A stretch of 47,330 nt of DNA from IMG/VR virus record IMGVR_UViG_3300006789_007485, positions 1 to 47,330 of that record; one strand, written 5' to 3'. The DNA is from a virus. The position numbers and the translations under genes are program-made. A model generated the notes under the pieces. That model saw nothing but the letters and a program-made list of their open reading frames with translations, searched no databases and was not told where the DNA came from. Shown piece after piece: positions 1 to 47,330 of the stretch (within the stretch, counting starts at the first letter, position 1; the number at the start of each line of letters is the position of its first letter).

Positions 1-614
1 CACATGCCGAATTGATGTTTTCAACAGACTGCATAAATCATTCTGAGCATCTAAACTTTTGCAAAGTTCACGAAAAAGTTGTTCAGCCTGGAGGGAACAA
101 GCTTAATATCAATCCTTATTTCCTTGGGTTTTCAATATTTGGAGACATTATAAAGAGGTGGGATGCAAAGAAGGAGGCTGGCGAGTCCGAAATAGGAGGC
201 TGGGAAAAAGTTTTTCAGGTGGTCCAAGATGAAGACGACATTTCCTTCATCAGAAATTATCTGACAAAAGAGTTGGCGGAAGAGCTAAAATTGTTTACAT
301 ATGTAGGGATGAAGATGGCCTCGGGTGACGAGGCGATTCACATCGTCGGAACAGAGCTGGATATAATAAAGGAATCTTTGGTTAAAGACCTTTATCATTA
401 TCGGGCCCCCCTAATCTGCATTACGTCTATAGAAGATGGCGTCTTGCAGTTGCAACATAAGAGCGGAGATATTGGAACTTTAGATTACAAGCACTTGGAA
501 GCTACGCTAGAGTACATCTACGAGGCTTGGGGCGCTCCGGTAAATATTGAGACGGTAGATTCGAGAGGAAACCCAACCCACTTCACCTATGACGAATTAG
601 GTTTTGGTGGATAA
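1..614 (+). CDS. SpoVR-like protein, 3' part (5' end outside window)
   Basis: The frame is open from the first bases of the window, so this is the C-terminal part of a longer gene; the TTG at 12 and ATG at 15 are probably internal codons. The text matches the C-terminal half of the SpoVR/YcgB family: NINPYFLGFSIFGDI, then FIRNYLTKELAEELKLF, then a C-terminal region ending in a segment resembling YIYEAWGAPV. SpoVR proteins are soluble bacterial proteins first linked to spore cortex formation in Bacillus; outside sporulators their biochemical role is not established, and they often sit beside a PrkA-type kinase and a YeaH protein. The neighbour here is instead a c-di-AMP synthase-like gene. The family call rests on remembered motifs, not an alignment. 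Confidence 0.75.
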   Translation, partial: HAELMFSTDCINHSEHLNFCKVHEKVVQPGGNKLNINPYFLGFSIFGDIIKRWDAKKEAGESEIGGWEKVFQVVQDEDDISFIRNYLTKELAEELKLFTYVGMKMASGDEAIHIVGTELDIIKESLVKDLYHYRAPLICITSIEDGVLQLQHKSGDIGTLDYKHLEATLEYIYEAWGAPVNIETVDSRGNPTHFTYDELGFGG

Positions 615-635
615 TGAAGTAGACAGGAAGGAATA

Positions 636-1196
636 ATGACGATAGACGAGCAAACCTCCATGCCACCTGAGCCGCAAAGAAAGTTTTCTTCTGCTGATTT
701 CTCTTTCCAGTTTAATGCTGCGAAGGAATATCTGAAGGCCGAAAAGAAAATCTTTAAAGTATTATGCGATATCTCCAAGGAGAATAGGGCCAAGCCAAAG
801 AGCTTGGGCATCCTTGTCGTTCTTGGAGTGTTTGATAGTGCAAATGAACATATAATTCCCGGCATGAGGCAGATAGGAATTAATCCTATTCAGAAATATA
901 TCAATATATGCGATGATTCCTTTAAAAAGGATATCGCTACAATATTTCGAGAAGGAGCAGACGGCGCTATTATTATCAATAGAGATGGGCAAGTTATCGG
1001 AACCAAAGTCTATCTGGTTGTAGATGATTCTTCTCTGGAGGTTCCGGATGGCTGCGGAACTAGGCACATTAGTGCTGCGTCATTCTCCACTAGGGAGGAC
1101 GTGCTTGCCGCCTTTACGCTTTCCGAGGAGAGTTCAATCGTAAGAAATTGGAAGAAGGGTTCGTTCGTAGAGCAGTATAACCCTGCCGATGAATAA
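636..1196 (+). CDS. Diadenylate cyclase (DisA_N/DAC domain) protein, c-di-AMP synthase-like
   Basis: A 186-residue protein with the two hallmarks of the DAC domain: a DGA motif inside GADGAIIINRDG (about residues 107-118) and GTRHISAA (about residues 141-148), followed by FTLSEESSIVRNWKKG, which parallels the VSEE-G-IS segment of DisA and CdaA. DAC enzymes condense two ATP molecules into c-di-AMP as dimers. The third position of the usual RHR motif is Ile here, so activity needs testing. There is no membrane segment (unlike CdaA) and no helix-hairpin-helix DNA-binding region (unlike DisA), so it is a stand-alone soluble version. The start ATG at 636 has an AGGAAGGA ribosome site with about 5 nt spacing. 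It follows the SpoVR-like gene by 21 bp and is followed by a terminator. Confidence 0.8.
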   Translation: MTIDEQTSMPPEPQRKFSSADFSFQFNAAKEYLKAEKKIFKVLCDISKENRAKPKSLGILVVLGVFDSANEHIIPGMRQIGINPIQKYINICDDSFKKDIATIFREGADGAIIINRDGQVIGTKVYLVVDDSSLEVPDGCGTRHISAASFSTREDVLAAFTLSEESSIVRNWKKGSFVEQYNPADE

Positions 1197-1484
1197 TAAA
1201 AAAAATTTACATTAATAATCAAAGAAAAATTTAAGGAAAGAATATTTTATTTATATTTTGAAGCAGAAATCTTCTATTTAAAATGCTTTTGTATATATTT
1301 GGCCAAGTCCATTTCTGCATATAAAAATGATATCAAATACTCTTAATAACAAAATTTTTTACAAATTTAAATAATAGACGAATAGCCACCATAGTCGGTG
1401 GCTTATTTTTTATGCAATTAAAGAATCGTTAGGGCGGGCCACCTTTAACAATTATGGGCTAATGGCCTGCAAGTGGAGAGAAAA
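1197..1484. other. AT-rich intergenic region upstream of the ribonucleotide reductase gene
   Basis: About 290 bp without a convincing gene. It is very AT-rich up to 1380 (a likely promoter zone), then carries a hairpin terminator at 1384-1411 and a short leader ending in the ribosome site GGAGAG at 1475-1480. The leader holds GC-rich words around 1430-1470, but I could not fold it into a cobalamin riboswitch and it is too short for a standard one. Confidence 0.5.
1384..1411 (+). terminator. Intrinsic terminator
   Basis: A perfect 7-bp stem AGCCACC/GGTGGCT (1384-1390 with 1397-1403), a 6-nt loop, and then a T-rich run TTATTTTTT. It lies after the DAC gene and about 75 bp before the reductase start, so it probably ends the upstream transcript. 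Confidence 0.75.
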
Positions 1485-3098
1485 ATGGAATTGGCGTCAA
1501 AAATTTTATCTGATATAACCGTGCATATGAAATACGCACGATATCTCGATTCTGAGAACAGGAGAGAGAACTGGGAAGAGCTTATTGCAAGAAGCGAGAA
1601 TATGCATATTAAGAAGTTCCCCCATTTAAAGGATGAAATTAAAAAGGCGTATAAATTCGTATATGATAAGAAAGTTCTTCCGTCGATGCGCGTCCTCCAG
1701 TTTGGAGGTAAGCCAATTGAGATTGCGCCAAATAGAGCCTATAATTGCGGGTATTTGCCGATTGACGACATTCGGGCTTTCAGCGAAACAATGTTCCTTC
1801 TTCTTGGTGGAACAGGAATTGGATACTCTGTTCAAAAGCACCACGTTGAGCAGCTTCCTGAAATCAGGAAGCCTAATCCGAAAAGAACAAGGCGTTTTTT
1901 AATCGCAGACTCTATTGAGGGTTGGGCGGATGCCGTTAAGGCTTTAGTGAACTCTTATTTCAGAGAGACATCTAAGCTTCGATTTGATTTCTCCGATATT
2001 CGTCCTAAGGGCGCAAATCTGGTCACGTCTGGAGGCAAAGCTCCGGGCCCTCAGCCGCTAAAGGAGTGCTTAGTGAGGCTAGAGGGCATCCTCGATTCAA
2101 AAGAGACTGGAGACAGGCTCAGCCCCATAGAAGTCCATGATATGATGTGTTATATTGCGGATGCTGTTTTGGCTGGAGGCATTAGAAGGGCGGCATTGAT
2201 TGCTCTGTTTTCTGCGGATGATGAAGAAATGATATCTTCAAAGTCAGGAAACTGGTCTGAGGCAAATCCTCAGCGGGGAAGAGCAAACATCTCCGTTGTC
2301 TTAATGAGGCATAGAATTAAGAAGGAATACTTCATGTCTCTCTGGGAGAAGATTAAGGCCTCTGGGGCGGGAGAGCCTGGTTTCTACTTTACAAATGACA
2401 AGGACTGGGGTTGTAATCCATGTTGCGAAATTGGCTTAAAGCCTTTTCAGTTTTGCAATCTTGTTGAAATAAACGCCTCTGATCTAGTCGACCAAGAGGA
2501 CTTTAACTCTAGAGCCAAAGCTGCGTCATTCATCGGAACCCTCCAAGCCAGCTATACAGACTTTCATTATTTGAGGCCAATATGGCAAAGAACAACCGAA
2601 AAGGATGCTCTCTTAGGAGTTAGTCTGACGGGCATTGCAAGCGGAAGAGTATTGGAGTTAGATGCGACATATGCCGCAGGAGTAGTTGGCGAAGAAAACA
2701 TTCGAGTGGCTAACCTGCTAGGCATAAACCCCGCAGCAAGAACAACCTGTATCAAGCCTGCTGGCTGTCAAGTTCCATCCTCTGTGATTAGAACTTCAGA
2801 GGGAGATATGAGTCTGCATGATATCTTCGCAAAGAACGGAATTGATTTAAGTGACCATCTAGATGAATATAGAGAGTGGTATGACGTTACTTCTGACATA
2901 AAAGTTCCGAATCAAAATGGTGAAATGAATTCCATAACAAGGTTGTTCGTAAATGGATTCGAAGAGTCTATCCGATTTACAATGGAGGATGGCTCCACTA
3001 TAGAGTGTACGCCACATCACAAATTCATGATGGCCGATGGAGAATGGAAGCAGGCAATCGATATTACAGAGGAAGACGACTGGATGCATGTAGGGTAA
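1485..3098 (+). CDS. nrdJ: Class II ribonucleotide reductase, N-terminal part, fused to N-half of a split intein
   Basis: This gene gives residues 1-427 of an adenosylcobalamin-dependent (class II, NrdJ-type) reductase, followed by a 110-residue N-intein beginning at Cys428 (codon 2766). Reductase marks are LGGTGIGYS, LVTSGGKAPGPQPL, the NPCCE active-site loop (about residues 311-315) and CIKPAG at the splice junction. Class II enzymes make deoxyribonucleotides with a cobalamin radical and need no small radical subunit, which fits the absence of an nrdB gene nearby. The intein N-half ends at EEDDWMHVG and a stop, as is usual for natural split inteins. I chose ATG 1485 over GTG 1473 because GGAG lies 6 nt upstream. 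The rest of the enzyme is encoded 80 bp downstream in another frame. Confidence 0.93.
   Translation: MELASKILSDITVHMKYARYLDSENRRENWEELIARSENMHIKKFPHLKDEIKKAYKFVYDKKVLPSMRVLQFGGKPIEIAPNRAYNCGYLPIDDIRAFSETMFLLLGGTGIGYSVQKHHVEQLPEIRKPNPKRTRRFLIADSIEGWADAVKALVNSYFRETSKLRFDFSDIRPKGANLVTSGGKAPGPQPLKECLVRLEGILDSKETGDRLSPIEVHDMMCYIADAVLAGGIRRAALIALFSADDEEMISSKSGNWSEANPQRGRANISVVLMRHRIKKEYFMSLWEKIKASGAGEPGFYFTNDKDWGCNPCCEIGLKPFQFCNLVEINASDLVDQEDFNSRAKAASFIGTLQASYTDFHYLRPIWQRTTEKDALLGVSLTGIASGRVLELDATYAAGVVGEENIRVANLLGINPAARTTCIKPAGCQVPSSVIRTSEGDMSLHDIFAKNGIDLSDHLDEYREWYDVTSDIKVPNQNGEMNSITRLFVNGFEESIRFTMEDGSTIECTPHHKFMMADGEWKQAIDITEEDDWMHVG
2766..3095 (+). other. N-terminal half of a split intein in the reductase
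   Basis: The segment starts with Cys immediately after the conserved KPAG of the reductase and contains the intein block-B-like region (SIECTPHHKFMMADGEW, with T-x-x-H). It stops at an acidic EEDDW-MHVG end. No LAGLIDADG endonuclease is present. The junction interrupts the strongly conserved KP(A/S)G-TTS loop, a known favourite intein insertion site in class II reductases. Confidence 0.88.
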
Positions 3099-3178
3099 TT
3101 TGCCATTATAAACATTTGGGATAGCGACTGGCAAACAAATAGGGATAATGTAAAGCAGATGCTTAAGGACATAATAAA

Positions 3179-3862
3179 ATGAAAATAGTAAAAAAAGAAG
3201 TAACACAATCATTTACAGTAGATATAGAAGTTGAGAATACGCCTGTTTACCAGATGGCAAACGGATGCGTTTCTCACAATACTACTTCACTTACACTGGG
3301 CACTTCCTCTGGAATTCATGCATGGCATAATGATTTTTACATAAGAAGGCTTCGCGTTGGAAAGAACGAGTCTATCTATTCTTATCTTGAGAATAATCAT
3401 CCAGAGCTTATCGAAGATGAATTCTTTAGACCGCATGATACTGCCGTGATTTCAGTGCCTCAGAAGGCACCCGCAGGAGCTATTACGCGAAGTGAAACGG
3501 CGACTGATCTGCTTGAAAGAGTGAAAAGAATGACAGTTGACTGGGTTAATCCCGGCTATCGAAAGGGTCAAAACACGCATAATGTTTCTGCCACAATTAC
3601 TGTGAAAAATGATGAATGGGATACCGTTGCAGATTGGATGTGGGAAAATAGGGACGTGTATAATGGCCTATCTATTCTTCCGCATTCAGAGCATACGTAT
3701 GTTCAGCCCCCATTCGAAGATTGTACGGAAGAAGTCTACAATGAGATGATGCACTCTCTAAAAGAAGTGAGAATAGAGAGCGTTTTGGAAGAGACAGATA
3801 ATACAGATCTTTCGGGAGAGCTGGCCTGCTCAGGGGGATCGTGTTCGATCTCTTACTTATAG
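3179..3862 (+). CDS. nrdJ: C-half of split intein fused to C-terminal part of class II ribonucleotide reductase
   Basis: The first 34 residues form a C-intein that ends in GCVSHN and is followed by Thr as the +1 residue. Residues 35-227 are the reductase C-terminus, starting TTSLTLGTSSGIHAWHNDF and continuing with SVPQKAPAGAITR. It ends in ACSGGSCS, a likely redox-active cysteine pair that regenerates the active site. Trans-splicing with the upstream product would give a 620-residue enzyme, somewhat shorter than the roughly 740 residues of the monomeric class II enzyme from Lactobacillus. ATG 3179 has AAGGA 9 nt upstream. It is in a different frame from the first part (80-bp gap), so a simple nonsense mutation cannot explain the split. 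Confidence 0.92.
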   Translation: MKIVKKEVTQSFTVDIEVENTPVYQMANGCVSHNTTSLTLGTSSGIHAWHNDFYIRRLRVGKNESIYSYLENNHPELIEDEFFRPHDTAVISVPQKAPAGAITRSETATDLLERVKRMTVDWVNPGYRKGQNTHNVSATITVKNDEWDTVADWMWENRDVYNGLSILPHSEHTYVQPPFEDCTEEVYNEMMHSLKEVRIESVLEETDNTDLSGELACSGGSCSISYL

Positions 3863-3886
3863 GGCATAAACCGTAGGGAGCTTGTT

Positions 3887-6589
3887 TTGAGAAAGTTAAT
3901 TGCGCTAAATAAATGGCTAAAGACTAATGGCCTGAAGAGAGAATCTCTCTCTATTTCTAGTCTGAATAAGCTATATAAGTATGCTGTCTCAAGAGCAGAG
4001 ATAGCAGACCTGAAAGACTGGCTAGATGACGATTATTCGCAACTAAGTTTCGATGAGCTTTTTAAAGGCAAACTTCGTTTGGTGATTCCGTTTAATACGA
4101 AAGAAGATAGGCAGCTCTTGAGCCTTGTCCCTTTTCTAAAGGAGACTGGATGGCTTCCGGCTGGTAGAGGAAGTTCGTTTAACACGAAGAAAGTTAAGCA
4201 GAAAATGCGCAGACCTGATACCGGAGAGGAGTATGAAGAAGAAGTTGAAGTTGCAGACCTGAAGATTTCTAAAGAAGAAAAAAGAGTAATTCCCGCTGGC
4301 CCAAGAAAGGGCGAAGAAATTACAAGAGAAAAGATTTTGTCTATTTCTAAGGTTTTATCTGATCCGAAAAATAATGCACCTGTTGGAATGGCGGATTGGT
4401 GGAAGGGTAAGCAAACAGAGTATACAAGGGACTATAATTGGAAGCAAATTGAGTCCGTCTTTAAAGACGGAGACCTTAAAGCAGAGCATTCGATTATTAT
4501 ATCTAGAGATCCGATTGACGTACTTAGGATGAGTGACTATGAAAATATACGCTCCTGCCATAGTGAGCATGGATCTTACTTTAATTGTGCAATCTCAGAG
4601 TCAAGAGGCAATGGCCTAGTTGCCTATCTGGTTAAGAGTTCTGATTTAGAAGAAGCCTTGAATCCCCCAAGTCACTGGAGTGAAGATGCGGCGGCGCAAG
4701 ACGAGCAGCAGAGGGGCATCCAGATAGGAGATCTGGATGGACAAGAAATATTCGCAGATAGAGGAAGGGAGGTCTTAGGCGTAACTCCCAAGTCTAGGGT
4801 TAGGCTGCGAAAATATGTAGATACAGCTAGAGATTATGAGTTTGCCGCTCCAGAAAATAGAACATATGGACCACACCCTCCTGGTTTTATAGATTTAGTT
4901 AGAAATTGGGCATGGCAGCAGCAGAAGCACCTGTTCGAAAATAACGGAGAAATATCCTTGCCCAATCAAGGTAATTTGCAAATGCACGGAGGATCGTATA
5001 GAGATACGTATGATGGAGACATATTGAACTCATTCTTCGAAGAGGGATGCGATTATGCAGATTATCGTGGAAATGTAACAACTATATCTTCTAACGAAGA
5101 AAGCACGTATGAAATGTGGGTTGCTGAAATTGAAGAAATATTGGAAGATGCCGAGGCTACTCTCGAACATGTCTCTTTTTCATCAGAGGTTGATGATGAT
5201 GGAGAAGGGAATCCATACTTATATGCACACGCTTATTTGAGCTATAGCCTTCCTCTTTACGGATGGGAAGAAATATCTATTGAGAATAGGTTTGCTAAAA
5301 CAAATAATCCGCTTATAAGAGATATCCCGGTTAGTTACGATTATGATTTTGAAAAATTGTTTGACCATCCGGAAGGTGGGGAAGTTGTTTCAGTAGAGTT
5401 AAATGAGAAAACTAAGTCTATAGATATCTCCATTGAGTTTTCTTGTGATAGCTGTTATAATCCAGATGATGTAGAGGAGTATTTCGAATATATAAGAGAT
5501 AGTATTGATTCGAAGTATTTAGAATATGTTGAGTCAGTTAGAAGGAAACTAGTTGCGGCAGAATATATAGAGGGGCTTGAATTTGATCGAGCAATAATCC
5601 GACTTGAAGATATGGAGTTTGAGAACTTTGTAATGCTTGATGTAGAAGAGGACGAGTCGGAAATAAAAGTAAATATGAAGCCGAAAGCGACGCTTTTTAA
5701 GTTACAAATTCCATATGCCATTAAGAATAGTCCAGTACCCTTTGAGCCTAAAGACTTTGCAAAAATATTTGATGCAGAAGTTATTTCTACTTGGGTAAAA
5801 AGTTTTCGACTGAATAATGTTTCCAAGATTATTGGAAGCACGCTAGATAAGCTTGCGGCCCAAGAGAATCAGGACAAATTGCAGCTTCGTTTCGACTTTC
5901 TCCCTGAACCTGAAGCCTCTCCTAGTTTGGGGGCGCTTTTGGATGTAGACAGAATTCTTACGGCTAATCTTTTCTTAGCAGATACGGCCGTCTATGTAGA
6001 GCTTTCATTTTCCCTACAAACTTCTCATACGAATGATGAAATTTTACTTATAGAAAAGTTCATTAAGGTCTTTGACGAAAACTTTCATTTAATAGGAAGA
6101 GCCTTTGAGGACTATTTGGCACAGAGGCTTGCGAAAGCTGGAGTTGAAGCCAAAGGCATATCAAAGAATTTTTTCTCAGGAGAGCTGGCAAAGCCAATCA
6201 TAGAGCGTCTAAAAAAATCTTCTACGAATGACGTTAGAAGATTAGCCACTTGGATTGAGGCAAATTGGAACGTCTTTAGCAACGCAGAGAAGGATCTTGC
6301 TTATAATAAATATCTTCTTCCGACCGAAAGATATGGAGACTATATACACGATCATAACTTGGATTGGCCAAATTCTTGGAACTCAGAAATGCAGAAAAGA
6401 AAAGATACTGATATAGGATATAGATGGAATGGTCTTTCGATGAAAGATGTTTCTTTGCAATCTAATCAGATTATGCCAGAAGAAGAGAGAGAAGGGGGTC
6501 TTTCGGAAGATTCACATGTAGATACGCTCGAAGAAAATTCCGAAGCAGAACAAGACGCAGAGCAGGAAGGCGCCTCAACTATAGTCTAA
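3887..6589 (+). CDS. Large protein of unknown function (900 aa)
   Basis: A 900-residue soluble, acidic protein with no membrane segment. I do not recognise the family. Its most distinctive part is around residues 205-250: ISRDPIDVLRMSDYENI, then RSCHSEHGSYFNCAIS, then NGLVAYLV. This Cys/His-containing core looks like a conserved domain rather than filler. The C-terminal 60 residues are low-complexity and rich in Glu, Ser and Asp. The start at TTG 3887 is supported by GGGAG at 3876-3880, but TTG 3882 and later starts are possible. It sits between the reductase and a small gene before phoH, all on the same strand with short gaps, so it is probably co-transcribed. Confidence 0.8.
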   Translation: MRKLIALNKWLKTNGLKRESLSISSLNKLYKYAVSRAEIADLKDWLDDDYSQLSFDELFKGKLRLVIPFNTKEDRQLLSLVPFLKETGWLPAGRGSSFNTKKVKQKMRRPDTGEEYEEEVEVADLKISKEEKRVIPAGPRKGEEITREKILSISKVLSDPKNNAPVGMADWWKGKQTEYTRDYNWKQIESVFKDGDLKAEHSIIISRDPIDVLRMSDYENIRSCHSEHGSYFNCAISESRGNGLVAYLVKSSDLEEALNPPSHWSEDAAAQDEQQRGIQIGDLDGQEIFADRGREVLGVTPKSRVRLRKYVDTARDYEFAAPENRTYGPHPPGFIDLVRNWAWQQQKHLFENNGEISLPNQGNLQMHGGSYRDTYDGDILNSFFEEGCDYADYRGNVTTISSNEESTYEMWVAEIEEILEDAEATLEHVSFSSEVDDDGEGNPYLYAHAYLSYSLPLYGWEEISIENRFAKTNNPLIRDIPVSYDYDFEKLFDHPEGGEVVSVELNEKTKSIDISIEFSCDSCYNPDDVEEYFEYIRDSIDSKYLEYVESVRRKLVAAEYIEGLEFDRAIIRLEDMEFENFVMLDVEEDESEIKVNMKPKATLFKLQIPYAIKNSPVPFEPKDFAKIFDAEVISTWVKSFRLNNVSKIIGSTLDKLAAQENQDKLQLRFDFLPEPEASPSLGALLDVDRILTANLFLADTAVYVELSFSLQTSHTNDEILLIEKFIKVFDENFHLIGRAFEDYLAQRLAKAGVEAKGISKNFFSGELAKPIIERLKKSSTNDVRRLATWIEANWNVFSNAEKDLAYNKYLLPTERYGDYIHDHNLDWPNSWNSEMQKRKDTDIGYRWNGLSMKDVSLQSNQIMPEEEREGGLSEDSHVDTLEENSEAEQDAEQEGASTIV

Positions 6590-6594
6590 TATAG

Positions 6595-6951
6595 ATGATT
6601 ACAAAAATCCTAACCGACCGTGTAAATTTCTCAAATGACGTAAAAGAAGTACGACAGCAATGGTTGTGCGATCTCTTCTTATATATAGGCCTAGATGGAT
6701 ATGAGATGCTTAAAATGCCGAGAGATCAGGCAATTGATTATATGTTGGAGAATAACGTCGAGCTTATAGAGTATAAAGGAATAGAGGCCTTGGAGGTTAG
6801 ATATGAAGGAGAGACGATAGGGGAGTGGGCAGGGCCCGAATACAGAATAAAAGAAGATCCAAGTGATCAATCTCTTTATTTTGAGGCAACAATAGAGCAT
6901 TGGTCAATTAAAGAAGATGATATGGACATTAGTTCAGCGGAGATACCTTGA
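6595..6951 (+). CDS. Hypothetical protein (118 aa) before phoH
   Basis: Acidic 118-residue protein, no membrane segment and no motif that I recognise. It starts at ATG 6595 five bases after the 900-residue protein ends, and its TGA stop overlaps the TTG start of phoH, which indicates translational coupling in one operon. Confidence 0.75.
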   Translation: MITKILTDRVNFSNDVKEVRQQWLCDLFLYIGLDGYEMLKMPRDQAIDYMLENNVELIEYKGIEALEVRYEGETIGEWAGPEYRIKEDPSDQSLYFEATIEHWSIKEDDMDISSAEIP

Positions 6952-8237
6952 AGCACAATAAGAAAAATTTCATATTAGATACGTCAGTTTTAGTTTATCA
7001 TGAAGATTCGATTCATGGATTTCCCAATCAAAATGTGATTATTCCCATGGAAGTCTTGGAGGAGATAGACAATCTAAAGTCAAGACATGATGCCGTTGGA
7101 AACGCAGCTCGTTATATAAATAGATTTTTGGATGGCCTTAGAGGGCTTGGCTCACTAAAGGACGGGGTGACGCTAGAAAATGGAGAGACTATTTTCGTAC
7201 ATGTTGAGTCTGAATATACAAAGCTCCCATCCTCAATGTCCGAATCTAATGATAATAAGATTATAGCAGTCGCGCTAAGTTTGTCTAAGAAGCTTGAGGA
7301 TGTTACTCTTATCTCTAGAGATATCAACGTAAGGGTGAAGTGCGATTCCCTTGGGATTTCCTCTGAAAATTACGAAAAGGAAAAGGCAGTCGTAAACAGA
7401 AAAGGTGCATATACTGGCGTAGCGGTAAAGCATTTTAGCCCAGAGGAGATTCAAGGCTTTTATGACAAAAAAGAGCTTGAGTATGTGGAAGAAGACTTAT
7501 ATCCTAATGAATTTGTAGTATTGAAAGGAGGGGCTCAAAGCGCACTTGGTCTACATAAAGACGGCCTAATTAAGCCCCTAGCGCATTCGAAAGGTACTCC
7601 ATCTGTAAACGGTATTCGCCCAAGAAACAAAGAGCAGACTTTTGCACTAGAATCTTTGCTTAACCCTAACATACATATGGTCACTCTAACAGGAATTAGT
7701 GGCTCTGGAAAGACTATCCTCTCTTCTGCTGCAGCAGCCCATATGCTTACAAGTGGGATTTATGATAAAATCATAATCTCACGACCAGTTCAATCTCTTA
7801 GTTCTGAGATGGGGTTTCTGCCAGGAGACAAAGAGGAGAAGCTGGCTCCATGGATTCAGCCTATTATTGATAATTTCAAAATTATTTTTAAAAATGGACA
7901 AGTATATTTCGATATGCTGCTAGAGACAGGCCAGCTAGAGATAGAGGCTCTCGCTTATATTCGAGGAAGAAGTCTTCCGAACACTATTTTTATTCTTGAT
8001 GAGTCTCAAAATATAAGCTATGCTGAAGCCAAGGCAGTGATTACAAGGATGGGCGAAAATTCAAAACTAATCATGCTAGGAGATGTTGAGCAGATAGACG
8101 CGCCGCATTTGGACGCGGCAACCTGCGGCCTAGGAGCTGTTGTCGAGAAGTTTAAAGACTTTCATCTATCTTCTCATATAACCTTGCTCAAGGGAGAACG
8201 AAGCCCGCTAGCTGCGCATGCTGCAAAAATCCTCTAA
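6948..8237 (+). CDS. phoH: PhoH-family ATPase with N-terminal PIN domain
   Basis: Residues 1-140 form a PIN-type nuclease domain (FILDTSVLVYHED, EVLEEIDNLK, ISRDINVRVK). The second half is a PhoH ATPase with Walker A GISGSGKT (about residues 247-255) and Walker B TIFILDESQN, followed by ITRMGENSKLIMLGD. At 429 residues it has the normal length of the PIN-PhoH (YlaK-like) family, which is thought to be an RNA helicase coupled to a nuclease. PhoH is common in large and marine phages, where its exact function is unproven. It starts at TTG 6948, overlapping the previous stop, with GCGGAG 8-10 nt upstream. Confidence 0.93.
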   Translation: MKHNKKNFILDTSVLVYHEDSIHGFPNQNVIIPMEVLEEIDNLKSRHDAVGNAARYINRFLDGLRGLGSLKDGVTLENGETIFVHVESEYTKLPSSMSESNDNKIIAVALSLSKKLEDVTLISRDINVRVKCDSLGISSENYEKEKAVVNRKGAYTGVAVKHFSPEEIQGFYDKKELEYVEEDLYPNEFVVLKGGAQSALGLHKDGLIKPLAHSKGTPSVNGIRPRNKEQTFALESLLNPNIHMVTLTGISGSGKTILSSAAAAHMLTSGIYDKIIISRPVQSLSSEMGFLPGDKEEKLAPWIQPIIDNFKIIFKNGQVYFDMLLETGQLEIEALAYIRGRSLPNTIFILDESQNISYAEAKAVITRMGENSKLIMLGDVEQIDAPHLDAATCGLGAVVEKFKDFHLSSHITLLKGERSPLAAHAAKIL

Positions 8238-8406
8238 TCTTATGAAGGTCTATGACTTCATTTATGATAAGCTGAATAAGAAGAGAAAAAGAAAGAAAAA
8301 AAGACCACGCGTTCAGATTCCTCTTCCCAAATATAAGACTCCTAAGGAAGAGCTTAAAAAAGAAGAGAAGAAAAGTGATCGTGGAGTTATTATTATTGAC
8401 CTATAA
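8218..8406 (+). CDS. Small basic protein (62 aa)
   Basis: Very basic protein with a KKRKRKKKRPR stretch and a PLPKYKTPKEE segment, ending GVIIIDL; probably nucleic-acid associated, but that is a guess from charge. ATG 8218 overlaps the end of phoH by 20 bp; ATG 8242, just after the phoH stop, is an equally likely start. Neither has a strong ribosome site. Confidence 0.6.
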   Translation: MLQKSSNLMKVYDFIYDKLNKKRKRKKKRPRVQIPLPKYKTPKEELKKEEKKSDRGVIIIDL

Positions 8407-8420
8407 AGCGTGGAGGAATG

Positions 8421-9167
8421 ATGATTAAGCCATTGGTTTTACTTGCGAATAGTTTGGACAAAAGAGGTCTTTATAAAGAGGCAGACAGCATAGATAGAGT
8501 TTTGTCTGATTTGAAAGGTCGACATTTGCGCTCTCACGTTGTTTCTTCGGGAGAGGTTCTAGGGGCAATAGCTGAAAAGTATAAGGTAACTGTAGAGGGA
8601 ATTATTCAAGCAAATGATCTAGAGTCGGCTGACAAAATTGGCATTGGCCAAAAATTAATAATTCCTGATCAAGTTGGATTTTCAGAAGAAAAGCCTTCGC
8701 TTCAAGGCGCAGAATATGAAGTTTCTGATGACGAAATAGTCGCCGCAACTCTAATGGGAGAAGGGGGATCTATGTACAGCATAGATCTTATGAAGAGGGT
8801 TTATACTGTAATTGTCAACAGAAGTAATTACAGCGGAAAGTCTCATAGAGAGGTCGTTTTGAGTCCGAGACAATTTTCGTATTGGAACAAAGGTGTAGAC
8901 TCAGAGCGCGTTGCAAAAGAGGTGAATAAGTGGAAGCTTGGAACCTTGCCAGCAACACAGGCTCGATGGGAAAAAGCTCTCGAAATAGTACGGGGAAACT
9001 TAATCGCTCCCGAGGTAGGAAGGTCTGCTTATTATCTGAACAAAGACCTAGCAGGAAGTGGCTTTATAGGGCCTAACTGGAAGCTTATTTACAAAGGAGA
9101 TGCTGGCGATCCGCATTCCTATGGACTAAATGGACCTCCATGGGATAATCATAAAAAATCTGTTTAG
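8421..9167 (+). CDS. LysM + SleB-like cell-wall hydrolase with N-terminal tag
   Basis: A 248-residue protein in three parts. Residues 1-32 carry a helical tag (LANSLDKRGLYKEADSIDRV) shared with two other proteins in this window. Residues about 37-85 are a LysM peptidoglycan-binding repeat (VSSGEVLGAIAEKYKVTVEG, ending KIGIGQKLIIP). Residues about 100-245 resemble the SleB/Hydrolase_2 cell-wall hydrolases: AATLMGEGG with the catalytic Glu, VYTVIVNRS, SPRQFSYWN. It has no signal peptide, so it would act from the virion or after holin action. The second ATG (8421) has better spacing from GGAGG (8412-8416) than ATG 8418. Confidence 0.85.
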   Translation: MIKPLVLLANSLDKRGLYKEADSIDRVLSDLKGRHLRSHVVSSGEVLGAIAEKYKVTVEGIIQANDLESADKIGIGQKLIIPDQVGFSEEKPSLQGAEYEVSDDEIVAATLMGEGGSMYSIDLMKRVYTVIVNRSNYSGKSHREVVLSPRQFSYWNKGVDSERVAKEVNKWKLGTLPATQARWEKALEIVRGNLIAPEVGRSAYYLNKDLAGSGFIGPNWKLIYKGDAGDPHSYGLNGPPWDNHKKSV

Positions 9168-9169
9168 TT

Positions 9170-9712
9170 ATGAATAAGAAGTTACAGATTATTAATTGCA
9201 AAAGTACTTGCAAAATGTCAAGACAAATACAGGATAGCAATCACTGTAATAAAAAAGCGTCCATTGTAGACGGAGGAGTCTTTTTTGGCTGCAAAGAGAG
9301 CTTGAAGAAAGAGCCTAAAGAGGTAAGGCAGTTTTTTGCCTGTGATTTATGGAATATGGGCCTTACTGAGAGTTGCGATTCTTGTGAGTTAGAGTGTATA
9401 AACAACAAAAATGAAAAAATGAAAGCTGTCTTGGCTGAAAAGAAAAAATTAGATTTAGTAATTGATAAACTTAAGCCGAATATGATGCTCTATGGAGTGT
9501 CTGCAAAGCAAGTAGAGGATATAAGCTCCAAATATACAAAGAAGGGAGCTAGCGGAAAGAAGGACAGAATGGGTTCTGAGGCAATTAGGGCTGCAGGATT
9601 TGCTAACGAGGCTTTAAAGATGATTCTTAATGGAAGGCCAATTGATGCTGCATTCTTTTCTTTATATGCAAAGAAAACTTCTGGTAGGCTAAAAAAGCTG
9701 AAGAAGAAATAG
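9170..9712 (+). CDS. Cys-rich hypothetical protein (180 aa)
   Basis: The first 75 residues hold eight or more cysteines (CKSTCKM, HCNKK, FGCKES, ACDLW, SCDSCELEC), probably a metal-binding module. The rest is helical and ends in a basic tail (KKLKKK). The function is not recognised. It starts 2 bp after the hydrolase stop and converges on the minus-strand protease, whose stop abuts its own. Confidence 0.7.
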   Translation: MNKKLQIINCKSTCKMSRQIQDSNHCNKKASIVDGGVFFGCKESLKKEPKEVRQFFACDLWNMGLTESCDSCELECINNKNEKMKAVLAEKKKLDLVIDKLKPNMMLYGVSAKQVEDISSKYTKKGASGKKDRMGSEAIRAAGFANEALKMILNGRPIDAAFFSLYAKKTSGRLKKLKKK

Positions 9713-10471
9713 TTAGTTTTCTAAGAACAGCTTGATATCGTTAGCAGATGCGGCAAAGCCTCCGTATTGTGGCAGTGCTCCAAATAAAATTCCGATAACT
9801 TCACCATCTAAGGTGAAGATAGGACTTCCGCTGTGTCCGGGAAGAATCTCTTCTGAGATCATAATGAATTTATTTCCAGATGTTGAGAGCGAAGATAGAC
9901 TTATTCTGTCTCTGTCGAGAAAAGACGATATATAGGTATCTAGTATAATGGGGAAGTCTCCTGCTGGAGCGCCAATTACATAAACTTTTTCAAATAATTG
10001 TGGAAAATAAAGATCGTCTATCAGCTTTACAGGCTTGATGAATCCTCTTGCCTGGATGAGGCACAGATCTAATGCGGGGCTAGTTTTCATGACTCTTAAA
10101 TCGCTGTTCCCTTCAGACCAATCGATAAGTTTTTGGCTATAATCCTCAATATGAAGCGTAGAATCTGCAGTTATTTCGTTGCAAAAGTGATCATTGGTCA
10201 AAACAAGAGACGAATCAGTAGTTACATCATAAGCTATAGAGAAGCCTGTGGCAGAAGTCGAAAAAGCTGACTCATCAAATTCTTCTTTTCCAATATGTGT
10301 AACTTTTACTACAGAGAGGAGCATCGCTTTCATTCTTACGATTGCTGGCTCAGAGTGAGCTGGTTTTTCTTTAACTCTTATCTTAGTGATATTGAAAGTC
10401 AAAAGAAATATATTAACTGCTAAAAATAATAGAAATGAGAAAATAAATGTAGTTTTTAATATTTTTTTCAT
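9713..10471 (-). CDS. Membrane-anchored trypsin-like serine protease
   Basis: A 252-residue protein with an N-terminal hydrophobic segment after KKILKTT (about residues 8-27), likely a signal anchor. The protease domain shows the chymotrypsin-fold triad: His in VLTNDHFC, Asp in SPALDLCLI and Ser in LPGHSGSPIF, with VIGAPAGDFPI before it. The substrate is unknown; the anchor would place it on the outer face of the cytoplasmic membrane, so a role in modifying the infected cell envelope or in superinfection exclusion is possible. The ORF is open 22 codons upstream, but the Met at 10471 directly precedes the signal and is the better start. It is on the opposite strand to its neighbours and is a likely acquired unit. 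Confidence 0.83.
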   Translation of the reverse strand: MKKILKTTFIFSFLLFLAVNIFLLTFNITKIRVKEKPAHSEPAIVRMKAMLLSVVKVTHIGKEEFDESAFSTSATGFSIAYDVTTDSSLVLTNDHFCNEITADSTLHIEDYSQKLIDWSEGNSDLRVMKTSPALDLCLIQARGFIKPVKLIDDLYFPQLFEKVYVIGAPAGDFPIILDTYISSFLDRDRISLSSLSTSGNKFIMISEEILPGHSGSPIFTLDGEVIGILFGALPQYGGFAASANDIKLFLEN

Positions 10472-10551
10472 ATTGCACCCAATACATCCGGTAATATTAC
10501 TATGAATAAAGCACCCAAAGAAATGGGAGATAGACAATAGTAGGAGTAAAT

Positions 10552-10692
10552 ATGGGCTGTGGATGCGGAAAGAAGATTTCTAGAAGCAGAAAGTCTTCTG
10601 TGAAAAAAAAATCAAATAATAAAAAGAAAACAGTAATCAGAAAGAAAAAAGTTAATAAACTAATTTCAATTCCCGGAACTATAAAGAAGTAG
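10552..10692 (+). CDS. Very small basic protein (46 aa)
   Basis: A short ORF beginning MGCGCGKKISRSRKS and continuing with Lys/Arg-rich sequence to IPGTIKK. AGGAG lies 5 nt before ATG 10552, a clear ribosome site. The CGC cluster could bind metal and the rest could bind nucleic acid. It diverges from the protease gene and converges with a minus-strand gene. Confidence 0.65.
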   Translation: MGCGCGKKISRSRKSSVKKKSNNKKKTVIRKKKVNKLISIPGTIKK

Positions 10693-10697
10693 CAGCC

Positions 10698-10922
10698 TTA
10701 GCAGCCTTCGGCCCCTGTGTGCGGAGCAGAAACATAGGCCGCAAATAGATTCTCTTCAGATATGGAACTAATATTAGATGAGTAGTGAATGGTCTTTTGA
10801 TCTTTTATTAACTCTTCTATAGTATTGTTTATCTTCTTTATAAGTTCCTCCTTGTCTTCTTGCGTTATCTCAATAACGCAGTCTAATTGAATTTCTACAA
10901 AATACTTATTGCCTGTTTCCAT
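10698..10922 (-). CDS. Hypothetical protein (74 aa)
   Basis: A 74-residue acidic protein (start METGNKYFVEIQLD) with a predicted strand-helix layout and no recognised family. On its own strand GTGGAG precedes the ATG with 5-6 nt spacing, which supports a real gene. It ends 5 bp from the stop of the 46-residue ORF. Confidence 0.6.
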   Translation of the reverse strand: METGNKYFVEIQLDCVIEITQEDKEELIKKINNTIEELIKDQKTIHYSSNISSISEENLFAAYVSAPHTGAEGC

Positions 10923-11037
10923 AATGGCTCCACTAGGTTGTTCTTAAGGTAGCTGAAATATTCATAGAGAAAAAGGTGACAGGGCAAACGCGAGGCCTAC
11001 CTTGTGCAGGAACCCGCAGAGAATCAGGAGAAGAAGA

Positions 11038-11553
11038 ATGGCGAACAGAAACGTAAAGATACAACTACTAGAAGACGGAGCAGAAGTTCCTTCGAGAGCG
11101 CACTCTACAGACACAGGTTATGACCTGAAGTTTACGGGGATTCATAAGATAGTTGGTGATGTTATCTTTTTTAAAACAGGAATTTCCCTACAGCCTCCAG
11201 GGGGCTACTACTTTGAGGTTGTGCCTCGTAGCAGTATAGCGAAGTTGCCGTTAGCTATGGCTAACTCAGTAGGAATTATTGATGAAACTTATACTGGAGA
11301 AGTTATTGTGCCGGCTAGAGTAATGCACAAGCATCCCGATATAGATATGGCATTCTCTCGATTTCCAAATGGAATTGTTAAGATCTTTGGAATTAGGCCC
11401 CAAACTATGGACTCTTTGGCGGGGCTTATTCTCAAGAATAAGCCGAAGCTTTTCCAAGCCATTTTAAGAAAGCGGAATAATTGCAAGTTTATCGTAGAAG
11501 AACTCGAAGAGACAGAACGATCAGATGGAGGCTTTGGCAGCACAGACTCTTAA
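11038..11553 (+). CDS. dut: dUTPase (dUTP pyrophosphatase)
   Basis: Trimeric-type dUTPase of 171 residues, converting dUTP to dUMP and diphosphate, which keeps uracil out of DNA and feeds dTMP synthesis. Motifs are visible in order: AHSTDTGYDL (motif 1), VPRSSIAK (motif 2), NSVGIIDETYTGEV (motif 3 with the catalytic Asp), and a C-terminal GGFGSTDS (motif 5). An insert of about 20 residues around LAGLILKNKPKLFQAI is longer than in the bacterial enzyme. ATG 11038 is preceded by AGGAG with 7-8 nt spacing; the longer frame from 11002 lacks one. Confidence 0.95.
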   Translation: MANRNVKIQLLEDGAEVPSRAHSTDTGYDLKFTGIHKIVGDVIFFKTGISLQPPGGYYFEVVPRSSIAKLPLAMANSVGIIDETYTGEVIVPARVMHKHPDIDMAFSRFPNGIVKIFGIRPQTMDSLAGLILKNKPKLFQAILRKRNNCKFIVEELEETERSDGGFGSTDS

Positions 11554-11612
11554 GTAGCTAATAAAGTCCATCTATATAGACGCAGCGCCCGAATAGGGCA
11601 GGGAGGATTAAG

Positions 11613-11810
11613 ATGGACCCTACTTTTGGTGACATAATAGCTTTCTACAGCTATTCAAAGGATAACGAATCTAAATTGTTTATTGAATATATATTGGCAA
11701 AATATTTTAATGACAAGTCTTTTTTCATGAAAATAAGAGAGGCTCTTCCGTACTTGGAAGAAAATGATAAAGAAATGCTTTTCTCCATCGCAGATAAGGT
11801 AGAGCTTTAG
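11613..11810 (+). CDS. Hypothetical protein (65 aa)
   Basis: Acidic helical 65-residue protein (MDPTFGDIIAFYSYSKDNES), no family recognised. The GGGAGGA ribosome site is strong, with good spacing to ATG 11613. It is followed by a long inverted repeat. Confidence 0.65.
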   Translation: MDPTFGDIIAFYSYSKDNESKLFIEYILAKYFNDKSFFMKIREALPYLEENDKEMLFSIADKVEL

Positions 11811-11835
11811 CCTCTCGAAAAAGAGCAAGCGGACC

Positions 11836-11879
11836 AACAGAAGAGGATCTGAGTTTTTATTGACAGATCCTCTTCTGTT
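11836..11879. terminator. 16-bp inverted repeat, probable bidirectional terminator
   Basis: Perfect 16-bp stem (AACAGAAGAGGATCTG, 11836-11851, with its complement at 11864-11879) around a 12-nt T-rich loop. It separates the dut/65-aa unit from topA. The T-tail is weak, so it could also be an RNA-processing or protein-binding hairpin. Confidence 0.6.
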
Positions 11880-11908
11880 CGTACGTTGTTCTTAACGAAG
11901 GAGCGCGT

Positions 11909-14900
11909 ATGCCGTTAGTTTTGATCGAGTCCCCCAATAAAATTTCAAAGTTGAGGACAATTCTTGGGCCCAATTACACTGTGATGGCTTCTGTAGGCCA
12001 TATCATGGATCTTTCGAAAAAGAACATGGGAGTTGACCTCGATACCTTTGAGGCGATTTACAAGGTAAATCTTGATAAGAAAGATATTGCAAAGAATATT
12101 AAGGCTGAAGCGAAAAAGCATGAGGTCATTTACATTGCTACTGACCCCGATAGAGAGGGTGAGGCTATTGCGTTTCACATAGCCTCCCTTCTGCCGAAAA
12201 GGGGCGTTAAGATTCATCGTGTTAGGTTCAACGCGATTACCAAAGAGGCCGTCAAAAAGGCCATGAAGAATCCTGAGAAGCTAGATCAGAACCTGTATGA
12301 TGCTCAGCAAGCTAGACGAATCACGGACAGGCTGGTGGGCTTCAGGGTCAGCCCTGTCATGTGGAATAAGGGGTTGCGCGGAACGAGTGCCGGCAGAGTT
12401 CAGTCTGTTGCCTTAAAATTTGTTGCAGACAGGGAAAAGGAGATAAAGGCTTTCGTTCCAAAAGAATATTGGACAATAAACGCGGAAACTTCCTCAGGCT
12501 TTAGTGCAGATTTCTATGGAATAGATGGAAAGAACTTTGTTCCATCAAATAAGGTCGAGTCCGATGACGTTACAGATGAGATGAAGTCCAAGAAGACAGA
12601 CCTTGTTGTAACAGAGTATGTCGCAAAGCAGAGAACCCGAAAGCCTTACCCCCCGTTCATAACATCTACTATGCAGCAGTCTGCAAGCAACAGCTTAGGC
12701 TGGGGGGCGAAGAAGACTATGAGCGTGGCTCAAAGCCTTTTTGGATACGGCCTGATTACTTACCATCGCTGCTTCCCTGGGCACGTCAGAATCTCAACCA
12801 GTGCCGGCATGGTTCCGATTAAAGATATAAAACTGGGAGAGATGGTCGACACGTTACGCGGGCCAAGGCCAGTAACGGATATTGTTAAAAATAAAAATAG
12901 AGAAATTTACTCGCTACAGACGAAGCATGGATATATGCTGGAGGGGAGTCACAACGAGCCGCTATTAGTAATGGGCGAAGACTTGTCAACATCGTGGGTA
13001 AAAATGGAAGACTTGAAGCCGGGAGATCACGTAGCTTTGGCTAAGAATTTCTCATGGAGTGACGAGCAGCTGTTTGATTATGAGTGCCCATTTGAACGAG
13101 AGAGGAGTCAGGTTAACACTCTTACTTGTGCTATCTGCGGCCGGGATGATCTAAAAAGCTTATCGCCACATTTAAAGCGTCATCATAAGCTATCTGGCCC
13201 CGAATACTTGAAGCAATATGATAAAAAGCTTTTGGATGTAAGCCTAGTTAATAATTTTAAAATACCGAAAATTATGACAAATGAACTTGCCAGAGTTCTT
13301 GGGTATTTGTCATCAGAAGGTACATTTTCCAAGAATGGAAAAAATATTATTTTTTATAATTCCAATAAAAGCCTGCTTGATGACTTTGCAAATTGCTTTA
13401 ATAGTCTGTTTGGAACAAGTTATAAACCTTTTTATGCCTCAAATAAGTTCGAAGCTAATTCTCAAAGAATTTGGAACTTTTTAAACTGGCTGGGGCTGGA
13501 GCCAGTGGACGCAAAGAAGAAGCGTGTTCCCCAGATCATGAATACGGCTCCAAAGTCTTGTGCTATTCAGTTTTTGAAGAGCTATTGGGAGGGCGATGGC
13601 TCTTACGATAAGTTCATTACAGACTCACTTTTGATGGCTAGAGACTTAAAATTGTTACTTCTCAGAATTGGAATCCCAACCGGATTACATATTAGCTGTG
13701 ACACAAACGGCTTTAGTGCTGGAAATCCGCAGTATTTGATTCAACTTACTGGATATGTTCGTCGTAACTTTTTTGCTCAAATTCAAATGCCACATTCGGA
13801 GGCGAAACGAGATCAGGCTGAGAAAATGCTGCTCGGGACTACGGATGGCAAATACGAATATCATTGGAGTGACAGGATTCCACATACGAAAGGATTAATT
13901 GAGTCTATTTATAGTGAAAATTTTAAAAGCGGATGGAGTGGAAGCGATCTCGATAAATATAGGGTGAAAATAGGGATAGACTCCAGGTGGAATAGAAAAT
14001 ATGGAAGCCTACACCGTAATCAAGTTAACGATTCAAGCTGGGGCTATATAAACTTCGGAAAGGAGAAAGAACATAACAAACCATCGGGGCTAACTCCTAT
14101 TCAGTTCATTAAACTTATAGACGAGAATCTCGGAGATGTAATCTCTAAAACATTAGAAGATGATATTATTTGGGACAAAATAACAAAAGTAAAAACCTCA
14201 CATTACGAAGATACATGGGATCTGACGGTCGAAGGCCAACATCATTATGTGGCGGAAGGATTTTATGCACATAACACAGACAGCACGAGGAGTGATCCTC
14301 AGAAGATCACAGATCTGAGGGCCAAGATTACGAAAGATCATGGAAAGAAATATCTTTCGCCATCTGTTATTAAGTATGGGGCAAAATCTGGAGCACAAGA
14401 CGCGCACGAAGCTATTCGACCTACTTATGACAAGGCTGTCTCGGCCCTCTCCACAGATGAGAAGAAACTGCTTAGGCTAATCGACAATAGATTTACTGCA
14501 TCTCAAATGGCTAATGCAAAATTTGACCAAGTAGCTTTAAAGATGGAATTCAAAGGAAAGGGTCGAGCTTTTAACTTCAAGAAAAATGGTAGCGCGCTCA
14601 AGTTTGATGGATTTTTAAAAGTATATGGAGAGATCAAAGACGACGTAATTCTTCCATCTCTTGCGGTTGGAGACAAAGTGCCGTGGGATAAGGTTGTATC
14701 CGGCCAGCATTTTACCAAGCCGCCGCCGCGCTTTTCTGATGCATCTATCATCAAACTCCTAGAAAAGGAGGGAGTTGGAAGGCCTAGTACTTACGCCTCT
14801 ATTTTAGATACCATTCTTAATAGAAAATATGTCACGAGAAATAAGAAGGCCCTATGTGCAACAGAAACAGGAATCATGGTGTCAGATTATTTGACGGCGA

Positions 14901-15493
14901 ATTTCTCTAAAATAGTTGATGCTAAATTTACTTCAAAAATGGAATCAAATTTAGATACCATTGCAACAGGTGGGTTGTCGTATAAAGACTTGCTGAAAGA
15001 CTTTAATGAGAAGTTAGATGAGCAATTAAAGACGGCAAATCAAGCTGGGCCTCCGAAGGCTTTCATTGTAGACGTGGGATGTCCAAAGTGTAAATCAAAG
15101 ATGACAAAGAAGATATCTAAGTCAGGACCTTTCCTTTCTTGTCTTACTTGGCCCAAGTGTGATGGAACTGCATCTATAGACGGAAAGCCTAAGGCTGTTG
15201 CCGTTGAGACAGGACATAAGTGTCCTGAGTGTTCAAATATCTTGGTTAAGAGAAAGAGCAAGGCAAAGGGGACGGAATTTTTAGGCTGCAAGACCTTTCC
15301 CACATGTAGGTATGCTGCTTCTATCGATTCTGATGGAAATCCTGTAAAGAAGTCTGCAAAAGCTCCTCTCAAGAAGACTGGACAAAAGTGTCCTAAATGC
15401 AAACAGGGAGATGTAGTTGAGAGGAAGGGTAGGTACGGCCTCTTCGCCGGCTGCTCCAAATTTCCAAAATGCAAGCAAACTATGAAGATCTAG
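11909..15493 (+). CDS. topA: DNA topoisomerase I (type IA) interrupted by an intein
   Basis: A 1194-residue precursor; about 692 residues remain after intein removal. The Toprim domain has VLIESPNK (residues 4-11) and the metal site ATDPDREGEA. TSAGRVQSVAL and DAHEAIRPT follow in the usual order. The catalytic Tyr285 lies in YHR-TDSTR, and the intein sits between R287 and T790. Near the C-terminus are GVGRPSTYASI and three zinc ribbons, each with CPKC or CPEC and a later C-x(4-5)-C. The enzyme relaxes negatively supercoiled DNA by cutting one strand through a 5'-phosphotyrosine link. ATG 11909 has AAGGAG upstream. A phage-encoded full-length bacterial-type TopA suggests control of template topology. 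Confidence 0.95.
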   Translation: MPLVLIESPNKISKLRTILGPNYTVMASVGHIMDLSKKNMGVDLDTFEAIYKVNLDKKDIAKNIKAEAKKHEVIYIATDPDREGEAIAFHIASLLPKRGVKIHRVRFNAITKEAVKKAMKNPEKLDQNLYDAQQARRITDRLVGFRVSPVMWNKGLRGTSAGRVQSVALKFVADREKEIKAFVPKEYWTINAETSSGFSADFYGIDGKNFVPSNKVESDDVTDEMKSKKTDLVVTEYVAKQRTRKPYPPFITSTMQQSASNSLGWGAKKTMSVAQSLFGYGLITYHRCFPGHVRISTSAGMVPIKDIKLGEMVDTLRGPRPVTDIVKNKNREIYSLQTKHGYMLEGSHNEPLLVMGEDLSTSWVKMEDLKPGDHVALAKNFSWSDEQLFDYECPFERERSQVNTLTCAICGRDDLKSLSPHLKRHHKLSGPEYLKQYDKKLLDVSLVNNFKIPKIMTNELARVLGYLSSEGTFSKNGKNIIFYNSNKSLLDDFANCFNSLFGTSYKPFYASNKFEANSQRIWNFLNWLGLEPVDAKKKRVPQIMNTAPKSCAIQFLKSYWEGDGSYDKFITDSLLMARDLKLLLLRIGIPTGLHISCDTNGFSAGNPQYLIQLTGYVRRNFFAQIQMPHSEAKRDQAEKMLLGTTDGKYEYHWSDRIPHTKGLIESIYSENFKSGWSGSDLDKYRVKIGIDSRWNRKYGSLHRNQVNDSSWGYINFGKEKEHNKPSGLTPIQFIKLIDENLGDVISKTLEDDIIWDKITKVKTSHYEDTWDLTVEGQHHYVAEGFYAHNTDSTRSDPQKITDLRAKITKDHGKKYLSPSVIKYGAKSGAQDAHEAIRPTYDKAVSALSTDEKKLLRLIDNRFTASQMANAKFDQVALKMEFKGKGRAFNFKKNGSALKFDGFLKVYGEIKDDVILPSLAVGDKVPWDKVVSGQHFTKPPPRFSDASIIKLLEKEGVGRPSTYASILDTILNRKYVTRNKKALCATETGIMVSDYLTANFSKIVDAKFTSKMESNLDTIATGGLSYKDLLKDFNEKLDEQLKTANQAGPPKAFIVDVGCPKCKSKMTKKISKSGPFLSCLTWPKCDGTASIDGKPKAVAVETGHKCPECSNILVKRKSKAKGTEFLGCKTFPTCRYAASIDSDGNPVKKSAKAPLKKTGQKCPKCKQGDVVERKGRYGLFAGCSKFPKCKQTMKI
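12770..14275 (+). other. LAGLIDADG intein inside topA
   Basis: A 502-residue intein starting CFPGHVRISTSAGMVPI and ending HHYVAEGFYAHN, followed by Thr. It contains a two-motif homing endonuclease: LGYLSSEGTF (about residue 464 of the precursor) and SYWEGDGSY (about 559), plus an extra Cys/His pair, CAICG...HLKRHH, that looks like a zinc finger before the endonuclease. Insertion is two residues after the catalytic tyrosine, so no active enzyme can form until splicing. Confidence 0.93.
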
Positions 15494-15501
15494 TAATATT
15501 C

Positions 15502-15543
15502 GGGCTATATGGTGTGCAAGCATTCCATTGCACCATATAACCC
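15502..15543. terminator. Hairpin between topA and the HNH gene
   Basis: Near-perfect stem: GGGC-TATATGGTG-TGCAA pairs with TTGCA-CCATATA-ACCC, with one 2-nt bulge, around a short loop. It lies directly after topA, and its right arm ends next to the ribosome site of the HNH gene (GGAG 15543-15546), so it could end topA transcription or mask HNH translation. Confidence 0.55.
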
Positions 15544-15552
15544 GGAGATATT

Positions 15553-16344
15553 ATGACTAAAAAATGTAGCAAATGTAATATAGATAAGCCATTAACAGAG
15601 TTTTCTTTAAGAAAAGAAGTCGGAAAGAAGGGATCATATACAAGGCCTAGAGCTGATTGTAAAAAATGTGTGGCGAAGAGATCAAAAGAGTATATTAGGA
15701 AAAAGAAAGAAGCGATTATAGCGCGCGGCGGGCATGATTATAATATAATTTATCAAAATTATTTCAAATGCCCTAAGTGTAATTCAAATAAGTTGGGCAA
15801 GTTTTTTTATAAAACACAGGAGCATAAAACTGGGCTAAGCGTATATTGTAAGTCTTGTGATAAAAAATATGCTCAAGATAGAATGTTTGCAAGGAAGCAC
15901 GAATACACAGAAGAGCAGTTGGCAATGATAATGAGAGAGTGCAAGATCTGCAAGAAGACTAGGCCGCTCGGAGAATACCATAGATCTCATAGTTCAAAAT
16001 CAGGAAGACGGATCAATTGCAAATTTTGCATAAATAAAAAAAATCAGAAGAGGAGAAGTTCAAAAAAGGGCCGATTGGGCGTTTATAAAGAGGCGGCAAG
16101 AGGTAGGAAAATAGAGTGGAACCTTTCTGATGAAGAATTCTTTTCGTTTTGGCAGTCGGATTGCTCTTACTGCGGAGATAAGATAGCGACAATAGGAGTT
16201 GATCGAGTTGATAACACAAAGGCATATTCTGTAGATAATGTACGCTCATGCTGTATTGTCTGTAACAGAATGAAAATGGCTATGGGCCTCGATGAGTGGC
16301 TCTCTCATATGAGAAAAATAATTAAAAATTCGGATAAACAATAG
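15553..16344 (+). CDS. Free-standing HNH endonuclease with zinc knuckles
   Basis: A 263-residue protein with four Cys-Cys pairs: CSKCNIDKPLTEF...CKKC, CPKCNSNKLG...CKSC, CKICKKTRPLGEYH...CKFC, and a C-terminal HNH-like core CSYCGDKI...IGVDRVDNTKAYSVDNV...CCIVCN. This layout is typical of phage homing-type HNH nucleases, which nick or cut DNA near their own insertion site. It sits alone behind topA, a common place for such selfish genes, and may have moved in independently. The start ATG 15553 has GGAG 6 nt upstream. Confidence 0.85.
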   Translation: MTKKCSKCNIDKPLTEFSLRKEVGKKGSYTRPRADCKKCVAKRSKEYIRKKKEAIIARGGHDYNIIYQNYFKCPKCNSNKLGKFFYKTQEHKTGLSVYCKSCDKKYAQDRMFARKHEYTEEQLAMIMRECKICKKTRPLGEYHRSHSSKSGRRINCKFCINKKNQKRRSSKKGRLGVYKEAARGRKIEWNLSDEEFFSFWQSDCSYCGDKIATIGVDRVDNTKAYSVDNVRSCCIVCNRMKMAMGLDEWLSHMRKIIKNSDKQ

Positions 16345-16448
16345 GATAATCATGCTTAATAACGATGAGCCAAGTCTTTCCTCCCTGAATGAAGGCGGCT
16401 ATTAAGTGCGGAGAATTAAAATATGCAAATGAATACTGAGGAGATAAG

Positions 16449-16526
16449 ATGACCTGGAATCATAGAGTAATTCGGCGCAAAGAGCAAGGGCTTGCTATTC
16501 AATTTAAGCTTAAAAATGAAAGCTAA
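16449..16526 (+). CDS. Mini-ORF (25 aa), possible truncated family member
   Basis: The sequence starts MTWNHRVIRRKEQG, which resembles the N-terminus of a common small phage protein of unknown function whose usual length is 60-90 residues; here it stops after 25 residues. The GAGGAG ribosome site is excellent. It could be a decayed gene or a short peptide. The rest of 16345-16551 holds only ORFs under 20 codons. Confidence 0.4.
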   Translation: MTWNHRVIRRKEQGLAIQFKLKNES

Positions 16527-16551
16527 AGACAAGAAACACTAAGGAGCCAAT

Positions 16552-16887
16552 ATGTCAAAAGATAATAATGAAAATTCTACGCAGCAATCATGCCCTCCCG
16601 ATCTCTTTAAAGAGCCTTTGCTTATAACGGAGAAGAAGCCTTTATCTACAGGTCTTGAGGACGCGCTGAGAGCAGTTAGGTCGGTCAGGCAGGGAAAGGC
16701 GATGGCCTCAAGACAGTGGTCCCTTCTGGTCTGGCTACTCTCTGATGACTCTAGAGAGATAAGCGATGATGCCTCTCCTTTATTGAGGCAGTTGGTCATA
16801 ATGGCTAGATCTAAGAATTATCAGGAGATCACAGAGATGCTTATCTTTGCAAAAGAATCTGCGAGAAAGGAGCATAAGGAATCATAA
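16552..16887 (+). CDS. Hypothetical protein (111 aa)
   Basis: Soluble helical protein (MSKDNNENSTQQSCPPD at the start; RQWSLLVWLLSDDSRE in the middle) of unknown function. AAGGAG precedes ATG 16552. It opens a long run of overlapping small genes, and its TAA stop overlaps the ATG of the next gene. Confidence 0.7.
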   Translation: MSKDNNENSTQQSCPPDLFKEPLLITEKKPLSTGLEDALRAVRSVRQGKAMASRQWSLLVWLLSDDSREISDDASPLLRQLVIMARSKNYQEITEMLIFAKESARKEHKES

Positions 16888-17096
16888 TGCAGGACGAGGG
16901 CGAGATAGTTTCAGAGAAGAAGAGCTGGTTTAATGCGGATACAGGCAGTCTAACTTTTATAGATTCGTGTCAGTCAGCTTACGATTTACCTCTTATATGG
17001 AAAGAGAACGTAATCTGCTATGTTGAGGATGAAGAAGTTATATATATTAGCGCCGGTCCAGCAGTTTGGAAGCGTGTAACAGAAACACCCTTTTAA
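16887..17096 (+). CDS. Hypothetical protein (69 aa)
   Basis: Short, acidic, mostly beta protein (start MQDEGEIVSEKKSWFN). No family recognised. Coupled to the previous gene by a TAATG overlap. Confidence 0.65.
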   Translation: MQDEGEIVSEKKSWFNADTGSLTFIDSCQSAYDLPLIWKENVICYVEDEEVIYISAGPAVWKRVTETPF

Positions 17097-17106
17097 AGGA
17101 GAATCA

Positions 17107-17526
17107 ATGAATAATTATAATCATGAGTGGTACGAGATGAGTAGTCATCCGGGATGGTTTGAGTGCGAATTTTGTCCGCTTCAAAAGCACGGAGAAGAAG
17201 TAAAGAAGGGAGAAGAAATAGTAGATTACTGTCCTTCGCGACTTCTTACTGCATTAAAATGTTCTGAGGAAAAATCTCGCATATTTGGACCATTAAATAG
17301 CACTGCCGATGCCGCCAAGGCTTGGGAGAAGAAGATAAGAAGAGAGTTAGAAGAAGAAATTGGCATTTGGAAAGAAGCTGGTGAAGATTACCAGAATATG
17401 GCTCTTAAATGGCATAATGCTGTGACTCGTGCAGAAAGAGCCGAAGCCTTGAACGCTTCTCTGCAGCAAGAAATAGAGGCTAAGGTTCAGCATGCCTACA
17501 CAGCTATAAGGTCTGAGGAGAGCTAA
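17107..17526 (+). CDS. Hypothetical protein (139 aa) with Cys pair and coiled coil
   Basis: N-terminal WFECEFCPLQKHGEE and a later YCPS could form a small zinc site; residues about 70-135 are predicted coiled coil rich in Glu, Ala and Lys. The function is unknown. AAAGGAG lies upstream of ATG 17107. Confidence 0.65.
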   Translation: MNNYNHEWYEMSSHPGWFECEFCPLQKHGEEVKKGEEIVDYCPSRLLTALKCSEEKSRIFGPLNSTADAAKAWEKKIRRELEEEIGIWKEAGEDYQNMALKWHNAVTRAERAEALNASLQQEIEAKVQHAYTAIRSEES

Positions 17527-17535
17527 ATTTTTATT

Positions 17536-17934
17536 ATGCTAGAACTTACAGAAGAAGAAGTCTCTCTCTCAAAAAGGGCTTTGTCTTGCGCCAATTGGCG
17601 TTGGAAAATAGGAATGAGAGGCGGAGTTCCTGGCGACTGGTACCGTGCGTGTGATCAATCAGAAAAGATATATTGGCATGGAGAGACCAATGGAGGATGG
17701 ACCATTGAGGTTGGTAGTGATTGGATTCCAGACTTTAGGGATGCGGCAACGCTAGGCTGCCTATTGGAAATAGTTAGAGAAATTTCTGGAGATCCGTGGC
17801 TTTATGTCTATGTTAGGTCTAGAGCAGATGGATCGGAGCACGAATGGACGGGCACCGTATGGGATGAGCGCTTTTCCGCCGATAGCGAAGAGGGCGTTCT
17901 TGTGAAAATGCTGGAGAGCTTAAATGAGTCGTAA
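17536..17934 (+). CDS. Hypothetical protein (132 aa), paralogue of 18386-18736
   Basis: It contains WIPDFRDAATLGCLLEIVREI, which matches WLPDLNDAATIGCLIALARI in the gene 450 bp downstream. This pattern recurs in small phage proteins of unknown function. Both proteins also share a W-rich N-terminal segment and an acidic C-terminal segment (EGVLVKMLESL / EAIVAIFE). The ATG lies 9 bp after the previous stop. Confidence 0.7.
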   Translation: MLELTEEEVSLSKRALSCANWRWKIGMRGGVPGDWYRACDQSEKIYWHGETNGGWTIEVGSDWIPDFRDAATLGCLLEIVREISGDPWLYVYVRSRADGSEHEWTGTVWDERFSADSEEGVLVKMLESLNES

Positions 17935-18382
17935 TCTATGTACATCATCTTGTGAAAGCTGTGGATATACTGTTCGATTGTCAGATATCCGAGGAAAGCC
18001 AATAGAGTTTCGGCAATATGGAAAGTATGCTCCGCAGCTTGGCTGCAGGTTTGATTGCCATTGCGGGGAAGTGTACTTCGCTATTTGGAGGGCCCAAGAA
18101 CAATTTTGGGGCAGAAAGGCATTGTCTGACGGGTCTTGGAAGAAGCCAACTCTTGATATCAATGGATATGAATTTGACAATAATGAGCATGGAAAGTTTG
18201 CAATTGAGCATGCCAGTCATACGGAGGAGACAGGGGTTTTTACCATTGATCTTTCTCATTATGCAGCATACAATGATGAGAAGTGCGGCAATTCCTTCCT
18301 AGAAGAGCAGATTCTTAATGGAGAAAAGGATCCACGGCATTTGTGTGTAGATAACGCTCTTGATACACAGCTGGTGTGGTAG
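17924..18382 (+). CDS. Zinc-ribbon hypothetical protein (152 aa)
   Basis: An N-terminal CESCGYTVRL and CRFDCHCGE form a probable four-Cys zinc ribbon. The remainder is not recognised. The gene overlaps the preceding one by 11 bp in another frame. Confidence 0.68.
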   Translation: MSRNLCTSSCESCGYTVRLSDIRGKPIEFRQYGKYAPQLGCRFDCHCGEVYFAIWRAQEQFWGRKALSDGSWKKPTLDINGYEFDNNEHGKFAIEHASHTEETGVFTIDLSHYAAYNDEKCGNSFLEEQILNGEKDPRHLCVDNALDTQLVW

Positions 18383-18385
18383 AAG

Positions 18386-18736
18386 GTGGCCAACGAAGAG
18401 CTGTCAAAGCGTCTGCTTGCATGTTCACGATTTCAATGGATACCTGGAATGTTGGGACGAGATGGGCCCGTAACACAACGAATATTTGATTATAAAATTC
18501 CTGATAAAGAAAGATGGCTGCCAGACTTAAACGATGCAGCTACGATCGGTTGTTTGATAGCCTTGGCCCGCATTATCTATAAGGATAATTCTCTTATAAT
18601 TGCATCTATTGATTATGGGCCCGGAGGAATTATGTGGCAAGCAAGAAAGACTATTGGAGGGGTTTGGCTTAGTGAGCGTCATTATCCCTCAGAGGCAGAG
18701 GCTATAGTCGCAATTTTTGAAAATAAAATAAAATGA
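18386..18736 (+). CDS. Hypothetical protein (116 aa), paralogue of 17536-17934
   Basis: Starts at GTG 18386, 3 bp after the previous stop. It carries WLPDLNDAATIGCLIALARI, aligned with the similar motif of the gene at 17536, so the two appear to come from a local duplication with the zinc-ribbon gene between them. Function unknown. Confidence 0.68.
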   Translation: MANEELSKRLLACSRFQWIPGMLGRDGPVTQRIFDYKIPDKERWLPDLNDAATIGCLIALARIIYKDNSLIIASIDYGPGGIMWQARKTIGGVWLSERHYPSEAEAIVAIFENKIK

Positions 18737-18743
18737 GGTTAAT

Positions 18744-19202
18744 ATGAAAAGAAACAAACCATTATCACCAACCATGAAGCGTAAATTTGAGCGATCAGGA
18801 TGTGTCTTCAAAGAGCATCCAGACGATGATGAGCATAGGCAAATCGGAGGAGGAAGCGGCCTCGGACTATGTGGATTCGGGCCGGATGGAGGCTTTATTG
18901 CTCCCGAAAGTGACGGCGATTATTTCAGGTGGCTAGCCAGATCTGGAATATATGCTCCCCTTAGGGCTGACTCTGCTCATAGCTCCGCATCAATAGGCAA
19001 GATAGGAATAGGAGAATATGCTGGCAAATGGGCCGGATGGTCACATCGAGCAAGCTTAATGTTTGGAATAGGTGATCTTTTGTTTGAGGAGAAATATGTT
19101 CTTACTGATGAAACTTTATTTCGAAATGCAGGAGAAGTTGTTATAAAAACGGAAGAGCAAGCAAGACAGGCTGCTTCTAATTTCTCAAAATATGTCTCTT
19201 AG
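18744..19202 (+). CDS. Hypothetical protein (152 aa)
   Basis: Glycine-rich centre followed by GKWAGWSHRASLMFGIGD, a motif I have seen in small phage proteins of unknown function. No catalytic motif visible. ATG 18744 follows GAGG. Confidence 0.68.
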   Translation: MKRNKPLSPTMKRKFERSGCVFKEHPDDDEHRQIGGGSGLGLCGFGPDGGFIAPESDGDYFRWLARSGIYAPLRADSAHSSASIGKIGIGEYAGKWAGWSHRASLMFGIGDLLFEEKYVLTDETLFRNAGEVVIKTEEQARQAASNFSKYVS

Positions 19203-19212
19203 GAATGTCAAT

Positions 19213-19617
19213 ATGAAAAAGGAAACTTTGGAAGAATTTCGTCAGCGGTTACATAGCGGACATGTTAATACGGACTCTATAATTGAGTAGCTATGGGAGG
19301 CTAACAACGTCATTAATACTCTTAGAGATGAGTCTGTTTTTCTAGAAAAACTAGCTGTGTTTGAGCACAAACAGTGGGCTCATTGGACTAAATATATGTT
19401 AAAAACACTAGACCCTCTCTTATCATATGGTCAAGGCGTTGTTCTTGAGGCAATAAAGCAAGGGCAGAAAGATGAGGACGCTATTTTTGCAATAGATGCG
19501 GTAAGACGTTGGTGGAAGCAGATTGACACGCCTTATTTTAAGCTTTCTGAGAAAGAAAAAGAATCTGATAGAGAATGGGCTCGAAAAGTAATGAATATAG
19601 TTGTTCCAATAAATTAA
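19213..19617 (+). pseudogene. Gene interrupted by an in-frame amber codon
   Basis: ATG 19213 opens a frame (MKKETLEEFRQRLHSGHV) that meets TAG at 19288-19290 and then continues in the same frame to 19617. The downstream part contains LAVFEHKQWAHWTKYML and EKEKESDREWARKVM, a pattern of a small phage protein family of unknown function. The only later starts are a GTG at 19357 without a ribosome site. It may be a nonsense-broken gene, a shortened gene starting at 19357, or local read-through; TAG is a normal stop elsewhere in the window. Confidence 0.5.
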
Positions 19618-19626
19618 AAAAATTTT

Positions 19627-19965
19627 ATGAAAACATTAACAAAAGTACATGAGGAGCAGGCAGAAAAAGAGAGAATTAACCTCGAAGACAGAATGATTGC
19701 AAGAAAAAGGCTTTTAGAAAGCTCTGCCTCTATACTTCCACTTGAAGGTAGAGTCTCGAATAGACTTATTTATAGAGAACTTTTAAAGAAAAAAATCCAT
19801 GTTTCTTCTCGTAACATTATGTCCAATGTTGCTTGTGATAATTGCAAAACAGAACTAGTCTTCAAAAGCCCTGATTCTATCGTTATGAGCTATCCTCCGC
19901 GACGATGTGTTGTATGCGTTGGTTGCGGATTTAGCGGCCATCTGAGGTTGAACGCAAATGTTTAA
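19627..19965 (+). CDS. Zinc-ribbon hypothetical protein (112 aa)
   Basis: Helical N-terminal half, then CDNCKTELVF and CVVCVGCGFSG, a four-Cys zinc site. It resembles small phage zinc-ribbon proteins of unknown function. It overlaps the next gene by 8 bp. Confidence 0.68.
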   Translation: MKTLTKVHEEQAEKERINLEDRMIARKRLLESSASILPLEGRVSNRLIYRELLKKKIHVSSRNIMSNVACDNCKTELVFKSPDSIVMSYPPRRCVVCVGCGFSGHLRLNANV

Positions 19966-20437
19966 CAAAATAGAGATGTGGAGAGATGAGGACGAAACTG
20001 GAGTCTCTGGAATCGGAAAGGTTGCAGAAGGCGTAAGGTTTAGCGATGGGAAGATCGCATTAAGATGGCTAACTAGCACTAGCTCTACTTGCCTTTATGA
20101 CTCTTATGGTGATGTTCTGGCAATTCATGGTCACGGAGGGAAAACAAGGTTCATAATATGCGGAACTCCGTGGAAACGCGGAAAGGAAGATGCGATACAA
20201 GATGCTGCAGAGAACGCTCCCTTCAACTGCATTAGGGGAGGTCGAAAGGCTCCGCCCCCTATTAAAAGAGTAGAGTGGACTCTTCCAGCGTGGATAACAA
20301 AGGATGAAGAAGAAGCCTATCTCGCAGGCTATGAGGCCGGCTGCATAAGCCTTTACGGAGAAGAATGGGAGACTTGTTCGTGGGAATGGCACAGCACAGT
20401 TTCAATAGGAGGTATAACGAATGTCGGACAGAAATGA
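19958..20437 (+). CDS. Hypothetical protein (159 aa)
   Basis: The N-terminal half follows a recurrent small-protein pattern: RDEDETGVSGIGKVAEGV, FSDGKIALRW, then IHGHGGKTRF. The family is widespread in phages and bacteria but has no known function. The C-terminal half (AYLAGYEAGC) looks like a separate short domain. Overlaps both neighbours. Confidence 0.7.
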   Translation: MFNKIEMWRDEDETGVSGIGKVAEGVRFSDGKIALRWLTSTSSTCLYDSYGDVLAIHGHGGKTRFIICGTPWKRGKEDAIQDAAENAPFNCIRGGRKAPPPIKRVEWTLPAWITKDEEEAYLAGYEAGCISLYGEEWETCSWEWHSTVSIGGITNVGQK

Positions 20438-20795
20438 CGTAGTGGCTTTGTCTGGAACGATAATTAGCCTTAGAGATTCGCTACGCAAACTAGACGCACA
20501 TTTGCGCAAAGTTTACATGCTTGGAGCAGAAGGTTTGGATAAAAATCTGTTGGCCAAAGATCTAGTGAAGGCAGACGGCCTACTTTTGGGGACAGAGACT
20601 TCTCTGGAAGGTCACTTAAAAAAAGTAAGAGCTGTTGAGCTAAGAAAGCAGGCCAAAAGCTTTTATGCTGAAGAAAAGTTTTTGATTGACAAAGGATGCT
20701 GTGCCGACCTTGAGTATTGCGATATTGCATCAACATGGTTTACGGCAGCTACAGCATTAGAGGTCGAAGCCGATAGACTAGAGGGTAATAAATGA
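20421..20795 (+). CDS. Hypothetical protein (124 aa), coiled coil
   Basis: Mainly helical, with a heptad-like region at residues 5-75 and an ALEVEADRLEG end. No function recognised. Overlaps the previous gene by 17 bp and the next by 4 bp (ATGA). Confidence 0.65.
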   Translation: MSDRNDVVALSGTIISLRDSLRKLDAHLRKVYMLGAEGLDKNLLAKDLVKADGLLLGTETSLEGHLKKVRAVELRKQAKSFYAEEKFLIDKGCCADLEYCDIASTWFTAATALEVEADRLEGNK

Positions 20796-21193
20796 ACAAG
20801 GAAATTACAAAGTTAATATTAAAACTAAGAAAGGCTGTAGAAGGAGAAGTCTCTGGCCAGCATCCAATGCTAAATCGTGTGGCTTGGAATAAAGTCGAAG
20901 ACTCTTTTTCGGCTATGTTTTCTCAGAATCAGCAAAAATATGGAAGAGATCCTCGCTTAGATCCTATAGGGGCGAAAGTTAGGAAGACTTTGAACGATCG
21001 TAATGAGAAAGAGATTATTCTTAACGCTCAGCGTTCCGAAATAGAAGATGCTCATTTAGCTCTTGATGCAGAAGGAGTTCCTCGCAAGCATCAAGATGAC
21101 GAGGGAACTCCAATGGGATTCTCTCTTAAGCAGCGGATCAATCTTCTTCTGGATAGAAAAAGAGAGGAGCATGGGGACAACCTTAAGGAGTAA
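20792..21193 (+). CDS. Hypothetical protein (133 aa)
   Basis: Helical charged protein (start MNKEITKLILKLRKAVEG), no family recognised. The frame stays open beyond its TAA for 45 more codons; those codons are treated here as a separate small gene. Its own stop region AAGGAGTAA doubles as a ribosome site. Confidence 0.65.
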   Translation: MNKEITKLILKLRKAVEGEVSGQHPMLNRVAWNKVEDSFSAMFSQNQQKYGRDPRLDPIGAKVRKTLNDRNEKEIILNAQRSEIEDAHLALDAEGVPRKHQDDEGTPMGFSLKQRINLLLDRKREEHGDNLKE

Positions 21194-21331
21194 ACGGCAA
21201 GAGCCTGTGCAGAAGCGCTGAAAGAAATTGCCTCTAGATTCAAGACAGATCACTACCTATGGCCATCAGCGGAAGTAGCTGATTGGATATATAAGAAGTC
21301 TGAATTCCTCATAAAAAAGGAAGAGAGATGA
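21194..21331 (+). CDS. Possible 45-aa gene with ACG in place of ATG
   Basis: Directly after AAGGAG-TAA comes ACGGCAAGAGCC, in frame with ALKEIASRF and PSAEVADWIY, then a TGA that overlaps the next ATG (ATGA). The codons read like protein, the 3' coupling is typical of this operon, and no normal start exists. A single T-to-C change would explain it. It is either a gene that lost its start or a rare ACG start. It could also be a C-terminal extension cut off by the preceding TAA. Confidence 0.4.
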   Translation, partial: TARACAEALKEIASRFKTDHYLWPSAEVADWIYKKSEFLIKKEER

Positions 21332-21687
21332 CATTCGGACAAAAGGAAATAGATGAAATTTATAATTTGCTATCGGAGCTGAACTCTAGTAAATGGGAGC
21401 GGGTAGCGGAACGCCTTGCAGATGAAGGTCCTGATATAATTGCTGCTCTTTTAAATAAGGTTGAGTCTCTAAAAGAAGAGCGGGACGCATGGATGGAGAC
21501 TGCGAGGCAAGAGTCCAGAAATAGAGATTATTACAGAGGCCTTCTTGAGAAAACATCGTCTTATCTTGGCGTAGCTATTTTTACGCAAGATGATAGAGGC
21601 ATATCCGAGAGCCCTCCTCTCTCCAAAGTTCCAGAGCTAGTCAAAGATCTCAGTTTGCAGACTGGAGGATTATCAAATGAACGATAA
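21328..21687 (+). CDS. Hypothetical protein (119 aa)
   Basis: Acidic, helical, with a coiled-coil stretch (KVESLKEERDAWMETARQ). Function unknown. Overlaps the upstream small frame by ATGA and the next gene by 11 bp. Confidence 0.65.
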   Translation: MTFGQKEIDEIYNLLSELNSSKWERVAERLADEGPDIIAALLNKVESLKEERDAWMETARQESRNRDYYRGLLEKTSSYLGVAIFTQDDRGISESPPLSKVPELVKDLSLQTGGLSNER

Positions 21688-22105
21688 AGATCAATATAGT
21701 CTTATGAAAGAATATCTGGAAAGCAATAGGCCGGAAGAAGAGTTTCCAACTGGAACTCTCATGGGAGGGCCAAGGCATGACTTTGAAAAAGATGAGGTAA
21801 GGCGTTTGCGTCTTGAGTTAAAAGATCTTCGTGCTTCACATTCCTACCTGTGCGATCGCATTAACGAAATAGCAGAAGAGATAGGCCCAAAAGAGTCTGA
21901 AGGTATGTACGGGATCTGCAATCTTTTAAATGGCGCACTAGCGGCCTCTTCTTGGGCACCTTTTCTTGAGCGAAGTGAAAATGACATTAAGGCAGAAGCA
22001 TTGATGGAAGCCGCTAAAGATGCCGAGCCCATGAAAGATGGAGCCGGGATAAATGCAATGATCGATTGGCTTCGCTCTAGGGCGGCAGTAATCAAAAAGG
22101 GCTAA
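21677..22105 (+). CDS. Hypothetical protein (142 aa)
   Basis: Acidic helical protein (RLELKDLRASHSYLCDR) with no recognised domain. Part of the overlapping operon. Confidence 0.65.
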   Translation: MNDKDQYSLMKEYLESNRPEEEFPTGTLMGGPRHDFEKDEVRRLRLELKDLRASHSYLCDRINEIAEEIGPKESEGMYGICNLLNGALAASSWAPFLERSENDIKAEALMEAAKDAEPMKDGAGINAMIDWLRSRAAVIKKG

Positions 22106-22121
22106 GCCCAGAGGAGAGGAT

Positions 22122-22829
22122 ATGAGTGATCTATATGGGGGAGAGAGAGTAATCGTTGATGCCTGCAACATATGCGGGGCGCCTATATATGATTTCGCTA
22201 TATGGTATGGAATTACTCCCCCACCACGTCAATATAGCTGCCTCTGCAGAGGCAACAAGTTGGATGTGCAGTTAATGGAATTTCTTCGAAATTCATATCC
22301 AAAGAAGGAAAAGCCTCCTATGGCCTGGGAGTGTTCTCGCTGCAATGCTATTAACGCTCCACATGTAAGCTCTTGCTCTTGCACCGCCTTGGATGATTCC
22401 GACCTAGAAAATGGTGACGATGAGGGCTTAGATGTAGTTAGATTTAATCATGAATTTCATGATCAAGTTTGCATTCACTGTAATTTATCTGACCTTTGCG
22501 AGGAAACAGAGTGCCCGGCGTTGCTAAGAGATGAGGTAGAGCGCTTGTTTGACTTCAATGAAAGCGGCTTAATGTGTTCTAAGCATTGGATTCATCCGTC
22601 AAAATGTTGTTCTGGATCATACTCAACACGCCTTGTCAGCCAGGGCCTCTCTGGGAGGCTGGACAAGCTTCAAGGAAAGCTCAATATAGCCAAGCCTTTG
22701 CTAGAAGAGATTCAGAAGACACTGAGACTAATAGAATCTGGTGTCATCCCTTTTCATAGGGTTCCTCGAAAAACTGCCCCACTATTGCTAGGGCTAATTA
22801 CTGTTGCCTTAGCGAAAATGGAAGAATAG
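22122..22829 (+). CDS. Cys-rich zinc-binding hypothetical protein (235 aa)
   Basis: At least three metal-binding groups: CNICGAPIYDF with CLC, WECSRCNAINAPHVSSCSC (a zinc ribbon), and CIHCNLSDLCEETEC. The C-terminal third is helical. Likely a nucleic-acid or protein adaptor, but no family is recognised. GAGAGGA precedes ATG 22122. Confidence 0.7.
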   Translation: MSDLYGGERVIVDACNICGAPIYDFAIWYGITPPPRQYSCLCRGNKLDVQLMEFLRNSYPKKEKPPMAWECSRCNAINAPHVSSCSCTALDDSDLENGDDEGLDVVRFNHEFHDQVCIHCNLSDLCEETECPALLRDEVERLFDFNESGLMCSKHWIHPSKCCSGSYSTRLVSQGLSGRLDKLQGKLNIAKPLLEEIQKTLRLIESGVIPFHRVPRKTAPLLLGLITVALAKMEE

Positions 22830-22833
22830 TAAA

Positions 22834-23142
22834 ATGGCCAGAATATCTGTCTGCAATCGCCATGCAGCCCTTGTCTGTCTGTCGCGCATTAGGCTCTCTT
22901 TTAATGGCACAAGCGGTTTTCTGAGGCCTAATCAGGTTAGGATTTTGAGCCCCTGTCAGCTTTGCAATAATTCTATTGCAACAGAATATGGTCCGCATGA
23001 AAAAGATCCGGACGCTTTGCCGGCGACCTTGATGATTTTTGAGCATGGCTTTTTTCAAGATGCTGGAGCTGTTAACAGCCAGATGGATATAATGCAAGAC
23101 GCAGCTGATTTGGCAAAATCAATTATTTTTAAAAGATATTAA
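22834..23142 (+). CDS. Hypothetical protein (102 aa)
   Basis: Small protein with a few Cys residues (SPCQLCNN). Function unknown. It is the last member of the small-gene run; a 29-bp gap precedes the RNA-repair genes. Confidence 0.6.
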   Translation: MARISVCNRHAALVCLSRIRLSFNGTSGFLRPNQVRILSPCQLCNNSIATEYGPHEKDPDALPATLMIFEHGFFQDAGAVNSQMDIMQDAADLAKSIIFKRY

Positions 23143-23171
23143 TATTTTGTTATAAATCGCAAAGGAATATC

Positions 23172-25439
23172 ATGTTTAAAATTTCATCTGAAAACTCAGA
23201 AGAGAGAAGAGCGTACGCTCTTCTTGGCTTTCTTTCAAAGCTGACGGAAGACTTCGGAAGCTTTGTTTCGCCAAGTGGCAAGAGCGTAAAGATCGCGGAT
23301 CATATTTATGTCGTCGGAGGAGCAGTTAGAAACTACTTAATCAATAAGCCTGTTAAGGATATAGATATAGTTATTGACGCAGTGAATTTGAGTGTTGACG
23401 GAAAAAGGCGAGATGCAAAGTGGCTTGCTGATTTAATCGTGAAAAATTCTCCAAAAGAAGGCTGTGTAGAGAGAAGTCCTCCGAATAACTTTGGAGTAGA
23501 ACTTGTTCATGTTAAAGGCGATTGGTTTATAGACGGAGTAAATCTTAAAGGCGAGGATATCGAAATTGCTTATGCTAGAACGGAAACGTATAAGCCGGGA
23601 GGCTTTAAGCCTGATCATGTAGAGAAAGCTACAATAGAAGAAGATTCGCTAAGGCGAGAGTTTACTGTAAACACTTTGTTGTGGAAGTTTTCGGATCTAA
23701 AGGAAAAGGGCCCGAGCAAAGAAATCGTAATAGATCCTCTTGGAGTTGGACTCAGAGATCTAGAGAATAATGTTTTGGATACGCCATTGGATCCCAAGCA
23801 AACCTTTAAAGATGACTCTACTCGAATGATGCGAGTAATGAAGTTTCAGTTTAAATATGGATTCGATGTTGCACCTAGAGTAACAGAAGCTCTCCGATCT
23901 AATCCAGAATACATAAGAAACGCAGAACCTAACGTCTTGGCCGACTTGCTGAAGAATACCATCTTAAATCAAGACAGATATCTAGATGCCCTCGAAGAGA
24001 TGAAGAGTAATCTAATCCTTGAGGAAATAGTTCAGCTCTTAGATGAAAATGAAGCGTTTAGAGCTTCGATTATGAGCTGGATCCATGATAAAAAAGATTT
24101 AAACTTCTTATTTGACCTCTTGGATTACGGTCTGCCCGTTGGTGATAAGATTTCTTTTTTACCGGAAGAAGAGCGGTTTATGTTTAGAACAAATATCAAA
24201 GGCCTACCAAAATTTGATCAGTACGAATATTTGCGAGGACTGAAGAGCCCTGGAAACTTGATTAAAGATAAGTCATTTTTTATGACGCTTTATAACTCCG
24301 CAAAAGAGTTAAGTCCAGACTTATCTAGAGCAGAATTTAATGCAAATTATTATCAACCGGAGGCAAAGAGGGTTCTTCTGAACAAACCAGAAGTAGCCTT
24401 CTCTCCGGAGGCCCTCAGAAAAGAGGTAGAGGACGCAGTTATGAAAAAGATAGATTTGAATCCGGCCATAAGAGGCGGCTTTGTAGATGTAAGGCTGGAT
24501 AAGTTGGCAGGCTATCTATACAACATAAAGCAGGAACAATACGCAAATTCAACTCTTCTTTTAAAGACTTCGGGAACTAACTATGAAGAGGAGTTAAGTA
24601 GAATGATTCCGCAGGGCAGTGGAGATATTTATGTCTTTGATATGGACGACACCTTGTTCTGGACTCCTGATTGGGCAGACCATGTTGCTTTAAGCGAAGA
24701 GAATGTTGCAGTAAGTGTATCAGAAGAGTATCCAATGATATTCGGAAAGGCAATCAGCCTTATAAATAAGATTAATTCAACTCCAGAAAATTACGTGCGA
24801 AAAAATAAAGATGGTACCATTAACGAGTCTTTGCTAGAAAGAGCAAGGGCATTTCTTCCATTTTCTTTGCGAAAGAAGATTGTCGACATCCCTGTATTAG
24901 GCAAAAAAAACCAAACAATATTTGTACTTACCGCAGGCAATGGAAGCGAGGTCTCTATTAATGATTATAAGGAACTATTTTCATCAAAAAACCAAAAACT
25001 TTTTGATATGCGAGCAAAGTATTATCCTAATGCAGTTGTAATTACTGGTGATCCGAATTTCTACAAAATACCAGAAACACTTGGAACGATTCCAAATGAT
25101 GAGATTATCCCCATCTATAGAGAGCACGCTGCGAACTCTTATGTCCTAACTGCAAGAGAGGCCGCGCAGGGGATGTCAGAAGGAGTTATAAGCAGATTAG
25201 CCTCTCTGGGGCTTCCTGCTCCGCTAAAAGTTTTTACAAGACCTGCTGGCATGTCTGGTAGCGAATACAAAGGCTATGTAATAGGTGAGCTCGCAAAGCA
25301 GCCTAAAATCACAAGTATAACATTTTACGATGACAATAAAAGATATATAAATGGCATCCGCAAGATTTTGAGAGAAAACTATTTCGAATTTGAAGACAAA
25401 GTAACTCTAAATCTAGTAAGCATTGAGGCTAAACCGTAA
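23172..25439 (+). CDS. CCA-type nucleotidyltransferase fused to a HAD phosphatase (RNA-repair protein)
   Basis: A 755-residue two-domain protein. Residues about 45-240 are a class II tRNA nucleotidyltransferase/poly(A)-polymerase head: VVGGAVRNYL, the metal-binding KDIDIVID, LRREFTVNTLLW, and DPLGVGLRDLE followed by FKDDSTRMMRVMKF. A helical region follows. Residues about 487-755 are a HAD phosphatase: VFDMDDTLFWTP (nucleophile Asp), YVLTAR (motif II), a Lys before the end and FYDDN (acidic motif IV). The HAD part resembles the RNA-repair HAD domains called Swiss-Army-Knife type, which remove terminal phosphates. The two activities fit tRNA 3'-end repair: phosphate removal, then CCA addition. 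Its stop overlaps the start of a 2H phosphoesterase (TAATG). ATG 23172 has AAAGGA upstream. Confidence 0.87.
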   Translation: MFKISSENSEERRAYALLGFLSKLTEDFGSFVSPSGKSVKIADHIYVVGGAVRNYLINKPVKDIDIVIDAVNLSVDGKRRDAKWLADLIVKNSPKEGCVERSPPNNFGVELVHVKGDWFIDGVNLKGEDIEIAYARTETYKPGGFKPDHVEKATIEEDSLRREFTVNTLLWKFSDLKEKGPSKEIVIDPLGVGLRDLENNVLDTPLDPKQTFKDDSTRMMRVMKFQFKYGFDVAPRVTEALRSNPEYIRNAEPNVLADLLKNTILNQDRYLDALEEMKSNLILEEIVQLLDENEAFRASIMSWIHDKKDLNFLFDLLDYGLPVGDKISFLPEEERFMFRTNIKGLPKFDQYEYLRGLKSPGNLIKDKSFFMTLYNSAKELSPDLSRAEFNANYYQPEAKRVLLNKPEVAFSPEALRKEVEDAVMKKIDLNPAIRGGFVDVRLDKLAGYLYNIKQEQYANSTLLLKTSGTNYEEELSRMIPQGSGDIYVFDMDDTLFWTPDWADHVALSEENVAVSVSEEYPMIFGKAISLINKINSTPENYVRKNKDGTINESLLERARAFLPFSLRKKIVDIPVLGKKNQTIFVLTAGNGSEVSINDYKELFSSKNQKLFDMRAKYYPNAVVITGDPNFYKIPETLGTIPNDEIIPIYREHAANSYVLTAREAAQGMSEGVISRLASLGLPAPLKVFTRPAGMSGSEYKGYVIGELAKQPKITSITFYDDNKRYINGIRKILRENYFEFEDKVTLNLVSIEAKP

Positions 25440-25972
25440 TGATAAAATCACTTAATGAAGTAAAAGATTTCATGAGAAAAGAATCTGTTGAAGAAGAAAT
25501 GGCCGAAAGAATCGAGCGTCTGATCGAGAAGGTTTCTTCGAAAAAGAACAGGAAGCCTATTTATATTGCTGCTTTTCTAACAAATGAAGGTCAAAATGAT
25601 TTGAAAAATTGGTGGGAATCAAACGTAAGAAAACCTTTGCACTCAAAATCTTTTATGCACCATATGACAATTAAGCTTAAGCCTTCAATGGAAGAAGTTT
25701 TAGCCCTATCTATCGGAGAAGAAGTAGGCCTTTCGATTGTAGGGTTTGGAGAAGATGAGCAAGGTCAGGCCGTAGCAATATCTACGCATATTCCTGTCGC
25801 TGCAAACATTCCGCATATTACTGTCTCTACAGCAGAAGGTGTAAGTCCAGTTTATTCGAATAAGCTTTTGGAAAATAATTTCAAAGAAATTAGTGGACCA
25901 ACGCTTATGGCGCGAATAGGATATTGGAATGGAAAAGAGGCTAAATTCGACTATCCAGAGGTCAACGAGTAG
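25439..25972 (+). CDS. 2H phosphoesterase (LigT-like)
   Basis: A 177-residue protein with the two H-x-T signatures of the 2H superfamily: HHMTIK (about residue 74) and PHITVS (about residue 125), roughly 50 residues apart. The fold would be the duplicated LigT type, which opens 2',3'-cyclic phosphates or acts on 2'-5' linkages in RNA. An N-terminal helical extension (about 45 residues) precedes it. It is coupled to the nucleotidyltransferase-HAD gene by a 1-bp stop/start overlap, so the two are very likely made together for the same RNA-end-healing job. Confidence 0.83.
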   Translation: MIKSLNEVKDFMRKESVEEEMAERIERLIEKVSSKKNRKPIYIAAFLTNEGQNDLKNWWESNVRKPLHSKSFMHHMTIKLKPSMEEVLALSIGEEVGLSIVGFGEDEQGQAVAISTHIPVAANIPHITVSTAEGVSPVYSNKLLENNFKEISGPTLMARIGYWNGKEAKFDYPEVNE

Positions 25973-25984
25973 GGCTGTTGAGTT

Positions 25985-26527
25985 ATGAAGCTCTCTGTCG
26001 GCTCAAATCTAAAAGAATTTCTTTTCTTATCTCTAGAAAACTCCATTCAAGAACAAGAACTGTCTCTTCCTATTGAAATAAGGCATTATATCTTAGAGCT
26101 TCTGCTCTCAGTGAAGCTCTGTCTTCCTTTTGATGAACTGACTACTTTGTCAGAGACATATCTGGTTGCAAAAAGTAAAAAATATAATTTTCAAAAAATA
26201 AATTTTTACAAAAAACTAGGAGACGCAACCATAGTCAGAGCAGGACTATTCCCAGAAAGCCTTAATCGTAGCGTAGGGGCTGAATATTATAGAAATATGG
26301 GAATTTTAGGATATAAAGAGACATATATATATTCGAAAAATAAAATTTATGATAATTTATCAGCGAATTATGATATATGCATTGATGCGATACATGGGAT
26401 TAATATCCTCTCAATAAAGAATGATGTTATAAAGCTTTATAACTTTTGGGAGAAAACAAATAGTAGAGCTGCAAAGAAAAGACTTGCAAAATTGGGGCTT
26501 GTGAATACGGGGGAGATAATAGAATGA
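25985..26527 (+). CDS. Hypothetical protein (180 aa)
   Basis: It contains YKKLGDATIVRAGLFPESLNR and GAEYYRNMGILGY, a pattern I associate with an uncharacterised family in proteobacteria, which may point to a host origin. Function unknown. It lies 12 bp downstream of the 2H gene. Confidence 0.68.
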   Translation: MKLSVGSNLKEFLFLSLENSIQEQELSLPIEIRHYILELLLSVKLCLPFDELTTLSETYLVAKSKKYNFQKINFYKKLGDATIVRAGLFPESLNRSVGAEYYRNMGILGYKETYIYSKNKIYDNLSANYDICIDAIHGINILSIKNDVIKLYNFWEKTNSRAAKKRLAKLGLVNTGEIIE

Positions 26528-26546
26528 AAAAAAACGAAAATTCTCA

Positions 26547-26753
26547 ATGAAATTCTTTAAGGAACATCTTGAAGATATTGACGAATCTTATTTTAAGCAT
26601 ATGGTGTATGCTATAAGCTATAGCTTAAACCTTTTCCTAGCAGGAGCCTGCTGCATGCTTCACGCCTTTTTTCCATTTTTATGTAAAGAAATAACTTCTG
26701 ACATCATTAGCAGTATAAATGAATCTATAAAATATAGGGGAGATGAACAGTAA
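26547..26753 (+). CDS. Small membrane protein, DUF6356-like (68 aa)
   Basis: ESYFKHMVYAISYSLNLF, then LAGACCMLHAFFPFL, one or two hydrophobic segments. This matches the pattern of the short bacterial DUF6356 family of unknown function. Probably in the cytoplasmic membrane; TAAAC-ATG links it closely to the deformylase gene. Confidence 0.65.
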   Translation: MKFFKEHLEDIDESYFKHMVYAISYSLNLFLAGACCMLHAFFPFLCKEITSDIISSINESIKYRGDEQ

Positions 26754-26755
26754 AC

Positions 26756-27325
26756 ATGAATAAACCAAGTACAAATGTTGAGAGCAATGAACAGATATCG
26801 CCTCCTAAGTTATTAAACATTGTTTATGGACCGCATTCTACCTTGAAAACAAAAAGCGCCCCAGTAGAAGACCATGAATTTGGTGAGGCTTTGGATAATT
26901 TTACCAAACTTATGCAGATAACAATGGCCAGCTTAAGTGGCGCAGGGCTGGCCGCAGTTCAGGTTGGTCTTCTTAAAAGAATGTTTGTTGCAAATATTAA
27001 AGGCAATGAAATTGTGATGGTCAACCCAGAGATTATCGATTCATCAGAAGAAATGGTTGCAACCCAAGAAGGTTGCCTCTCTCTTCCCTTGTATCGTTTT
27101 GGAGCTACAAGGCATAAGACTATTACCGTTAAGTTTCAAGATACATTTGGAAATGAACTTGAAGAAGCCTATTCGGATGAAGAGGCTGTCGTTATTCAGC
27201 ATGAAATGGAGCATTTAGACGGAATAACCCTTTTGGATAAAGTAAGCAGGCTTAAGCAGGACATATATAAAAGAAAATTCAAAAAGCTTAAGAAGAGAAT
27301 GAGCAGGAAGCCTTTGGGCGGGTAA
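26756..27325 (+). CDS. def: Peptide deformylase
   Basis: A 189-residue metalloenzyme that removes the formyl group from nascent proteins. All three motifs are present: SGAGLAAVQVG (motif 1), EGCLSLP (motif 2, metal Cys) and QHEMEHLDG (motif 3, HExxH-type). A basic C-terminal tail (KRKFKKLKKRM) may bind the ribosome. Phage deformylases are well known in marine T4-like phages and are thought to keep photosystem or virion proteins processed during infection. It starts 2 bp after the membrane-protein stop. Confidence 0.95.
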   Translation: MNKPSTNVESNEQISPPKLLNIVYGPHSTLKTKSAPVEDHEFGEALDNFTKLMQITMASLSGAGLAAVQVGLLKRMFVANIKGNEIVMVNPEIIDSSEEMVATQEGCLSLPLYRFGATRHKTITVKFQDTFGNELEEAYSDEEAVVIQHEMEHLDGITLLDKVSRLKQDIYKRKFKKLKKRMSRKPLGG

Positions 27326-27331
27326 GCAAAA

Positions 27332-28249
27332 ATGTCATTTGATAAATATTCAGACCAACATACCGTAAGAATTGGCGCTGCCACAGCAACATCTCCTGCT
27401 GCAGCAGGAGATTATCTTATAAACACGGAAAATGATTTAATCTTAGAAGCAAATAACAACCTAACAGTAAGATCTGATGATACAATTGTCATTCAATCTG
27501 GAAGCGGCAGCGCCAATCTTACTTCTAATTTAGCAAATGTTGTCATAACTGCAAATACAACCGCAACAATGCAGTCTTTGTCTGGAAATGTAAATTTGTT
27601 ATCTGTATCCGGAGATATTGGTTTTACGGCATCTTCTGGTGACATTCTGGCCTCTTCGACTAATCTGGAGATAACGACATCTCAGGTTACATCTAATGTT
27701 CCAATTGATTGTACAGATGGAGATATAACTATTGCTAACGGAGATATGGTTATAAATGGAGATTTCATATACTCTCCCCTTAAGACAAGGCACATAAACT
27801 TACTGGGAACCAAGCTTAAGTCTCAATTGAGCACAGTTGTAACAAGCGATAAGACTGATGGATCGGGTGACCCATATTTAGAAATACCATTCGCTTCTCA
27901 ATCGAACTATTTTGTCCTAGACCTAGGCGAAGTGCTTCCTCATGGTGTAACGATATATAGAATTCGTTTAGATGTGGAATTTGAAGCGACGACTGTTGGC
28001 ACAAGAGATATAAGTGTAGATATATTTGAGTCAACTGGCTTTGGAGCCAGCTATAATAGTGTGGCGTCGGTTTCTAAAACGGGAATTTCAACTGGCCGAG
28101 GCACGCAATCATTTACTATACCGACCATTTCTCTCAACTCTGAGAGCAGCACAATGTATGCAAGATTTCTGCCTCAATGGGGCGTAACTGGAGCCTTGAA
28201 TATTTACAAAATTGAAATAGGATATTTTGTTGATACGATTAACATCTAG
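27332..28249 (+). CDS. Fibre-like beta-repeat protein (305 aa)
   Basis: Residues about 30-140 are a run of short strand-turn repeats (DLILEANNNLTVRSDD, GNVNLLSVSGDIGF, SGDILASSTNLEI), typical of phage tail-fibre or needle shafts and of beta-helices. The C-terminal 150 residues look like a compact beta domain, possibly receptor-binding. A structural (tail/fibre or decoration) role is inferred from the repeats only. Its TAG stop overlaps the stop of the minus-strand gene. Confidence 0.7.
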   Translation: MSFDKYSDQHTVRIGAATATSPAAAGDYLINTENDLILEANNNLTVRSDDTIVIQSGSGSANLTSNLANVVITANTTATMQSLSGNVNLLSVSGDIGFTASSGDILASSTNLEITTSQVTSNVPIDCTDGDITIANGDMVINGDFIYSPLKTRHINLLGTKLKSQLSTVVTSDKTDGSGDPYLEIPFASQSNYFVLDLGEVLPHGVTIYRIRLDVEFEATTVGTRDISVDIFESTGFGASYNSVASVSKTGISTGRGTQSFTIPTISLNSESSTMYARFLPQWGVTGALNIYKIEIGYFVDTINI

Positions 28250-28722
28250 CTTCTTGTATAGCGGTCTGCCACACAACTGCTAGCCCAGCTATTTGGCTTT
28301 AATTCACAGCCAAACCCTTGTGCCTCAAAGATTATCTTTAATTCTTTGCTAAATTTAGCAGTTTTATTATTACGAATATCAGTTCCTATATCTAGATGAA
28401 CTGTTAGAACCTCATCAATCAAAGGATCTAATTCAAGGGCGGCCTCAAGGCTTGAGTGAGCTTCCAAGAGCATTCTGGATCTTAGCGTCGGATATCTTTT
28501 CGCCCCTAGTTTTCTTTTTATATAGAAGATCTGATTCTTTGTAATGCCGCGCTTGTAAAAACAAATAGAGGTTACTATAGAAATCTTTCCCTTGATAGCC
28601 TGAGAGTCTGTTCCTATATATACTCTCAATCCCTTGTCTTTTAATTCTCTCACTTTGTCCAAGAAATCTGCATATGAAATCTCTTCACCGCTAAAAATCC
28701 TAATAGAATTATCTTCTAGCAT
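28246..28722 (-). CDS. RNase H-like protein, YkuK/DUF458 family
   Basis: 158 residues with the RNase H-fold family pattern: VYIGTDSQAIKGK at about residue 34, TVHLDIGTD, then KPNSWASSCVADRYTR at the C-terminus. The Bacillus member is YkuK; the acidic residues of DSQ, DIG and ADR would hold metal. The precise substrate is unknown. It is transcribed against its neighbours and shares a stop-overlap with the fibre-like gene. GGGAGG lies 11 nt before the ATG. Confidence 0.75.
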   Translation of the reverse strand: MLEDNSIRIFSGEEISYADFLDKVRELKDKGLRVYIGTDSQAIKGKISIVTSICFYKRGITKNQIFYIKRKLGAKRYPTLRSRMLLEAHSSLEAALELDPLIDEVLTVHLDIGTDIRNNKTAKFSKELKIIFEAQGFGCELKPNSWASSCVADRYTRS

Positions 28723-28794
28723 ATTTAAAAAGAAACCTCCCTATTCTATATATAAAGTTATATTAATAACCTGAAATATTGTAGCATAGTAGAC

Positions 28795-29037
28795 ATGAAG
28801 AGCAAAGATCTGAAAACCGAAAGAGATCTCAAAATTTTCTTGGCCTCACTGGAGTCTGAGTGGAATAAGGTTTCAACGATGAAAAACAAGAAAATTCAGG
28901 CTAGAACTCTAGCAAAGCTTCGGTTTGAAATAAAAGATTTGCTTGATAGTTATGAGAGAACGCAAGACCGAAATTACTATAGGCTTTATGGAAAAGTAAA
29001 GAGATGGGTCTATACAATGGAAGGAAGACTTAGATGA
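28795..29037 (+). CDS. Hypothetical protein (80 aa)
   Basis: Basic helical protein (MKSKDLKTERDLKIFLAS), function unknown. Its TGA overlaps the ATG of the next gene. The 72-bp AT-rich gap before it (28723-28794) is a likely divergent promoter. Confidence 0.6.
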   Translation: MKSKDLKTERDLKIFLASLESEWNKVSTMKNKKIQARTLAKLRFEIKDLLDSYERTQDRNYYRLYGKVKRWVYTMEGRLR

Positions 29038-30398
29038 GCAGGAAGAAGATTAAAAAAGAAATAAGTCAATCCGAAAGAAAGAAGTATCTAAGAACTATGA
29101 TGGCGGACCTCGGAGTCACGTCCCTAAGGGATCTTCCCTCTGAGAATGCTAGAAAAAGTCTTCTCAAGGCCACGGAGCCGCGCCCATATGTTAAAAAGAG
29201 ATTAAAGGATATGGGGTATGACTTTTCTTCGAATAATAATAAGAAATCACTTGGTACTAATTATAAGTCTCTTACGATAAAGGTCGCAGCCGCCTCTATG
29301 GATTCCGCCATAGATAATGCGATTAGGATAAGAAAGATAATAGGCACTCCGAATTATAGAAGAATTTTGAAAGATATCTTTCCCCCAAAATGGAAACGAA
29401 GTAGTACAGAGCAGACCTATTCCCAAAATATTTTATCAAAAATAGATTCAAATATATATTCAGAAAATCAGCTAGCTATCGATAAGGCTCTTCAGGACGT
29501 CTACTCTTATCTGTCTGACTATCATCAGAAGCGCTCTTCTCCAGAAGAGCTCAATGATTATTTGTTGGACAATAAAAATGTAATTTCAAAGGGGCATAGT
29601 TTCTCTGGGGATGTAAAGCTTCTTCAGAGAAAACTAGAGGCGTTAGGGTTTCTTTCTGCTGGCTATGCGGCTGGTGTTTATGGAAGCGAGACAGAGGCTG
29701 CAGTAAAAAAGGCTCAAATCGCCGCAGGGCTGCCTGCAACTGGCAACGTTGATTACGCTCTTTATATGAAACTTAAGAAGTCAAGTCTAAAGGCCAGCAG
29801 GCAGCCTGAGGCGGGCTCCAAAGCAGGGCCTGAAGTAGAGCATCAGACTCCAACCCTTAAGTCTGTTGAAAAAGGCTTTGGAAAAGACCTATCCTTTTTA
29901 AACTTCAGAAACCCAGGCGGTCTCACTGGAGTAAAGGAAGAAACTATTAAGTTTCTGCATATTCTAAATAGTCTTGCAAAAGAAGAGGGTAAAAAGATTA
30001 CAATAACGTCTCTTTACAGAAGCTCTTATGACCAAGCCAGAGTGATGCTAAAGAACTATAACGCTAGAGGGGCCGGAAGCCGTAGGGCAGCGAATTATCT
30101 AAAGAAGCTATACAGAAGATATCCGAGTGTAAGTGAGATTATTGAAATTTTTGCTAGCAAAAAGGATCAAGAGTCAAAGAGGAAGCAGGCAGCTAGAGTT
30201 ATAAAGAGAACTTGGCCAAAAGTAGGGCATCTTAGTGGAAAATCTGTCGATATTATTCCGCGAGATGAAAAGGTTAGAGAAATTCTTCGTAAGTCACAGA
30301 GCTTTGCTGAGGTAAACATACTTGATGAAGGCAATCACTTTCATGCAACAGTAAAATCTCTGAGGCCCGGAGGAACTACTGGAGTCCTTAATGCCTAG
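29034..30398 (+). CDS. Peptidoglycan-binding M15-like peptidase (lysin candidate)
   Basis: A 454-residue protein. Residues about 185-245 match the peptidoglycan-binding-1 repeat (GDVKLLQRKLEALGFL, VYGSETEAAVKKAQ). The C-terminal 160 residues resemble a D,D-carboxypeptidase/M15 fold: ITSLYRSSYDQARVM, GHLSGKSVDI with His and Asp, and EGNHFHAT as the HxH zinc pair. It would cut peptide cross-links in the cell wall. The N-terminal 180 residues are basic and of unknown function. No signal peptide, so it may be virion-borne or rely on the holin-like gene at 32890. Confidence 0.8.
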   Translation: MSRKKIKKEISQSERKKYLRTMMADLGVTSLRDLPSENARKSLLKATEPRPYVKKRLKDMGYDFSSNNNKKSLGTNYKSLTIKVAAASMDSAIDNAIRIRKIIGTPNYRRILKDIFPPKWKRSSTEQTYSQNILSKIDSNIYSENQLAIDKALQDVYSYLSDYHQKRSSPEELNDYLLDNKNVISKGHSFSGDVKLLQRKLEALGFLSAGYAAGVYGSETEAAVKKAQIAAGLPATGNVDYALYMKLKKSSLKASRQPEAGSKAGPEVEHQTPTLKSVEKGFGKDLSFLNFRNPGGLTGVKEETIKFLHILNSLAKEEGKKITITSLYRSSYDQARVMLKNYNARGAGSRRAANYLKKLYRRYPSVSEIIEIFASKKDQESKRKQAARVIKRTWPKVGHLSGKSVDIIPRDEKVREILRKSQSFAEVNILDEGNHFHATVKSLRPGGTTGVLNA

Positions 30399-30802
30399 AT
30401 GTGTGTGTTTATCTTTGCCATACTTTTAGGAAAGCCGGTAAGCTTTTCTAGATAAAGCCTTAGTGTAAAGGGAGTGTTTCCTGGAGCATCATATCTTATT
30501 GTTCCTGTAAACCCAGAGGTTACTTCGCAATTTATCTCTACCGTGCTTACCCCGCGCCCAAGAGTCATAAATACATCTTCTGATCCGCTCCAAATCAGAT
30601 TTACACCTTCCTCTTCTCCAGACACAGACGCTATGATCTTGCTTATTCTAACATTGTGAACAGAGTCAGTATCAGATGAGCCTGAGAGAGTTGAGGTATC
30701 TAGGATGTCTCCAGACTCTCCTCCTATTGTTCCTGTGCTAACAAATTCTACAGTCGCAGTTTGTGCTCCATCTGCTAAAAGTCTGTTTATCGATTCTGGC
30801 AT
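30395..30802 (-). CDS. Beta-rich protein (135 aa), possibly structural
   Basis: Mostly short strands, small residues and Asp/Ser (TIGGESGDILDTSTLSGSS), with no membrane or catalytic motif. It could be a small virion decoration or fibre component; this is only a composition-based guess. Stop overlaps the lysin stop by 4 bp on the opposite strand. Confidence 0.6.
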   Translation of the reverse strand: MPESINRLLADGAQTATVEFVSTGTIGGESGDILDTSTLSGSSDTDSVHNVRISKIIASVSGEEEGVNLIWSGSEDVFMTLGRGVSTVEINCEVTSGFTGTIRYDAPGNTPFTLRLYLEKLTGFPKSMAKINTHI

Positions 30803-31009
30803 ATCCTATTCTTCCTCTAGATATTTGCACAATATTAGTAAAAAATCTCTAATATCATTCTCTTGAATATTTAATATTAAAAATGATTCAAAATTAATAG
30901 TTTGCAAGTGATTAAAAATTAAATCACTTAATAAATATATATTTATATGATATAAATCCCGTTGCAAAGGCAGAACTCGATTCAAAAATATTTATATTTG
31001 AGAGGGAAT
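30803..31009. promoter_or_regulatory. AT-rich divergent promoter region
   Basis: About 200 bp of strongly AT-rich DNA between the minus-strand beta-rich gene and the lipoprotein gene, including TTTATATGATATAAATC near 30940-30958, which could hold a -10 box. No specific promoter can be assigned with confidence. Confidence 0.4.
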
Positions 31010-32581
31010 ATGCAAAAGATTATCTTCATAATGACAGCCATACTTGGCCTTTTGGGCTGCAGTGAAACCTTTATTTATCAAATTCCGGAAGTTCCAAAGC
31101 CCGAAATAGAAGTAACTCCACTAGAATACTTCTTTGACGAAATATCTGTCGGAGAGAATTCTATTGAGACATTTACGATATCCAATATAGGCGATGCGCC
31201 ACTCTCTGTTTTTGATATAAGGTTGTCCAATAGTAACGGAACATTTTTATTAGATTCAGAAATAGATATTATATATCCGGACGAAAGTGCTGATTTTTAT
31301 GTAATTTACAATCCTATTACATACGAAGAAAATAACAATGTTATAAATATCTTGTCGAATGATTTCGATGAAGCTTTAATCCAGATTCTAATATCAGGCC
31401 GAGGAAACTCTCCCGTTATAGATATCAGTCCATGGGAATATCAATTTCCAGAAACAAGTGTAGGATGTGAAAGTGAAAAAGTCATTATGATAAGTAATGT
31501 TGGGAGTCTAGATTTAATTATAGACAACATCCTTTATACTTCGAATGTTCCTTCTGACTTTTATCCTGAAAGCTTTTATAATATAGGCGGAAACTTTCCG
31601 TGGACTATAGCTCCCGGAGATCACATAGCAGTTCCAATATCTTATATCCCAGAGGATACTTTAAGCGATAATGGATTTCTCAAGGTGTACTCTAATGATC
31701 TGGCTAGGCCTGAAGCGATAGCCGGGCAGACAGGATCTGGAGTCTATGAGGAATTTGTAACGGAAACCTTTTCTCAAGACGGAACATCTGATGTTGATAT
31801 TATGTTTGTAATTGATAATTCTTGCTCTATGCAATCAAATCAAATTAATTTTAAAGATAACTTTAATTCTTTTATCAACGCATTCTATGGAGCAGGAATT
31901 GACTACCAGATTGGTTTTATTACAACTGATAGCTCAACTCTATCTTTGAATTCTATAGTCTCAAACCTGTCTGCAGACCCAATTGCAGAGGTCAATGATA
32001 TAATTGATATAATTTCAATATCTGGTTCGAGCCATGAACAGGGGATTTTGCAGACGTACTTAGCAACACAGCCAGGAGAGTGGGCGGGTGTAGGCGGTTC
32101 ATTTTTGAGAGTAGACGCAAGGCTCGTTGTTATATACCTCTCAGACGAGCCTGATCACTCTGGATCGATAGTTACCACTTCTCAGGCTGCAAATCATCTG
32201 TTATCTTTAAAGGGCTCTTTGTCGATGGTCACTGCACATGCTGTAGCTGGAGACTTTCCGAATGGATGTACAGCAAATGGCGGAGCAGAATTTGGTGATG
32301 GTTATTATGATCTAGTAAACAATTTAAGTGGCACATTTTTATCAATATGCACATCTGATTGGGGAATCCAAATGGATGCATTAGCAAGAAGCTCTATACT
32401 TTCGAATAGTTTCCCTCTATCCAATACGCCTGTAGAGGCTTCGATTGAAGCATACATTGATGGCGTTTTAGATTATAATTGGACCTTTGAAGAATCTACG
32501 AATTCTGTCATATTCAGTACCCCTCCTTCCGAGGGCAGTCAGATCGAAATATCTTACTCAAGATACAACGAATGCAATTAG
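31010..32581 (+). CDS. Lipoprotein with ASH-like repeats and a von Willebrand A domain
   Basis: A 523-residue secreted lipoprotein. A signal peptide MQKIIFIMTAILGLLGC ends in a lipobox-like LLGC at residue 17. Two ASH/SPD2-type beta domains follow (VGENSIETFTISNIGDAPLSV and VGCESEKVIMISNVGSLDLI). Residues about 255-460 form a VWA domain with the MIDAS start VDIMFVIDNSCSMQ and later VVIYLSDEPDHSG. It ends with a small beta domain. This arrangement is common in Myxococcota and Bdellovibrionota outer lipoproteins and rare in phages, so it probably came from the host. It could change the infected-cell surface, e.g. block adsorption. ATG 31010 has AGAGGGA upstream; the frame from 30962 lacks a ribosome site. 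Confidence 0.83.
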   Translation: MQKIIFIMTAILGLLGCSETFIYQIPEVPKPEIEVTPLEYFFDEISVGENSIETFTISNIGDAPLSVFDIRLSNSNGTFLLDSEIDIIYPDESADFYVIYNPITYEENNNVINILSNDFDEALIQILISGRGNSPVIDISPWEYQFPETSVGCESEKVIMISNVGSLDLIIDNILYTSNVPSDFYPESFYNIGGNFPWTIAPGDHIAVPISYIPEDTLSDNGFLKVYSNDLARPEAIAGQTGSGVYEEFVTETFSQDGTSDVDIMFVIDNSCSMQSNQINFKDNFNSFINAFYGAGIDYQIGFITTDSSTLSLNSIVSNLSADPIAEVNDIIDIISISGSSHEQGILQTYLATQPGEWAGVGGSFLRVDARLVVIYLSDEPDHSGSIVTTSQAANHLLSLKGSLSMVTAHAVAGDFPNGCTANGGAEFGDGYYDLVNNLSGTFLSICTSDWGIQMDALARSSILSNSFPLSNTPVEASIEAYIDGVLDYNWTFEESTNSVIFSTPPSEGSQIEISYSRYNECN

Positions 32582-32635
32582 GTTCGTCAGTTATAATGAA
32601 CAATAATGTACACATAATTCATAAAGGAGTTTATA

Positions 32636-32878
32636 GTGGATAACAGTAGTTTGAAAAAAATAAAAGAACTTCACGAAATACTTGTAGCCGAAGACGCCCT
32701 CATCAGAAAGAATGCAGATTCTTTGGCTCCAGTTGTAAGACAGGTTGCCAAAGCGATAAGATGCTTGTCAGCAGCGGATTCCTGCCCTAAAGATTGTATC
32801 GAAAGTGCGCTGGATAGCCTTAAGCAAGTTTCTTCTATTATAGGCGATGAAAAAGTTTCTTCTATATTAAATGAATAG
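32636..32878 (+). CDS. Hypothetical protein (80 aa)
   Basis: Helical acidic protein starting at GTG 32636 after a strong AAAGGAG site. Two Cys in the middle (DSCPKDC) may form a disulfide or metal site. Function unknown; it sits in the lysis/envelope-like cluster. Confidence 0.65.
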   Translation: MDNSSLKKIKELHEILVAEDALIRKNADSLAPVVRQVAKAIRCLSAADSCPKDCIESALDSLKQVSSIIGDEKVSSILNE

Positions 32879-32889
32879 GGAGGTTTATC

Positions 32890-33219
32890 ATGCCTGATGA
32901 TAATCAAAATAATTGGAGTGAATACTCCAAGCTAGTTCTAAAAGAATTGGAAACACTAGGCAGCGGAATAGGAAGCCTGCAGAATGAGCTACAGGCTCTG
33001 AGAGATGGCGTTTCAAGGCTTCAGTCTAATGAGTCAAAGGTTGATGAGATAAAAGAGTGGAAAAATAAAGTCAATGAAGTAAGCTCCCCTACCCAAATGA
33101 AAGAGCTTGTAAAAAAAGTTGATGACCTAAATGCCTTTAGAATTAAGGCCACTGGAATCTTTATCGCAGTGCAATTTATAATGGCCATCATTGCATTCGC
33201 AATGAAACTTACGGGATAA
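32890..33219 (+). CDS. Coiled-coil protein with C-terminal membrane segment, holin/antiholin-like
   Basis: 109 residues: a coiled coil at residues about 15-85 and one hydrophobic segment near the C-terminus (IFIAVQFIMAIIAFAM). This topology matches XhlA/hemolysin-type phage membrane proteins that work with lysins. The lysin at 29034 and the next small membrane protein at 34199 make a lysis cluster plausible. Function inferred from topology only. Confidence 0.6.
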   Translation: MPDDNQNNWSEYSKLVLKELETLGSGIGSLQNELQALRDGVSRLQSNESKVDEIKEWKNKVNEVSSPTQMKELVKKVDDLNAFRIKATGIFIAVQFIMAIIAFAMKLTG

Positions 33220-33234
33220 AAGAAGGAATATTAA

Positions 33235-33957
33235 ATGAGAAAAAATATAGTTATAGCTGTTATCTCTTTTGTGGTCGGGGCAGCTCTCGTCTTGGGCATA
33301 GGCAGGTGTAATAGGCCTTTTATTCCAGAGGATAATCCCGAATATACTTACAAGGCAGAAAAGGCATCCTTAAATATAGAAGAGGCTAATACGAGAAGGG
33401 CTACAATAAAAATATTTACCCCGTCTGGAGGGCATGGCTCAGGCTCCCTGTATTATTATAAAGATAAGTTTATTGTGCTTACTGCAGGCCATGTTGTAGA
33501 GGAAGAAGGCCTCTATGTTCTTGTGGACAAATGGGGCGAAGAAAGATTCGGAAGTCTAATCTATACAGATTCAAAGCATGATTTCGCCGTTATCTCAACA
33601 ACCGAATTTTCAAAAACTAGACCACTATGGCTGAAGCTTCCTCCTTATGATATTAGAAAAAATATTGATCGAGGCTTAATTTTTTCAGGATATCCTTCCA
33701 GCCTTCCGCTATTAACAACTCGCGGAAAAGCCGCAGGCTTCCGAGGAGAAGTTCTGTATATGCACTCTGCAGCTTGGATGGGTTCGTCTGGATCAAATGT
33801 TTTTGATCATTCTGGTAATTTTATAGGAATACTATATGGCGTTAGCATAGGGCAGTTTGCCGGACTTCCAGCTCTCATGGAGGATATGATATGGGTGACT
33901 CCACATTATGCATTAGACTGGAGAGCTATTAATAAAGCTATAAAAGAACGAGGATAA
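33235..33957 (+). CDS. Trypsin-like serine protease with N-terminal membrane anchor
   Basis: 240 residues, an N-terminal hydrophobic segment (IVIAVISFVVGAALVLGI) followed by an extracytoplasmic protease domain. Triad: His in VLTAGHVVEE, Asp in SKHDFAVI, Ser in AWMGSSGSNVF. It is a second protease of the same kind as the minus-strand gene at 9713-10471, about 23 kb away, though the two are only distantly similar. Its position in the envelope-related cluster suggests a role outside the cytoplasm. Confidence 0.82.
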   Translation: MRKNIVIAVISFVVGAALVLGIGRCNRPFIPEDNPEYTYKAEKASLNIEEANTRRATIKIFTPSGGHGSGSLYYYKDKFIVLTAGHVVEEEGLYVLVDKWGEERFGSLIYTDSKHDFAVISTTEFSKTRPLWLKLPPYDIRKNIDRGLIFSGYPSSLPLLTTRGKAAGFRGEVLYMHSAAWMGSSGSNVFDHSGNFIGILYGVSIGQFAGLPALMEDMIWVTPHYALDWRAINKAIKERG

Positions 33958-33958
33958 C

Positions 33959-34144
33959 ATGGATTTAAAGAAAAGACTGATTCTACTATCTGATAAGCTT
34001 GACAGGGCAGGCTTAACTGCCGAAGCAAACATAATCGACATGACTGTAAAGGTTGCTATGAACTCAGGGCTTGCAACGGTATTAGAGGAAACATTCATTG
34101 ATGATAATGATCATCAAATTGAAGAAACAGAAAATGGCTCTTGA
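33959..34144 (+). CDS. Small protein carrying the shared helical tag (61 aa)
   Basis: Almost the whole N-terminal half is the tag LILLSDKLDRAGLTAEANII seen at the start of the hydrolase (8421) and of the protein at 34401; the rest is short and acidic. Starts 1 bp after the protease stop. Function unknown. Confidence 0.6.
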   Translation: MDLKKRLILLSDKLDRAGLTAEANIIDMTVKVAMNSGLATVLEETFIDDNDHQIEETENGS

Positions 34145-34154
34145 GGATTTAAGT

Positions 34155-34172
34155 AGGATAAGTTTATCCTTA
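34155..34172 (+). terminator. Weak hairpin
   Basis: AGGATAA-GT-TTATCCT stem-loop followed by a TTAATCTTT run; short and AT-rich, so termination is uncertain. It separates the tag protein from the 66-residue membrane protein. Confidence 0.35.
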
Positions 34173-34198
34173 ATCTTTGGCAGTTAACAGAAATATAA

Positions 34199-34399
34199 AT
34201 GAAAGAGTTCTTCAAAAATTTATGGTTAATACTTGCGGGTCTTAATGTTGGCTTGTTTCTTTTTAGCATAGCTTTTCAGCAGTATGATATCGCAGTTATA
34301 AATATGCTTTCAGTCATATGCTTTTTGACAGGATATTCAATTGCAAGTGACAAAGAAGAGCTCTCAGAAAAATTAGAAAAATTAAAGGATAGAAAATAA
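34199..34399 (+). CDS. Small two-helix membrane protein (66 aa)
   Basis: Two hydrophobic stretches (LILAGLNVGLFLFSIAF and IAVINMLSVICFLTGYSI) and a charged C-terminal tail rich in Lys and Glu. Could be a holin or an envelope-modifying protein; no strong ribosome site. Ends 1 bp before the next ATG. Confidence 0.6.
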   Translation: MKEFFKNLWLILAGLNVGLFLFSIAFQQYDIAVINMLSVICFLTGYSIASDKEELSEKLEKLKDRK

Positions 34400-34400
34400 A

Positions 34401-34748
34401 ATGTTAAAAGAATTAATTAGTGTTGCTACCTCCCTAGATGAAAAGGGATTTCAAAAAGAAGCAGATGCTCTGGATGTAATCATAACAAAAATGGCCGAAG
34501 ACTTTGGGTCATTTGATACTGATCCACAGTCCGAAGAATACTTCGACTATGAAGACCAAGATCAAGTAGAACGCCTCATGGGCTCTGAGGCCGACGCTGA
34601 GCTGCTTTCAGACCTTATTGTAGGTGGAGGTCCAGTTACGGGCAAAGGCGCCGCAGATCTCAAGCAGCGGCTTCTCAGCGTCCTATTAAAAGATGAGTTC
34701 ACCCCTTTAACAGAAAAAATCCTAAAAGTTCTGGACGGCCAAGAATAA
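34401..34748 (+). CDS. Hypothetical protein with shared helical tag (115 aa)
   Basis: Starts with LISVATSLDEKGFQKEADAL, the third copy of the tag also found at 8421 and 33959. The rest is acidic and helical. Function unknown. It is the last gene of the AT-rich half; a strong terminator follows 33 bp later. Confidence 0.68.
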   Translation: MLKELISVATSLDEKGFQKEADALDVIITKMAEDFGSFDTDPQSEEYFDYEDQDQVERLMGSEADAELLSDLIVGGGPVTGKGAADLKQRLLSVLLKDEFTPLTEKILKVLDGQE

Positions 34749-34780
34749 ACAAGGAAATAAAATAAAATAAATCCAAAGCA

Positions 34781-34809
34781 AAAAGGCCCCTCAGGGGCCT
34801 TTTCTTTTT
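34781..34809 (+). terminator. Strong intrinsic terminator
   Basis: A perfect 10-bp stem AAAAGGCCCC/GGGGCCTTTT around a TCA loop, then TTTCTTTTT. It closes the AT-rich part of the window. Confidence 0.9.
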
Positions 34810-35250
34810 GGGGCAAACCCACAACCCAAGGCATATAATTTATACGCAAAAAAGAAAAAGCCCAATTCCAAAAGAAAAAGCACCAATTCCCCCACAAAAG
34901 TCAAAGAGAAATCTAACAAAAGTTTTCCAATTCCCCCGAAGCAGAAACAAAGATTTTTCTAAGAAGAGTCAAAGCAGATGAAAACCAAAGGAAAATCCCT
35001 CCCAAAATTTTTACGAAGAATACTCCGAAGATCTTCCCGACCCAAAGCAGGCAAAATCAAGCGAAAGAATCCTTTTGTTTTCGGGTGTGTTCTTTGATAA
35101 GATATATTTGAGTACTTGGTTTAGAAAAGACCCTCCAGAATAAGCTATACCTAAGGTTAAATAAAATAACCTACTAGATAAAGAAACTGCTCTCTCCCTC
35201 TCTCTCTCTCTTAAGTTTACATACACATAGAAAACAAAAAGATATCTTCT
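34810..35250. other. Gene-free boundary with short direct repeats
   Basis: About 440 bp without a convincing gene on either strand. It holds three copies of a CCAATTCC(CCC) word (about 34862, 34884 and 34928), a TC-rich simple repeat at 35191-35213 and otherwise purine-rich sequence. It lies between two regions of opposite organisation and composition. An origin, a terminal-repeat end or a former recombination junction are all possible; nothing is proven. Confidence 0.45.
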
Positions 35251-35427
35251 TTAAGCCAGAAACTGCTTTCGCGGTAGCTCTGCATATAACCACGGCAATC
35301 CGCAGCAATCCACAACCATTGTTTTTAAGCGAAAAACAGTTATCACGGTGGCTCTGTATATAACCGCAGCAATCCGCAGCAATCCGCAACCATTGTTTTT
35401 AAGCTAAAAACTGCTTTCGCGGTGGCA
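35251..35427. repeat. 74-bp tandem repeat, 2.4 copies
   Basis: Units start at TTAAGC at 35251, 35325 and 35399 (period exactly 74 bp). Each unit reads through a CTGCTTTCGCGGTGGCT-like word, TATATAACC, and CGCAGCAATCCGCA with internal AGCAATCCGC sub-repeats. Copies 1 and 2 differ by roughly ten bases. Copy 3 breaks off inside the word GCGGTGGC, exactly where the first TGGCAC-containing DNA of the cassette region begins. Confidence 0.85.
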
Positions 35428-35523
35428 CGCCGCGTGCCAACACGCAAGGCTCCCAGGGTAACATATAAATATATATTTCTGCGATTGCCCGATACGTTGG
35501 CACGATTCTCCGGGTGCAAAAAA

Positions 35524-35560
35524 GTTACGATAAAACAGTCCTACTCTATATCTAAGTGCA
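35524..35560 (+). promoter_or_regulatory. P-element copy 1 (promoter-like)
   Basis: First of 13 copies of the element: TTACGATAAAACAGTC followed by CTCTATATCTAAG. It lies about 45 bp before ATG 35607. Between them is a GCGGGG...CCCCGC hairpin. Confidence 0.65.
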
Positions 35561-35606
35561 AGCGGGGCAAAAGAAACACTGACTCCCCGCAAGAAAGGCT
35601 GAGACA

Positions 35607-36230
35607 ATGGCGAAGAACGCATTTGAGACCGAGGCTTCCTGCATTGCTTTCGAGCAGACCAACGGCGCAGCCCTCGACCCGCGCGACGCCCACGGGGCCA
35701 TCCGGTTGTGGATGGGTGACAGCGCCGACCGCCTGCCGCCCGCGAAGGACGGCATCTGCAAGAAGGGTGGGGTCGACCGCTTGGGCCGGCCGCTCCAGAA
35801 GGGCCGCGGGCACGGCGTGTTCGACATGGTGCTGCCCTGGAAGTCCCCCTGCGGAACCATCGTGGAAATGGTGCCCGTGTCCCTCAAGGGCAGCAAGGGC
35901 AACGGCTACGGCAACCGCGACCTGACGATGTACGACGAGGTAGTTATCGACCACGCCGAGGCGGGCCGCGCCCTCTGGGTCTTCCTGCTCCGCGAGGAGG
36001 CCGGAACCCTCCTCATGCGGCGCGTGGACGCCTCGCGGGTCATCCGCGAGGGCACCGAGGGTCACCACTGGTTCGTCCGGCAGGACAACCGGAAGGTCGG
36101 GGAGCGGGTCTACGAGTACACCCGCCTCCGCATCGAATGGAGCCGGGTCGCGAAGGACGCGGGCCACCTGTTCGCGGACGCGGACTGGACCCCCTTCCGG
36201 GCCAGCCTGGACACCGATCGCCCCTGGTAA
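35607..36230 (+). CDS. Hypothetical protein (207 aa), GC-rich cassette gene
   Basis: GC content is far higher than in the first 34 kb (roughly two thirds GC). The protein is soluble and mixed alpha/beta, and no family is recognised; it starts MAKNAFETEASCIAFEQ, contains GHGVFDMVLPWKSPCG and ends ASLDTDRPW. The long ORF on the opposite strand has poor composition and is a shadow. A P-element lies upstream, and a strong hairpin terminator with an inverted GGGCAAAA box follows. Confidence 0.75.
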   Translation: MAKNAFETEASCIAFEQTNGAALDPRDAHGAIRLWMGDSADRLPPAKDGICKKGGVDRLGRPLQKGRGHGVFDMVLPWKSPCGTIVEMVPVSLKGSKGNGYGNRDLTMYDEVVIDHAEAGRALWVFLLREEAGTLLMRRVDASRVIREGTEGHHWFVRQDNRKVGERVYEYTRLRIEWSRVAKDAGHLFADADWTPFRASLDTDRPW

Positions 36231-36253
36231 GGGCAAGTCGGGCACCCCCGAGG

Positions 36254-36285
36254 AGCCCCGGAGCCTTTCGGCTCCGGGGCTTTTT
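36254..36285 (+). terminator. Intrinsic terminator of the 35607 gene
   Basis: 12-bp stem AGCCCCGGAGCC/GGCTCCGGGGCT with a TTTC loop and T5 tract; followed at once by TGTCAATTTTTTGCCC, an inverted GGGCAAAA box. Confidence 0.9.
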
Positions 36286-36760
36286 CGTGTCAATTTTTTG
36301 CCCGGCTGCGTGCGAGTGTACGCAAGGAGTGTGCCAACTTTTCGCAGTAAAGTCTTCTCTTTCGTGCCAGGGCCTCTGGGCAAAAGATTTTCATGCCAAT
36401 TTGGCATGATGTGTGCATACGCTCAAATTTCGCAGATTTGTTTTTTTTGTTCCCTAGGGAATAAATTAAACTTTCCGAAGCTCTTTTTTTTGCCTTGAAA
36501 TAAACTGGCACATTTCTTGCACATGCACGTATGGTGCCAGTTTATGTACATGCTTTGGCACACTTTATGCAGACGATCCTACGGCTGGCACACTTGGGCA
36601 AAAGATTTGCATTTCTAGGCTGGCACGTATGGGCATGTAACTTGCATATGCACAGCGCGTGCCAAGGTGAAATAAAGTTTTCAAAAGAAAAAGAATAGGT
36701 GGCACGCTTCGTGCATCGGACGCACACACGCGCTTGGGCAAAAGCTGGACATAAATATCT
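36286..36760. promoter_or_regulatory. Composite regulatory spacer with GGGCAAAA boxes and sigma-54-like sites
   Basis: About 500 bp without a gene. It contains an inverted box at 36289-36304, forward boxes near 36378, 36597 and 36736, and four plus-strand sites matching TGGCAY-N5-NTGCA: 36506-36522 (TGGCAC-ATTTC-TTGCAC), 36556-36572, 36700-36716 and one at about 36402 (TGGCAT-GATGT-GTGCAT). A minus-strand match lies at 36320-36336. The pattern equals the -24/-12 consensus of sigma-54 promoters. Whether all are active is unknown; decayed copies from lost cassettes are likely. Confidence 0.65.
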
Positions 36761-36795
36761 CTGCGGAACAGTCTTCCACTATATCTAAGCGTAAG
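36755..36795 (+). promoter_or_regulatory. P-element copy 2
   Basis: TATCTCTGCGGAACAGTC followed by TTCCACTATATCTAAGCG, preceded by a GGGCAAAAGCTGGACATAAA box. The 60 bp from the core onward are duplicated almost exactly before the gene at 37654. Confidence 0.68.
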
Positions 36796-36800
36796 AGGGA

Positions 36801-36833
36801 ATGACCCCGACTACCACAAAAGAGGTTTCTTGA
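36801..36833 (+). CDS. Possible 10-aa leader peptide
   Basis: ATG directly after GTAAGAGGGA encodes MTPTTTKEVS and stops 2 bp before the ATG of the next gene. It may couple translation. In the duplicated copy at 37620 the same ATG does not stop but runs across the next gene, so a peptide function is not conserved; the conserved part may be only the 5' leader RNA. Confidence 0.3.
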   Translation: MTPTTTKEVS

Positions 36834-36835
36834 AA

Positions 36836-37222
36836 ATGGACAATCCCTATGAGGCGCTGCGAAAGGCGCTTTACGTCGAATTCGCAAAGAAGCTGTTTCC
36901 GAAGGGCACCTACGAGGGTCAGCCGGAAGTCTCCAAGATTCAGCTGATCAAGGCTTACCGCGATGCGAAGCCCGAGACAACGCTGCGGGAAGCCAAGGAT
37001 GCGGTTGACGCCATGCTGGCCCCGCCGCCCGCCGAGGAGTCGAGGGCGAAGTTCGCAACCTACAGGGTTGAGGCCGGATGGGGACACGAATACCTTGTGG
37101 CGTGGACGATGGATTCCGCCATAAAGATGGCGTGGGAAAACTACTGCAAGGCCGAAGACTCGCAGGTCTCCTTCCGGGATTTCCGCATCTTCGCGAAGGT
37201 GGAGCGGGTTCCCTCCCCCTAG
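36836..37222 (+). CDS. Hypothetical protein (128 aa), cassette gene
   Basis: Soluble alpha/beta protein. The first half is helical (YEALRKALYVEFAKKLF), the second half has VEAGWGHEYLVAWTMDSAI. No family recognised. ATG 36836 is preferred over TTG 36830; the nearest ribosome site is AAGAGG at about 10 nt. It lies between a P-element and a strong terminator. Confidence 0.72.
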   Translation: MDNPYEALRKALYVEFAKKLFPKGTYEGQPEVSKIQLIKAYRDAKPETTLREAKDAVDAMLAPPPAEESRAKFATYRVEAGWGHEYLVAWTMDSAIKMAWENYCKAEDSQVSFRDFRIFAKVERVPSP

Positions 37223-37236
37223 GGAATCTCCCCTTG

Positions 37237-37275
37237 AAATCCCCCGGTCCGAAAGGACCGGGGGATTTGCCGCTT
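37237..37275 (+). terminator. Intrinsic terminator
   Basis: 14-bp stem AAATCCCCCGGTCC with GAAA tetraloop, then GCCGCTTTT; immediately followed by TGTCAAGTTTTTGCCC (inverted GGGCAAAA box, 37281-37296). Confidence 0.9.
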
Positions 37276-37576
37276 TTAAATGTCAAGTTTTTGCCCGGGA
37301 CCCGGGGGGCGGAAGCTGCAAGGCTCGTGCCAAGTCTGGATCCTGCGCAAATTTCTTGCATCCGCCTGGGCAAAAAATTTACAGAGTATATGCGTGTGCG
37401 TTGGCACGAGACTTGCAAGTGCAAAGTCTGTGCCGGAAGTCTTTTCGCTTCTTGATAAGATATTTCTGGGCAAAAGATTTACACTTCCAAATTTGTTTTC
37501 GGTTGCTTTGGACTGGCACAAATCGTGCATAAGTGCGTGAGGCTAGTGACTTCGGGCAAAAACTGCACAGAAAAAA
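37276..37576. promoter_or_regulatory. Composite regulatory spacer
   Basis: Inverted GGGCAAAA box at 37281-37296, forward boxes at about 37369, 37470 and 37554, and sigma-54-type sites at 37402-37418 (TGGCAC-GAGAC-TTGCAA) and 37514-37530 (TGGCAC-AAATC-GTGCAT), plus one on the minus strand at 37317-37332. The two plus sites follow forward boxes by about 33 and 44 bp. Confidence 0.65.
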
Positions 37577-37615
37577 TTACGATAAAACAGTCCTCCACTA
37601 TATCTAAGCGTAAGA
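37577..37615 (+). promoter_or_regulatory. P-element copy 3
   Basis: TTACGATAAAACAGTC then CTCCACTATATCTAAGCG; the following leader (to 37650) is nearly identical to that at 36791-36831 and carries the AAAGAGG ribosome site of the next gene. Confidence 0.68.
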
Positions 37616-37653
37616 GGGAATGACCCCGACTACCACAAAAGAGGTTTCTTACC

Positions 37654-37920
37654 ATGTCCGACCGCATCAGCAACAACGTTTTCGCCTCCAACGACTTCTC
37701 CTTCGGCCTCGCCTGCGAGCGGGCCGGCATCCCCACCACCGGACGGCAGGCGGGCAAGTACCGTCGCGGGATGGGGCAGGCGTGGGCCTCCCGCCCGACC
37801 GCCGTGGACCTGGGCAAGCTGACGGTGCCGAAGCTCCGCGAGGCGGCCCAGCGGTCGGGCATCGCGGTCCCCTCCCGCGCCCGGAAGGCGGACGTCATCG
37901 CTGCCCTGCTGGGCGAGTAG
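37654..37920 (+). CDS. SAP/Rho-N-like small protein (88 aa)
   Basis: The C-terminal 38 residues (LGKLTVPKLREAAQRSGI, then RARKADVIAALLG) match the helix-extended-helix pattern of SAP and Rho-N nucleic-acid-binding domains. The N-terminal 50 residues are Arg/Gly-rich and not recognised. It likely binds DNA or RNA. GC-rich cassette gene; the overlapping frame starting at 37620 is a shadow. Confidence 0.75.
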   Translation: MSDRISNNVFASNDFSFGLACERAGIPTTGRQAGKYRRGMGQAWASRPTAVDLGKLTVPKLREAAQRSGIAVPSRARKADVIAALLGE

Positions 37921-37933
37921 CCCTCGCCCCCCT

Positions 37934-37962
37934 GCCCCCTTGGCTTCGGCCAAGGGGGCTTT
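37934..37962 (+). terminator. Intrinsic terminator
   Basis: 11-bp stem GCCCCCTTGGC/GCCAAGGGGGC with a TTCG tetraloop and a short T run, after the SAP-like gene. Confidence 0.85.
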
Positions 37963-38016
37963 GTGGGTGCAAGCTGAAGCTGAGACTTGCAATACTTTTG
38001 CCCCAGGAGAAATGAA

Positions 38017-38388
38017 ATGCCGACGAGCCCTTACTCTGACTTCATCGGGACGACGATTCTTGACGTGAATCACGGAAAGAATGTTATCTCCTTCGTGACC
38101 GACCGTGGAACCTGGGTGATGCAGCACTGGCAGGATTGCTGCGAGGACGTGTACATCGAGGACGTGAACGGAGACCTCTCCAGCCTCATCGGCGGGCAAG
38201 TCGTCGTCGCGGAGGCACGCTCAAGCGGACTCAACCCGGACGACCCCGAGGCGGAAACCTATGAGGATTTCTTGTGCGTGTGGACCTTCTACACGATTCG
38301 GACCACGCGCGGGGACGTGACCATTCGTTGGTACGGAGAAAGCAACGGCTATTACGCGGTCGATGTAGACTTCGACCGCGAAGAATAG
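38017..38388 (+). CDS. Hypothetical protein (123 aa), cassette gene
   Basis: Acidic beta-rich protein (start MPTSPYSDFIGTTILDV; WVMQHWQDCCEDVYIED; later DVTIRWYGESNGYY). No family recognised with certainty. ATG 38017 has AGGAGA 6 nt upstream. No P-element lies directly upstream; only a box-like CTTTTGCCCC stands before the ribosome site, so it may be read from the SAP-gene promoter. Confidence 0.72.
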   Translation: MPTSPYSDFIGTTILDVNHGKNVISFVTDRGTWVMQHWQDCCEDVYIEDVNGDLSSLIGGQVVVAEARSSGLNPDDPEAETYEDFLCVWTFYTIRTTRGDVTIRWYGESNGYYAVDVDFDREE

Positions 38389-38407
38389 CGGCCAACCGAA
38401 AGCCTTT

Positions 38408-38432
38408 TGCCCCGGGAAGCCCCCGGGGCATT
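38408..38432 (+). terminator. Hairpin terminator
   Basis: 9-bp stem TGCCCCGGG/CCCGGGGCA; followed by TGTCAAGTTTTTGCCC, the inverted box (38447-38462). Confidence 0.75.
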
Positions 38433-38671
38433 TGGTCGCATGTAATGTCAAGTTTTTGCCCGGGGTGCAACTGCGCGCTTGTGCATGCTGGCACACTTTG
38501 TGCATATGGTCACATCTGCTACTGTTCGGGCAAAAGTTTAACATCTTTTTCGGCATAGTTTTTGCACTTGCATTTTTCATGCCAAAGCTTCGGGCTGATT
38601 AATATCCTTGAAAAATTGATTGGCATAGTTTTTGCAGCTCAACCATCGGGGCAAAAACTTGACACAAAAGA
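38433..38671. promoter_or_regulatory. Spacer with three sigma-54-like sites and boxes
   Basis: Plus-strand sites: 38489-38505 (TGGCAC-ACTTT-GTGCAT), 38551-38567 (CGGCAT-AGTTT-TTGCAC) and 38621-38637 (TGGCAT-AGTTT-TTGCAG); the latter two share the same central AGTTT. A forward box lies at 38528 and an element GGGCAAAAACTTGACA at 38649-38664, which on the minus strand is the closing box of the ncRNA unit. No gene is visible; most plus-strand sites here have no gene directly downstream. Confidence 0.6.
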
Positions 38672-38929
38672 ACAAAAGAGGCCGCCCCTTCCCGGGGCGG
38701 TTTCTGCGTTAGCAGCGAATCTTTTGTTGCGTGCCAGAGTCCAGGCGCCTTGGCACGCTTTTTGTAATCCCTTTTGTCTCGCTCTTTCGTAGCCTTTGAC
38801 TTGACAGCGCCGCTTTTTGAATGTGGAACAGGAGGAGTCTAACTCGTTGCAGACTGGCTTACTAGTATTGCCAGCCTATCGTGATAGCCCTTCGTCGTCC
38901 CTTTTGCTTTGCCGTTTGTCTCTTGCTCT
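38672..38929 (-). ncRNA. Candidate non-coding RNA unit
   Basis: A minus-strand P-element (38929-38965) points leftward into about 250 bp that has no ATG on that strand and ends in a GC-rich hairpin (CCGCCCC/GGGGCGG, 38682-38700) followed by CTCTTTTGTTCTTTT. Inside are three adjacent stem-loops: CTATC-GT-GATAG (38876-38887), CTGGC/GCCAG (38854-38874 with an 11-nt loop) and GAGT-CTA-ACTC (38834-38844). I could not fit a tRNA or any named RNA family. The closing GGGCAAAA box is where the protein-coding units have theirs. Supported by layout only. Confidence 0.55.
38682..38703. terminator. GC-rich hairpin, likely terminator for the minus-strand unit
   Basis: CCGCCCC-TTCC-(C)GGGGCGG. The plus side has TTTCTG only; the minus side has a T-rich run CTCTTTTGTTCTTTT, so termination is likely leftward. 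Confidence 0.7.
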
Positions 38930-38965
38930 CGCCTAGATATAGTGGAGGACTGTTTTGCCGTAATT
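38929..38965 (-). promoter_or_regulatory. P-element copy 4 (minus strand)
   Basis: On the minus strand: TTACGGCAAAACAGTC then CTCCACTATATCTAGGCG. Its start region leads into the ncRNA candidate. Confidence 0.68.
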
Positions 38966-39140
38966 TTTTTTAGGTTCGGATGGGCAAAAGATTTACCTTG
39001 CAAGATTTGCGCCAATTAGGGCAATCAAAGTAGATTTGTTTTTGTTAAGATTTTGCCCAGATTAGAAGATCTCCTACAAGGAGATGCTAAAAAGGATTGG
39101 CACGGAATTTGATTCGGGGCTTTGGGCAAAAACTGGACAT
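38966..39140. promoter_or_regulatory. Spacer with boxes and one sigma-54-like site
   Basis: A forward box GGGCAAAAGATTTACC at about 38982, an inverted box at about 39042-39057, TGGCAC-GGAAT-TTGATT at 39098-39114 and a forward box with ACTGGACATAAA at 39124. No gene. Confidence 0.55.
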
Positions 39141-39144
39141 AAAA

Positions 39145-39185
39145 ATCACTGTGGAACAGTCCTCCACTATATCTAGGCGTAAGAG
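39145..39185 (+). promoter_or_regulatory. P-element copy 5
   Basis: TCACTGTGGAACAGTC then CTCCACTATATCTAGGCG, with GTAAGAGGGA directly before ATG 39189. Confidence 0.68.
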
Positions 39186-39188
39186 GGA

Positions 39189-39626
39189 ATGTCTCCCTCG
39201 GAGAAAATGAAAATGTTTGATTCACTTTCGGATGCCCAGGTGGCGTGGCTCGCAAACAAGTTGGCGAAGGAGGCGAAGGAGCGCCGTGCCGACCTCGCGC
39301 CCGGAGAGTACCAGACGGGGGAAATCTCCCTGACGGTTCCGGGCGGAACGGTCAAGGTCGGTGATGATGGAGACAAGACGCCCACGGTGTCGGTGCCTCT
39401 GCTGTCCGTCCTGACCATCGCCTTGCATCGGGCGGGATTCCAGCGCAAGGGGATTCTGGACCTCGTGGTGGAGGCTGCGACCACGGCAATCAACGACGGC
39501 AATCAGGTCGGGACCGAACTCGATACGACGGCGATGTACGTCGAAAACGAGATGAAGGCCCTCAAGGCTCGGTTTGCCGCCGACCTCCCGCGAACGTTCG
39601 TGCGCGGCAAGGTCACGGTCAAGTAG
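39189..39626 (+). CDS. Hypothetical protein (145 aa), cassette gene
   Basis: Mixed alpha/beta protein (DAQVAWLANKLAKEAKERRA, then GGTVKVGDDGDKTPTVSVPL). No family recognised. ATG 39189 lies right after the P-element leader; ATG 39207 or 39213, behind GGAG, could be the real start. Confidence 0.72.
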   Translation: MSPSEKMKMFDSLSDAQVAWLANKLAKEAKERRADLAPGEYQTGEISLTVPGGTVKVGDDGDKTPTVSVPLLSVLTIALHRAGFQRKGILDLVVEAATTAINDGNQVGTELDTTAMYVENEMKALKARFAADLPRTFVRGKVTVK

Positions 39627-39634
39627 GAGAGAAG

Positions 39635-39820
39635 ATGCAAAAAGACTGTTTCAATTGCAAGAATGACAAGCCTCTTCCGCGAGGAGGGTTTGCTTGCAGA
39701 GAGTCGTCCGATGGTGTGGTCGCTATGTGGCGTATTCGTCACGGGCGGCCCCCGGCTGGCAAGGATTCTCATCGAAAGATGGAGCACTGCCCCTCGTACA
39801 AGGGACACACGCACGGGTGA
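39635..39820 (+). CDS. Small Cys/His protein (61 aa)
   Basis: Starts MQKDCFNCKNDKPLPRGGF and ends HCPSYKGHTH; two Cys pairs plus histidines suggest a zinc site. Function unknown. It is the second gene of the unit starting at 39189 (8-bp gap) and is followed by a terminator. Confidence 0.65.
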   Translation: MQKDCFNCKNDKPLPRGGFACRESSDGVVAMWRIRHGRPPAGKDSHRKMEHCPSYKGHTHG

Positions 39821-39825
39821 GGGCT

Positions 39826-39858
39826 GAGGCGGCTGGAGTTTTTTCAGCCGCCTCTTTC
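39826..39858 (+). terminator. Intrinsic terminator
   Basis: 10-bp stem GAGGCGGCTG/CAGCCGCCTC around a T-rich loop, then TTTCCCC. Confidence 0.8.
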
Positions 39859-39910
39859 CCCGGGTGTACGTCACTGACTTACCTCAATATTGCTTTCTTC
39901 AAGGAAAAAA

Positions 39911-40168
39911 ATGAAGATTACCCTTTTTTCGTCAGAGCCCTTGCATTTCAGTGAGGAAGATGATGGGTGCGCGCACATCGCCGTGTGTGATGGTCCCGTT
40001 ACGACTGATGTAGATGTTCCTGCGCCCGCCTCCGACGACCTTGGACTGTTCGTAAAGATTCAGTCTTGGTCGGAGTATCTTCTCGGAGACCCCGACGATT
40101 ACGGCCATGCGCTTACAGCCTTGCTCCAAGGAAAGAGGGTAAAGGTCACAATCGAAACGGTTGATTAA
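39911..40168 (+). CDS. Hypothetical protein (85 aa)
   Basis: Acidic small protein (MKITLFSSEPLHFSEEDDG). No family recognised. ATG 39911 has AAGGA upstream. No P-element in front; it may be read from a preceding promoter. Confidence 0.6.
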   Translation: MKITLFSSEPLHFSEEDDGCAHIAVCDGPVTTDVDVPAPASDDLGLFVKIQSWSEYLLGDPDDYGHALTALLQGKRVKVTIETVD

Positions 40169-40345
40169 CCTTTCGGGCAAAGGTCCGCCCTTCGGGGCAA
40201 AAGATTTACAGAGACAATCTTTTGCCCTGCGCCTGCAAGGACTGTGCCAAGTGTTCATGCACACATACGCCCTTGAAAAATAAGTTGGCACGGTTCTTGT
40301 AGGGGAGACTCACATAACTTCTTGGGCAAAAGCTGGACATAAATA
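40169..40345. promoter_or_regulatory. Spacer with a perfect inverted box pair
   Basis: GGGCAAAAGATT at 40195-40206 and its exact complement at 40216-40227 form a 12-bp stem around a 9-nt loop. A minus-strand sigma-54-like site lies at 40233-40249, a plus-strand site TGGCAC-GGTTC-TTGTAG at 40286-40302, and a forward box with GCTGGACATAAA at 40324. Confidence 0.65.
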
Positions 40346-40385
40346 TCTCTGCGGATTAGTCCTCCACTATATCTAGGTGTAAGAA
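40346..40385 (+). promoter_or_regulatory. P-element copy 6
   Basis: TCTCTGCGGATTAGTC then CTCCACTATATCTAGGTG, 12 bp before ATG 40398 with AGAAGGAG between. Confidence 0.68.
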
Positions 40386-40397
40386 GGAGAAAAGAAG

Positions 40398-41297
40398 ATG
40401 GCAAAGTCGATTCGTGAAACCGAAGTCGAAATCGCGGAAGCTCTCATCGAGGCAATCGAGAATGCCGAGGATGGTGGAAAGTGGGTCATGCCCTGGGATT
40501 CCTCCAATGGAATCCCCACGAACGCCACGACGAATCGCGCCTACAGCGGCGGATTCAATTACTTCGTCCTGATGATGGGCGGTCTGAGGTTCGGTGACAA
40601 CCGCTGGGCGGGGGCCTCTCAATGGAAGAAGGCCAAGAACCTCGTCCGAAAGGACGAAAAGGGAACCGGGATTTATTTCCCGCGATTCAAGTGCGCGAAG
40701 TGTCAGGCCCCGGTGGGCTGGGGCAAGAAGTGCAAGAGGGGCCACCCGGTCGTCAAGGCTGCGGACAAGACGTTTTCCGGCTGGGGCTCCAGCTACGTTT
40801 TCAACAATCAGCAGACTCAGAACCCTCTGCCCTCCGCTGAGGCCCGGAACGTGGACCCGAGTGTGGGATTTGAGGCGGCGGCAGAAATCGTCGCAAAGAT
40901 GGGCGCAGACATTCGGCACGGTGGAAGCCAAGCCTTCTACAGCGTGAAAAAGGATTACATTCAGCTTCCCGAAGCGGGGGCTTTCAAGGAGACTGCGGAC
41001 TACTGGGCGACGAACCTGCACGAGCACGCACATTGGACCGGAGCAAAGAGCCGTCTGAACCGCGATGGAATCGTGAACTTCACGTCCTTCGGAACTGCCG
41101 ACTATGCCTATGAGGAACTGGTGGCGGAAATGGGAAGTGCGTTCGTGTGTAAGCACATCGGCGTCGAGCGAGAAGGCCTGTTCGATAACCACGTTGCATA
41201 CCTCTCCCATTGGAAGAAGAAGCTGCGGGAGGAGCCGGGAGTCGTGCGGAAGGCTGCGAACGAAGCTGGGGCAGTTATGAGGTTTTTGCTCAAGTAA
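40398..41297 (+). CDS. ArdC-type antirestriction / polyvalent zincin protein with zinc insert
   Basis: A 299-residue protein. The N-terminal domain (residues 5-150) matches the ArdC ssDNA-binding region: WVMPWDSSNGIPTNATTNRAYSG, GGFNYFVLMMGG, ASQWKKAKNLVRKDEKGTGI. Inside it, residues about 95-118 form an extra zinc-ribbon insert, CAKCQAPVGWGKKCKRGH, that I do not expect in ArdC. The C-terminal part is a metallopeptidase with the zincin motif LHEHAHWTGAKSRL (about residues 207-221) and the downstream Glu in YEELVAEMGS. ArdC proteins protect incoming DNA from restriction enzymes. It is single in its unit, with a P-element in front and a box after it. Confidence 0.88.
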   Translation: MAKSIRETEVEIAEALIEAIENAEDGGKWVMPWDSSNGIPTNATTNRAYSGGFNYFVLMMGGLRFGDNRWAGASQWKKAKNLVRKDEKGTGIYFPRFKCAKCQAPVGWGKKCKRGHPVVKAADKTFSGWGSSYVFNNQQTQNPLPSAEARNVDPSVGFEAAAEIVAKMGADIRHGGSQAFYSVKKDYIQLPEAGAFKETADYWATNLHEHAHWTGAKSRLNRDGIVNFTSFGTADYAYEELVAEMGSAFVCKHIGVEREGLFDNHVAYLSHWKKKLREEPGVVRKAANEAGAVMRFLLK

Positions 41298-41364
41298 GGG
41301 GCTTTGAATCTTTTGCCCGCGTCTCAATAACTTGCAATCACTGAAATTTACAAAGGAGGTATAT

Positions 41365-41574
41365 ATGACTATCTATCAGTACTGGCGTAAAGTAAGCGTC
41401 CTCCTGAAAAGCAACCCTGAACTCCGGCCCGGACAGGCGGCATACAACACGCTGTGCCGGTGCAGGCCGGAGCTTGCAAAGCGGGTTCAAGGCAGCCCGA
41501 TGGACCCCTTCTATGAGGAGTTCAAGGGGCAGCGATACTACGCCTTCAAGAAGTACGTCGAAAGGCACTGGTAA
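41365..41574 (+). CDS. Hypothetical protein (69 aa)
   Basis: Basic helical protein (MTIYQYWRKVSVLLKSNPEL). AAAGGAGGT gives an excellent ribosome site. No family recognised. It lies between ArdC and the ArdC-like remnant. Confidence 0.65.
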   Translation: MTIYQYWRKVSVLLKSNPELRPGQAAYNTLCRCRPELAKRVQGSPMDPFYEEFKGQRYYAFKKYVERHW

Positions 41575-41620
41575 GGATATTTCGCGACCTCCTTATGGGA
41601 GAGGTACGCGCGTACACTTG

Positions 41621-41672
41621 GGAGCGGTCATGAAGTTTCTGCTCAAGCAAGGGATTTTAAAACTTTTGCCCG
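41621..41672 (+). pseudogene. Remnant of the 3' end of a second ardC-like gene
   Basis: This 52-bp stretch aligns without gaps to the last codons and 3' flank of ardC at 41268-41319, with 42 of 52 bases identical. In the coding part, GAVMKFLLK matches GAVMRFLLK; five of six differences are silent, or change Lys/Arg, and the sixth turns the TAA stop into CAA. The rest of the gene is gone. It is the scar of a lost paralogue. Confidence 0.75.
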
Positions 41673-41695
41673 AGAAGGCAATGGAAGGGAATGAA

Positions 41696-41959
41696 ATGAA
41701 AGAAACGACTTGCATGGTCATCGGTCAAACGATGAGGGTTTCCCCCTCTGCAAAGGGACCTGTGGTTGCCTTTACTCTGAATCGAGACAGGGGGTTCAAG
41801 CCTCAGGTCATTTTGGCTTCTGAATTTCAGGCCTACATCGACTCGTTGGACGCGCGTGCGACTGAGCTTGGAATTCCTGAGAATGAAAAGGAAGAGGTGG
41901 CCCGATTGCTTCAAAGCACTGTGGGGCGAATCAATCGGGCAGTTGCACGGCTGACCTGA
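41696..41959 (+). CDS. Hypothetical protein (87 aa), paralogue of the repeat protein at 43321
   Basis: It contains VVAFTLNRDRGFKPQV, then LASEFQAYIDSLDARATELGIPE, which aligns with VSFATNRGKGSGAQS, then VSEFGDYVSALEEIAASGIPE of the 43321 protein. A single repeat of that two-repeat protein, so the two units share ancestry. ATG 41696 is preferred because GGAAGGGA lies 5-10 nt upstream. Function unknown. Confidence 0.7.
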   Translation: MKETTCMVIGQTMRVSPSAKGPVVAFTLNRDRGFKPQVILASEFQAYIDSLDARATELGIPENEKEEVARLLQSTVGRINRAVARLT

Positions 41960-41965
41960 GTAACC

Positions 41966-41996
41966 AAGAAAGGTGGGAGCCTCCCACCTTTCTTGT
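41966..41996 (+). terminator. Intrinsic terminator
   Basis: 14-bp stem AAGAAAGGTGGGAG/CTCCCACCTTTCTT; then an inverted box TGTCAATTTTTTGCCC at 42006-42021. Confidence 0.85.
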
Positions 41997-42127
41997 GCTC
42001 TTAAGTGTCAATTTTTTGCCCCGGAGATACGTGCGTATGCAGAATTCGTGCCAATATCCAGAAAATAAGTTGGCATGATTTTTGCAGGAGAAATACGCAC
42101 GCACACTCGGGCAAAAGTTAGACACAA
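41997..42127. promoter_or_regulatory. Spacer with box, sigma-54-like site and box
   Basis: Inverted box 42006-42021, TGGCAT-GATTT-TTGCAG at 42071-42087, and forward box GGGCAAAAGTTAGACACAAA at about 42109. This is the cleanest example of the full unit spacer. Confidence 0.68.
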
Positions 42128-42168
42128 ATATCGCTGCGGAACAGTCTTTCACTATATCTAGGTGAAGG
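42128..42168 (+). promoter_or_regulatory. P-element copy 7
   Basis: TATCGCTGCGGAACAGTC then TTTCACTATATCTAGGTG, about 10 bp before ATG 42178 (GAAGGAGAGAGAAA between). Confidence 0.68.
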
Positions 42169-42177
42169 AGAGAGAAA

Positions 42178-42342
42178 ATGTTTTCTGTAATTTCCCTTTT
42201 CGATGGCGGCCCCGGTGGAGTCGGTTATTACGTCCTGACTCCCGAAGGTGCCTTGTCCAAGGTCTTCGACTGCCCGAAGGACGCGGAGATTTGCTGCGCC
42301 CTGTTGAACCTCTCTTTGAACGCCACTCCAATCGAGGAATAA
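42178..42342 (+). CDS. Hypothetical protein (54 aa), cassette gene
   Basis: A short ORF directly behind a P-element with AAGGAG 7-8 nt upstream. It encodes MFSVISLFDGGPGGVGYYVL, a Pro/Glu centre, and DCPKDAEICCALLNLS, ending in TPIEE. Two CC/C motifs may matter. No family recognised. Followed by a UUCG-capped hairpin. Confidence 0.72.
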   Translation: MFSVISLFDGGPGGVGYYVLTPEGALSKVFDCPKDAEICCALLNLSLNATPIEE

Positions 42343-42348
42343 CCTGGG

Positions 42349-42370
42349 GCCTGGGGTTCGCCCCAGCCTT
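42349..42370 (+). terminator. UUCG-capped hairpin
   Basis: CTGGGG-TTCG-CCCCAG with flanking GGC/CC; followed by TTTGGGCAAAA. Confidence 0.7.
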
Positions 42371-42564
42371 TGGGCAAAAATTTTACAAAAATAAAGTTGC
42401 CAGCCGCAAGGGCTGGACTATATATTCTTAACAACCAAGGATTACGCTTTACTTCTTCCATCCAATTCGAACATGCCGGGCGAGGTATCGAAAGAACTCA
42501 TAGGTTCCGATTGAAAATGCCGCGTAAAGAAAAAACTCCAAAGGAGTGCTGAGAACGACGTTCA
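42371..42564. other. Gap between convergent cassettes
   Basis: About 195 bp with no clear gene. A box GGGCAAAAATTTTACA lies at about 42370 and a GACTATATATTCTTAAC word near 42416; no full P-element. Only very short ORFs. Confidence 0.4.
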
Positions 42565-42774
42565 TTAATCTTCCCTTACCTTTTTCCTACAGGCCGTTTT
42601 GCTTCGACGCTTCTTTTCGTCGCCGTGGCTTCCGGCTCCATTTCGGAGAATCATGGCGAGAACAATTTTGTTCCGAGTCTTGACCGTGGGACCCTTGCCT
42701 TGCATGGCGAGTTTTTCGGCCCGCTTTGCCTGGCGCGCTTTACGGCGACGGGCTGCGGATTTTGACTTCGCCAT
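42565..42774 (-). CDS. Small highly basic protein (69 aa), minus-strand cassette
   Basis: Starts MAKSKSAARRRKARQAKRAE and ends RSKTACRKKVRED; about a third Lys/Arg, so nucleic-acid or ribosome binding is likely. On its own strand AAGGAG lies close upstream, behind a P-element. Family not recognised. It is transcribed against its neighbours. Confidence 0.75.
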   Translation of the reverse strand: MAKSKSAARRRKARQAKRAEKLAMQGKGPTVKTRNKIVLAMILRNGAGSHGDEKKRRSKTACRKKVRED

Positions 42775-42789
42775 TTTCTCTTCTCCTTC
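42775..42789 (-). promoter_or_regulatory. Ribosome site and leader of the minus-strand gene
   Basis: On the minus strand: AGAAGGAGAAGAGAAA before ATG; together with the P-element it gives a very short leader. Confidence 0.6.
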
Positions 42790-42828
42790 TTACGCCTAGA
42801 TATAGTAGAAGACTGTTTAGCCGTGATT
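42790..42828 (-). promoter_or_regulatory. P-element copy 8 (minus strand)
   Basis: TCACGGCTAAACAGTC then TTCTACTATATCTAGGCG on the minus strand, driving the basic-protein gene. Confidence 0.68.
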
Positions 42829-43100
42829 TTTTTCCAACTCAGCGGGGCAAAAATCTAACAAATTCTGGGCAAAACCTTAACGGAACCAAATTTGCTTCGG
42901 TTGCAAATCGAAAATCCAACTCAGCGTAATTTGCATGGTACTTCGGCCAAAAGATTCACATTGGAGCTTGGCATGAAAATTGTATTTGCAAGAATGATGC
43001 CAAGAAAAACCGTGCCAGCTTTCGGTGCGGGAAAAGGATTTCTGACTTGGCATGATTTTTGGCGGAAGATGATTGGCGTTTCGGGCAAAAGCTGGACATA
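42829..43100. promoter_or_regulatory. Spacer with boxes and sigma-54-like sites
   Basis: Forward boxes at about 42844 and 42868, one altered box at 42945, sites TGGCAT-GAAAA-TTGTAT at 42969-42985 and TGGCAT-GATTT-TTGGCG at 43048-43064, and a forward box with GCTGGACATAAA at 43083. No gene. Confidence 0.55.
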
Positions 43101-43102
43101 AA

Positions 43103-43142
43103 AATCACTGCGGAACAGTCCTCCACTATATCTAAGCGTAGG
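43103..43142 (+). promoter_or_regulatory. P-element copy 9
   Basis: TCACTGCGGAACAGTC then CTCCACTATATCTAAGCG. A second element follows 75 bp later before the same gene. Confidence 0.65.
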
Positions 43143-43178
43143 AAAGAGCAGAGCGGGAAAAGCTGAGTTAGAAAAAAA

Positions 43179-43216
43179 CTACGGCAAAACAGTCCTGCAC
43201 TATATTTAGACGAGAG
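43179..43216 (+). promoter_or_regulatory. P-element copy 10
   Basis: CTACGGCAAAACAGTC then CTGCACTATATTTAGACG, a slightly diverged copy. It starts a leader of about 105 nt that contains an imperfect hairpin (GAACAAGG/CCTTGCTC). Confidence 0.62.
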
Positions 43217-43320
43217 AAGAGACCGGGGCGAACAAGGCACGAAGTTTTTTCGGGCTACCTTGCTCCAAACCATGTCGGCGCGGCATCGACTTTCAAAAAT
43301 TGCCGTTGGAGAGAATGACC

Positions 43321-43788
43321 ATGACGAACATCTTTGAGACCGAGCACACCGAGAGCCCCCTCCAGACCATCCGAGAGACCATGAGTGTTTCGACCGATGA
43401 CAACGGCACCGCCCTGGTGTCCTTCGCGACCAACCGCGGGAAGGGTTCCGGCGCTCAGTCGATGCCCGTTTCGGAGTTCGGAGACTACGTTTCCGCCCTG
43501 GAGGAGATTGCCGCTTCGGGCATCCCCGAGGCTTCCGAGGCCCGTCTGTCGGCGGCTGAGTCGCTGCGCCAGACCGTGAAGCAGGAGGACGGCATCGTGT
43601 CCTTCCGGGTCCGTTCGGGCAAGGGTGCGAAGCCTGCGAAGGTTCCGGCCGGCGACCTGGGCGACGTGGCGAGCCTCCTGCGCTCGACCGTGGATGCCGT
43701 CGAGGCGGCGGGCTTGAAGCTGGCCCCGCCCGCTCCCGAGGCTGACGAGGCTGACGAGGACGAGGGTTCCAACGAGGACAACGAGTAA
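43321..43788 (+). CDS. Two-repeat acidic-tailed protein (155 aa), cassette gene
   Basis: Two tandem repeats of about 48 residues: VSFATNRGKGSGAQSMPVSE with FGDYVSALEEIAAS, then VSFRVRSGKGAKPAKVPAGD with LGDVASLLRSTVDAV; one repeat of the same kind forms the protein at 41696. The tail is very acidic (DEADEDEGSNEDNE). ATG 43321 or 43315, behind GGAGAG, are both possible. The function is unknown; a small DNA-mimic-like acidic protein is one idea only. Flanked by a double P-element and a long GC palindrome. Confidence 0.73.
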   Translation: MTNIFETEHTESPLQTIRETMSVSTDDNGTALVSFATNRGKGSGAQSMPVSEFGDYVSALEEIAASGIPEASEARLSAAESLRQTVKQEDGIVSFRVRSGKGAKPAKVPAGDLGDVASLLRSTVDAVEAAGLKLAPPAPEADEADEDEGSNEDNE

Positions 43789-43800
43789 TCCGAACAGGGA

Positions 43801-43826
43801 CGAGGGGGCGCGTGCGCGCCCCCTCG
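43801..43826. terminator. GC-rich palindrome after the two-repeat gene
   Basis: 12-bp stem CGAGGGGGCGCG/CGCGCCCCCTCG; no T run, so termination may be weak; followed by TGTAAAGTTTTTGCCC (inverted box). Confidence 0.7.
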
Positions 43827-43979
43827 ATTCCCGCTGCTAAATGTAAAGTTTTTGCCCGCGGTGGGGCTTGCTCTGCGAAAATCATGCCAGATAGCTTTCT
43901 GTGGTTAAACATATACGCGCGAGCGTCTGGCATGATTTTCGCAGAGGTTAAGTTTTTGCCCCGCTGAGTTGAGAAAAAA
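43827..43979. promoter_or_regulatory. Spacer with mirrored sigma-54-like sites
   Basis: A minus-strand site at 43873-43889 and a plus-strand site TGGCAT-GATTT-TCGCAG at 43928-43944 are exact inverted copies of each other; boxes lie outside them at about 43844 (inverted) and 43950 (inverted). The mirror layout would give divergent transcription. Confidence 0.6.
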
Positions 43980-44018
43980 TTACGGTAAAACGGTCCTCCA
44001 CTATATCTAGACGTAAGA
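43980..44018 (+). promoter_or_regulatory. P-element copy 11
   Basis: TTACGGTAAAACGGTC then CTCCACTATATCTAGACG, with CGTAA complementary to the opening TTACG. Confidence 0.68.
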
Positions 44019-44039
44019 AGGGCCGGCTAAGGAGAAGTA

Positions 44040-44078
44040 ATGTTTAAGAAGGCTAACGTATGGAAAAGGCGGCGATGA
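44040..44078 (+). CDS. Possible 12-aa leader peptide
   Basis: Encodes MFKKANVWKRRR; GGAGAAGTA gives a good ribosome site. Its TGA overlaps ATG 44075 of the main gene, typical of translational coupling. Very short, so uncertain. Confidence 0.4.
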   Translation: MFKKANVWKRRR

Positions 44079-44593
44079 CTGTCCGCTACGATGGAAACCT
44101 CTGGGAGCATTCACGGGTGCGGATTGCCCTCAACCGACGAGCCGCCGCCCTTGCATGGGCGGCTTTAGGGGGCGACCTGCCACCCCTCCAGCCCTGCGTT
44201 GATGAAGTCATCCGATGGCTCTGCCGCGACCTCGACACCATCGCCCGCCTGCTCGCGCACCTACTAGAGTTAGGGCCGTTCGCGGAGACACCGTGGCCGA
44301 AGGGTTGGTCGGCGCCGATGCTTGTCCTACACAGTGTGTTCCGAGGCGTCGTTCCACCTGACGCGACGTGGGAGCTGCGTACGGGGGCCAAGATGCGAAC
44401 CGCAAACAGACTCTTTGCTGATGCGGCATTTGGGACTGGTTACCGCGGTCGCTGTGAACAGAGTCTCGCAGAGGGTGGCTGTCTGCTCGTCGCGGTACCC
44501 GCCAAGTTGCCCGATACCCAAGAGCAGGCGCTTGAGGCCGTGACCGAGGTAGTACGGTGGATGCTGGCGAGTGACAAGGAAAAATCACGGTAA
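44075..44593 (+). CDS. Hypothetical protein (172 aa), cassette gene
   Basis: GC-rich gene encoding a helical protein with Trp/Leu-rich stretches (VDEVIRWLCRDLDTIARLL). No family recognised. Start at 44075 is favoured by the overlap with the leader stop; ATG 44060 is an alternative. The stop codon lies within the next P-element, so the two units directly abut. Confidence 0.68.
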   Translation: MTVRYDGNLWEHSRVRIALNRRAAALAWAALGGDLPPLQPCVDEVIRWLCRDLDTIARLLAHLLELGPFAETPWPKGWSAPMLVLHSVFRGVVPPDATWELRTGAKMRTANRLFADAAFGTGYRGRCEQSLAEGGCLLVAVPAKLPDTQEQALEAVTEVVRWMLASDKEKSR

Positions 44594-44622
44594 AACGGTC
44601 CTCCACTATATCTAGGCGTAAG
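44585..44622 (+). promoter_or_regulatory. P-element copy 12
   Basis: TCACGGTAAAACGGTC then CTCCACTATATCTAGGCG. It overlaps the end of the preceding gene and drives the RNA-ligase operon. Confidence 0.68.
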
Positions 44623-44633
44623 AAGGAGAGAGA

Positions 44634-44708
44634 ATGGAACTGACTTCGGGCCAGAGCCCCTTTCCGAGCTGGACTCTCTGCGGCGAGATTTGGAGGACGT
44701 GTGCATGA
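44634..44708 (+). CDS. Small leader ORF (24 aa)
   Basis: MELTSGQSPFPSWTLCGEIW..., directly after AAGGAGAGAG. Its TGA overlaps the ATG of the next ORF (ATGA). It could be a leader peptide or a small protein. Confidence 0.4.
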   Translation: MELTSGQSPFPSWTLCGEIWRTCA

Positions 44709-44794
44709 GCGTCTTTGAAGTTTTTGTAAGATGTGACCACTGTGGACGCTTATACAATCAGTCGTGCGTGTGCTACCACTGTGGAAAGGGTTAA
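44705..44794 (+). CDS. 29-aa zinc-ribbon mini-protein
   Basis: MSVFEVFVRCDHCGRLYNQ then CVCYHCGKG; a compact C-x2-C...C-x4-C (CDHC/CYHC) zinc site in 29 residues. Coupled to the leader ORF. Function unknown; probably binds nucleic acid or a partner protein. Confidence 0.5.
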   Translation: MSVFEVFVRCDHCGRLYNQSCVCYHCGKG

Positions 44795-44796
44795 AA

Positions 44797-44988
44797 ATGT
44801 TTTCTCCTGATGAAAAGGCCGCCGAAAAGGCGGGCAAAGACGCGCACACAAGCGGAATGAGCAGAGATAGGAATCCGCATCAGCCAAAGACAATGCTTTG
44901 GATGTGTTGGAATCTTGGTTGGGACCTTTCTCGAAAAAGAGAAATTCAAGCTTTGGAAGGAATTTATCATGGATATTCAGGGCTTTAG
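44797..44988 (+). CDS. RMF/CrpP-like small protein (63 aa)
   Basis: The pattern A-x3-G-x2-A...G...NPH...W-x2-GW (AEKAGKDAHTSG, RDRNPHQP, CWNLGWDLS) matches the ribosome modulation factor fold, which in bacteria dimerises ribosomes, and phage CrpP-like relatives. Length is right. Here it lies just before the RNA ligase (overlap of 20 bp), so a translation- or RNA-related role in the same operon is likely. The family call is from pattern recognition. Confidence 0.6.
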   Translation: MFSPDEKAAEKAGKDAHTSGMSRDRNPHQPKTMLWMCWNLGWDLSRKREIQALEGIYHGYSGL

Positions 44989-46087
44989 AGAAGCGGCAGA
45001 AGAAGGAATGCTCAAGAGGTCTATTAAGGGGCCTTTTGAGCTTTTCAATTACACTCAAAAGGCAACGGTTGCGGGCGCGTGGACGCCTGTAACGATGGAG
45101 GCTCGCGGGGTTGTTTTTCAGGACGGTCAAATCGTTTGTCGTCCAATGAGAAAGTTTTTCAATCCGCATGAAACTGGGGCAGGTGAAGTTTTTGCCCCGA
45201 ATCTGGCGCTCGTCAAGCTGGACGGAACCCTGATTAACGTCTGGTTCGACTTGAGCGGAAACATGCATGTTTCCACACGCGGAAGCCTTGAGAACGAATA
45301 CATCGACGGAGCATGGAAGATTATTCGGGAAAGAAATCTTGAAGAAATGCTCTCTATGCACCATGATGTGACGTGGAGCTTTGAATATACTTACCCTCAG
45401 AGTCGCTTTTCAAATCCCAGCGTAATTCCGCATGACAAGGAGAGGCTTACTCTTTTGAATATGCGTATGCGTGATGGAGAGGAGATAGATGCCGCTATGA
45501 TTCCCGAATACAATTCGGTAATCTATGCTGACTCAAGCCATTACTATGACCTAGCTGTGTCGGATAGTGGCGAAGGTTTGGCAGAACGAATGGCTGGACT
45601 TGCCAAGGTTTTGCCCTGGCGGGATGAGGGATGGGTTTTGTCGGTTTTTGACGAAGGAAGGAATCACCGAATCAAGGTAAAAGGAAATCAGTATGTTGCA
45701 ATGCACCGAGTCATTCATGGACTGAGGGGTCGAGCCGTTGCCGATGCTTGGTATGCAGAAATGCAGGAAGAATTGGCAGAAATGCTTTACGAGCCTCATT
45801 CGTCTATTCTCTTGGAGAATTTCTCTGAGTATGACCGTGAGTATGCCCGCGCGCAAGATGTGGTGCACGAATGGGTTTCTGGTTATGCAAAGATTGCGGA
45901 CATTGAAAATCGAAAGGACTTTGTAATCCAGGCTCAAAAGGAAATCCCTGAGTATTGGCAGCTTGCTATTACTGAGCAGTTTTCAAATAAGGAGCCGGAT
46001 TACAAGCTCTTTGTTGTAAAGAAGATTACGGGAAAGAATCCCAGGGCTTGGAGTCTGCCAACAACAGATGACGTTGCCCCTGAATGA
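44969..46087 (+). CDS. rnlA: T4 RNA ligase 1-like RNA ligase
   Basis: A 372-residue enzyme of the T4 Rnl1 (RnlA) family. The order of motifs is right: an upstream ARGVVFQDG-like segment with RPMRKFFNPHE, the nucleotidyl-lysine motif LVKLDGTLI (Lys about residue 83), SFEYTY (motif IIIa area), EGWVLSVF (motif IV) and HRIKVKGNQY (motif V). It joins 3'-OH and 5'-phosphate RNA ends with ATP; T4 uses it to reseal tRNA cut by the host anticodon nuclease PrrC. ATG 44969 follows GGAAGGA by 8 nt. A GGGGCAAAAACTTCAC-like box occurs inside the gene (about 45187-45202, inverted), likely chance. Confidence 0.9.
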   Translation: MDIQGFREAAEEGMLKRSIKGPFELFNYTQKATVAGAWTPVTMEARGVVFQDGQIVCRPMRKFFNPHETGAGEVFAPNLALVKLDGTLINVWFDLSGNMHVSTRGSLENEYIDGAWKIIRERNLEEMLSMHHDVTWSFEYTYPQSRFSNPSVIPHDKERLTLLNMRMRDGEEIDAAMIPEYNSVIYADSSHYYDLAVSDSGEGLAERMAGLAKVLPWRDEGWVLSVFDEGRNHRIKVKGNQYVAMHRVIHGLRGRAVADAWYAEMQEELAEMLYEPHSSILLENFSEYDREYARAQDVVHEWVSGYAKIADIENRKDFVIQAQKEIPEYWQLAITEQFSNKEPDYKLFVVKKITGKNPRAWSLPTTDDVAPE

Positions 46088-46100
46088 TGGAGTATAATCT

Positions 46101-46131
46101 GATTCTATAATAAACGCTTTATTATAGAATC
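46101..46131. terminator. Perfect AT-rich inverted repeat
   Basis: 14-bp stem GATTCTATAATAAA with its complement around CGC, directly after the RNA-ligase stop. Low GC and no strong T run, so a hairpin that stabilises the mRNA end is as likely as a terminator. Confidence 0.6.
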
Positions 46132-46160
46132 TTAATTTAATTGGAACTGAAGATTGGGTG

Positions 46161-46316
46161 ATGGAAGCTTCGGGTCTATCCAAGGGTTCTGTTATTGATA
46201 TGGTGAAAGAGTTTAGTGTAAGAAAGCCTAGTCAACTAGAGGCTCCGCTGCCGTTTGACCCTCCAAGGGATCTGTTTCCAAGTGTTCCGGTCTTCGGAAC
46301 ACTCTCCGAGGACTAA
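46161..46316 (+). CDS. Possible small protein (51 aa)
   Basis: Frame open upstream to 46128; starts possible at GTG 46158 or ATG 46161 (MEASGLSKGSVIDMVKEFS). The end is Pro-rich (PLPFDPPRDLFPS). No strong ribosome site, but the codons read like protein and the terminator is right behind it. Confidence 0.4.
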   Translation: MEASGLSKGSVIDMVKEFSVRKPSQLEAPLPFDPPRDLFPSVPVFGTLSED

Positions 46317-46318
46317 TG

Positions 46319-46354
46319 AAAAGGAAGGGCCGAGATATCTCGGCCCTTCCTTTT
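46319..46354. terminator. Perfect palindromic terminator
   Basis: A fully palindromic 36-bp sequence centred on GAGATATCTC with GGCC/GGCC arms and an A-tract on the left and T-tract on the right; bidirectional terminator. Confidence 0.9.
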
Positions 46355-46526
46355 GGGCAAAAACTTCACAGGATCTTCGGGCAAAAACTTAACATTAAAG
46401 CTTGGCACGCGGCTTGCATTAGCAAGAAGGATGCCAGATAAAAAACCATGCCATGATGGCGGGCAATTTTAGTTACTTCAAGTTGGCACGGCGCTTGACT
46501 GGAGGGCGAGAGGCTTATTGCAATAA
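46355..46526. promoter_or_regulatory. Spacer with boxes and two sigma-54-like sites
   Basis: Boxes GGGCAAAAACTTCACA (about 46355) and GGGCAAAAACTTAACA (about 46379), then TGGCAC-GCGGC-TTGCAT at 46403-46419 (best match in the window) and TGGCAC-GGCGC-TTGACT at 46494-46510. Confidence 0.7.
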
Positions 46527-46566
46527 AACGTAATACAATCCAGCCCTGTACTATATTAAAGTGTCA
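46527..46566 (+). promoter_or_regulatory. P-element copy 13 (diverged)
   Basis: ACGTAATACAATCCAGCC then CTGTACTATATTAAAG; the least conserved copy, yet at the expected place before the gene at 46603. Confidence 0.5.
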
Positions 46567-46602
46567 GCTAGTAAAGAGAAGTCAGGGATGCCGGAGGTTC
46601 AA

Positions 46603-46863
46603 ATGGTTTCCATTGAATTTGAGAAGAATCGATATCAGCTTACTCCTAGCGGAGTTTGGATTGGAACTGGAGGCCCGAATGGTGGGCGTTATCCCGGCTT
46701 GTATTGTGCCGCTCCGATGGTTATTTGGCCTGAACTGATTTCGGCAGCAATTACTCAGGGCTATGAAAAGTCTGACTTGGCTCGCGAAGTTCCGAAGAAG
46801 GCTGCAAAGTCTTCGGCAAAGAAGGCTTATAAGAAGCCTGCGAATTCAATCTCTATCTTTTAA
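46603..46863 (+). CDS. Hypothetical protein (86 aa), cassette gene
   Basis: The N-terminal half is beta-rich (RYQLTPSGVWIGTGGPNGG); the C-terminal tail is Lys/Ala-rich (KKAAKSSAKKAYKKPAN), likely DNA binding. ATG 46603 follows CCGGAGG by 5 nt; the frame from GTG 46561 is longer but lacks a ribosome site. Confidence 0.65.
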   Translation: MVSIEFEKNRYQLTPSGVWIGTGGPNGGRYPGLYCAAPMVIWPELISAAITQGYEKSDLAREVPKKAAKSSAKKAYKKPANSISIF

Positions 46864-46892
46864 TTCTAGAATAATCTTCTCGGAGAAATAAA

Positions 46893-47120
46893 ATGGCAAA
46901 GCGTAATGTTGATGATGCGGTTGAGGCGTTTCTTAATGGCGGAGGAAAGGTGGTTCGCCTTCAGTATGCTTCGGAAAAGGAAGTGAGGAAGGCAAGTCGA
47001 GTGTCTTTTCACAAGGACCGAGCCACTACGGGTTCTGAGGCTTCTAAGCAGTTTCTCAAGAGGCGGGAAGACAAAGAGGCGTCTCTTATCTTTTCTCGCG
47101 AAGACCGTTGGAAGCGATAA
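46893..47120 (+). CDS. Small basic protein (75 aa)
   Basis: Helical basic protein (MAKRNVDDAVEAFLNGGGKV, later SFHKDRATTGSEASKQFLKR). Function unknown. GGAGAAATAAA lies before ATG 46893. It shares its unit with the previous gene (29-bp gap). Confidence 0.65.
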   Translation: MAKRNVDDAVEAFLNGGGKVVRLQYASEKEVRKASRVSFHKDRATTGSEASKQFLKRREDKEASLIFSREDRWKR

Positions 47121-47156
47121 CGTAAGCGTGCGCGTGTTTACATAAGGAGTCTCAAA

Positions 47157-47330
47157 ATGATTAAGTACGAAGTTCATGTTTATCCCAATGGAACTAAGCA
47201 TTGGCATCTCAATGGAAAGCTTCACCGAGAAGATGGTCCCGCTATTGAGTATCCCGATGGAACCAAAGAGTGGCGTCTCAATGGAAAGCTTCACCGAGAA
47301 GATGGTCCCGCTTATGAGGGTTCCAATGGA
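47157..47330 (+). CDS. 23-residue repeat protein (3' end outside window)
   Basis: Starts at ATG 47157 after AAGGAG and runs out of the window. It consists of repeats of 23 residues (69 bp) with the core W-LNGKLHREDGPA and a YPDGTK turn; the first two full copies are visible (HWHLNGKLHREDGPA and EWRLNGKLHREDGPA). Such repeats occur in phage and giant-virus proteins of unknown function and resemble MORN-type beta-hairpin repeats. The copies are nearly identical in DNA, so copy number may vary. Confidence 0.72.
   Translation, partial: MIKYEVHVYPNGTKHWHLNGKLHREDGPAIEYPDGTKEWRLNGKLHREDGPAYEGSNG

Follow-up and report, generated by a model that had tools for sequence, protein, structure and literature searches.

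The published account of the pLS20 plasmid family describes an establishment regulon (EGeRS1/EGeRS2) whose operons lie in a confined region behind near-identical regulatory sequences, with ArdC among its genes and a variable gene content; plasmids of different clades carry their establishment genes behind quite different regulatory sequences (PMC8708921). In cluster K mycobacteriophages, SAS/ESAS are repeated sites before nonstructural genes of different families (PMC3203893). Plasmid leading regions are reported to hold anti-defense islands with repeated Frpo promoters (PMC11541004), and group 2 jumbo phages to encode sigma factors (PMC7824862).

Here, we describe a zone of small genes at one end of a 47,330-nucleotide stretch of viral DNA (IMG/VR record IMGVR_UViG_3300006789_007485; the window), which extends ~17 kb past the window end into contig G001. 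We favor, with some reservation, the reading that a marine jumbo-type phage has its takeover (establishment) regulon here, in which small genes, singly or in short operons, stand behind copies of one phage-specific promoter; the small genes probably serve host takeover. The limits of the zone are as follows:

34749 to 47330, no strand, putative takeover zone, between the last core gene and the end of the window
35250 to 35426, no strand, two and a half copies of a tandem 74-bp repeat at the core/zone boundary

As in the pLS20-family regulon, the zone is a confined region with repeated regulatory sequences, ArdC, and variable content, and its regulatory sequence differs between lineages, as between the plasmid clades (PMC8708921). 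The relative that reveals this is G005, a distant 316-kb genome whose core is collinear with that of the window virus and which keeps the zone at the same place, with some of its genes and the box. The differences are that EGeRS1 spans 420 to 750 bp with many inverted repeats, whereas a zone block spans ~50 to 80 bp and has promoter-like parts; that pLS20 is a conjugative plasmid and not a phage; and that it has five regulatory sequences against 36 promoters in the G005 zone (PMC8708921). The ESAS consensus varies between subclusters, like the promoter of the window virus versus that of G005, but SAS, 13 bp long, sits at the ribosome site and ESAS has 17-bp inverted repeats, unlike the zone parts, which are a promoter, a box, and a sigma-54-type site (PMC3203893). 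The window held no SAS match at up to two mismatches. Frpo islands likewise cluster counter-defense genes behind repeated special promoters, but Frpo sequences are described as single-stranded DNA hairpin promoters linked to conjugation (PMC11541004), whereas the six zone dyads indicate no hairpin. As in the described group 2 jumbo phages, sigma-70-family factors are present in G005 (three) and G003 (two) with no RNA polymerase found, and the window virus has a UvsW-type helicase (PMC7824862).

Promoter-like elements and boxes

In the zone (34.7 to 47.3 kb), P-elements (13 versus a chance mean of 0.07), boxes (33 versus 0.39), and sigma-54-type sites (33 versus 4.4) far exceed chance, so the repeated elements reported earlier are real. 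The P pattern, AGTCYTNNACTATATYTA with up to three mismatches, matched 20 times in the whole window (1.54 expected; 0 of 100 shuffles reached 20). Twelve matches with zero or one mismatch were confined to positions 35537 to 44614, a 13th with two lay at 46542, and the remaining seven, with three mismatches each, were scattered over the window; a looser scan gave six P-like matches in the window outside the zone. The element consists of an A-tract, a conserved upstream stretch, a CACTATATCTA-type −10, and a leader with a ribosome site:

35517 to 35566, plus, P-element, no box
36750 to 36799, plus, P-element, direct box 44 nt upstream of TATAT
37569 to 37618, plus, P-element, direct box 45 nt upstream
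38922 to 38970, minus, P-element (P 38948), no evident gene, inverted box at 41 nt
39138 to 39187, plus, P-element, direct box 44 nt
40338 to 40387, plus, P-element of the ArdC unit, direct box 44 nt
42123 to 42172, plus, P-element, direct box 44 nt
42784 to 42832, minus, P-element (P 42811), inverted box at 41 nt
43097 to 43146, plus, P-element, first of a tandem pair, direct box 44 nt
43171 to 43220, plus, P-element, second of the tandem pair, no box
43972 to 44021, plus, P-element (P 43995), inverted box at 41 nt
44577 to 44626, plus, P-element, no box, overlaps the preceding ORF at its 3′ end
46522 to 46571, plus, diverged P-element near the G003 form (CGTAATA...CCCTGTACTATAT)

P is repeated, precedes genes, and is homogeneous within one genome, and it would act as a promoter; generic sigma-70-type promoter matches in the zone were at chance (9 versus 7.1 ± 2.9).

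The box, GGGCAAAANNTTNACA, is an asymmetric 16-bp site. At up to one mismatch, the window holds 31 copies in both orientations, all within 36288 to 46394, and a backwards-read control pattern gave none; at up to two mismatches, the zone has 33 and the remainder of the window 2. The following boxes are tied to P-elements or hairpins:

36736 to 36751, plus, box at fixed position upstream of P
37554 to 37569, plus, box at fixed position upstream of P
39124 to 39139, plus, box at fixed position upstream of P
40324 to 40339, plus, box at fixed position upstream of P
42109 to 42124, plus, box at fixed position upstream of P
43083 to 43098, plus, box at fixed position upstream of P
38982 to 38997, plus, box inverted relative to minus-strand P 38948
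42845 to 42860, plus, box inverted relative to minus-strand P 42811
43946 to 43961, minus, box inverted relative to P 43995
36288 to 36303, minus, inverted box after unit 1 hairpin
37281 to 37296, minus, inverted box after unit 2 hairpin
38446 to 38461, minus, inverted box after unit 3 hairpin
42006 to 42021, minus, inverted box after ArdC-unit hairpin
43842 to 43857, minus, inverted box after PUR-like-unit hairpin

The last five bear out an inverted box 3′ of the hairpin. The constant order of parts claimed for every unit holds in part: among the 13 window P-elements, 6 have a direct box 44 to 45 nt upstream of TATAT, but 3 have an inverted box at 41 nt and 4 (35540, 43194, 44600, and 46545) have none within 110 nt. 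Over all 21 P-elements of the window virus, 12 have a fixed-distance box (7 direct at 44 to 45 nt and 5 inverted at 41 to 43 nt), 6 lack a box within 110 nt, and in 3 the box is at another position. Shared control was thus correctly seen insofar as many small genes stand under one system, but its parts are only partly constant between units.

Sigma-54-type sites

At up to one mismatch, a scan of the zone and its G001 extension found 30 sigma-54-type half-sites at 35423 to 46436 (17 plus and 13 minus) and none in the extension. The strict form occurs nine times in the zone and not in the core and is absent from the extension, G005, and G003; at up to two mismatches, the zone holds 33 sites and the remainder of the window 10. 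The half-sites keep a strict GG-N10-GC spacing: GGCAY-Nk-TGCW matched 21 times in the zone at k = 6, never at k = 2 to 5 or 7 to 10, and once at k = 11. The 10 matches at k = 12 are read as a by-product of six convergent dyads, all with an offset of exactly 18. In these dyads, the variable arms match at a mean of 1.0 of 5 positions, versus 1.9 between any two half-sites, and therefore no hairpin is indicated. Six plus-strand sites lie 36 to 40 nt upstream of a direct box. Dyads and individual sites are as follows:

36506 to 36539, no strand, convergent dyad, offset 18
36631 to 36664, no strand, convergent dyad, offset 18
37402 to 37435, no strand, convergent dyad, offset 18
38551 to 38584, no strand, convergent dyad, offset 18
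42969 to 43002, no strand, convergent dyad, offset 18
46403 to 46436, no strand, convergent dyad, offset 18
36700 to 36715, plus, site upstream of box and P
37514 to 37529, plus, site upstream of box and P
40286 to 40301, plus, site upstream of box and P
42071 to 42086, plus, site upstream of box and P
36321 to 36336, minus, site facing back to the preceding gene, beside an inverted box
37317 to 37332, minus, site facing back
40234 to 40249, minus, site facing back
42038 to 42053, minus, site facing back
43874 to 43889, minus, site facing back

Genes and hairpins

The zone genes in the window are as follows:

35607 to 36230, plus, 207-aa protein, GC3 0.92, G005 homolog 49% identical
36836 to 37222, plus, 128-aa protein, weak L7/L12 C-terminal-like match (below cutoff)
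37654 to 37920, plus, 88-aa protein, HeH/Rho_N-type region (both below cutoff)
38017 to 38388, plus, DUF7448 protein
39207 to 39626, plus, 139-aa protein, G005 homolog 41% identical
39635 to 39820, plus, 61-aa protein
39911 to 40168, plus, 85-aa protein
40398 to 41297, plus, ArdC-like antirestriction protein (ArdcN + MPTase-PolyVal)
41365 to 41574, plus, 69-aa protein
41696 to 41959, plus, 87-aa paralog of the 43315 family
42178 to 42342, plus, 54-aa protein
42565 to 42774, minus, 69-aa basic protein
43315 to 43788, plus, PUR-repeat-like protein (predicted fold), with a G001 paralog and three G005 homologs
44060 to 44593, plus, 177-aa protein
44705 to 44794, plus, 29-aa ORF
44797 to 44988, plus, 63-aa protein
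44969 to 46087, plus, T4 Rnl1-type RNA ligase
46161 to 46316, plus, 51-aa protein
46603 to 46863, plus, gene 1 of a two-gene cassette; G001 carries a diverged copy of the cassette
46893 to 47120, plus, gene 2 of the same cassette, with a G005 homolog

ArdC and the RNA ligase lend partial support to the proposal of counter-defense or takeover genes, but most scanned zone proteins had no family match above the cutoff; a HAD RNA-repair protein is encoded in the zone extension. One or two genes per unit is not a general rule: by our own assignment of ORFs to P sites, 6 of the 11 gene-bearing units hold one gene, 1 holds two, and 4 hold three or more. Hairpins after genes, described earlier as GC-rich terminators, are borne out by folding, with seven of eight tested gene ends beating shuffles (z = −2.5 to −4.6; z = −1.0 for the other), but a terminator scan was only mildly above chance (25 versus 17.1 ± 4.6), and T runs at the hairpins are short or absent. 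The GC-rich hairpins, as judged by folding against shuffles, are as follows:

36252 to 36283, plus, after unit 1
37237 to 37268, plus, after unit 2
37934 to 37959, plus, after gene 37654-37920
38408 to 38430, plus, after gene 38017-38388
39826 to 39854, plus, after gene 39635-39820
41965 to 41995, plus, after the ArdC unit
43801 to 43826, plus, after the PUR-like gene

Conservation and turnover in relatives

In the syntenic 32 kb of G005, its promoter ATAAATAANNTCGATTYATTAT occurs 36 times at up to four mismatches, and its sequence is unlike P. The pattern was absent from every other contig of the viral collection, and neither a slightly stricter version nor the exact G003 promoter form matched in genome contigs. 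Across six gene families, some with several copies, homologous genes stand behind their own genome's promoter (P in 8/8 in the window virus and the G005 promoter in 7/8 in G005). P is thus best read, from these sequence comparisons, as a lineage-specific promoter of a takeover regulon. In G005, a box lies within 130 nt of only 11 of 43 promoters, at a nearest-box distance that varies from 31 to 73 nt, so fixed box spacing is a feature of one lineage.

Gain and loss of whole units across relatives was the check suggested by the earlier note. Gene content does differ in G005, which has a match for 6 of the 20 zone genes, but this turnover resembles, and is no higher than, that of the window core (15/46). 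Gene order in this distant relative is mostly conserved (2 of 21 pairs of single-copy retained genes discordant). Exchange of whole framed units found no support in the one near-recent duplicate, that of 43315 at G001:77306: the copies agree in the block of box and P (92% over 78 bp) and in the gene (94% of residues), but BLAST matched neither the leader that separates the two nor the sequence beyond the gene. An integron-like platform fared no better; no tyrosine recombinase or integrase was found in four records, and therefore no integron-like engine is seen.

GC content and alternative readings

Gene GC in the zone does not form a random mosaic of units but decreases steadily the farther a gene lies from 35.6 kb (Spearman −0.81, n = 20, p = 1.6e-5; GC, position, and a gene's rank within its unit are confounded), and GC3 in G005 is graded with position in the same direction. 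The GC mix had been ascribed to genes imported from different donors, and GC3 does range from 0.41 to 0.96 in the zone versus ~0.28 to 0.47 in core genes; the two 43315 copies also differ in GC3 (0.84 and 0.65) despite 94% protein identity. The grading by position in two lineages argues against import, as does the finding that, in four of five homologous families, the window virus has a higher GC than G005 (GC3 in window virus/G005: 35607, 0.92/0.61; 39207, 0.79/0.48; ArdC, 0.72/0.61; 43321, 0.84/0.53; 46893, 0.47/0.53), since GC is then not fixed to the gene. We regard import as unlikely; codon adaptation that is graded along the zone, rather than a mark of source, is the best reading of the gradient.

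In L5-type mycobacteriophages, stoperators (mentioned in PMC3203893) are short asymmetric sites that are numerous in one part of the genome, and the boxes could likewise be operators of a silencing phage repressor. They share the asymmetry, the high copy number in one region, and both orientations, and two (45182 and 45601) fall inside a gene. However, the box sequence is different, the L5 motif gave five loose matches in the window (versus 1.35 ± 1.17; 1 of 100 shuffles reaches five) and none at a box, no integrase was found in any of four records, and the fixed distance to the −10 fits an activator or promoter-bound repressor better than roadblocks; lysogeny-type repression seems quite improbable. 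That the zone genes run mainly from host sigma-54 promoters, with P secondary, would fit the strict half-site spacing and the six sites at a set distance from direct boxes. Sites on both strands and convergent dyads, on which two polymerases could hardly both fit, speak against it, as do the lack of sites in the extension and of the strict form in G005, and no sigma-54 activator scored above the cutoff in five records, which makes this dependence very improbable. The least probable reading is that the units are mobile gene cassettes in the order sigma-54-type site, ~35 nt, box, gene, box, site, whose composite end repeats face inward and serve a transposase or recombinase, acting in trans, as terminal inverted repeats. 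Some plus-strand units are indeed bracketed by site and box on the left and by box and site reversed on the right:

36700/36736 ... 37281/37317, bracketed plus-strand unit
40286/40324 ... 42006/42038, bracketed plus-strand unit

Two zone units also have a second copy elsewhere in the genome, and two of the three G005 homologs of the 43315 gene are opposite in strand to most neighbors. Nevertheless, the duplicated unit lacks a downstream bracket, and its similarity breaks off within the leader and where the gene stops; the extension, G005, and G003 all lack the strict sigma-54-type part; the fixed distance from box to promoter speaks for transcription; four records yielded no tyrosine recombinase; and the retained single-copy genes mostly hold their order.

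Proposed control of the putative takeover regulon

Under the favored takeover-regulon reading, host RNA polymerase would read P, most likely via a phage-encoded sigma-70-family factor. No single-subunit RNA polymerase was found in G001, G002, G003, or G005 (with T7 detected as the control), no RNA polymerase beta subunit in these or G004, and no sigma factor in the ~101 kb that G001, G002, and the window together cover of the window virus. A box-bound protein might gate P, spanning ~29 to 44 or 41 to 56 nt upstream of TATAT, and the sigma-54-type sites may add a second promoter or operator layer in the window-virus lineage. Promoter-leader modules may be copied between units, in which case a newly arrived gene would come under the regulon at once. 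Near-identical leaders do precede unrelated genes (36767 to 36831 versus 37586 to 37650, 98% over 65 bp), and in G005, 10 of 630 leader pairs share sequence, versus 0/630 and 0/595 control pairs. The promoter sequence would drift in concert with the phage's own transcription factor. A sister form of the G005 promoter has six exact copies at 103 to 143 kb of that genome.

Repeated parts of the zone

The zone of small genes that runs from 34.7 kb to the end of the window is a real, well-built regulatory region, and the claim of the earlier note that many small genes are placed under the same control holds. The asymmetric 16-bp repeat called the box (GGGCAAAANNTTNACA) occurs in 31 copies at ≤1 mismatch, all within 36288-46394 (reversed control, 0). 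The core of the P-element (P), a repeated promoter-like element with a CTATAT/TATAT −10 part, was found in 12 copies with 0 to 1 mismatch at 35537-44614 and in one copy with 2 mismatches at 46542; at ≤3 mismatches, 20 matches were observed versus 1.54 expected, the other 7 being scattered 3-mismatch matches. At ≤2 mismatches, the zone held 13 P, 33 box, and 33 sigma-54-type (GG-N10-GC-like) matches, with chance means of 0.07, 0.39, and 4.4, respectively (first-order Markov resampling), and the same scan of the other 34.7 kb gave 6, 2, and 10. Matches to the common sigma-70-type promoter occurred in the zone at the chance level, and P therefore differs from an ordinary host promoter of this kind.

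Sigma-54 promoters have −24 and −12 elements, TGGC and TTGCA, with a GG-N10-GC spacing. The sigma-54-type sites of the zone match this strict spacing: GGCAY-N6-TGCW occurs 21 times in the zone, while spacers of 2 to 5 and 7 to 11 nt give 0 to 1 match each. The 10 matches obtained with a 12-nt spacer are taken to stem from dyads, i.e., convergent pairs of such sites. Between 35423 and 46436, half-sites at ≤1 mismatch number 30 (plus strand, 17; minus strand, 13), and six pairs face each other at an offset of exactly 18 in each, with one more forming a near-palindrome. A role of the dyads as hairpins or single-stranded DNA promoters was rejected, as the variable arms pair no better than random half-sites.

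Extent of the virus and the core/zone junction

Two larger contigs overlap the window and belong to the same virus, G001 (IMGVR_UViG_3300025066_000016; 88,064 b) and G002 (3300025133_009669; 87,461 b), so that ~101 kb of it is known in total. They were the only matches when the 30962 protein (genes are named by start coordinate) was used as the query for related loci. Compared in register, the window does not differ from G001 at any of 9,863 positions (stretches L014 and L012, part of which recurs in L016), nor from G002 at any of 3,831 (stretch L015). Stretches L009 and L011 are out of register through a shift, yet the former is 99.9% identical by BLAST across the junction, and in the latter the P and box coordinates keep the same offset. 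In G001, the zone continues for ~17 kb (the extension) with further boxes and P, whereas the sigma-54-type sites end at 46.4 kb.

The core left of 34.7 kb carries large-phage genes: a piece of a B12-type ribonucleotide reductase with an intein, PhoH, topoisomerase I with an intein, dUTPase, a tRNA nucleotidyltransferase-type protein, and endolysin-like proteins. Further left, G002 encodes a UvsW-type helicase, a DnaB-type helicase, and PrkA, together with ORFs that, judged by eye, resemble sugar-modifying genes. GC content per kilobase rises from ~0.38 to 0.40 in the core to 0.45 to 0.59 from 34.7 kb on, where the repeated parts start. An assembly chimera at this position is ruled out, because the zone is present in two further contigs and, in the same position, in G005, a distant relative.

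Intein-type domains were seen in the ribonucleotide reductase (1473-3098), topoisomerase I (11909-15493), and the UvsW-type helicase (G002 23280-25652); the topoisomerase of G005 aligns without the insert. Exactly at the core/zone boundary (35250-35426), a 74-bp sequence is repeated in tandem two and a half times; it is a possible origin or regulatory site.

The frame around the promoters

Among the 21 P sites of the window virus in the zone and extension, the first base of a direct box lies 44 or 45 nt upstream of TATAT in 7, and 5 have an inverted box at 41 to 43 nt; the box is elsewhere in 3, and none lies within 110 nt in the remaining 6. Fixed spacing in two orientations is expected of a protein site working with the promoter. 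The constant frame proposed for the units is only partly borne out: four P in the window have no box, and by our own assignment the number of genes per unit ranges from one to four or more and is not limited to one or two. The proposed inverted box after the hairpin was seen behind several genes, some with a backward sigma-54-type site. Hairpins were strong at 7 of 8 gene ends tested. The one Rfam match, on a terminator hairpin, was below threshold (24.8 bits versus a gathering score of 114) and is taken as chance.

One complete P on the minus strand (38948; region 38785-38950) has an inverted box and no evident downstream gene. Its putative transcript would hold a CCTCC (anti-Shine-Dalgarno-like) stretch, and the RNA downstream folds no better than shuffled sequences (z = −1.1), so a small RNA there is at most a possibility.

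The same genes behind another promoter

The 43315 gene, used as a protein query, led to G005 (3300025133_009608; 316,664 b). The cores of G005 and the window virus are collinear, with 2 of 630 pairs out of order among 36 anchors; these order counts leave out the multicopy 43315 family, the paralogs 46603/46893, G001:83867 (which matches G005 at 141.8 kb), and weak, paralogous, or out-of-place core matches (G002 2469, 7473, 11006, 17877, and 19219; window 19958 and 23172), and keeping those rows would lower the collinearity. The last core anchor lies at 195.6 kb in G005, and beyond it, from 192 to 160 kb, is a zone of its own. Here, 36 copies (≤4 mismatches) of a ATAAATAAGATCGATTCATTATAG-type promoter are conserved over ~28 nt; the height of the information profile is partly built in, as its 35 copies were picked by a pattern. 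A sister form, TTTTGATATAAATAATCTCGATTTATTAT-like, is present in six exact copies at 103 to 143 kb, spaced 5 to 15 kb apart.

When one copy of each is aligned by eye at the −10 part, P (CACTATATCTAAGCGTAAGAGG) and the G005 promoter (CATTATAGGTAAGTGTAAGGGG) are alike at 17 of 22 positions, and their upstream halves differ. The box is common to both viruses: G005 has 21 copies at ≤1 mismatch (control, 1), and 11 of 43 promoters have a box at ≤2 mismatches in the 130 nt before them, at variable distance. Neither G005 nor a third, more distant phage, G003 (3300025103_000004; 211,453 b), has the strict sigma-54-type site. Between 130 and 211 kb, G003 carries eight minus-strand copies, 5 to 15 kb apart, of a third form, AAAAAACGTAATAT...TGCCCTGCACTATATCTAGGCG; the diverged window P (46545) is similar to this form. 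A looser scan of the whole G003 record gave 8 matches versus 4 in the reversed control. G003 has 3 boxes, its GC content is flat at 130 to 211 kb, and no zone of the window/G005 kind was seen in it. No further contig in the viral collection matched the G005 promoter pattern, and the promoter patterns had no match in bacterial or archaeal genome contigs in two genome-collection scans. A viral-collection scan with CCTSCACTATATCTAG returned 24 stretches; matches outside G001, G002, G003, and a further record, G004, were single, lacked the upstream part, and are taken as chance.

Beneath these promoters, homologous genes remain. Zone genes with homologs in G005 are 35607 (49%), 39207 (41%), the ArdC gene 40398 (40%), and 46893 (41%), along with the 43315 family, present there in three copies (56 to 61%); in the extension, G001:76636, 81788, 82072, and 82551 have homologs in the G005 zone (ORFs of the HREDGP repeat family are left out of the homolog lists). 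The window-virus genes of shared families have P within 127 nt upstream in 8 of 8 cases checked. The G005 homologs have that genome's own promoter 44 to 82 nt upstream in 7 of 8, and in the eighth, the promoter is inside the ORF as called. Promoters are therefore uniform over many genes within each genome, with the genes below them having descended or moved separately.

Gene turnover, moving pieces, and GC content

The earlier note read the zone as a platform of exchanged cassettes, with genes brought in from different sources. Gene content does differ between the two lineages, and leaders are shared, but exchange of whole framed units is not borne out. Of the window's genes, 6 of 20 in the zone and 15 of 46 in the core have a G005 match, so the zone does not stand out by its turnover. 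Single-copy retained zone genes keep their order except for ArdC (2 of 21 pairs discordant), and in G005, two of the three 43315 copies are encoded on the other strand from most of their neighbors. Within the window virus, 46603+46893 is duplicated as G001:81788+82072 (45% and 59%), and the 43315 gene is duplicated as G001:77306 (94% protein and 80.5% DNA identity). The latter pair speaks against whole-unit exchange: the two copies share a 78-bp box-P block (92% identity) and an alignable gene, while BLAST gave no match in the leader between block and gene or past the gene. A 65-bp leader is 98% identical upstream of the unrelated genes 36836 and 37654. In G005, 10 of 630 leader pairs share ≥26 of 32 bases (controls, 0 of 630 upstream and 0 of 595 inside genes). 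Given the shared leaders and the duplicate pattern, the moving piece seems to be the promoter-leader rather than the whole framed unit. Integron gene cassettes are moved by a tyrosine integrase acting on attC; no such enzyme (PF00589) was found in four fragmentary records, while controls matched 14 of 14, and one could lie outside these fragments.

Nor is GC content borne out as a sign of different sources. The zone genes are GC rich at third positions, up to 0.96, and GC3 falls along the zone (Spearman −0.81; n = 20). GC3 also falls from the first to the later genes of a unit (0.73 versus 0.55; P = 0.014), a comparison confounded with the position effect. The G005 zone follows the same trend, with the highest values nearest the core (rho = 0.53; P = 0.002; n = 31 minus-strand promoter-gene rows, with two genes counted twice owing to tandem promoters), and genes behind promoters there are slightly richer than other ORFs (0.50 versus 0.45; P = 0.004). 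In four of the five families compared, homologous genes have unlike GC3 in the two lineages; the remaining one, 46893, has 0.47 and 0.53. Values graded along the zone in both lineages fit graded codon adaptation, perhaps to a GC-rich host and tied to the strength or time of expression, better than import from different donors, which is the less likely reading. Between the duplicates at 43321-43788 and G001 77306-77722, GC3 is 0.84 versus 0.65 despite 94% protein identity, a sign that these copies, although in one genome, have undergone strong synonymous drift or codon adaptation.

Reading of the promoters

Sigma-70-family proteins over the family cutoff number three in G005, two in G003, and one in G004, which is identical to G003 in the one promoter stretch compared; none was found in the ~101 kb known of the window virus. 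The two longer G005 factors are encoded at 137067-137987 and 80741-81571. The G005 promoter CGATTCATTATAGG resembles the T7 promoter core. A T7-like promoter is nevertheless unlikely, as no T7-type single-subunit RNA polymerase was found in G001, G002, G003, or G005 (possibly incomplete records), while T7 itself matched. Nor was a beta subunit found in G001 to G005 (controls, 14 of 14 matched). Group 2 jumbo phages are described as carrying sigma factors and no polymerase (PMC7824862). Together, the sigma factors of G005 and G003, the lack of a detected polymerase, and this pattern suggest that P is likely read by the host polymerase with a phage sigma factor.

For the sigma-54-type sites, no enhancer-binding activator exceeded the cutoff in five virus records (best, 11.4 bits, E = 0.009, in G001 and G002), and a host activator could be the partner. 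Among the papers listed on sigma-54, jumbo phages, and phage promoters (10 of 18 matches), none is, judged by title or opening of the abstract, about a sigma-54 array in a phage.

A proposed takeover regulon and comparable known systems

The zone might be a "plug-in" takeover regulon of a giant phage, a speculative reading that we consider unlikely to hold in all its parts. It would make the promoter-leader module, not the gene, the copied unit; the promoter sequence would turn over wholesale between relatives, in step with the phage sigma factor, while genes and region stay put; the window lineage would also be wired to host sigma-54 via ~30 sites, including six exact convergent dyads; and a box-binding regulator would sit at fixed helical positions. 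If the simpler reading of the zone as a takeover regulon is right, which is more probable, the repeated promoter would label takeover and counter-defense genes by position, not homology, with most of the 20 window zone genes and the genes behind the 36 G005 zone promoters, being unnamed, as candidates. In these two collinear phages, a whole promoter class differs genome-wide while the genes beneath remain, a contrast that makes promoter/sigma coevolution in phages testable. The sigma-54-type array, if functional, would tie infection to host nutrient or stress control.

A literature search on repeated-promoter islands gave no match, and the known systems that the zone recalls differ in sequence, size, or carrier, so it is not a member of any of them. 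In its working, the zone is like the establishment regulon of pLS20-type plasmids, whose operons, including ardC, are reported to lie behind repeated regulatory sequences, with other clades using different ones (PMC8708921). In the zone, too, regulatory sequences that are nearly identical precede several operons of a single region, and an ArdC gene is under the shared control. However, the pLS20-type EGeRS1 is described as a 420- to 750-bp element with many inverted repeats on a conjugative plasmid (PMC8708921), whereas the conserved block here is ~50 to 80 bp (longest family, ≤~117 bp) in a virus record with phage genes. In cluster K mycobacteriophages, the extended form of the start-associated sequences is reported to differ between subclusters (PMC3203893), a variation that the zone recalls; GGGATAGGAGCCC lies a few nucleotides from start codons there and has 0 matches within 2 mismatches here. 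The zone also recalls the anti-defense islands reported with repeated Frpo promoters (PMC11541004).

Genes of the zone and side observations

The ArdC gene (40398-41297; Pfam E = 1.5e−39 and 5e−16) sits behind the P at 40361, and its phage relatives are 31.6 to 37.3% identical among the 15 listed of 55. At 44969-46087 lies a T4 Rnl1-type RNA ligase. ArdC and T4 Rnl1-type RNA ligase are kinds of counter-defense gene. A DUF7448 protein has relatives in 104 phage records, the extension encodes a HAD RNA-repair protein and a PD-(D/E)XK nuclease, and the G005 zone encodes a tRNA nucleotidyltransferase-type protein, a DNA ligase, and a metallophosphoesterase. The tRNA nucleotidyltransferase-type protein is encoded in the core in the window virus (23172-25439) and inside the promoter zone in G005 (189968-191380).

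The most-copied gene found, 43315, has an AF2 model (pLDDT, 71.8) with a predicted tandem repeat. Its best match is human PURA repeats I-II (Foldseek E = 3e−3, none under 1e−3; VIA-align Z = 7.9, rmsd 3.1, 114 residues aligned), and the model suggests, as a lead rather than a finding, single-stranded nucleic acid binding. The 35607 protein had no match in phage tblastn, and its poor model (pLDDT, 46.6) was set aside.

Two kinds of protein sequence recur. WHLNGKLHREDGPAxE tandem-repeat proteins (DUF6745/MORN-like) have many copies in two distantly related phages, and a LATHLDERGLAKEADYLD-type segment, often N-terminal, is common to otherwise different proteins and could be a targeting or docking tag. 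A strict pattern for this segment occurs in five G005, one window-virus, and two G003 ORFs, with the rest assigned by BLAST or by eye.

Sites of the two recurring protein sequences
HREDGP repeat family: window 47157-47330; G001 70.2-88 kb; G003 202-211 kb
LATHLDERGLAKEADYLD-type segment: window 8418, 33959, and 34401; G005 144-161 kb and 195 kb; G003

At 135.6 to 136.0 kb, G005 also carries a tmRNA gene with the tag ANNNNHFYAAALAA, and genes for tRNA-Arg and tRNA-Leu lie ~9 kb away.
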